Shown here: positions 1-34,180 of the stretch, piece after piece | How the letters are laid out: every line of letters starts with the position of its first letter | How positions within the stretch are numbered: position 1 is the first letter of the stretch | Source: Planctomycetales bacterium | Lineage (GTDB): Bacteria > Planctomycetota > Planctomycetia > Isosphaerales > Isosphaeraceae | Direction: 5' to 3' | NCBI GenBank assembly: GCA_027451885.1 | Contig: DAIDHX010000254.1 | Span: 1 to 34,180 of the forward strand | Length of the DNA: 34,180 bases | The notes under the pieces: model-generated | What the model was told of the DNA's origin: nothing | The model's input: the letters and a program-made list of their open reading frames with translations, nothing else | Database searches by the model: none | Translations under genes and position numbers: made by a program

Positions 1-125
1 TCGCGTTCCCAGGCTTCGACGCGGTGGTCACCCACCACGCCGCTGGGTCGGCTTCATGGCGAACGAGCAATTGCCATGGTCAGTTCCTTTCACCTGACAG
101 GATCACCGAGACTTTTCCTGACACA

Positions 126-460
126 CCGAACCGAACCCAACGCGCGGAAAAATCGCGACTGGCTGGGCGCCAGCGATGAGTGGCGGACCTGGCACGAATG
201 CACGCACGAGCGCGCGCTGCGTGCTCGTATCGGGGGCGCGGTCGAGGGTGTTGTTTCCGCGCCGACGAACCGAACTCAGGCGCGCCAGAAACCGAGCCCA
301 GGCGTGTCAGAAAATGAGGCCACAACCGCGGCGCAGAATTGAGCCCAGGCTCGTCAGAACATGAAGCCATCACACGAGAAACATCGATTACGAACCGAAC
401 CCATTGTGCCTGCGCGGACCGAAGCCAACGGCCCCGCGCGAACCGAACCCAACGCGCGGA
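126..460. repeat. Degenerate CGAACCGAAC repeats in a gene-poor left edge
   Basis: The decamer CGAACCGAAC occurs at 127-136, 266-275, 391-400 and 439-448. A longer 22-bp identity links 127-148 and 439-460 (it reads on as CCAACGCGCGGA). Between these copies lie related, more diverged units such as CGAGCCCAGG with GTCAGAAAATGAGG (about 292-320) and TGAGCCCAGG with GTCAGAACATGAAG (about 340-365). The open frames across 1-754 translate to Arg/Pro-rich, low-complexity sequence with no domain I recognise, so I see no gene in 1-754. The array may be a dispersed, decaying intergenic repeat. There are no regularly sized unique spacers, so it is not a CRISPR array. Confidence 0.5.
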
Positions 461-754
461 GAAAACGTAGTCAATGGCCCGCTCAGGCCGAGCCCAGCGC
501 CAGTGGTGACGGTGAGATTCGGATGCGGTAGATGCTCGGTCGTGAGGCCGGGTTTCGGCTGGGCGGGTTGTTCCTGGAAGGCAACTCTTGACGACTGGGA
601 GGTCTGTGCCGCCCTGATGCGATTTTACTTGTCGGCCAGGAGTACCCAAATTGACGCCGTTAAGAATCAAGAAGCGCACGTGCACCGCGCACGGTCGCAC
701 GGTCGGAATCGGGGACGAACGCGGACACCGGCTTCCAGGGCGAAGACGTGTCTC

Positions 755-1633
755 TCACGGCTTGACCGCGAAGACCTTCACGCTGGCGGCATAGTCGTTC
801 ACGTTGTAACGCGAGAGCAGATCCTTGAGCCGCGTGTGAAAGGCTTCGGCTGTCTCGCTGGCCGGCTGGGCCGTTGAGCAGCAGTCCGAGCTTGCGATCG
901 GCAAGCCGGAGGTTGGAGGAGGACAGCAAACAGCCTGGTTCTCGACCTTGGCGTAGGCGTTGAGATCGCTGCCGCTCTCGATGACCTGGACGTGAGCGAA
1001 GCCGGCCTGGGCAAGCATGCTTCGATAGTCCTCGATGAGGATCGCGCCTGAGATGCAGCCGACGAAGGCCATGACGTCGTCGCGGATCTCCGCGGGCAAT
1101 TCTTGCCTGAGTGCAATGTCGCTCAAGGCCAGTCGGCCCCCCGGTTTGAGGACACGCGCAACCTCGCGCAGGACCTTCGGCTTATCGGGTGCGAGATTGA
1201 TCACGCAATTGGAAACGACACAATCGACTGATGCGTCGGCGAGCGGCAAGGCGTCGATCGTGGCGAGGTGGAATTCAACGTTGGAGAGGCCGGCCTTGAG
1301 GGCGTTCTTGCGTGCCAGCTCGACCATTGTCTCGGTCATGTCGATGCCGATCGCCTTGCCCTTTGGACCGACCTTGCGAGCAGCAAGTAGAACGTCGAGT
1401 CCGCCTCCACTGCCAAGATCGACAACGACCTCGCCTGCACGCAGGTTGGCTGTGGCGGTCGGATTGCCGCAGGAGAGCCCCATATTGGCCTCCGCGGGGA
1501 TTGAGGCCAGCTCCTCCGGTGTGTAGCCAAACGCCTCGGCAACTGCCCTTACTCCGTCTTGATTCGAGGACAGCCCGCTTGTGGCGACCGCGCTGTATTT
1601 TTCCTTGACGGCCTGGACCAGATTCTCGGACAT
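755..1633 (-). CDS. arsM: Arsenite S-adenosylmethionine methyltransferase (ArsM)
   Basis: This 292-residue enzyme should methylate As(III) with S-adenosylmethionine in the cytoplasm. The SAM-binding motif I is [10 protein letters not shown] (residues 71-80), followed by [10 protein letters not shown] (96-105). The cysteines expected for As(III) binding are at C55 (SCGNP), C143 (SNCVIN) and C193 (GCISGA), with C138 close by. The C-terminal part has two extra Cys pairs (VCC and DCC, around residues 232-250) that could also bind arsenic. The ATG at 1633 is chosen over an in-frame start at 1699 because it has GGGAG upstream and the longer version would run into the arsC-like gene. It starts 17 bp after that gene stops, so the two are probably one transcript with arsR. 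Family identification is strong; activity is inferred. Confidence 0.93.
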
Positions 1634-1650
1634 GACACGCTCCCTACCTG

Positions 1651-2649
1651 CTAATGAGCAGGGCGAATGAGTTGGTTCCTGGCCTGCATCATGACGCACA
1701 GCATGAGCCGGCCGATGTCGTCCCTGGCCTCGGCGTACTTCCGCGATTCGAATGTGCTTCCGTCATAGATTTTGGGATCGAGGTAAGGCATTGCGATCCG
1801 CACGTCCGCCCCCTTGACAAGCGGGCACGAGGCATCGGCCTCGCCGCAGACCATGAGCGCGGCGAATCCTCGCTGAGGGTTGCCCGGGTCGTGGTAAAGC
1901 TTGGAGAATTCGCGTGTCTCGAGTCCTTGCCCCCAGCGCACGGTGTAGACCGGGTTCAGCGCGCCGGATCCGCCTCGGGTTGCTTCTGTTCCGGCCGGCT
2001 CGACGGCGACGCCGATTTCCTTGAGTGTCGCGATTGTGCGCGAGTTGAAGGCCGACGGGGTGGTTCCGCCACTGGCGAAGTGAACTTCCGGGAGACCATG
2101 GTATGCCGCGGCAACGTTCCCCAGAGTTGCCGCCAGGATGCTGCGACGGCTGTTCCCCGTGCAGATCGCCGTGATCTCAAGTCTTTGCCCCGGCCGGTAC
2201 CGCTCTGCAATCCATTGCACGAGCCGGGCCCCTGCCACGCGATGGGCCGCGTCGATCTGGTCGAACGAGGTCGAGAGCCATTCGGCATGCGCGCGGACCG
2301 CGGAATTCAGGAGCCTGCGCTCCGCGGGCGTTTCAGTCTCGAGCAGCCGCGCGATCTCGCCCGAATCGAGCACAGCATCGCCCCCCGCCAGGCGCGTGAA
2401 CGTGGGGGAGTCGATCAGCCCCTGGACGCCCCTGGCTGTGAGCTCTCCCTGCTTGCCAATCGCCCGGGCCAGTTGCCCCTTCATATGCTCATCATTCTCA
2501 GGCGGTACCGCCTCCGCCGTCCCAAAGCGCTGCACCAGCCAGAGGCAACGGACCAGCGAACCCACGTCCTCGCCCGCCTGGCAAGCCAGACACGGCAAAC
2601 CGAGAATCGCGGCAATCAACGCGCTGACGAGAGGCACTCGCGGCGGCAC
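1651..2649 (-). CDS. Arsenate reductase-like protein with N-terminal signal peptide (thioredoxin-type ArsC / LMW-PTP fold)
   Basis: The C-terminal half (from about residue 157) is a low-molecular-weight phosphatase/ArsC domain. Its P-loop CTGNSRRS (C163, CX5R) sits near the start, and a Cys pair CGEADASC (C268/C275, spaced CX6C) matches the resolving cysteines of thioredoxin-coupled ArsC. Staphylococcal pI258-type ArsC reads CTGNSCRS and has the same CX6C spacing, so arsenate reduction is plausible. Unusual features are the length (332 residues against about 130), a hydrophobic N-terminus (residues 5-23) that looks like a signal peptide, and a helical extension of about 130 residues of unknown role. 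The start is GTG at 2649, with AGGAG 8 nt upstream. It lies 57 bp after arsR, with a copy of the arsR operator-like element between them. A secreted protein phosphatase is the main alternative. Confidence 0.75.
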
Positions 2650-2682
2650 TGGGAAGGCTCCTGTGATTTCGAAGACATCGAA

Positions 2683-2710
2683 TAAGCGAATATAGTCTCG
2701 GTTGCGTCAA
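2683..2710 (-). promoter_or_regulatory. Second ArsR-box candidate between arsR and the arsC-like gene
   Basis: On the minus strand, TATATTCGCTTA (2683-2694) is identical over 12 bp to the element overlapping the arsR promoter (3090-3101). A TTGACG also lies upstream (2705-2710), overlapping the arsR stop codon. Here the hexamer-to-element gap is 10 bp instead of 17, so it is not a standard promoter with that -35. The repeat suggests a second ArsR-binding site controlling arsC-arsM. Seen: the repeat. Inferred: ArsR binding. Confidence 0.5.
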
Positions 2711-3084
2711 TCGTCGTCGCCACACCTCGACTGCCTCTCGGCGAGTCGTTCGAGATCCTGGCGCAGGAGTTCGTGATCGCCCAGGCACGTGCCCAGGCAA
2801 CCAAGCAGGATTCGCTCGAGCCCCCCTCTGGTTCTGGCGAGCCGATAGTAGACCCAGAGGCCGTCTTTTCGAGTTTGAACCAGGCCTGCCTGGCGCAAAT
2901 AGGCCAGATGGCGGGAGACCGTCGGCTGCGGGAGCTCAAGTGCCTCGAACAGGTGGCACACGCACACTTCGTCCTCATTGCCCGCGAGCAGATTGAGCAA
3001 CCGCAGGCGCACGGGGTCGGCGAAGGCCTTGAGCGTCTGCACGGAGGGGTCGAGCTCAGAATGTTGTCGCTTCCTGGTATGCAT
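2707..3084 (-). CDS. arsR: ArsR-family arsenic-responsive repressor
   Basis: A 125-residue winged-helix regulator of the ArsR/SmtB family. The metalloid-sensing motif VCVCHLFEAL (C41, C43) lies at the start of the recognition region, as in ELCVC-type ArsR proteins. It is followed by the DNA-recognition helix QPTVSRHLAYLRQAGLV (residues 53-69) and the wing (GLWVYYRL). Further cysteines near the C-terminus (C96, C100, C121) could contribute to metal sensing. By family precedent it represses its own operon and is released by As(III)/Sb(III). It is the first gene of arsR - arsC-like - arsM. The ATG at 3084 has no Shine-Dalgarno sequence and lies only about 5 nt from the predicted transcription start, suggesting near-leaderless translation. 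Confidence 0.92.
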   Translation of the reverse strand: MHTRKRQHSELDPSVQTLKAFADPVRLRLLNLLAGNEDEVCVCHLFEALELPQPTVSRHLAYLRQAGLVQTRKDGLWVYYRLARTRGGLERILLGCLGTCLGDHELLRQDLERLAERQSRCGDDD

Positions 3085-3124
3085 TCTATTAAGCGAATAT
3101 ACTCGAGGCCGTCGGGGGCGTCAA
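3085..3124 (-). promoter_or_regulatory. arsR promoter with overlapping operator candidate
   Basis: On the minus strand TTGACG (3119-3124), a 17-bp spacer and TATATT (3096-3101) form a near-consensus sigma70-type promoter. The -10 ends 11 nt before the arsR ATG, so transcription should start within about 5 nt of the start codon. The -10 is part of TATATTCGCTTA (3090-3101), which recurs upstream of the arsC-like gene. A repressor bound there would block the -10 region. Confidence 0.65.
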
Positions 3125-3199
3125 CAGCCGGGCGTGATGTCACTAGGTCCGCGCGGTTTTGCCCGCGGGCTGTGTTGCGGCGTTGGTATCTCTGGCGAC

Positions 3200-3304
3200 G
3201 AGTCTGGCGTGGCGTTGTGTGTCTGGGGCGCTGCCGAGTGTGGCGTGGCGCTGTGTGTCTGAGGCGTTGCCGAGTGTGGCGTGGCGTTGTGTGTCCAGGG
3301 AGCC
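3200..3304. repeat. 36-bp tandem repeat, about 2.9 copies
   Basis: Units run 3200-3235, 3236-3271 and 3272-3304 (truncated). Each begins GAGTSTGGCGTGGCG and continues with YTGTGTGTC, and they differ at only a few bases. The array fills most of the gap between the arsR promoter and the end of the broken propeller gene. There are no spacers, so it is not a CRISPR, and the frames through it are low complexity. Confidence 0.8.
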
Positions 3305-3324
3305 GACGGCTAAGGAGCCGTCGG
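3303..3324 (-). terminator. Hairpin overlapping the stop of the propeller pseudogene
   Basis: A perfect 9-bp stem (CCGACGGCT / AGCCGTCGG) with a 4-nt loop AAGG spans the minus-strand stop codon at 3310-3312. It is placed as a transcription terminator would be for the gene on that strand. No T-run follows it, so it could instead act as a 3'-end stabiliser or a rho-dependent end. Confidence 0.45.
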
Positions 3325-4503
3325 TGCAACGCGAACGATGGCTGAGCGAGGCATGATGTGTCTGCTGGCAGGGTCAGCGAGCGTTAGAAAGTAAAGGTTG
3401 CCATCCGCCCCCACGGCCATCGAGCTGTTTTCCTTGCCGACATTGGGCATGTAGGTTGTATTCCTGGGACCGGCGATCGGAAGGAGGTACGAGGCTGCCT
3501 GGCCATTGGGTGCGATGCGGCCGATGGTGATTGCCCCGTGGCCGTTGTTCACGAACCAGAGCGAGCCATCCGCCGGGCCCTCGGATGCCGCGAAACCGTG
3601 GGAGGCCCGCGCGGGGATCTTCAGCCGGGTGATAGCGCCGGCGGTCGTCACGTGGAATACTTCGTTCCTGTTCTGGACGTTCTGGCCGACCAGGATCACG
3701 CCGTCCGCGGGTCCGTTCGCCACTGCGCCATGTCTCAACCTGCCGAGAGGTACCTGGCTGAATGCATCCGAAGGGGTCATCTTCCCAAGCAGAGTGTGCC
3801 AGCCCGAGCTCTCCGTGAACCAGAGATTTCCATCGCCACCGACCGCCAGGGATTGGATCGACGCGTCCCTGTAGCCGAGTGACGGGATTTCACGCGTGGT
3901 CACAACCCCCGCTGTCGTTACCTCACCGATGAAGCTCTGGCGGTGGTGAGCCGGAACAAAATCGGATGTTGTGCCAGGATTCGTGTAACCGAACCACAGG
4001 CTGCCGGCGGGTCCGCTGACGAGTCCCGTTTCGCTGAACAGGCCGCCGCCGGGGACGGCCAGGGGAGGTAGCTCCGTCACCGTCCCCGAAGGTGAGATCG
4101 AGCCCAGCAGGATCGCGTTCGAGCTGGTTTTATTACCCTCTTCGCCCAGGAACCACACGTTGCCATTGGGACCATTTGCAAGCGATTAAATCACCGAGAA
4201 CCCGCTCGGCGTGGAGGCGGGGACTGGAAAGGACATCACCGAGCCGCCAGGCCCGATCCGATCAATCGAAAACGACCCGGTCGTGCCTGGTATGGGGGCG
4301 GTCGCTACCCAGAGCGCGCCATCGGGTTCCGAGATCAGGTTTGAGGTCGTGGGCGGCAGAGTCGCGAACGGTTGAAGCCCCTGAGTGAGAAGCTGGCGGC
4401 CTTCGAGATCCTCGAGAGCAGGCCGGTGTGCGCGGCCGCGGCCGGTCGCCTTGCCTGGGGCAGGTTTCCGCGTACCAATCCAACGCATGAGATGATCGCG
4501 CAT
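3310..4503 (-). pseudogene. Vgb-like seven-repeat beta-propeller protein, broken by an in-frame TAA
   Basis: The reading frame runs from ATG 4503 to TAG 3310 but is interrupted by TAA at 4186-4188 with no frameshift. Both sides encode the same repeat type, seven in all: EPDGALWV, GPNGNVWF, GPAGSLWF, GGDGNLWF, GPADGVIL, GPADGSLWF and GADGNLYF. This pattern is typical of streptogramin lyase (Vgb)-like propellers. The stop falls just before blade 2, where VI*SLANG aligns with SIQSLAVG of a later blade, so TAA probably replaced a Gln CAA by one C-to-T change. The N-terminus has the planctomycete motif LEDLEGRQLL. The start is chosen because GGAGG lies 7 nt upstream; a duplicate start sits at 4527. 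An assembly error or stop readthrough cannot be excluded. Confidence 0.8.
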
Positions 4504-4541
4504 TGACTGTCCTCCGTGATCGCGCATTGACTGTCCTCCGT
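4494..4541 (-). repeat. Exact 24-bp tandem duplication of a ribosome binding site plus start codon
   Basis: Positions 4494-4517 and 4518-4541 are identical. Each copy reads on the minus strand as GGAGG, a 7-nt spacer, ATG and then CGCGATC, so each carries a complete translation start for the propeller gene. Because 24 is a multiple of 3, the outer start (4527) adds eight in-frame residues (MRDHGGQS) to the inner start (4503). Confidence 0.85.
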
Positions 4542-4769
4542 GCTGAAGACGCCGAGACGCCGTGGTCAAGGCCGAGGCGAACGGGCCAACCTTCCATGAC
4601 TGGCCCACAACCTTACCTTCGCTGCACGCGAACGGCCCGAATCAATGTGTCTCACGATTCCGCGACCCTGGAGATGGGGATCATGCCCGTGACGTGTGTG
4701 AGAGTCAAGCCGAAGCCGCATGGTCGGGCCCCGCGGTCTCATGAGGTATGGAGGGTCACGCCAGCCGGA

Positions 4770-5570
4770 TTAGCCTTCGAGATAGGCTTCGTCCTCGAGC
4801 CCGCGGATGTAGGCGAGGGCGTCGTCCAGGGTGTCGACGGCCACGCCGGGAATGCGTCCCCGGTCGTCGAGCTCGCGGAGGAGCTTCAGGTCTTCGAGAT
4901 ACTCGGAGGTCTCGAGTTCCTGGCGTTGTTTCATGGAGAGTGGGCGTTCGCGGCCGGCGAGCAGGTCCATGTGGCGTTCGATGAGCCAGAGCGTGCGTTC
5001 GGAAACCGCGCCTCGGAGTGCCTCGACGCCGGCGGCGACGTGGTTTCTGGGGTCGATCGCCTTGCCGACGTCGTGGAGCAAGGCCGCGAGCAAGAATTCC
5101 TCGTCGTAGGGCCGCGCTTCGCGGGCGAGATGAAAGACCTGCAAACTGTGGTACAGAGCATCCCCCTCGGGATGGTATTTCGGGTTTTGCTTGACCTGCT
5201 CCAGAGGCTCGAGCCGCAGCTTGTACACGGCGAAGCGATCGAGCCTCTCGGCAAGAGTCGGGATTGTTTGTTCTGGGAGCGGTTCAGGCTGTTCCGAGCG
5301 ATCGTCCGCCGCGGCGGGATCACGCAGGAGCTCGAGGAGATGGGCGCGAACCTCGCTATCGGAGGGAAGATCGCCAGGCCGAATCCGCTGGCCAAGCACG
5401 GCCGCGGCGGAGACCTTCGCCGCGTAATACTCGTTTGGCCTGGGATCATCGACCTCGGAGATTCCCGATGCGATCAATCGCCGGGCCGCCTCAAGCGCGA
5501 TTTGCCCACGCGCGCGGCTGCCGATCGAACCGGTGCGATAGCGTTTGCGGTACCTGTCCTGGATTGCCAT
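4770..5570 (-). CDS. HD-domain metal-dependent phosphohydrolase-like protein
   Basis: A 266-residue protein. The central part fits an HD domain: H141 (LYHSLQV), H166-D167 (LLHDVGKAIDP), H200 (IERHMD) and D236 (ELDDRGR) are the likely metal ligands. HD proteins of this type hydrolyse phosphate esters, often of nucleotides, but the substrate cannot be read from the sequence. The first 40 residues are basic (RYRKRYR). No signal peptide is visible, so it is probably cytoplasmic. The ATG at 5570 has AGGAA 7 nt upstream. It follows the nicotinamidase-like gene by 33 bp on the same strand and probably shares its transcript. Confidence 0.8.
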   Translation of the reverse strand: MAIQDRYRKRYRTGSIGSRARGQIALEAARRLIASGISEVDDPRPNEYYAAKVSAAAVLGQRIRPGDLPSDSEVRAHLLELLRDPAAADDRSEQPEPLPEQTIPTLAERLDRFAVYKLRLEPLEQVKQNPKYHPEGDALYHSLQVFHLAREARPYDEEFLLAALLHDVGKAIDPRNHVAAGVEALRGAVSERTLWLIERHMDLLAGRERPLSMKQRQELETSEYLEDLKLLRELDDRGRIPGVAVDTLDDALAYIRGLEDEAYLEG

Positions 5571-5603
5571 GGATTCGTTCCTGGGCCAAGGGGCAGTACG
5601 CAG

Positions 5604-6260
5604 TCAGGCCGCGGGCGCCTGGCAGACCTTGTCCGTGATCGTCAAAAGCGCGCCTTGACGTGCCAGCTCGCTCAGCACATGCGACTCCCGTTCCTGATCG
5701 ATCGCACGTACCGCGTCCACCACCACGCAGACCGCCTTCCTGCGTTCCAGCAATCCTAATACGACAGCTCGCACGCAAAAGTCCGTTGCGACCCCGTAAA
5801 CCACAAAGTATGCATCGGGACCGTACGCCGTCACAATCGCGTCCGCGTCGGACCGGCTGAAGAGGTCGATCTCCTGTTTCTCGAGCGTCAAATGCGCAGG
5901 CGGCGGCCCATCCAGCCGCGCCTCATTCGAAAGGACCACCGAATCCTCACAACGGGTTTCCGGAATGCGGTTCTGGCCCGGAGTTCCCATCATGCAGTGC
6001 GCAGGAAAGTGCGCAAGCTCCGCGTCTCCCTCATGATGGGCGCAGGCCGTGGCCAGGACAGGGATTCCATGCTCCCGGGCAAAAGCACTCAAACGCTCCA
6101 GATTCGGTCGGATCTCATCCGAATGGGGAACGTAAAGCGCACCGGAGGGATCAAGAAAATCGCGCTGGGTATCCACGTCCACAAAGACGAATGTACGCTG
6201 CTGATCCAAATGGTCGTCCGTTTCAGAAGTCAGAGAAATTGCAAGCATGATGGATGCCAA
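5604..6260 (-). CDS. Isochorismatase-family cysteine hydrolase, nicotinamidase-like
   Basis: The catalytic triad of the family can be placed at D30 (DTQRDF), K128 (LEKQE) and C162 (VATDFCVRA), with the cis-peptide segment GVATD just before the Cys. FPAHCMMGTPG (residues 85-95) resembles the FPxHC..GTPG segment of PncA-type nicotinamidases, and the nearby H75, H76, H84 and H88 could hold a metal. This favours conversion of nicotinamide to nicotinate over other isochorismatase activities, but the subfamily is not certain. The longest start is TTG at 6260; an ATG at 6248 is equally possible and no strong Shine-Dalgarno sequence decides it. It is the first gene of a likely two-gene unit with the HD protein. 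Confidence 0.8.
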   Translation of the reverse strand: MASIMLAISLTSETDDHLDQQRTFVFVDVDTQRDFLDPSGALYVPHSDEIRPNLERLSAFAREHGIPVLATACAHHEGDAELAHFPAHCMMGTPGQNRIPETRCEDSVVLSNEARLDGPPPAHLTLEKQEIDLFSRSDADAIVTAYGPDAYFVVYGVATDFCVRAVVLGLLERRKAVCVVVDAVRAIDQERESHVLSELARQGALLTITDKVCQAPAA

Positions 6261-6274
6261 TCGATTGCTTCACC

Positions 6275-6288
6275 ATAATCACGATTAT
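6275..6288. promoter_or_regulatory. 14-bp palindrome in a divergent intergenic region
   Basis: ATAATC-AC-GATTAT is a perfect inverted repeat 15 bp upstream of the nicotinamidase-like gene and about 100 bp upstream of the epimerase gene. It is AT-rich in a GC-rich region, and its flank supplies a TATAAT on the minus strand (6285-6290). It could be an operator overlapping a -10. No regulator can be assigned. Confidence 0.4.
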
Positions 6289-6386
6289 AGTAATGATGCC
6301 CGCGTGCCTAAAGTGAGACCTTCTTCGCAAATGGGTCAAATCGGGTAGGATGAGTTCATGAACCGGCTCGCCGAGGGAAACCACCG

Positions 6387-7352
6387 ATGCGTGTTCTGAT
6401 TACCGGAGGAGCCGGGTTTATTGGCTCCCACCTTGCCGATGCGTATCTCGGTCGGGGTGACACAGTTTACGTTCTGGACGATCTCTCGACCGGAAGCATT
6501 GATAATATTAATCACTTGCGCGGGCACTCAAGGTTTCACTACACGATTGAGAGCGTGCATCACGCGCAAACGGTTGCGGAGCTTGTCGACCAGTGCGACG
6601 TGGTCTTTCATCTCGCGGCAGCCGTGGGCGTTCGACTTATTGTAGAGAGCCCGGTGCGCACGATCGAGACCAATGTGCATGGTGCCGAAGTTGTTCTTGC
6701 GCAAGCAAATAAGAAAAAGAAAAAGGTCTTGATCGCATCGACCTCTGAGGTCTACGGCCTGAGCGAGCAGGTTCCCTTTCGCGAGGATGGAAACCTTGTG
6801 CTGGGGGCGACATCCAAGGGTCGTTGGAGCTATGCGTGCTCGAAGGCGATCGATGAATTCCTGGCCCTCGCCTATTATCGAGAACGGCGGTTGCCGACCG
6901 TCATTGTGCGTCTTTTCAACACGGTGGGGCCGAGACAGACGGGGCAATATGGGATGGTGGTGCCGACGTTTGTGCGTCAGGCGCTTTCGGGTCGACCGAT
7001 CACCATTCACGGCACGGGAGAGCAGTCGCGTTGTTTCGTGGATGTGGCGGACGTGGTTTCCGCGCTTGTGAAGCTGATGGATCACCCTGGAGCGGTTGGC
7101 GAGGTATTCAACATTGGTTCAAGTGAGGAGGTGACGATCCTCGAGCTTGCGCGGCGCGTGAAGAGCCTGTGCGAGTCGAGCTCGGAGATCGTGCACTTGC
7201 CTTATGAGCAAGCCTATGGCGAGGGGTTTGAAGACATGCCCAGGCGTGTGCCTGACCTTGGCAAGATTGGGGGGCTGATTGGCTACCATCCCACGCGATC
7301 GCTGGATCAAATCATTGAACGAGTGATCGAGTTCTGCCGCGCTGCGGACTGA
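6387..7352 (+). CDS. NAD-dependent epimerase/dehydratase (extended SDR), sugar-nucleotide type
   Basis: A 321-residue cytoplasmic enzyme with the Rossmann motif TGGAGFIGSH (residues 7-16), the acidic DDLSTG that selects NAD(H), the catalytic Ser/Thr region STSEVYG and YACSK, which supplies the YxxxK pair. The RLFNTVGPRQ and FVDVADV segments are typical of sugar-nucleotide enzymes such as UDP-glucose 4-epimerase or UDP-glucuronate decarboxylase. The GP(R/Q)TGQYGMVVP stretch slightly favours a decarboxylase/dehydratase-like member. The substrate cannot be fixed from sequence. A run of five Lys (NKKKKKV, 6708-6728) comes from an A-rich tract. It stands alone between a divergent and a convergent neighbour. 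Confidence 0.88.
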   Translation: MRVLITGGAGFIGSHLADAYLGRGDTVYVLDDLSTGSIDNINHLRGHSRFHYTIESVHHAQTVAELVDQCDVVFHLAAAVGVRLIVESPVRTIETNVHGAEVVLAQANKKKKKVLIASTSEVYGLSEQVPFREDGNLVLGATSKGRWSYACSKAIDEFLALAYYRERRLPTVIVRLFNTVGPRQTGQYGMVVPTFVRQALSGRPITIHGTGEQSRCFVDVADVVSALVKLMDHPGAVGEVFNIGSSEEVTILELARRVKSLCESSSEIVHLPYEQAYGEGFEDMPRRVPDLGKIGGLIGYHPTRSLDQIIERVIEFCRAAD

Positions 7353-7399
7353 CGGTGCGGGTGTGGGTCTATCACGTCGCGGGGGCCTGGGTCCGGGCA

Positions 7400-8137
7400 T
7401 CAAGGCTGCGGCGGCATCCCGGCCTTGAGAGCCTCAATTTCGCGCTTCAGGCGTTCGATCTCCGATTCCGCGGCGGCGCGGGCGGCGGTTTCGGCTCGTA
7501 GCCTGTCCTCCGCGATCTCTCGTGCCGAGGTTTCGAGCTCGAGTGCCTCACGCACCTTGACGGGCGTGGGAAGATAGACGCCACGGCCTGGGTCAAAAAG
7601 ACGTAGCCGCGTACCTGAGACCTCGAGCTCGAGTCCAAGGCCCTCACTTGTTACCCGCCCGTTCACCGGCTCGATCAGGCGATATGCGTCTTCGATTAAT
7701 CGGTAGCCATTGAGCGAAGCGCCCGCGAGTGTCTTCTCGAGCGGGTCGAAGAGAAAGTATTCGGGGATCTTGAGCACATCGCGATAGAGGGCGAATTTTT
7801 GTCTCTGGTCGACGCGGGCGGTCCATTTCGAGGTGACCTCGATGACCACATCGGGCGCTTTGCCTTCAACCCAGATCTTGTAGGTCTCTCGCATGGGGAG
7901 CCTGGGAATCCCCCGCGTGACGAACACGTCGGGCGAAACGCAGTAATCCGCGTTGCCGTCGACGTAATCCATCATCATGTTGCCCGAGACGTAGACCATG
8001 GGGTCGTTCGCGAAGTGGGCGCAGAGCATCGCGATCAGGTCCATCATGAGGTTGCGATGCAGCTCGGTCTTGGCCATGGGCTCGCCATCCGAGGGGGGAT
8101 AAATCACTTCTGATTGCGTGGGGGCGACGGCGGCCAT
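7400..8137 (-). CDS. Uma2-family (DUF820) PD-(D/E)XK endonuclease-like protein
   Basis: The protein matches the Uma2 family, which is expanded in cyanobacteria and planctomycetes and has a restriction-endonuclease-like fold of unknown role. Visible signatures are CVSPDVFV, then PDVVIEVTSKWT with the D...E-x-x-S-K catalytic pattern, YRDVLKIPEYFLFDP and LEVSGTRLRLFDP. The last 55 residues are a charged coiled coil (EDRLRAETAARAAAESEIER), common in this family. The start is uncertain: ATG 8137 is chosen, but an in-frame ATG at 8194 would add 19 residues with no clear Shine-Dalgarno sequence. It is divergent from the decaheme gene at 8345. Confidence 0.85.
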   Translation of the reverse strand: MAAVAPTQSEVIYPPSDGEPMAKTELHRNLMMDLIAMLCAHFANDPMVYVSGNMMMDYVDGNADYCVSPDVFVTRGIPRLPMRETYKIWVEGKAPDVVIEVTSKWTARVDQRQKFALYRDVLKIPEYFLFDPLEKTLAGASLNGYRLIEDAYRLIEPVNGRVTSEGLGLELEVSGTRLRLFDPGRGVYLPTPVKVREALELETSAREIAEDRLRAETAARAAAESEIERLKREIEALKAGMPPQP

Positions 8138-8344
8138 GGAGCGTTCACCACGGGCAAGTGGGAAAATCGGAACTCTGTGTGTGGCCGATTCCATGCTTTC
8201 ATTTTAGGGGATTCCTGGGATGCGGTCGATGGGCGTGACGTTCGCGATTGACCGGTTTGGGTTCGAGTGTTACGTTTCGCGCTCGCGCGACGGTTGCGCT
8301 GCGCGCCCTGATTGCAGGTACGTCGACAGGGAGGTTGGCGGGCG

Positions 8345-11300
8345 ATGAACGATCACGAGCAAAAGCGAGCAAGCGCTGGGCGAATCGGAGCGATTCCGGC
8401 CCTGGGATTATCGCTCTTCTTCCTGTGTGCGCTTTTGCTTGGAACGCCCGGCCGGCGCGAGCGCCACGAAGCCCGTGCCCAAACCGCGCCGCCGCCAAGG
8501 CCGCGGCAGGTCTCCGCGCCCGTCAATCCGTTCCCGTTCCCGCCAGAGCTCCACGGAGTCGACCTGCTGCATCAAACGCCGCAGGCCGCTGCCGCCAAGA
8601 GTGCGGGGTGCGTGGTCTGCCACACCGGCCAATCGGAGCCCCATGGCAAGCCCGAGACGGTACGCCTCGGCTGCATCGACTGCCATGGCGGCAATGCGCA
8701 GGCGGCAACCATTGCCGAGGCGCATGTCGCCCCGCGCTTCCCCGCGGCCTGGGGCAGCTCCGCCAATCCCGTCCGCTCTTATACGCTCCTCAACCACGAG
8801 TCTCCCGAGTTCATTCGCTTCGTCAATCCCGGCGATCTGCGTGTGGCGCACCTTGGCTGCGGCACGGCCAACTGCCACGGAGAACAGGTACTTCAGGTCC
8901 GCAAGAGCATGATGACGCACGGGTCGATGCTCTGGGGATCAGCGCTTTACAACAACGGTGCTGTGCCGTTCAAGGCCGCGCGGTACGGTGAGAGCTACAG
9001 CATGAACGGCGTGCCCCAGCGCATGCAGACGGTGCCGCCGCCGACCGAGTTCGAGATGAACTGGAAGGGCGTCGTGCCTTTTCTTGATCCCTTGCCTCGG
9101 TTTGAGGTCTCGCAACCTGGCAACCTGCTCCGCATCTTTGAACGCGGCAGGCGCGACCCCCAGGAAGTCGGCATTCCGAATCCGCTCGAAGATCCCGGCA
9201 AGCCCAAGGCCGGCCTGAGCGCGCGTGGTCTGGGCACGCGCAATCGAACCGATCCCGTCTTCGTCGGCTTGCAGAAGACACGCCTCTTCGACCCCACCTT
9301 GAACTTTCTGGGGACGAACGACCACCCGGGCGACTTTCGTTCCAGCGGCTGCACCGGTTGCCATGTGATCTATGCCAACGACCGCTCACCGGTGACCTCC
9401 GGACCCTATGCGACCTATGGACATCAGGGCCTCAGCGCTCAGACCGATCCGACCTTGCCCCGCAACGAGCCTGGGCATCCGATCGATCATCGCTTCACGG
9501 TGGGTATTCCCACCAGCCAGTGCCTGGTATGCCATATCCATCCTGGCACCAACGTGCTCAATTCGTACGCCGGCTACATGTGGTGGGACGAGGAGACCGA
9601 CGGCGAGCTGATGTATCCTCCACGGCAGAAGCACCCCACGGCCGAGGAGTTCACGCGGTCGATGATGTCGAATCCGGACGAGACGGCCGCGCGTGGGAAC
9701 TGGTCGGACCCGCAGTTCCTGGAACGCGTGGCGGAGCTCAACCCGCAGGCCCGGCACACCCAGTTCGCCGATTTTCATGGCCATGGCTGGATCTTCCGGG
9801 CCGTGTTCAAGAAGGACCGGCACGGGCAGTATCTGGATCACCGGGGCGAGCCTGTGCAAGGCGTGTCGCCGGCAGCGCTCATGGCCGCGGTCAACCTGCC
9901 GGCCGAGCTCAAGGAACGCTATCGCGAAAAGAACGCCAGGGCCGCGCAACAGAAGGCGTTTGACAGGGCGGAGGCCGGGCGCGACGGCCTGCCCGTGCAC
10001 CAGCTTGATATCCACCTGGAAAAGGGCATGCACTGCGTGGACTGCCACTTCATCCAGGATGCGCACGGCAACACCAAGCTCTACGGCGAGGTTCGCGCGG
10101 CGATCGAGATCCAGTGCGTCGACTGCCACGGCACGGTCGGCAAACGGGCGTCGCTCATCACCTCCGGTCCGGCGTCGGATACCTCGGCGGCGGAATCGGG
10201 CAAGGGGGGGCGCGACCTTGGCGCGCTCCGCACGCCGTTTGGCGGCCGACGCTTCGAACGCCGGGGCGACACGATTCTCCAGCGCTCGCTGGTCGAGCCC
10301 GATCTGGTCTGGGAGATCAAACAAACGGCCGACGTCATCGACCCCAGATCGAAAAGTTACAACCGCAAGGCCCATCTGGCAAAGACCGTGCGATTCGAGG
10401 GCGATGAGCTGGTCTGGGGCGACCTCCCCAGGGATGGCGAGGCCGCCTGCGCGCACGCCAATTCCAAGATGAGCTGCATCGGCTGCCATTCATCCTGGAA
10501 TCCAAGCTGCTTCGGCTGCCACTTGCCCCAGCGCGCGAACAAGAAGATGCCGCAGCTCCACAATGAAGGCGATGTTACGCGTAATTATGTGTCGTACAAT
10601 TTTCAAACATTGCGCGATGATGTGTTTATGCTTGCGCGGGATGGCAACGCCACGGGTAATCGCATCGGGCCTGCGCGGTCGTCGTGCGCGATCCATGTGG
10701 GGTCGTATAACGCCAATCGCGAATCGATTTACGTGCAGCAACAGACGATCTCGGGCGAGGGGATGTCGGGCATTGCGTTCAGCACGAACGTGCCGCACAC
10801 CGTGCGCGCGGGCCTGCCGGTGGTCCACGACCCTTCGAGCCCCAAAAACGGCCGGGCCGAGAACGCCGCCGCCTACGCGCCAGGCCACAGCGACACCAAG
10901 GGCTGCACCGATTGCCATCTTTCGAAGAACGACGACAACAACGCGATCATGGCCCAGCTCCTCATGCATGGGACCAATTTCGTGAACTTCATCGGCCGTT
11001 ATTGCTGGGTGGCGTCCGGCGATCACGGATTGAACGCGGTGATCGTCACAGAGCGTGACGAGCCCCAGGCGGTGCTCGGCAGCACATTGCATCGCCTGGC
11101 TTATCCGGAAAGCTTCCGCCAGCATGTCGAGCGCGGCGGGCGCATATTGCACGCGCACGAGCATTCGGGACGCGACGTCGCGGAGCGCTTCCGCCATCCC
11201 GACATCCGCTCGATCCAGGCGCGTGGAGAGTATCTGTACGCGGCCTGCGGCGAGCTTGGGTTGCGAATCTTCGATATCGCCTTCATCGATCACAAGGGCT

Positions 11301-12358
11301 TCTCGGAGCGAATCGTCACCGCGCCCGTCTCGCCACTTGGGCAGCGGTTCTACGTGCGCACCAAATTCGCCACGGCGGTCGCCGCCCCCACCACCATCGC
11401 GCCCGACCCCACGCGGACCCATCGCCCAGAAAACTTCGAAGCCCCCGTGCACCCGCTCTACGCCTATGTCTATGTGACCGATCGCGAGGAAGGGCTGATC
11501 CTCGTCCCCGCCGGTACTCTGCTCGATGGCAATCCCCTCAACAACTTCCTCGGCCGCGAGCTCACCTTCAACCCCGACGGCGTTCTCACCGGCGCCCGGG
11601 CGATCACCATCGTCGGTACATATGCATATATTTCGTGTAATGCCGGGCTCGTGGTGGTGTCGCTCGAAGATCCCAAACATCCGAGCGTCACAGCGATCGT
11701 GGGCGAGCCGTTGCTCAAGCACCCCCGCGCTGTGCAGGTCCAGTTCCGTTACGCCTATGCCTGCGACGCCGAGGGCGTGAAGGTCCTGGACGTGACAGAC
11801 ATGGCCCACCCCCGGTTTGTCTCTGCGCTTCCGATCCACGATGCCCGCAACATCTACCTGGCGCGGACGTACGGGTATGTCGCCGGCGGCAAGGAGGGGC
11901 TGATCATCCTCGACATCGAGCACCCCGAAGCGCCTCGGATCGATCAGGTTTACAACGCGGGCGGATGCATCAACGACCTCAACGACGTGAAGCTGGGGAT
12001 CACCTACGCCAGCGAGTTCGCCTATCTGGCGGATGGCGAGAACGGCCTGCGGGTGCTCCAGCTTACGTCGCCGGAGACGCCGGGCACGCAGGGATTCAGT
12101 CCGCGCCCATTCCCCGAGCTGATCGCCCACTTCAAGCTCCCGCTGGGCGCGCACGCCTATGCGATCTCGGAGGGCGTTGACCGCGACCGGGCGGTGGACG
12201 AATCTGGCAACCAGATCGCGGTGTTTGGCCGTGTCGGGGCGCGGCCGCTCAATCTTGAAGAGCAGCGCAGGCTTTACTTGCACAACGGCCGGATCTGGAA
12301 AACGGGGGAAGATCCTGACGATCCGATTTATCGCTTTGTGAAGGCTGCTGGGCGCTAG
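8345..12358 (+). CDS. Exported decaheme cytochrome c fused to an LVIVD-repeat beta-propeller
   Basis: A very large (1337-residue) exported protein. After an N-terminal hydrophobic segment (about 16-34) there are nine CXXCH heme sites starting at residues 89, 110, 336, 393, 564, 591, 711, 722 and 854, plus one CX4CH site (CGTANCH) at 172. From about residue 930 the sequence changes to LVIVD-type propeller repeats: [78 protein letters not shown] and [15 protein letters not shown]. The heme half should carry electrons and the propeller may dock a partner or substrate. AGGGAGG lies 10 nt before ATG 8345. The stop overlaps that of the convergent pentaheme gene. It is likely periplasmic or cell-surface; the substrate is unknown. 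Confidence 0.9.
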
Positions 12359-13908
12359 CGTCCGGCGGTCCGCGTGCCCCGCGCGGGATCGAGCGCCGCG
12401 GCGATTCTGGCAAAACGCGTGCGATAGAGCCTGGCGTCAAAGCTGCCGGCGATCCTGAGCCTGGCGGCGAGCTCGGGCTCGATGAGGCGCTTGATCTTCG
12501 CGGGTGGGAGGTCGAGCGCGAGCTCGGTCCCGAGCGCATCAAGCTCGCGCAGGATCGTGGCGTTATGCTCGCCTCGCTCGCGATAGATGGCGCGAAACGC
12601 CCAGGCGACCTGGCGGGCGGAATCGTGGTCGGGAACAATCGCGGCCTGGTTGCAAAGACGCAGGAGAACCTTGTGGGCGAATGCGGTATCAATCGTGGTT
12701 CGCTCGATCGCTTCGAGCGATCGATCGAGCGCGGCGACGGCCTTGCGCGCGACCGGGACGATGGCCCGCGGTGCGCCGAAGGGCGCGTGGTTCAGCAGCC
12801 GCGTGAGCTCGGCGACGGCGCTTTCGTCGCCACTTCCGCTGGGCGCGAAGGGGGTCGCGGGTGTGGAGTCCGAGCTCAGATTCGCCAACGCGAGCGACCA
12901 GTCGGAGATCGTCGGCCGGCCCGGAGCCCCGCCGATTCTCCGCACCTGGCGCGGAGACGCGCCCAGACCCTGGCTCAGCTCGTGATGGCAGGCAGTGCAG
13001 TCGAAGCGCGCAAAGTCCGGCCAGGGAGCGATCAGATCGCCTGGCCTGCCGTGCTCCGCCTGATCGGCCAGCAACTTGATCGATTGCCGCAGCTCAACCA
13101 ACCCGCCCAGCACCACTTGCCGTGTCTCTTCCAGGGGCTCCGCGTTCACCTTGCCGAGACGAGCCCTGCGCTCCGGCGTTTTCTCACGCAGGGTCTGCCA
13201 GTGACGGGGCTCGAGATCGCAGTAACTGGCGACTTCCAGGCTCGGCAGCGGCGGATGCCCCGCCGCGTACATCGCGTGCGTGAGGACCTTCCCCTGCTCG
13301 TAGTTGCCGATATGGCACGAGGCGCAGGTTTCGGCCCTGCGAACCGGGTTCCACAAATCCTTCATGCCGTAGCGTGATTCTTTCTGGGCGCGATCGAGCG
13401 AGCGCCAGGGACCGCTGGCACGCTGGTGCATCTCAACCCACTCTGCGCTCGCGCCATGGCACGCCACGCAGGTGACGCCGTCGGTCTCGCGATCGTAAAG
13501 CTGCACGTCGACACCCTTCGTCGCGACCCCGTGGCAATTCACGCAGGCGTCGAGCTTCGTCACGTCGGTGCCGAGCAGCTCGCCCATCCGCTTGCCCCGT
13601 TCGCCCACGAGCGCCTTGAATGCCAGCCCGTGCCTGTCTTTAGCATCAAAAGTAAGGTACTCGTTCATCTGACAGATCCAGCCAGCGCTTTCCGCGGGCG
13701 TGGCCAGCTTTTCGCTGCTGCCGGCGTGGCAATTTGCGCACCACCGCGCACCGTAGACGAAGGGCGTGAGCTTGCCGTCCCCCGCCGCCCGCCGCGAGGT
13801 CGACGCCTGGGGAGCCGTTCCCTGGCCAACCGCGACCGCACAGGCGCCAAGGGCTCCTATCAGCAACAACGCCATCGCTGCGCGCTTTCGATCGGATCCG
13901 ACAGCCAT
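12355..13908 (-). CDS. Exported pentaheme cytochrome c (paralogue B, cytochrome c-554-like)
   Basis: A 517-residue exported cytochrome with a signal sequence (residues 11-29) and five CXXCH sites starting at C57, C122, C147, C195 and C304. The heme-binding N-terminal half also has YAAGHPPLP, whose His is a likely distal heme ligand. The C-terminal 200 residues are heme-free and helical. Order and surrounding motifs (CHGA/CHGP, CHIG/CHVG, AAGHP, CHHEL/CHHDL) match the pentaheme gene at 14809, so the two are paralogues. The start is ATG 13908, with GGAG 9 nt upstream; ATG 13929 is an alternative. It is the last gene of pentaheme A - phosphodiesterase-like - pentaheme B, with 65 bp before it. 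It likely passes electrons in the periplasm; no catalytic role is evident. Confidence 0.88.
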
Positions 13909-13973
13909 CGAGCGATTCTCCGTCACCATTCGCCCGGTCGAAACGACCGAGTCACCCCAAGCAGCCGCGGTTC

Positions 13974-14744
13974 CTAGAAGTCATACGCCTCGCCCGGCCG
14001 CCCAATACGGATGTTCGGCATGCCAAGACCGGTTAGCTCCGCAATCACACGCGCTGCGAACCGAGGCTTGATGTGCACCGCGTAGAACGGCACGGAACTG
14101 GGCAGCTTGCGCGCCTCGGTCGCGAACATCGACGGCGTGAGATGCTTCGAGATCCGCGCCAGCCCCTCCATGGCGTCAGGAAACGACGCCTCGAGAAAGA
14201 CCGCCTTCAAATCGGGCGCGCGGGCCGCTTCCCGCCAGAATTCCTCAGTCGGCCCCGTATCGGAGGGGATCGCGACCGTCGCCCCCGGCCGTGAAATCAG
14301 GAAACCGAGCGTCGGGATCACATGATCGACAGGCACTGGCAAAAGGCGGAGTCCATCCACATCGACCGCCCTGTGCGGCTCGACGATGCTCGTGCGCACG
14401 AAGGGCAATCCCTTTTCCGACATGCCGATGAAATCCGGCCAGACGCGGTCGTTAAAGACATCCCTGCGGAGAATCTCAAGGGTTGTGGCCTCGGCGTGCA
14501 GGGTCACGGTGTGGTCGCCGGACTGAAAGACGGTCTCGAGAAAGACCGGCAGTGACGCGATGTGGTCCATGTGCGCGTGCGTGAGAAACACATGCCGCAC
14601 CCGGGCCTGCACCCCCACATCGCCCAGGAAACCCAGGCCCCCCGCGTCGATCGCGATCGAGTCATTCACCAGATAGGACGAAAGGAAGAATCCCCTCGTA
14701 TCCTGCCCCTCGGTGACCGCGGACGGAACCAGGGTGATTTTCAC
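13974..14744 (-). CDS. Metallo-beta-lactamase-fold hydrolase resembling class II 3',5'-cyclic-nucleotide phosphodiesterase
   Basis: A 256-residue cytoplasmic MBL-fold enzyme. The metal motif is HAHMDH (H56, H58, D60, H61), with H141 (VDHVIPTLGF), D162 (IPSDTGPTEEFW) and H224 completing a dinuclear site. The segment FLEASFPD...LARISKHLTP (residues 183-204) resembles the E-x-S-F...GHLTP signature of class II phosphodiesterases (yeast PDE1, Vibrio CpdP), which hydrolyse cAMP. GTG at 14744 is chosen because GGAGG lies 6 nt upstream and the core begins MKITLVPSAV; a longer frame starts at 14801. It sits between two pentaheme cytochrome genes, with a nucleotide cyclase about 5 kb away. Cyclic-nucleotide hydrolysis is an inference; another MBL phosphodiesterase activity is possible. 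Confidence 0.72.
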   Translation of the reverse strand: MKITLVPSAVTEGQDTRGFFLSSYLVNDSIAIDAGGLGFLGDVGVQARVRHVFLTHAHMDHIASLPVFLETVFQSGDHTVTLHAEATTLEILRRDVFNDRVWPDFIGMSEKGLPFVRTSIVEPHRAVDVDGLRLLPVPVDHVIPTLGFLISRPGATVAIPSDTGPTEEFWREAARAPDLKAVFLEASFPDAMEGLARISKHLTPSMFATEARKLPSSVPFYAVHIKPRFAARVIAELTGLGMPNIRIGRPGEAYDF

Positions 14745-14808
14745 GGGCCACCTCCACTCCGTCCCTGGGACGCTACCAGGCATACTTGCATAAAGGTACA
14801 ATCACGCT

Positions 14809-16344
14809 TTATCTTGCTGAAGAGTGATTTTGAACGGATGGCGATCGGTCTGGAGCTCGGGCGTCGTCCAAAATCGAGGCCAGCAGTCCGGCCTTCTGGC
14901 GCTCGAGCCAGGTGGTGGGCGCGTGCCCGGTTGCTCCTGCCGACGCGGGGTCGAAGTTGCTCGGGCTGTCGAGCGCGTGCGGGAAGCCGAGCGATTCTCG
15001 CAGGGCGTCCAGCCGTTCGTTTAACTGTTGCTGCTGCGCCGCGGCCTCGGGAGCAAGCGCAACCCAGGATTGATAAAGCGGCACAAGCGCCAGGTATCGC
15101 GCAGCAGCCTCATCCCAGCTTGAGTCGTTGCGATTGGCCTCGATCAGATCGATCAGCCGCTTGACCTCAGCCGCGTTGAACGGCCGCTGTGAAGCCTGCC
15201 TGGCTGCGCGAGCGAGCTTGCCCGCGACCTCGCCCAGGCCCGCGCCTGGTACATCTTGCCTGGGGCTGAGCGCCTCGAGTGGTCCGGTCAGGCCGCGGAT
15301 CGAGGCCAGGGCTCCCTGCAGATCCGGCGTCGCGTCAAGAGACAGAATGCGCTCGAGGTCGTTCGCAAGCAGCCGGCCGTTCCAGGCGGGCGCGCCGGCC
15401 GTCTTGCGACCGGGGTCGAGTCTCCGCCGCCAGGCCTGGTCGCGCAGATCGTGATGGCAGGAAAAGCAGCCATATTCGGTGAACTCGGGCCAGACGGCGG
15501 GATTTCCCGCGGTCGTCTGGGCCCGCTCCTTTGTGAGCGCGAGCGTGGCCTCGAGCTGGCTCAACCTGCCGACGGCCCAGGCACGAACGGGGAAGTCGGG
15601 GGCGGCCTGGCGCGTTTCTCGCGAGCCGTTCTTGCCCTTCTCGACCCAGTGTGGAGGCATGTTCGCCAGAAAGGCCGAAAGCTCGAAATTCAGGCGGGGA
15701 TGCCCGGCGGCGATGAGGTCGTGGTTGACGTCACGCCCCGCGGACTCCGAAGTGGGGCTCGCACCAACGTGGCAGCCCACGCATACCTTCGACCTGGACG
15801 CGAGATCCTCGGTATTCCACATCCCGAGTTTCTCCTTTTCAGACCAGGCCGCGTTCTGCCAGTCCTGAGTCGTATGAGGACCGATCCAGCGCCCGGCTGG
15901 ACCGTGGCACGATTCGCAACCCACGCCGTCGGAATCGAGCCAGGCGGTTCTGGCAAACAGCTCGGCCGGGCGCGGCGTCGCATGGCACGCCAAACAACGC
16001 GCGTCCTCGTGCGCAGGCTTGTAACCCTCAGCGCCCCCCGCGAGATTTCTCACAATCCGCTGCGATCGCACGTCAAAAAGCACCTGGTACGCCCGCGAAT
16101 GCGCGTCGTCCGAAAGCCAGGTCGTGTGCTCATTCCGGAGCACGTGGGTGTTTTCTGACTGCGCGTTAATACTGCCGTGACACGCCGTGGCCGAGCACGA
16201 ACCTGAGCCGCGATACGCCGTCGCCGCGCGGTCCCCGGCCGGCAAGGGGACAAGCCGGGTGCTCGCGCGGGGCTCCTCGCCTCGCGCCCAAAGCGCGACC
16301 GCACCCACAGCGGCGATCACAGGCATCCAGCGGGTTATGGTCAT
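14809..16344 (-). CDS. Exported pentaheme cytochrome c (paralogue A) with one CX4CH site
   Basis: A 511-residue exported cytochrome. A short hydrophobic signal (residues 7-20) is followed by an unusual first heme site CSATACH (C50, CX4CH) and four CXXCH sites at C117, C143, C188 and C293. LIAAGHPRL (residues 210-218) offers a conserved distal His. The C-terminal 210 residues carry no heme and are mostly helical. Its plan matches paralogue B downstream, where the first site is a normal CXXCH. The ATG at 16344 has GGGACAGGG just upstream. It leads an operon with the phosphodiesterase-like gene (64 bp on) and paralogue B. Electron transfer in the periplasm is inferred from the heme content. Confidence 0.88.
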   Translation of the reverse strand: MTITRWMPVIAAVGAVALWARGEEPRASTRLVPLPAGDRAATAYRGSGSCSATACHGSINAQSENTHVLRNEHTTWLSDDAHSRAYQVLFDVRSQRIVRNLAGGAEGYKPAHEDARCLACHATPRPAELFARTAWLDSDGVGCESCHGPAGRWIGPHTTQDWQNAAWSEKEKLGMWNTEDLASRSKVCVGCHVGASPTSESAGRDVNHDLIAAGHPRLNFELSAFLANMPPHWVEKGKNGSRETRQAAPDFPVRAWAVGRLSQLEATLALTKERAQTTAGNPAVWPEFTEYGCFSCHHDLRDQAWRRRLDPGRKTAGAPAWNGRLLANDLERILSLDATPDLQGALASIRGLTGPLEALSPRQDVPGAGLGEVAGKLARAARQASQRPFNAAEVKRLIDLIEANRNDSSWDEAAARYLALVPLYQSWVALAPEAAAQQQQLNERLDALRESLGFPHALDSPSNFDPASAGATGHAPTTWLERQKAGLLASILDDARAPDRSPSVQNHSSAR

Positions 16345-16474
16345 GCCCTGTCCCTACCGATCGCGCGTCAAGCACCCACCCAGTCGCCACCACGAAAATC
16401 CAGGCGCGTACCTTCACTAGTTTGGCCAGTCTAAGCAGTATATCACCTGGGACGAGTGAAATCTGGTTGCGAAT

Positions 16475-17284
16475 TCAGAACGTAAGACTCGCCCAGAGAC
16501 CTTGATTCGAGATGATCACGTATCCCGTCGGGCGCTGGAAAACCAGCAGGCCGTCATTGAAAACGAACATGAACCAGGGGCTGAACGACCCGCTCGGGTA
16601 CGCGATGCTCGCCGAGGTCAGGCCGCTCGTGATGTAACGTGTTCCAGCCGCGGAACTCTGGTAGAGGGATCCGTTCGTGAAAACGATGAGGTAGACGGGC
16701 GAGTTTGAAGGAGTCAAGGCGAGCGAAGCAGAGCGCACGTTGTCTGTTAGGAACTGTGCTTTTCCTTCATAGAACTGGAAGAGTGCGCCGTTGGAGAAGA
16801 CGATGTCGTAGATTCCGACCCCACTTGTATTGAAGACGAGTGAGGCGGAACGAACATCGCTGGAGATGAAGGTGGCCTTGCCGCCGGCGTACTGGAAGAG
16901 ATTGCCGCCGCGATAAACGATCAGGTCGATCTCCTCGCCACTGGGGGCGAAGGCGATTCCCGCCGCGATGACATTGTTGGCAACGAATGAGAACCCGCTC
17001 GCCTGGTAGCGGTAAAGCAGGCCGCCCTGGAGCAGGACGAGCGATGTGGGGAAGGTGGACGAGGCCATTGCGATTGGGTGCCGGTGCGGGTGAAGCTGCT
17101 CGTGCCGCAGCTCGGCCAGGGATCGCAGGGTGATGGCCGGCTCGAACAACCGGGGCGTTTCGATGCTGGCGACTTCACGCGGTGGAGGCGTGGGGTCGGG
17201 GTGCGGGACGGCAGTCCAGGAGCTCATGACCAGCCGATTTTCCAGGTTTTCAAGCCGGGGCTGAGCGCGGCGCCTGGCATTCAT
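16475..17284 (-). CDS. Planctomycete exported protein with five ~39-residue beta repeats, function unknown
   Basis: From ATG 17284 this gives 269 residues. The N-terminus MNARRRAQPRLENLENRLVM carries the LExLExR motif seen in many planctomycete surface or exported proteins. From about residue 78 there are five repeats of roughly 39 residues: LLQGGLLYRYQASGFSFV, IVYRGGNLFQYAGGKATFI, IVFSNGALFQFYEGKAQFL, IVFTNGSLYQSSAAGTRYI and FVFNDGLLVFQRPTGYVII. Each ends in a SASL/SASI-like segment. This suggests a five-bladed propeller or beta-solenoid. The start is uncertain; ATG 17335 or a longer frame to 17494 is open, but the motif favours 17284. It lies between the pentaheme operon and the divergent cytochrome b operon. 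No function is known. Confidence 0.65.
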   Translation of the reverse strand: MNARRRAQPRLENLENRLVMSSWTAVPHPDPTPPPREVASIETPRLFEPAITLRSLAELRHEQLHPHRHPIAMASSTFPTSLVLLQGGLLYRYQASGFSFVANNVIAAGIAFAPSGEEIDLIVYRGGNLFQYAGGKATFISSDVRSASLVFNTSGVGIYDIVFSNGALFQFYEGKAQFLTDNVRSASLALTPSNSPVYLIVFTNGSLYQSSAAGTRYITSGLTSASIAYPSGSFSPWFMFVFNDGLLVFQRPTGYVIISNQGLWASLTF

Positions 17285-17418
17285 GGAAGGACTCGCCCGG
17301 GTTCGCGTCGCTTTCGCGGGGAACCAGGTCCCCATCGCAATCTGGTAATGTATGATACTTTGCCATATTCGCGGCACTGAGTCCAAAACCTGGCGGTCGA
17401 TGTTGCGATTGAGAAACG

Positions 17419-17442
17419 CGTGCGCCTTCGCGTTGGCGCACG
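17419..17442 (+). promoter_or_regulatory. Perfect 8-bp inverted repeat before the cytochrome b-like operon
   Basis: CGTGCGCC (17419-17426), an 8-nt loop and GGCGCACG (17435-17442) form a perfect stem ending 16 nt before the ATG at 17459. It could be an operator half-site pair or a 5'-UTR hairpin that limits ribosome access, since no clear Shine-Dalgarno sequence is seen there. Its role is inferred from position only. Confidence 0.4.
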
Positions 17443-17458
17443 ATGCGGAATTTGTCCC

Positions 17459-18430
17459 ATGCTTGTTTTTGACCGTGAGAACTGGCCCTATCACCGCGGC
17501 TGGTTTCTGTTTGTGGTTGCGGCCTCGCTCGCCGCGGCTGGCTGGTATCTGGTTTATGGATTCGCGGGCGGTTCATGGGCATGGCCCAGCGGCGCGAGCC
17601 CGCCCGGGTTCGTCTATGGGGCGATCGGCGGCCTGATCACGGCGTTCGAGATGTTGCTCTGGCCGCGTAAATCCCTCTGGCGCGGCTGGCGGATTGGGCG
17701 CACCAAGCTCTGGATGACCATGCACCTCTGGCTGGGATTGCTCACCCTCCCGCTCCTTTTGCTCCACGGCAGCTTCCAGTTCAACGTGAGCGCGTCAGCA
17801 CTTGCGGCGGTGCTCATGTGGCTGCTGGTCGCGGTGGTGGGGAGCGGCGTCTTCGGGCTGGTGGTTCAGAACATTGTGCCCCGTGTGATGTTCGAGCAGC
17901 TTCCGGCGGAGACGATCGCCTCGCAGATTCCCCGCGTGCTGGAAACCTACCGAGCCGACGCCCTGCGCATGGTCGAGGTCGTCTGCGGTATCGCGCCCAG
18001 CGAGTCTGTCGCGGCTGGCGAGGCCAGAGGCATGGTGGCCGTGGAGACAGTGCGGCAGGTCGGGCGCGTGCAGGGGCTCGTCGTCGAGGCCGAGCTCGAA
18101 GCCGAATTCACACCTGGCTCCGAGTCGCTGCTTGAATTTCACCGCAGACATGTCGATCCTTATTTAAGCGCTCCGGTGGGAACCGCGCTCGAGCTCGGTT
18201 CGCCTCGGCAGGCTGTCCTGCTCTTTGAGGAGGTCAAGCGGCAGATTCGCCCGAGCGCTCATCCCGTCGTCGACCGGTTGGCGGATCTTTGCAACCAGCG
18301 CAGGCAGTTTGATCTTCAGCTCCGGCTCCATCGTTTGCTGCATACCTGGCTGGGAGTGCACGTGGCCCTGTCGGTTGCGCTTTTCGTGCTGATGATTGCT
18401 CACATTTTCCTGGCCATGAAATATGTCTGA
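17459..18430 (+). CDS. Cytochrome b-like integral membrane protein
   Basis: A 323-residue membrane protein with about five transmembrane segments: residues 14-34 (WFLFVVAASLAAAGWYLVY), 50-70, 90-108 (MHLWLGLLTLPLLLLHGSF), 115-140 and a C-terminal helix (LGVHVALSVALFVLMIAHIF). His residues paired along helix 3 (MHLW...LLHG) and in the last helix (LLHTWLGVH...IAHIF) could bind two b hemes, as in quinone-reactive cytochrome b subunits. Between the fourth and fifth helices is a soluble region of about 140 residues. Family assignment is tentative. The ATG at 17459 is preferred over GTG 17420. Its stop overlaps the decaheme gene start by 8 bp (18423-18430), so the two are translationally coupled. 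It probably links the quinone pool to the multiheme cytochromes. Confidence 0.6.
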   Translation: MLVFDRENWPYHRGWFLFVVAASLAAAGWYLVYGFAGGSWAWPSGASPPGFVYGAIGGLITAFEMLLWPRKSLWRGWRIGRTKLWMTMHLWLGLLTLPLLLLHGSFQFNVSASALAAVLMWLLVAVVGSGVFGLVVQNIVPRVMFEQLPAETIASQIPRVLETYRADALRMVEVVCGIAPSESVAAGEARGMVAVETVRQVGRVQGLVVEAELEAEFTPGSESLLEFHRRHVDPYLSAPVGTALELGSPRQAVLLFEEVKRQIRPSAHPVVDRLADLCNQRRQFDLQLRLHRLLHTWLGVHVALSVALFVLMIAHIFLAMKYV

Positions 18431-20006
18431 TACGAGCAAAATTCGCCGCTCGCGGATCGACCTGGGCTACCACAAGCGAGGTGATGCGCTTGGGCGTTGG
18501 CGCGGGCGGCTGGTGCTCTTTGCGCTGACGGCCGCGGGGCTCTGGCTCCTGCTCGCCCCCTCGTCAGGCCAGGGCAAGGGTGCGAATCTGCGGCTGTTTC
18601 AGCACGCGAGCCTGGCCTCGAAGGGGCCGCTCACGCGTGCTCACGCTGCCTGGGACAACCAGTGCGAAGCCTGCCACACGCCGTTCCAGGGCATTAACAC
18701 CTCGCGCTGGTCGCCCTCGCTGAACAGGGCATCGACCGCGGGGGACCAGAATTGCCAGACCTGCCACGCCGGACCCGCGCATCATCCCAACCAGATCGCC
18801 AGCGAGGTTCCTTCGTGCGCGGAGTGCCATCGCGATCACCGCGGGCGCGACTTCCGCCTCGCCGCCACGCCCGACGCCGGGTGCACAGGCTGCCACGCCG
18901 ACCTCGGCCGCCATCGCAACCCGAGTGCGAACTCCGCCGCCATCGCCAATGTCACGGCGTTTGATGCCGAGCATCATCCCGCCTTCACGCTGCCCGCTTC
19001 GCTCGCCGGCAAGCACCCGGGGCGGATCAAGTTCAGTCACAAGCGACACCTGACGCCGGGGCTCGTGCTCGAGCAGGGGGGAGCGCCCTTCACACGCGCG
19101 AATTTGGCCGCCGCGGATCGCACGCGTTACGGCGGTCCCGCAGGTCGTGAGGCCGACCCAGTTCAGTTGACCTGCGCCTCGTGCCATCGGCTCGATGATG
19201 CGACCGACGCCACCCCGCGGTTCGCGAACCAGATTCCGCGCCTGCCTGGCGAGGCGATGCTGCCGGTCTCGTACGAGTCAAGCTGCCGGGCCTGCCATCC
19301 GCTCGCCTTCGACAGGAACGCGCCCACTGTGGAGGCGCGTCACGGGCAGGAGCCGGCTGCACTTGTCGAGGAGATCAATCGCTTCTACAAGGCCCAGGCG
19401 CTTGAAGAGAAGCCCGATCTGCTGAATCGATTTGTGCCGCCGCAACCCCAGCCTGGCCGATCCGCGGCCGAGCTGGACACGGTGCGCGACAGGGTTGAAG
19501 CGAAGACGCTCATGGCGGTGAGGCGTTTCTTTGGATCAGCGGTGAGCGAGGCCGACCGCCAGGGCGCTGGCTTGCCCTTGAGCCGCGGCGGCTGTGTGGA
19601 ATGCCACGAGCTCTCGAGCACACCGGGGCCCCTGACGAGCCTGGCCGCTGCCCGCAACCTGGCGCTCGAGCCAGTGGCCATTCGCTCGCTCTGGTATGAG
19701 AACGCGCGCTTCAATCACGCCAGCCATCGCGCTGTCGAGTGCGCATCGTGCCACGCGGGCGTCGAGCAAGCCGCCGATCAGTCAAAACCGCACATGCCCG
19801 GCATCGAAAGCTGCACCACGTGCCATGCTCCCGCGGCGAGTCCAGGCGGGCGATCGACTGGAGGTGCGGGATTCGACTGCGTGGAGTGCCACCGTTATCA
19901 CGCGACCGACGTCGCTGCGCACGGACTGGGCTCACCGCTTCGCAAGCCCGTCGCCGCGCTTTCTATCGAGCAGTTCCTTTCAGGTGCGCCACCGGCCCGC
20001 CCCTGA
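18423..20006 (+). CDS. Membrane-anchored decaheme cytochrome c
   Basis: A 527-residue cytochrome. A basic N-terminus is followed by one membrane segment (residues 30-46, LVLFALTAAGLWLLLAP) with no obvious cleavage site, so it is likely anchored with its heme domain in the periplasm. There are ten CXXCH sites: CEACH (C81), CQTCH, CAECH, CTGCH, CASCH, CRACH, CVECH, CASCH, CTTCH and CVECH. KFSHKRH and RFNHASHR provide distal His ligands, a pattern of cytochrome c3/c7-type modules. The ATG overlaps the end of the cytochrome b-like gene, and the cyclase follows after 53 bp. It probably accepts electrons from the cytochrome b-like partner and passes them outward. No catalytic motif is seen. Confidence 0.9.
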   Translation: MSDTSKIRRSRIDLGYHKRGDALGRWRGRLVLFALTAAGLWLLLAPSSGQGKGANLRLFQHASLASKGPLTRAHAAWDNQCEACHTPFQGINTSRWSPSLNRASTAGDQNCQTCHAGPAHHPNQIASEVPSCAECHRDHRGRDFRLAATPDAGCTGCHADLGRHRNPSANSAAIANVTAFDAEHHPAFTLPASLAGKHPGRIKFSHKRHLTPGLVLEQGGAPFTRANLAAADRTRYGGPAGREADPVQLTCASCHRLDDATDATPRFANQIPRLPGEAMLPVSYESSCRACHPLAFDRNAPTVEARHGQEPAALVEEINRFYKAQALEEKPDLLNRFVPPQPQPGRSAAELDTVRDRVEAKTLMAVRRFFGSAVSEADRQGAGLPLSRGGCVECHELSSTPGPLTSLAAARNLALEPVAIRSLWYENARFNHASHRAVECASCHAGVEQAADQSKPHMPGIESCTTCHAPAASPGGRSTGGAGFDCVECHRYHATDVAAHGLGSPLRKPVAALSIEQFLSGAPPARP

Positions 20007-20059
20007 GCGCTGCTCCAGAAACAACATCCACCGAAAACACCTCGCGGAGCTCGAACAAA

Positions 20060-21904
20060 ATGGCCCAGACATGGATGGTGTCCGCATACAACGACCGGAT
20101 GCTGAGCATGCTCAAGGAGTGCCCCGCGCCGGTGGAGTTCGGGCGCCAAAGCAGCCGTGCCGGCGAGGAGCTTTTTCACCCAATCCCCCAGTCCGAAGGC
20201 GGATGCCGGCTCGCCATCGCGCCCATCGACGATCTCACCATCTCGCGCCGGCATGCGCGGGTTGAACCGGTCGACTCCGAGCGCGTGCTCGTCCAGAACA
20301 TCAGCGAGAAGAATACGATCAGCTTCGAGGATGGCTTTCAGCTCAGGCCCGGGCGCGAGCGCGAGGTCACGCTCCCCGTGGTGCTCAAGCTGGGCGTGAA
20401 GGTCCTGCGCGTGGAGTCCACCGGTCCGCGCGAGGAATCGACTTTGCGGCTGATCCAGTCGCTCGAGGAGCCCACCCTGGTCCCGGGCGCTGAATCACGC
20501 TGGGCGCGGTCCGCGAATCTCAATCTCGAAGCCGCTGGCACCGTGGACTCGAAAGGCGTCTTCGACTGGCTGCGCGTCATGATCCGCGTGCTCCAGAGCG
20601 CGGCGACCGATACCGACTTCTTCCAGAAAGGCGCCCAGGCGATCGTCGAGGTCGTCGGTCTCGACATGGGGCGCGTGCTCACCCGCGACGGCGACGACTG
20701 GAAAACGGCTTCCTTCTTCCCTCTCGAGGAAGAAGAATACGAACGCACGAATCCGCCCAGCCGCATGGTGCTTTCGCGGGTCATCGAAGAGAAAAAAGTC
20801 ACCTGGTTCGACCCGATGAAAATGGACGAGGACTGCTCGAGCCTCGCGGGCGTGACCTCGGTCGTCGCCGCCCCGGTGCGCGACCGAGCAGGCGAAGTGA
20901 TCGCGATTCTCTACGGCGAAAGGCGCTTGCAGGCGCTGATGACGGGCGCTCGGCCAGTCTCTCGGCTCGAGGCCATGGTGCTCGAGGTCCTGGCCGTGGG
21001 GCTTGCCGGCGGACTGGCCCGGCTCGAGCAGGAGCACGCTGCGCTCGCGCTTCAAACCCAGTTCGAACAGTTCTTCACGCCGGAGCTCGCCCGCTCGCTC
21101 GCCGAACATCCCGAGCTGCTCAACGGCCGCGACATGGAAATCACCGTCCTTTTCTGCGACATCCACGGCTTTTCCCGGATCACCCGCAAGCAGCCCCCAG
21201 CCTTCACCATGGAATGGATCCAGGACGTGCTTTCGACGATCTCGGAGTGCGTTCTCTCGTCCCAGGGCGTGCTCGTGGACTACATCGGCGACGAGGTCAT
21301 GGCGATGTGGGGCGCGCCCACGCTGCAGCCGGACCACGCCGAGCGCGCGTGCTACGCTGCGCTCGACATGATTGCTGCGCTCAAGTGTCTCGACGAGCGC
21401 TGGCGCGACCGGCTGGGCGAGCCGATGGGGCTGGGGATCGGCATCAACACCGGCATCGCACGCGTGGGCAACACCGGCTCCAGGCGAAAATTCAAATACG
21501 GCCCCCTCGGCGACACCGTCAACGTCGCCAGCCGCGTGCAAGGCGCTGCCAAGTACTTCAAGTCGAGCCTCGTCGTCACACGCGCCACACGCGACCGGCT
21601 CGGCCAGGAATTCCAGCTCCGCAGGCTGGGCGCTGCGCGGGTGGTCAATATCAGCGATCCAATCGAACTCTTCGAGCTGTTCCCGCCCAACCAGCCCGAC
21701 GCCTCAGCCGTCATCCAAAGCTACGAAGAAGCCTTGACCGCCTTCGAGAATCGCGAGTTTCTCACCGCCTCGACAATCCTGGGCCGGCTGGTCTCCTCGC
21801 ATCGCACCGACGGGCCTTCATTCGCGCTTCTCGCCCGCGCGATCGCGTACTATGTCGACCAGCCCGAAACCTTCGATCCCGCGTTTCGCCTGCCCGGCAA
21901 GTAA
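20060..21904 (+). CDS. FHA-GAF-class III nucleotide cyclase
   Basis: A 614-residue cytoplasmic signalling enzyme. The N-terminal FHA domain (about 20-120; FGRQSS, ISRRHARVE, VQNIS) should bind a phosphothreonine partner. A GAF-like domain follows (about 170-340), then a class III cyclase domain (about 360-535). Metal-binding Asp residues are D367 (FCDIHGFS) and D411 (DYIGDEVMAMWGAP). The GDTVNVASR segment supplies N488 and the transition-state R492. The base-selecting positions are unusual: the usual Lys before YIGD is D407, and the usual Asp/Thr is G481 in KYGPLGD, so cAMP versus cGMP cannot be decided. About 75 C-terminal residues resemble a TPR-like helical tail. GGAG lies 10 nt before ATG 20060. 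It is in the same unit as the decaheme and cytochrome b-like genes. Confidence 0.9.
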   Translation: MAQTWMVSAYNDRMLSMLKECPAPVEFGRQSSRAGEELFHPIPQSEGGCRLAIAPIDDLTISRRHARVEPVDSERVLVQNISEKNTISFEDGFQLRPGREREVTLPVVLKLGVKVLRVESTGPREESTLRLIQSLEEPTLVPGAESRWARSANLNLEAAGTVDSKGVFDWLRVMIRVLQSAATDTDFFQKGAQAIVEVVGLDMGRVLTRDGDDWKTASFFPLEEEEYERTNPPSRMVLSRVIEEKKVTWFDPMKMDEDCSSLAGVTSVVAAPVRDRAGEVIAILYGERRLQALMTGARPVSRLEAMVLEVLAVGLAGGLARLEQEHAALALQTQFEQFFTPELARSLAEHPELLNGRDMEITVLFCDIHGFSRITRKQPPAFTMEWIQDVLSTISECVLSSQGVLVDYIGDEVMAMWGAPTLQPDHAERACYAALDMIAALKCLDERWRDRLGEPMGLGIGINTGIARVGNTGSRRKFKYGPLGDTVNVASRVQGAAKYFKSSLVVTRATRDRLGQEFQLRRLGAARVVNISDPIELFELFPPNQPDASAVIQSYEEALTAFENREFLTASTILGRLVSSHRTDGPSFALLARAIAYYVDQPETFDPAFRLPGK

Positions 21905-21955
21905 GCCCGCGCCAGCGATGTTTCCCCGCCAGGCGCACGCCTTCTGATCCTCGCT

Positions 21956-24463
21956 TCAACCGCGCGATCGCACCAGATCCAGGAGCTCGACGCCTTTCAT
22001 GCGATGGGCGGCGTCGTGCGGGCACGCGTAAACACAGCTCGGTTCCGACTTCGGCCCCAGGCTGGTGCAGAGGTCGCATGTGGTCGCCTTGCGCACATTC
22101 GCCTTGAGTGCCTTATCCATTTGTTCAACCATGTTGATATTGCCATAAGGGCAATTGTGCGCGCATAGCCCGCAGCCGATGCACCAGTTCTCGATGTGGA
22201 TTTCGCTGGTTTCCCGCCGCCGGATCGAGCCCACGGGGCAGCCGACCATGCAGTAAGGATCGAGGCACGAGCGGCACGAGCTTGCGACCAGGAAGTGGTC
22301 GAAGCGCAGCCCTTCGCGAATGAGCCGCGTTACGCCTTCGTGGGTATCCGCGCAGGCTTTGGTGCACTCGTCGCAGCGGGTGCACTTGTGGAGGTCGAGC
22401 ACGAGCAGGCTCTGCGCTTCCTGCAAGCCTTGCGACAAAAACGAGTCGAGCGAGTTGTTGCGCACGTCGAGCTGATCCTTCAGATTGCTCTCGATGCGCT
22501 GGCGGGCGATGTCGATGACCGACTGTTTGAGCGCGGGTGAACGGTCGAGTATGGCGCGGAAGTCCTCAGGCGCCACGCGCACCAGGTCGACGTGGTCAAG
22601 CGCTGTGCAGGAGGCGGTGCGCACGCCGCCGGGGGCCAGATCGCCCAGCTCCGCGAGTCCTGAGAGCACGCCGATCTCGCCGATGTAGCCGCCGGGGCCG
22701 ACGTAACTGAGCACGCGGTCGCCGCCGGGCCGGGCCTGGGTGACCTTCACAAACCCGGTGCGCACCAGATAGAGGCCGTCGACCGCGGGCGCGCCCTGCC
22801 GCAAGATGACCTCGCCAGGCTCACACCGCCTGAGGGTCACGCGCGGCCGGAGCGCATCGATGATGCGATTGAACTCGGCCTCGTCGTTCTTGAGAGGCGC
22901 GAACAGAGGCACGCTGCGCAAATGGCCGTCGATCGCCCGGGCGCGATACTTGGCCTCCAGGTCGCGGCGGAATGACGGGCTGCGCTGCATGATGTAGAGC
23001 ACATTCCGCAGCATCTCGAGCACTGTCGTATCCTCGGCCGCGGCCACCGTCGCCGACCGGGGATAGTTGCTCATGCACGTCATCTCACCGAAAAGCTCCC
23101 CCGCGCCCAGAGTCGCGCGCGGCTGGCCATACGGCAACGACACAAGCGCATCGACCGGGATAAAGTCACGCTCACGCTCGTCTTGCCGGCCGATGAAACG
23201 CGTCGTGAAGCGCCCAATCGCGCCCAGAAAGCCCCCCCGCGGCTCGTTCTCCACGCGATCCGCCGGCGTTCGGATGTAAATATCAACAGACCCGTTCTCG
23301 ATGAAGAACGCGGTCGAGCCGTATTCTCCCTCGCGGCAGATGATCTCCCCTTTGCGGTAGACGCGCCTCTTGACCGCCTGAATGTTCGACCGCAGAAACG
23401 GCCGCGAAACCCCCTCGAAGGCCTGGCGAATCTGGGGGATCTCGTGCTGGACGAGCGACTCGACCTTGACATCCTGGCCGGAGGCGAGCTCGGTTGCGAT
23501 CACCCGCCTGTGCACAAGCGCGCCGGTGGGGCAGTCGTCGGTGCATTCGCCGCAGGCGACGCAGCTCGAGCTCCCCATGGGCGCATCGAGGTCGAACGCG
23601 ATCCGCGCCTGGTATCCCTTGCCCATGCGGCGGATCACGTGGTTTTCCTTGATGACGTCGCAGCCGCGAACGCAGCGGTCGCAAAGAATGCACGCGTTGT
23701 GATCGACGGCGATCACGAGCGACGATTCATCCCGCGGGCGCTCCGGCCGGCTCGGGAAACCGTCCCCCTTCACGTCGAAGCGGGTGGCAAGCGCCTCGAG
23801 CTCGCAATCACCCGGATGCTGCCGCTCCTTGGCGCATGGGCTTGGGTGATCCGACATCAGAAGCTGCACCAGCGTTTTGACCGCCCCTTCGATCCGCTCT
23901 CGCGCATGTGCGTCGGGAGAGGCGATCGTGCTCACGATCATGCCGTCTTCCACGCGATGCTGGCACGCGGGCAGCAGCTTGTCGTCGACCTCAACCTTCC
24001 CCGTCCGCCGGCGGAACCGGGCAAGCTGCACCACGCACACCCGGCAGACCGCCACGGGGTCCATGTATTTCGTGTGGCAGAGGATCGGGATCGGGTTCTT
24101 CCCCGCGCCCGGCGGCCTGCGCGACTCGCCCGACTCGTCGCCCAGGAGCGCACTCTCTTCTTGCTCATAACGCACACTGACGGCGTCGTAGATCGTGGTC
24201 GGGCGGGGAATCACCTCGCCATGGGCGTCGTACCGCGGCCGGCCTTGCTCGTCCGTGGCCACGACCGCCTTCTTCACCTTCACCGGCTTGCCGTCGATCT
24301 CGAGCGTGACTTCCTTCTCGAGCTCCTCGCGCGTGGCGGCGTCGTAGCGGATCAGGTGGCCGTCCACGTCGCGGGCGAACAGCCCCTCCTCGGACCACGA
24401 CCATTCCCAGCTCGTCTCGTCCCGATCCTGAACCTGCGCTTCGCTCCCTGGTGTCGTGCTCAT
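21956..24463 (-). CDS. Fusion: NuoG-like iron-sulfur head, two cyclic-nucleotide-binding domains, DmsB-like ferredoxin
   Basis: An 835-residue cytoplasmic electron-transfer protein. Residues 120-180 form a NuoG-type [2Fe-2S] site (C129, C140, C143, C167). Residues 206-220 resemble the His-Cys3 site but lack the middle Cys. Two [4Fe-4S] sites follow (C258/261/264/268 and C301/304/307/311). The first cyclic-nucleotide-binding domain (about 355-500) has a normal phosphate-binding cassette, FGEM...PRSATV, with E460 and R469. The second (about 515-640) keeps E596 and R615 but has about ten extra residues between them. The C-terminus carries four [4Fe-4S] motifs as in DmsB/NrfC subunits, starting at C694, C730, C761 and C796. 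It overlaps the NuoEF gene by ATGA (24460-24463), so the two are coupled and probably form a complex. Ligand gating of electron flow is an inference. Confidence 0.87.
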   Translation of the reverse strand: MSTTPGSEAQVQDRDETSWEWSWSEEGLFARDVDGHLIRYDAATREELEKEVTLEIDGKPVKVKKAVVATDEQGRPRYDAHGEVIPRPTTIYDAVSVRYEQEESALLGDESGESRRPPGAGKNPIPILCHTKYMDPVAVCRVCVVQLARFRRRTGKVEVDDKLLPACQHRVEDGMIVSTIASPDAHARERIEGAVKTLVQLLMSDHPSPCAKERQHPGDCELEALATRFDVKGDGFPSRPERPRDESSLVIAVDHNACILCDRCVRGCDVIKENHVIRRMGKGYQARIAFDLDAPMGSSSCVACGECTDDCPTGALVHRRVIATELASGQDVKVESLVQHEIPQIRQAFEGVSRPFLRSNIQAVKRRVYRKGEIICREGEYGSTAFFIENGSVDIYIRTPADRVENEPRGGFLGAIGRFTTRFIGRQDERERDFIPVDALVSLPYGQPRATLGAGELFGEMTCMSNYPRSATVAAAEDTTVLEMLRNVLYIMQRSPSFRRDLEAKYRARAIDGHLRSVPLFAPLKNDEAEFNRIIDALRPRVTLRRCEPGEVILRQGAPAVDGLYLVRTGFVKVTQARPGGDRVLSYVGPGGYIGEIGVLSGLAELGDLAPGGVRTASCTALDHVDLVRVAPEDFRAILDRSPALKQSVIDIARQRIESNLKDQLDVRNNSLDSFLSQGLQEAQSLLVLDLHKCTRCDECTKACADTHEGVTRLIREGLRFDHFLVASSCRSCLDPYCMVGCPVGSIRRRETSEIHIENWCIGCGLCAHNCPYGNINMVEQMDKALKANVRKATTCDLCTSLGPKSEPSCVYACPHDAAHRMKGVELLDLVRSRG

Positions 24464-26322
24464 GTGGAAGCTCCCGCCCAGTCATGCTCGTAGAGCGAAG
24501 CCATGGGTTTCGATGCCGACGTGCCGAGACCGCAAATGGAGGTCTGCTCCATGGCAAGCTGGAGCTCGCGGACCGTGGCGAAAAGCGACTCGCGCTCGCG
24601 AAGGCCGGTGGGCGATTGCAAACGCTCACCGATCAACACCAGCTTTTGCGTGCCCACCCGGCAAGGGACGCACTTGCCGCAGGTTTCGTTGCGGAAGAAC
24701 CGCGTTGCGTTCACCGCGATGTCGAGAATCCGCTCGGCGGCCGAGACGCCAGGCACGGCCGCCACGGCCAGCAGCCCCGCGCCCAGCATCAGCCCCAGGT
24801 CGTCGAATTCCGCCTTGTCGAGCGGGATCTCGCGCAGGTCGATCTCGGTCCGGCCCGCGGGAAAGCGCGCACGCCGTTTCGGCGGCAGGTCGGCCGGGGT
24901 GAGCCGCGCGGGCAAGAACCCGCCCGACGGCCCCGAGGGCATGAACGCCAGCAGCGGCAGGCCGTCTCGCATGCCGCCGGCCATGTCAATCAGCTCGCCG
25001 ATCGTGATGCCCGCGGGCACCTCGAACACCCCTGGCTTCGCCACGTCGCCGCACAGCGAGAAAAACCGCAACCCGCGCCCCCGCGGCCAGCGGTCCGGCT
25101 TGTCGTCCGGCCTGCGCTTCGCCAGATACCAGGCCGATTCCGCCACGCCGCTGTCGCGATACCAGACGCCCCCTTTGAGCAGAATCGCAGGCACCCAGGC
25201 GAAGGTCTCCACGTTGTTGAGCAGCGTGGGACAGTTAAAGAGCCCGTTGGCCTCGATCACCGGCGGCCGGTTGCGCGGCTCGGACCGATGCTCCTCAATC
25301 GCCTCGATGAGGGCCGATTGCTCGCCGCAAACGTACCCGCCAGGGCTCGTGAACGCCTCGAGCTCGAACGCCTGCCCCGTGCCCAGCACGTTCGGCCCGA
25401 CCACGCCGAGCGCCCGCGCCCGCTCGATCTCCGCCTCCACGGCGTGAATCTGGTCGTGATACTCGTGGCGGATGTACACATAACCGCGCGTCGCACCCAC
25501 CACAAGCGCGCCTGTCACCATCCCCTCGACGATCAGGTGCGGCGCCCGCAGAAAAAGCTCGCGATCCTTGAACGTGGACGGCTCGCTCTCGTCGCCGTTG
25601 CAGACGACGTACGCCTGGTCGGCGCGTTCGGTCTCGTCGCGCACCTCGCCCCATTTGGTGAACGCCGGCCGCCCCGCGCCCCCCATCCCGCGCAGGTCGG
25701 CCGTCCTGAGCTCGTCGAGCACATACTGCCCCGCCGCCTTGCGCGCGGACAGACCCCCCGACTCGCGGATCTTCGCGGCAAGAGCCATCGCCGCGGAGTA
25801 GGGGGCAGGCGCGTCCGCCCCCGCTTGCTCGCCGTAGGGATCGATCTTCCAGCCCAGAGGTGCGTGATCCACGTGGTCGTGGGGCACAGGCTGACCGCCC
25901 AGGTGCGCCCGCGCGATGTCTCGCAGCCGGTTCGCGCAGTCCCCAACCGAGCGCTTCTCGATGATCCGCGACTCATCCGCCGCACCCGCGCGATGCAGCT
26001 CCACAAGCGCCGCGGGCGCGCCGTCGCACCGGCCCAGGCACGAGACCCCCTCAACCTTCACCCTCCGCTCACCGCCAAGCTCGGCGGCCACAGCCTCAAG
26101 CGCGGCCGTGCACTCCACAGCCCCACGCAGGTGGCACGCCTGGTCCCGGCAAACCCGCACCGTCAGATCCGGCGGCGGCTGGCGGCGAAAATGCGGGAAA
26201 AAGCTGATCACCTCGTGCAGGCGCGAAAGCGGCACGTCAAGCCGGGCCGCAAGCGCCTCGAGCTCTTCCCGAGGCAGCCAGCCAACTCGATCCTGGATCT
26301 CTCGAAGCCGAGGAATGAACAT
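24460..26322 (-). CDS. NuoE-NuoF fusion, NADH-oxidising flavoprotein subunit
   Basis: A 620-residue fusion. The N-terminal NuoE-like thioredoxin fold binds [2Fe-2S] through C58, C63, C95 and C99 (CRDQAC, CLGRC). The NuoF part has RGMGGAGRPAFTKWGEVR (FMN), CNGDESEPSTFKDRE (NADH/FMN) and GGYVCGEQSALIEAIEEHR. A C-terminal [4Fe-4S] site is formed by C548, C551, C554 and C597 (ETCGKCVPC, ICGLG). It should oxidise NADH (or reduce NAD) and hand electrons to the coupled iron-sulfur protein. No membrane subunits of complex I are present, so it resembles the diaphorase module of soluble hydrogenases or formate dehydrogenases. ATG 26322 is preferred over TTG 26334. It is the first gene of a two-gene operon. 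Confidence 0.9.
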   Translation of the reverse strand: MFIPRLREIQDRVGWLPREELEALAARLDVPLSRLHEVISFFPHFRRQPPPDLTVRVCRDQACHLRGAVECTAALEAVAAELGGERRVKVEGVSCLGRCDGAPAALVELHRAGAADESRIIEKRSVGDCANRLRDIARAHLGGQPVPHDHVDHAPLGWKIDPYGEQAGADAPAPYSAAMALAAKIRESGGLSARKAAGQYVLDELRTADLRGMGGAGRPAFTKWGEVRDETERADQAYVVCNGDESEPSTFKDRELFLRAPHLIVEGMVTGALVVGATRGYVYIRHEYHDQIHAVEAEIERARALGVVGPNVLGTGQAFELEAFTSPGGYVCGEQSALIEAIEEHRSEPRNRPPVIEANGLFNCPTLLNNVETFAWVPAILLKGGVWYRDSGVAESAWYLAKRRPDDKPDRWPRGRGLRFFSLCGDVAKPGVFEVPAGITIGELIDMAGGMRDGLPLLAFMPSGPSGGFLPARLTPADLPPKRRARFPAGRTEIDLREIPLDKAEFDDLGLMLGAGLLAVAAVPGVSAAERILDIAVNATRFFRNETCGKCVPCRVGTQKLVLIGERLQSPTGLRERESLFATVRELQLAMEQTSICGLGTSASKPMASLYEHDWAGAST

Positions 26323-26514
26323 GAATCCCAGCAATTTCCACGAGATTGGCGCGTTTGGAAAGTGACGAGAAGGTCCCCAAAGCGCTCAGGCAAGCGGCGC
26401 AGGAACGCCTGGGATCGTGCCAACATAAGCTGGGAAAGGAGTGCCGTCAACCGGCCGATCACCAGCCCGACATGACGATTCCGCCGGTCACGCTGGGTGT
26501 GCCTGTCGTGGCGA

Positions 26515-27354
26515 TCACGCACGCGCCTTGATGAACGCGAGGCCGTCGCGGCAGAGCCCCATCGGGTCCGGAAACAGGTCGCGCCAGACCTTCGTCGCCG
26601 CCGCAAGGGGAGGAAGCGCACGGCCGAACGCCTCGATCGTGTAGTAACCCTCGTAGCCAATCGACCTCAGCCCGCCGAAGTAGCCCTCCCAGTCCACCTG
26701 CCCAGTACCGGGCACGCCGCGGTCATTTTCCGAGACATGGGCGTGAATGATCTCAGACGCCGCGGCCGCGATCGCTCCCTTCTGGCTCTTCTCCTCAATA
26801 TGCGCGTGGAAACTGTCGTACATCATCTTGCACGACGGATGATTCACCGCCTTCACAAAGCGGCTCGCCTGTTCCGCCGTCGTCAGAAAGTAAATCTCAA
26901 ACCGGTTCAGATACTCGATCGCCAGCTTGATGCCCCGCGCCTGCGCCTTTTCCGCCGCACGCGCCAGCGTTTCAACCCCGCGCTTGAACTCGTCGTCCGT
27001 CGGCCCCTCGCCGGAGAAAACGCCTATGGCCGAGTGGATCGGCCCGCAGAGAATCTCGCAGCCAAACTGCTGGCCGCATTCCAGCACCCGGTCCAGGTGG
27101 GCAACAGCCGCGTCTCGGATCTTCGCATCGGGCGAGATCGGGTTCGTCTCCGGCCCCATCACCGTCACCGCGGTCGCGGTGAGCCCGAGCGAACCGAGCC
27201 GCTTGCCCAGCCGCTCGAAAGGCGCAAGGCTCGCCGTGTCGAAAATCGGAACCTCAACCGCGTCAAAACCCATCGCCTTGATCTGCTCGAGCACGGGATC
27301 GAGCGCCTCGGTGACGTGAGTCGTCCAGAGCAAGAGATTCATACCGATTTTCAT
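26515..27354 (-). CDS. Ketose 3-epimerase-like TIM-barrel protein (D-tagatose/D-psicose 3-epimerase family)
   Basis: A 279-residue TIM barrel of the AP-endonuclease-2 / xylose-isomerase-like family. The four metal and catalytic residues of D-tagatose 3-epimerases are in place: E147 (AIEYLNRFE), D180 (MMYDSFHAHIEE), H206 (HAHVSENDRG) and E241 (TIEAF). The ENDRGVPGTGQVDW segment is typical of this subgroup. It probably epimerises a free ketose or a related keto-sugar; the true substrate is unknown. ATG 27354 has GGGGA upstream. It is the last gene of a four-gene sugar operon, 45 bp after the oxidoreductase. Confidence 0.82.
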   Translation of the reverse strand: MKIGMNLLLWTTHVTEALDPVLEQIKAMGFDAVEVPIFDTASLAPFERLGKRLGSLGLTATAVTVMGPETNPISPDAKIRDAAVAHLDRVLECGQQFGCEILCGPIHSAIGVFSGEGPTDDEFKRGVETLARAAEKAQARGIKLAIEYLNRFEIYFLTTAEQASRFVKAVNHPSCKMMYDSFHAHIEEKSQKGAIAAAASEIIHAHVSENDRGVPGTGQVDWEGYFGGLRSIGYEGYYTIEAFGRALPPLAAATKVWRDLFPDPMGLCRDGLAFIKARA

Positions 27355-27399
27355 GACGATGTATCCCCGGGCTGCAGGTTGGCTGGTAAATCCGTGCCC

Positions 27400-28548
27400 T
27401 TAGACCGGCACGACCGTTTCCCACTTACGGGCGTCCGCCGAGTCCAGCACCGCGTCGCACACGGCCTGCGTGGCGAGCGCCTCGCGGAACGTCGGCGAGG
27501 TCTGCGCCCCCGTACCCAGGTTCGCCAGAAAATCCGCCACGTGATGCACGAAGGTGTGCTCGTAACCGATCTGAAGCCCCGGCACCCACCAGCTCTTCAT
27601 GTACGGCATGTCGCCATCGGTCACATGGATCGACTTCCAGCCCCGCACCAGCGAATCATCGGCGTGGTCGAAATACTGCAACCGGTGCAGGTCGTGCAGA
27701 TCCCACCGTAGCGACGCCTTCTCGCCGTTCACCTCAAACGTGTAAAGCGCCTTGTGGCCCCGGGCGTAACGCGTCGATTCGAAAAGCCCGAGCGAGCCAT
27801 TCTCAAACCGGCAGAGAAACGCGCACGCGTCGTCAATCTTCACCGGCTCGACCTTACCCGTCAGCGTGTGCTTGCGCTCCTTGACGAACGTCTCGGTCAT
27901 GGCCGAGACCGAGTTGATCGCGCCATTGAGCCAAAGCGCAGTGTCGATGCAGTGGGCGAGCAAATCGCCCGTCACGCCCGAGCCCGCCGCCGCCGCGTCC
28001 AACCGCCACAGCCCGGTTCCCCCCTGCGGCAGGTCGGTCGAGATGGTCCAGTCCTGCAAGAACTGGGCGCGGTAGTGATAAATCTTCCCCAGCCGCCCGG
28101 CGGCGATCAGGTTCTGCGCCAGTGTGACGGCCGGCACGCGGCGGTAGTTGTACCACACCGTATTGGGCACGCCCGCCTTCTCGACCGCGTCGACCATCGC
28201 CTGCCCCTCGACCATGTTCATCGCGAGCGGCTTTTCGCAAAGGATCATCTTGCCGGCCGCGGCGGCGGCGATGGCGATCTCGGCATGGGTGTTATTGGGC
28301 GTGCAGATGTCGATCGCGTCGATGTCCTTGCGGGCCACGAGCGCGCGCCAGTCGGTCTCCACCGACTCATAACCCCAGCGCTCGGCGAATTCCTTCGCCT
28401 GCGCTTCCGACCGGCCGCAAACGGCCTTCAGAACCGGCCGGTACGGCACGTCGAAAAAGTCGCAGACTCGCTTGTACGCATTCGAATGCGTACGGCCCAT
28501 GAAGCCGTAGCCCACGATCCCAATATTGATCGGTTTCTTGCCGCTCAT
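27400..28548 (-). CDS. Gfo/Idh/MocA-family NAD(P)-dependent oxidoreductase
   Basis: A 382-residue cytoplasmic enzyme with an N-terminal Rossmann domain ([16 protein letters not shown]) and the family motif CEKPLA. It has a C-terminal alpha/beta substrate domain with [13 protein letters not shown], whose His is the likely catalytic residue. Such enzymes oxidise or reduce sugars, inositols or keto-glycosides; the substrate cannot be read here. No signal peptide is seen. ATG 28548 has AAGGATCAGG just upstream. The gene follows the TIM-barrel gene by 69 bp and precedes the epimerase by 45 bp. Oxidation by this enzyme followed by isomerisation by its neighbours is the expected logic. Confidence 0.88.
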
Positions 28549-28617
28549 CGCCTGATCCTTACCGAGAAAAACCTCGATCTCACGCCCGCCACGGCCCGCC
28601 CTCGGAACCAGGAGCCG

Positions 28618-29667
28618 TCACTCGGCCCAGCCGTGCGCCTCGCGTACCTTGATCATCGCCGCCAGGATGTCGTTCCACGTCTTCGAGTCCGACATCACCG
28701 CGTTGGGAAACATGCAGCCGTCCCAGCAAATATGGCGAAACGCCTTCGTAAGCGCGCCTGACTCGTCCCGCAGCCAGAAGCCCGCGTGCTTCACGATGTC
28801 AAGCTTCCCGTTCGGGTCGGTCGCCAGGCAGTGCCGGCCCGTATGGTCGTGATCGCCCGAGCCGAAGACCGTCGCGTCGTTCTGCGCGACGTGAAAGTCG
28901 ATCGTCCAGGGCCGAAGCGCCTTCGTCAGCGTGTGCAAGGCGGCGTCGAGCGGCGCCTGATCCTTCCAGTCGTAGCCGGTGGGCAAGATCCGGTCCTGAA
29001 CCGCGTTTTCGCCCAGGGTGTAGAGCAACGTGTGCGCCATGTCAGCCTGAAATCCAACCGTCGCAGGCTCCCCCACACGCTCCAGCAGGTCGAGCATCAC
29101 CCGCCAGGAATGCATGCCCCCCCAGCAGATTTCCCCCTCAGCCGCCAGCCGCTCGCCGTGATCACGCGCAATCGCCGCGGCCTCCTTGAACGTCTGGGCG
29201 ATCCGCGCCTGGGCCGCCGCAGGATCACGCGCCCAGTCGACCGGCGAACACGCCGAGTCGATCCGCACCACGCCGTACGGCCGTATCCCCAGCTTCCGCA
29301 GCTTGCTCCCAATCCCGCACGCCTTGCGAACCGCCGTCAGATAATTCGTGCGCTGGGCGTCCGTCCCCATCGCAGAGCCGTCGAACCACACAGGCGCAAC
29401 CACCGAACCCACCACGAACCCGTGCCCCGCGATCTTCTCCGCCAGCCGCTTGAGATCGTCATCGGTTGAATCTATGTTTACATGCGGATCATACAAAAAC
29501 AGATCCACGCCGTCGAACCGCACGCCGTTCACACTCGCCCTGGCTGTGTGCGCGAGCATGGTGTCCAGGTCGATCGCCGGCTCCGCGCAGGGGCTCCCCT
29601 TGCCGACGAGCCCGGGCCACATCGCGTTGTGAAGCTTGGGAAACGAATTCGCTTGCGTCTGGCTCAT
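28618..29667 (-). CDS. Xylose-isomerase-like TIM-barrel protein
   Basis: A 349-residue member of the sugar phosphate isomerase/epimerase superfamily, more diverged than the 26515 gene. Candidate metal ligands are the Glu in [10 protein letters not shown], Asp and His in [11 protein letters not shown], and His residues in DFHVAQND and [13 protein letters not shown]. The last, His-rich segment is unusual for the family and may form an extra metal site. The start is ATG 29667; a longer frame to 29748 is open but lacks family sequence. It is the second gene of the operon, after a 183-bp gap from the cupin gene that might contain an internal promoter. The exact reaction is unknown. Confidence 0.78.
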
Positions 29668-29850
29668 CGTCGCACATCCGATCCTTGAGAGGAGCGGCCC
29701 GCCGCGCTCGCCGCAGCTCGGCCGCCTGGGGATGATCACTTTACGCACCAGGCGCCCGCGACGCGAGTCCCATGCTCCGCCGCGGGCGCGGTGACTTCCG
29801 GCCGCAAGCGCCGGGGCAGGGCCCCGCGCTCGCCATCACGTCGATCCCTG

Positions 29851-31083
29851 TCACGCCTTCATGTGATCGCCCACGTTGGGCAGGTCGGCGTGCGCATCAG
29901 GGCCGAAGTAACGCAGGCTCACAAACGGCTCAGACCCCGTGTTCGTGAACGTCACCCCCTCGACCGCACGCCTCGCCGCCACGAAGACCTCGTCCGCCGT
30001 CATCTCGCCAAAGCGGATGAAATTCGGACTGTCGACCGTAACCTTGCCGATCGTGCCCGAACCCTGCACCACGATCAAGCCATACGCGCCGGGGTCCTTG
30101 ATCGTCGCCGACCGCCCAGGCATCACCGTGAGCTCGCAGGCGCTGAAGAGCTGCTTGCCGTTCACACGCCCGTACACGATCCACCTGTCGAAGTAACCCG
30201 CCTCGGCCCCGCCCGTGCGGACGATCGGCTCAAGGTAGTTGTTCTTCTTGAACTCAGGATCGATGTTCTTTTCCCAGTCGAGCTGCTCGACCAGGTAGTC
30301 CAGGTCGTGATGGTGCTCCTTCGGAACATCCTTCACCAGGAGATCCCACGGCACGCGCCTGCCCTCGACCATCGACTGATACATGCCAAAGACGTCCGAA
30401 CCCCACTGCGGCTCATAGGTCACAAGCGAGCCAGGCGCGTGCAACACGCAGGGCGGCACCAGCCAGCCGGTGCCGGGCTTCAGCCGCGCGGCCTTCGATA
30501 GGTCCAGGATGCCATTATCACCCTGATCCCAGCGCTCCAGGCACTTCCGCACGTCCGCCTTGGTCGTGCCCGGCTCGAGCCCAAAAAACGTGTACGGGAA
30601 ATTGTTGCCCGTCCAGTTAAGCTGCGGCGGGAAGTAGTAGCTCTCGGGCTTGCCCTCGAGCCCCAGCTTGGCCGCTTGCTCCTGGCTCTGGTGCATGTGG
30701 TGCGGGATCGGGCCCAGGTTATCGAAGAACTTGCTGTAGACCGGCCAGCGCTTGTAGGTGTTCCAGAGCGTTTCGCCAATCATCTCCGGCCCGTGAGCGG
30801 CGATCGCGTCCTTGAGGGTGAACCGGTTCTTCTCATGCACGACGTAGCTCAGGCCCTCATCCGGCGGAGCGCCTTCGTTGGCGGCCGCGGTGGTCGAGGC
30901 GAACCAGCGCTCGTCGATGCCGCCGCGGTGAGCCCCCAGCGCGTAAAGATCCTGGCGGTCAAGCTTGAGCCGGCCGCCCGGCATCAGAAACGACCGAGGA
31001 ACCCACGCCGGGGCCAGCCGTAAGATCCCCTCACCCGCATCCAGGGCCGCGCGTGCCAGCGCGGCGGCGTTGTCTTTGCTCAT
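29851..31083 (-). CDS. Cupin protein, phosphomannose isomerase-like
   Basis: A 410-residue protein with a type I phosphomannose isomerase/cupin pattern. PHHMHQSQEQ (H128, H129, H131) and KPESYYFPPQLN (E147) supply the metal site, and GTGWLVPPCVLHAPGS carries a later His. A second cupin-like barrel lies at about 310-400 (VMPGRSATIKDPGAYGLIVV). Aldose-ketose isomerisation is likely, but the substrate need not be mannose-6-phosphate. ATG 31083 has GGAGAGG 7 nt upstream. It is the first gene of the minus-strand sugar operon, so the promoter should lie in 31084-31465. Confidence 0.75.
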   Translation of the reverse strand: MSKDNAAALARAALDAGEGILRLAPAWVPRSFLMPGGRLKLDRQDLYALGAHRGGIDERWFASTTAAANEGAPPDEGLSYVVHEKNRFTLKDAIAAHGPEMIGETLWNTYKRWPVYSKFFDNLGPIPHHMHQSQEQAAKLGLEGKPESYYFPPQLNWTGNNFPYTFFGLEPGTTKADVRKCLERWDQGDNGILDLSKAARLKPGTGWLVPPCVLHAPGSLVTYEPQWGSDVFGMYQSMVEGRRVPWDLLVKDVPKEHHHDLDYLVEQLDWEKNIDPEFKKNNYLEPIVRTGGAEAGYFDRWIVYGRVNGKQLFSACELTVMPGRSATIKDPGAYGLIVVQGSGTIGKVTVDSPNFIRFGEMTADEVFVAARRAVEGVTFTNTGSEPFVSLRYFGPDAHADLPNVGDHMKA

Positions 31084-31465
31084 CCTAAAACCTCTCCCAG
31101 GGCGTCCCGCGCCCCTCGTTGTTCATTTTTCCGGGGCGATCGCGTGGTCCGCGCCCCAGTCGCCTCGCAGGCTCACCTATTCTGCCCCGCCCGAGCCTCG
31201 AGCGAAACCCCCCCGGAGCCACGATCCCAGATTCCCCACGCACACTCCTCCAGGAACAGCAAACGTCCCTCGATTTCCTGTCCTAGGGTTACACTGGATG
31301 CGCAAACGAAATCCAGGCGCTTGCCTTCAAGCGCGAGCAACCACCCCCCGGCGGATCGCTTGAACTCCTCCGCCTGCGCCCTGGCGCCCCCGGCCGGAAA
31401 CGATTGCCAGAACCCCCACGCAACAGCGATCGGGTCGATCACAGCCCAGCACAAGGAGCCATCGC
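31084..31465. other. Divergent intergenic region, 382 bp
   Basis: This gap separates the minus-strand sugar operon from the plus-strand guanine deaminase gene and must hold both promoters. The frames across it are short and compositionally biased, and I recognise no RNA gene. A possible plus-strand -10 (TACACT, in GGGTTACACTGG near 31287) has no convincing -35. No clear operator palindrome is visible. Confidence 0.4.
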
Positions 31466-32140
31466 ATGACACCACGACGGCTGTTTCAATGCAGCCTGAC
31501 GCGCCGCTTGATACCCGGCGTGTGCCTCGGACTCGCCGCGGTCCTGGGCGCCAACTGGATCATCCAGGCCACACGCTCCGGAACCGCCATGGGCTTTATC
31601 CAGGTCCCAAGCGATAAGCCGCGAATCTCCGCCGCCGAGGTCATGGCCCGCTTCCCAAAGGAAAAACACGAGGAATTCCTCCGCAGGGCGATCGCCAATT
31701 CACGCAAGGCGGGCGTCGAGTACAAAACCGGCGGAGCCTTCGGCGCAGTCATCGTGGACAGGGAAGGCAAGGTCATCGCCGACGGGCTCAATCACGTCGT
31801 CGCCCAGAACGACCCCACCTGGCACGCCGAGATGCACGCCATCCGTCAGGCCTGCGCGCTGCTCAAAAAGCCCAAGCTCGAAGGCTGCATCCTCTACACC
31901 TCGTCGGAACCCTGCCCGATGTGCCTCGCCACCGTCTACTGGGCCGGGCTCGATGGGGTTGTCTTTGGCGCACGCGTCGCCGACGCCAAGCTCTACGGCA
32001 ATTTCGACGACGAATTCATTTACAGTGAGTTCGCCAGGCCCGCCGAAAGCCGCGCGATCAGCGAGCAGGAAATGCTCCGACCCGAGGCCGTCAAGGTCTG
32101 GAAGGAATACTTCAACCGCAAGGACAAGGTCGACTATTGA
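31466..32140 (+). CDS. Guanine deaminase homologue (GuaD-type) with N-terminal signal or membrane anchor
   Basis: A 224-residue zinc-dependent deaminase of the cytidine deaminase-like fold. Zinc and catalytic residues are H120 and E122 (NDPTWHAEMHAIRQAC), and C150 and C153 (SSEPCPMC). The NDPT-HAE context, YTSSEPCPMC and the C-terminal FDDEFIYSE...RPAESRAI closely resemble Bacillus GuaD, so guanine to xanthine is the best guess. Residues 1-37 are an addition not found in GuaD: two basic pairs, then a hydrophobic stretch (LIPGVCLGLAAVLGANWII) that looks like a signal peptide or membrane anchor. This would place a normally cytosolic purine-salvage enzyme outside the cytoplasm. GGAG lies 8 nt before ATG 31466. 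Confidence 0.8.
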   Translation: MTPRRLFQCSLTRRLIPGVCLGLAAVLGANWIIQATRSGTAMGFIQVPSDKPRISAAEVMARFPKEKHEEFLRRAIANSRKAGVEYKTGGAFGAVIVDREGKVIADGLNHVVAQNDPTWHAEMHAIRQACALLKKPKLEGCILYTSSEPCPMCLATVYWAGLDGVVFGARVADAKLYGNFDDEFIYSEFARPAESRAISEQEMLRPEAVKVWKEYFNRKDKVDY

Positions 32141-32401
32141 ACTCGGACTCAATCGCCGAGATTTCGATCGCGCTGCGCTCCCGCGCCGGCTCGTCCCGCC
32201 CCCCGCGGCTGGAAGAGCCGACGCTTACTTTCCCCGCACTCGCGGACTGATGGCAACGCCCAGCGCGAGGAATCCTCGCCACCGGCGTGAAACCCAGGAC
32301 AAAACGCCCGCACACCCCAGCTATCAAGTTAAGCTCAACCCGAAACGACCACGTAACCGATCAAATCAGGGATGTCTCGTCGCGGCGGGTAAGGAGATCC
32401 C

Positions 32402-34078
32402 ATGCGACCACAAGGAGTGCTCCTGGTCGCGGTGGTGCTCTGCGGCGGCCTGGTTCATGCTCGGCAGCCTGCCGATGAGGGCAGGACAAGCACCGGGGAC
32501 GCACAACCGATGCGCTCCGTGACGGGCGATCGCGTCGAAACCGCGCCAATCAGGCCGATCCGATCGCGGTTCACCAACGCCCGACCCCGCGGTCGCTTGC
32601 TCTCCCGCTTCTTCAGCCGCCAGGATCAAACGCCTGCAAAGGCCGCGAGCCCGCAGCCCGAGCCGAGTGCCGCTTCTGTCCCCTCGGCTCCCATCCCCTC
32701 CGCGGACAGCCCCTTCGCTCCCGGTTCCACCCCCCGCGAGCCCGCGCCCCCGGCCACATCGGCCAATCCGCCACGGACCATTGCCACAGGCGCAGAGACC
32801 GAAAGCCGAGGCTCCGAGCCCATCACCGGCAACCCCGCCGCCGTGAACATCATCGCCGGGACAGGCGCGCTCGGACGCGCACTCGGCCTCGAACGCGAGT
32901 CCGGCATCCGACTCGGCGGACTCTGGCTCGGTGACTCGAGCGGGATCCTCACCGGCGGTAAGAACCCCGGACGCTGGGGACTCAATAGCCTCGCCATCCT
33001 CGACCTCAACCTCGAAGGCGAGAAACTCCTGGGCTGGAACGGCGGCTCGCTCGGCACCCAGTTCCTCCAGTTCAACGGCCAGAATACCAATAGCCTCGCA
33101 GGCGCATTCCCAGGTTTCGACTCGATCGAGGCCGGTCCACCGCTGAATCGCAGCCAGCTCTATCAACTCTGGTTCCGCCAGTCCCTCCTCGATGACCGCC
33201 TGATCTTCAGGATCGGCAAGACCGTTCCCACCTTCGATTTCAACAACGTCTCTCGCCCCGTTCCCGTCGGCGACCCCGCCGCGGCCATCCCGGCCGTCAC
33301 CTCGCTCGCATACACCCCCATCTTCGTCAACCCGACCATGCTGGGCGTCATCCCCGGCTACTACAACTCCGCCACCGGCATCACAACCACGTTCTCGCCC
33401 TTCCGATCCATGTACCTGAATTACGGCTTCTACGACGGCAATCTCGCCGCGGGCCAGCAGACCGGCTTCTCAGGACCGCGCTTCAACGGCTATTACTTCC
33501 ATATCGGCGAGCTCGGAGCCGCCTACCGCGTAGGTCCCGAGCGCAAGCCCGGTAATTTCGGCGTGGGCATCTGGGGGCAGACCGGTAAGCTGGTCGATCT
33601 GACCGGCGGCACGACCCAGGGCGCGGCGGGTGTCTACCTCTTCGGCGCCCAGCGAATCTGGTTCCGGAACCCTGGCGTCGACAGCAGCGGCGTCAGTGGC
33701 TTCTATCAATTCGGCGCCAATAACTCGAACGCACTCCACGCCCGGGAATACGTCGGCGGCGGCCTCACCGCCTTCGGCCTCGTTCCCAACCGACCCGCCG
33801 ACTCCTTCGGCCTCGGCCTCAACTGCACCTGGCTCACCCAGGGCGCATCGAGCGCGAGCATCTTCTATCCCGCCGCCGATGCCCCATTCGTCCCCTCTCT
33901 GCGCCCGTCCCAGCTCATGTTCCAGTGTTATTACCAGATGCAGCTTCTACCCGGCTGGTATTTCCAAACCAATCTTACCGATATTCCCACCCCGGGCATC
34001 CCTCCGCTCAGCTCCGAACATCGAAACGCCTTCCCGAACGCACTCGCGATCACCCTGCGCCTGACCGTTCTCTTCTGA
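32402..34078 (+). CDS. Outer-membrane carbohydrate porin, OprB-like
   Basis: A 558-residue outer-membrane protein. A signal peptide (residues 1-20, probable cleavage after VHA) is followed by a Pro/Ala/Ser-rich, probably disordered segment of about 110 residues and then a beta-barrel region of about 410 residues. RESGIRLGGLWLGDSSGIL, QLWFRQSLLDDRLIFRIGK and FNNVSRPVP resemble OprB-family porins, and the chain ends in Phe as outer-membrane barrels do (ITLRLTVLF). It probably admits sugars, which fits the sugar operon next door, but specificity is unknown. AAGGAG lies 5 nt before ATG 32402. The 261 bp before the gene show no other gene. Confidence 0.82.
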   Translation: MRPQGVLLVAVVLCGGLVHARQPADEGRTSTGDAQPMRSVTGDRVETAPIRPIRSRFTNARPRGRLLSRFFSRQDQTPAKAASPQPEPSAASVPSAPIPSADSPFAPGSTPREPAPPATSANPPRTIATGAETESRGSEPITGNPAAVNIIAGTGALGRALGLERESGIRLGGLWLGDSSGILTGGKNPGRWGLNSLAILDLNLEGEKLLGWNGGSLGTQFLQFNGQNTNSLAGAFPGFDSIEAGPPLNRSQLYQLWFRQSLLDDRLIFRIGKTVPTFDFNNVSRPVPVGDPAAAIPAVTSLAYTPIFVNPTMLGVIPGYYNSATGITTTFSPFRSMYLNYGFYDGNLAAGQQTGFSGPRFNGYYFHIGELGAAYRVGPERKPGNFGVGIWGQTGKLVDLTGGTTQGAAGVYLFGAQRIWFRNPGVDSSGVSGFYQFGANNSNALHAREYVGGGLTAFGLVPNRPADSFGLGLNCTWLTQGASSASIFYPAADAPFVPSLRPSQLMFQCYYQMQLLPGWYFQTNLTDIPTPGIPPLSSEHRNAFPNALAITLRLTVLF

Positions 34079-34085
34079 CCCCGGG

Positions 34086-34149
34086 ATCACAGCGCCCCCG
34101 CCTGGACGTCCCGATCCTCCCCTTTGATGAACGGCCACCTCGCTGTGAT
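34086..34149. terminator. 9-bp inverted repeat after the porin gene
   Basis: ATCACAGCG (34086-34094) and CGCTGTGAT (34141-34149) are perfect inverted arms 46 nt apart, beginning 7 nt after the porin stop. The loop is long and no T-run follows on the plus strand, so this is a weak terminator candidate. It might equally mark the ends of a small element or a protein-binding site. I see no gene in 34079-34180. Confidence 0.3.
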
Positions 34150-34180
34150 AAATAAGTAGGACAGTCGTTGTCATCTTGAC

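Follow-up and report, generated by a model that had tools for sequence, protein, structure and literature searches.

A predicted cyclic-nucleotide receptor within the iron–sulfur subunit of a putative NADH–cytochrome conduit in Planctomycetota

A gene island in an Isosphaeraceae MAG appears, with a probability of about 0.58, to encode an inner-membrane NADH–cytochrome conduit that carries a cyclic-nucleotide receptor in its iron–sulfur subunit; the receptor would bind a cyclic nucleotide and probably gate the conduit. We scanned the island protein by protein within the window, the whole 34,180-nucleotide stretch of DNA that was analyzed. The evidence consists of domains, heme and cluster ligands, pocket residues, gene neighborhoods, and swaps of the NADH module. 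From these we infer a physical complex, the direction of electron flow, the binding and identity of the nucleotide, gating, a surface location, and the phosphodiesterase activity of one island protein.

The receptor resides in protein H (21956–24463, minus strand), which joins an N terminus of NuoG/HoxU type, two cyclic nucleotide–binding (CNB) domains, and a C-terminal polyferredoxin with four 4Fe-4S cysteine sets. The first-pass annotation of this DNA had placed two CNB domains inside an iron–sulfur protein, and a PF00027 match (E 1.7e-32) together with the 4Fe-4S domains confirmed it. The NuoG match of H is confined to the N-terminal part of NuoG. Across 53 aligned H proteins, the CNB1 pocket (GE...R; G459, E460, and R469) is invariant (53/53), as are all 16 C-terminal cysteines, and the CNB1 Glu and Arg are retained in Sphingobium. 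The corresponding CNB2 residues, E596 and R615, are present in this H and in 36 of the 53 proteins across the family; their loss in the NqrF-type subfamily counts against our best explanation. The H model matches the tandem CNB domains of PKG with cGMP (4z07; Foldseek E 4.6e-16), and it also matches parts of NuoG and HydA. Judged by its fold and by the Glu/Arg of the phosphate-binding cassette, H would contain CNB domains of the nucleotide-binding type. A degenerate CNB domain was ruled out for CNB1 by the invariant pocket and accepted for CNB2 of the NqrF-type subfamily.

Overlapping H is protein I (24460–26322, minus strand), a NuoE–NuoF fusion for NADH, FMN, and Fe-S. This assignment, also made earlier, held up against Pfam, with matches to Complex1_51K (2.5e-36), the 2Fe-2S thioredoxin-like domain (1.1e-23), and NADH_4Fe-4S (8.7e-17). 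A canonical NuoF is encoded separately, elsewhere in the genome (C183). Unrelated NADH modules occupy the same place beside H: NuoEF at 19 loci and an NqrF-like FAD/NAD/Fer2 module at 14 loci; in Sphingobium, a Pyr_redox domain is fused to CNB-CNB-4x[4Fe-4S]. Respiratory complex I was rejected as the identity of this assembly, with NuoB/C/D/I and the membrane arm absent from the island proteins scanned.

The predicted membrane step is protein E (17459–18430, plus strand; start probably the ATG at 17459). Its His pairs H102/H116 and H314/H328 (numbered from the ORF start at 17420) are invariant in 41 of 41 sequences and lie 14 residues apart in two helices. The protein previously described as cytochrome b-like was recovered in place. 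With two transmembrane His-ligand pairs, E is predicted to be a diheme cytochrome b. It has no Pfam match, and a fold search gave no significant Foldseek match; a comparison with STEAP2 (Z 9.0, rmsd 5.4 over 151 residues) ranked amid unrelated helical rows. This fold result is one of the points against our best explanation. The Sphingobium relative of E retains the His residues, and its PF01292 match is below the cut-off.

Four multiheme cytochromes accompany E, and the earlier count of 10+5+5+10 heme sites was reproduced as 28 CxxCH and 2 Cx4CH motifs, 30 in all. Protein F (18423–20006, plus strand) is a decaheme cytochrome (10 CxxCH) anchored by a single N-terminal hydrophobic segment (aa 27–50). 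Protein D (14809–16344, minus strand; 4 CxxCH and 1 Cx4CH) is of c554 type, and B (12355–13929, minus strand; 5 CxxCH; PF13435/PF14522) is a pentaheme cytochrome of c554/c7 type. Protein A (8348–12358, plus strand; 9 CxxCH and 1 Cx4CH) is an exported cytochrome with 10 heme sites that also carries LVIVD repeats of the beta-propeller kind (PF08309, E 2.8e-13). Residue shuffles of these proteins yielded a mean of 0.006 to 0.034 motifs and a maximum of 2 per protein. We tried A as the selenite/tellurite reduction cytochrome ExtM and rejected it (NCBIfam NF040943 score 49.6, where >800 is required). An outer-membrane conduit of Mtr/Pcc type would combine a porin with a multiheme cytochrome embedded in it; the only porin seen, of the OprB family (32402–34078), lies outside the island.

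All named genes lie at the coordinates given by the first-pass annotation, which placed each signaling gene in a probable operon with a redox gene. The spacing of the genes fits three co-directional groups, D-C-B (minus), E-F-G (plus), and I-H (minus); inside the groups, neighboring genes are −8 to 65 nt apart. A promoter and terminator scan returned no more signals than chance.

In the electron path that we propose, the NuoEF protein I would oxidize NADH and pass electrons to the NuoG-type clusters of H, then to its C-terminal four-[4Fe-4S] polyferredoxin, and on to E. The two b hemes of E would take them across the membrane to the anchored decaheme F, and from there they would reach D, B, and A outside the cytoplasm. 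The sequences do not fix this direction, and the same complex could run in reverse, with the cytochromes fed by an external donor (Fe(II), sulfide, or reduced humics), NuoEF making NADH, and the nucleotide licensing the transfer; both directions have been implicated for MtrH/MtoC-type conduits (PMC6295460). We consider reverse flow unlikely, since no ion-pumping subunits that could drive uphill NAD+ reduction were found in the island and since I-H-E-F and D are present in Isosphaera pallida, whose described lifestyle is aerobic and heterotrophic.

The first-pass annotation had suggested looking for conserved co-occurrence in relatives; its proposal withstood that check, which recovered the receptor and redox core in numerous families of planctomycetes as well as in Sphingobium. 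We sampled 292 Planctomycetota genomes and found relatives of H in 58 of them, usually next to E, F, and a tetra- or pentaheme cytochrome, and the core D-H-E-F was found again in many families. A tetraheme relative of D adjoins H in most families, and relatives of A adjoin the core in one family (f17) and in Sphingobium. A search of plasmid records returned 12, from Sphingobium only.

The signaling genes follow this core less regularly. They lie near it well beyond the expectation from genomic density, but many families have the core without a cyclase or metallo-beta-lactamase gene nearby. When 51 genomes were examined, 14 had a class III cyclase no more than 10 kb from H, against an expectation of 0.9, and the same held for 5 of 20 families; the other 37 genomes have no cyclase within that distance, which weighs against our best explanation. 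The link at family level weakens to a P of 0.05 without the cyclases of doubtful catalytic residues (G040, G052, and G134), a further point against it. For C, the metallo-beta-lactamase protein, co-occurrence with H over 45 family genomes gave 15/5/6/19 (Fisher P 0.001). In 13 of 15 double-positive genomes, C is close to H or to the multiheme genes, versus 0 of the 4 H-less genomes examined. C is linked in several members of the Isosphaeraceae and in one distant family; at the H locus of f29, a distant family, C and a cyclase adjoin each other. The Sphingobium H-E-F operon also has a CpdA/SpdA-type metallophosphoesterase. A chance neighborhood is ruled out by the counts over 51 genomes, although the family-level figure is modest.

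These counts also bear on whether the CNB domains might be structural or dimerization modules that bind no nucleotide, with cyclase and metallo-beta-lactamase genes adjacent for other reasons. The degenerate CNB2 of one subfamily and the many loci with neither a cyclase nor a phosphodiesterase-like gene nearby would fit such a role, but the conservation of the CNB1 Glu/Arg as far as Sphingobium and the above-chance linkage of both genes make it very unlikely.

The cyclase is protein G (20060–21904, plus strand), with an FHA-like N-terminal region read from the sequence (Pfam detects FHA in relatives of G), a GAF-like stretch, and a class III domain at aa 360 to 528 (PF00211, E 2e-19), in agreement with its earlier assignment. 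Its motifs FCDI, GDE, and VNVASR would supply the two metal Asp and the transition-state Asn/Arg of class III catalysis. In canonical cyclases, Lys with Thr/Asp selects ATP and Glu with Cys selects GTP. G has Asp and Gly at these positions, its aligned PDB relative 2w01 has Glu and Gly, and the f29 relatives have Lys and Thr. The Asp/Gly pair is found in most of the other cyclases of Isosphaeraceae as well, whether or not they are linked, and we therefore dropped the argument that these residues mark a messenger specific to the locus. Only two class III cyclases are encoded in this genome, G being one.

Protein C (13974–14744, minus strand) is a candidate class II cyclic-nucleotide phosphodiesterase. 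It passes the Pfam PDEase_II cut-off (PF02112; E 5.8e-10, 39.3 bits against 23.7) with an alignment to a short stretch of the profile, and Lactamase_B_2 outscores PDEase_II. Its metal-ligand set (HxHxDH site) is complete and invariant in 19 aligned members. The top PDB match in a single-sequence search was yeast Pde1; a profile search gave RNase Z (2.8e-13) and Pde1 (2.5e-12). The class II signatures noted previously are upheld by the family cut-off and the metal site, but the profile cannot separate C from an RNase Z-like enzyme, which counts against our best explanation. The RNase Z reading is made less likely by a better RNase Z candidate in the same genome (on C144).

In our proposal, G would make cAMP or cGMP and C would probably remove it; the nucleotide, at CNB1 (and at CNB2 in this subfamily), between the iron–sulfur halves of H, would switch conduction or assembly. 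Alternatively, the conduit might report redox state, with the nucleotide level or the conformation of H signaling to transcription, or to kinases via FHA. The GAF and FHA-like parts of G, the FHA domains that an NqrF-like reductase (G046) and Sphingobium F also carry, and three further CNB proteins in the genome, possible responders to the same signal that count against our best explanation, are consistent with sensing. A receptor placed, by fusion, between the two electron-transfer halves of a single protein points instead to control of the electron path, and 10-heme conduits exceed the needs of a sensor, so we regard this alternative as quite unlikely. Together, the core, the CNB1 pocket, and the linkage partly support the redox and signaling reading of the first-pass annotation; the cyclase and metallo-beta-lactamase are not universal, and the latter is less firmly a phosphodiesterase than that reading had it.

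With odds slightly short of even, the second messenger is a direct allosteric switch: cAMP or cGMP on the iron–sulfur subunit would open or close NADH-to-cytochrome flow in a cross-phylum class of nucleotide-gated oxidoreductases whose NADH modules are interchangeable and which, in some lineages, have their own cyclase and phosphodiesterase. The core recurs in planctomycetes and Sphingobium, and a second messenger may therefore directly control respiration. A receptor in the electron path, if real, would let respiration be adjusted within seconds and without transcription, as in cyclic nucleotide–gated ion channels. Planctomycetota, in which the module is widespread, have multiheme cytochromes that are poorly understood, and the presence of the module in the cultured strain Sphingobium herbicidovorans MH (H homolog WP_231568103.1) makes the idea directly testable. 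Our search of an open-access library found no paper describing the fusion or the module.

Among known systems, the diaphorases NuoEFG, HoxEFU, and HydABC have the same NADH, FMN, and iron–sulfur relay as I and the N-terminal part of H, and the best relatives of this relay are NAD-linked formate dehydrogenases and HydA/NuoG. Unlike them, the island lacks a hydrogenase, a formate dehydrogenase, and the complex I membrane arm, and its relay is fused to CNB domains and a polyferredoxin. The inner-membrane quinone/multiheme modules of extracellular electron transfer, CbcL/MtrH/MtoC and ImcH, likewise pair a b-type membrane protein with multiheme c, but CbcL combines six helices with hemes c in a single polypeptide (PMC6295460), whereas the island uses separate proteins. 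It also adds an NADH module and, in the cytoplasm, a polyferredoxin with CNB domains. PKG/PKA regulatory subunits, the MlotiK1/SthK channels, mycobacterial Pat, and the EAL enzyme Bd1971, all among the PDB matches of H, share the CNB domain with phosphate-binding Glu/Arg. Nucleotide binding controls the output of each, and no electron-transfer protein is among these outputs. Cyclic-nucleotide control of bacterial respiration is known mainly at the level of gene expression, and in Shewanella, cAMP-CRP controls extracellular electron transfer. cGAMP does so in Geobacter (PMC6456294). In both organisms the control runs through gene expression, whereas in the island the receptor domains sit within the redox protein itself.

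The MAG containing the window is 6.18 Mb long and 98% complete, and the window is one entire contig. Sequence and domain analysis confirmed all genes named in the first-pass annotation, at their correct positions, and its count of about 30 heme sites in four cytochromes was borne out by 28 CxxCH and two Cx4CH motifs, of which sequence shuffling yields essentially none. Nine CxxCH and one Cx4CH lie in the LVIVD-repeat cytochrome A, five CxxCH in pentaheme B, four CxxCH and one Cx4CH in c554-type D, and ten CxxCH in decaheme F. H begins with a NuoG/HoxU-type N terminus, continues with two cyclic-nucleotide-binding domains (CNB1 and CNB2), and ends in a polyferredoxin that carries four sets of 4Fe-4S cysteines. 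G joins an FHA-like part to GAF and class III cyclase domains, C is of the metallo-beta-lactamase type, and the membrane protein E has no Pfam match. Judging by gene spacing, D-C-B, E-F-G, and I-H (I being a NuoE-NuoF fusion) are likely operons. Between D and E lies an ORF (16475-17494, minus strand) that could encode up to 339 aa; it has no Pfam match, and its N-terminal part, LENLENRLVMS, is like that of other exported planctomycete proteins. By eye, 755-3329 (minus strand) looks like an arsenic gene set, with an ArsM-like methyltransferase and a protein bearing a CTGNSRRS arsenate reductase/phosphatase-like motif. The island is flanked by sugar-catabolism genes, identified by eye (26515-31083, minus strand), and an OprB-family porin (32402-34078, plus strand).

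The island is most economically read as a membrane conduit linking NADH and cytochromes, with H as its iron-sulfur subunit and putative cyclic-nucleotide binder; nucleotide bound at the CNB domains would control the electron path through H. Such gating is suggested by the position of these domains between the N- and C-terminal clusters of H.

The first-pass annotation had proposed co-occurrence around the H fusion in other planctomycetes as a check. H relatives (E <= 1e-40, some matches covering the NuoG-type or CNB part alone) were found in 58 of 292 Planctomycetota genomes sampled and in 20 of 45 Isosphaeraceae. Across about 50 neighborhoods examined, E, decaheme F, and tetra-/pentaheme D/B repeatedly adjoin H, and an A relative is present at several. 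Variants in the distant planctomycete family f29 and relatives (loci L083, L086, L091, L092, and L094) carry 15- to 18-heme cytochromes instead of the decaheme and tetraheme. CNB1 residues G459, E460, and R469 and all 16 C-terminal cysteines are invariant in the 53 aligned H proteins; the CNB2 Glu and Arg are kept in 36 and degenerate in one subfamily. The NuoG-type cysteines occur in just 13 to 23 members, and thus the NADH part of H is an optional addition. The CNB2-degenerate subfamily is the one that carries the NqrF-like module (two of its loci, L097 and L099, have none nearby); CNB2 is intact in NuoEF-type H and in Sphingobium. The predicted structure of H is of moderate confidence (pLDDT 76); the tandem CNB domains of PKG and PKA, together with NuoG/HydA proteins, are its top structural matches. 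E, a predicted diheme cytochrome b, keeps four histidines, as two pairs with a spacing of 14, in 41/41 sequences; its model is confident (pLDDT 88) and found no clear match to any known fold in a structure search.

The same core is joined to three unrelated NAD(P)H-type modules: at 19 loci NuoEF, in company with the NuoG-type end of H; at 14 loci an NqrF-like FAD/NAD/2Fe-2S reductase; and, in Sphingobium, a Pyr_redox domain that is part of the H protein itself. None of these lies near H at about 19 further loci. That one such module has so often taken the place of another is the strongest argument for NAD(P)H as the predicted cytoplasmic-side partner. Since F carries an N-terminal anchor, the features are consistent with a path running, in either direction, through cytoplasm (I and H), membrane (E), and periplasm (F, D, B, and A). 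The Sphingobium operon, which takes the core into a second phylum, lies on plasmids AP027315.1 and NZ_CP020539.1. It encodes Pyr_redox-CNB-CNB-4x[4Fe-4S], an E relative in which the four His are conserved, an FHA-anchored decaheme (the FHA call is weak), and a metallophosphoesterase nearest SpdA/CpdA yet under their cut-offs. Glu and Arg are kept in both CNB pockets, and an A relative adjoins the operon.

Of the only two class III cyclases in the source genome, one lies within the island. A cyclase lies within 10 kb of H in 14 of 51 H-bearing genomes (expected 0.9), which are not independent of each other, and in 5 of 20 families (expected 0.85, P about 0.001); without the loci of doubtful catalytic residues (G040, G052, and G134), 11 genomes and three families are left (family P about 0.05). 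G has intact metal and transition-state residues; its substrate residues are Asp and Gly, a pair common to most Isosphaeraceae cyclases that therefore does not name the nucleotide made. FHA (phosphothreonine-binding) domains recur in three module proteins, namely cyclases (G and those of L092, L094, and L099), an NqrF-like reductase, and, with a weak match, the decaheme of Sphingobium; the two non-cyclase entries are L096:6899-8512 and L139:12476-14269. Kinase input into the module through these domains is possible.

C, the candidate class II phosphodiesterase, keeps all metal ligands across 19 aligned members. Its best PDB match by single sequence is yeast Pde1, with an FND..WPD stretch in common; by profile, RNase Z matches as well as Pde1. 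Among 45 Isosphaeraceae genomes, 15 carry both H and C, five H only, six C only, and 19 neither (P 0.001). C adjoins H or multihemes in 13 of the 15 double-positive genomes; in four H-less genomes examined it has no such neighbors. In one of these four, G295, also of the Isosphaeraceae, the C relative adjoins a response-regulator-cyclase fusion (L136:8656-10632), which supports a phosphodiesterase role; at the f29 H locus, an FHA-GAF-cyclase and a C relative adjoin each other. The local cyclic-nucleotide circuit proposed in the first-pass annotation thus stands in part: the cyclase is linked above expectation and H and C co-occur, but neither partner is universal. The local cyclase and phosphodiesterase-like protein are probable partners of the conduit, and in loci without a local cyclase the signal may come from cyclases elsewhere in the genome.

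The individual parts are known, and the kind, a membrane electron conduit with multiheme cytochromes, is known too; a search of the open literature turned up no description of the combination. Where cyclic nucleotides are known to control extracellular respiration, as with cGAMP in Geobacter (PMC6456294), they act on gene expression. If true, direct second-messenger gating of the conduit would be a new element.
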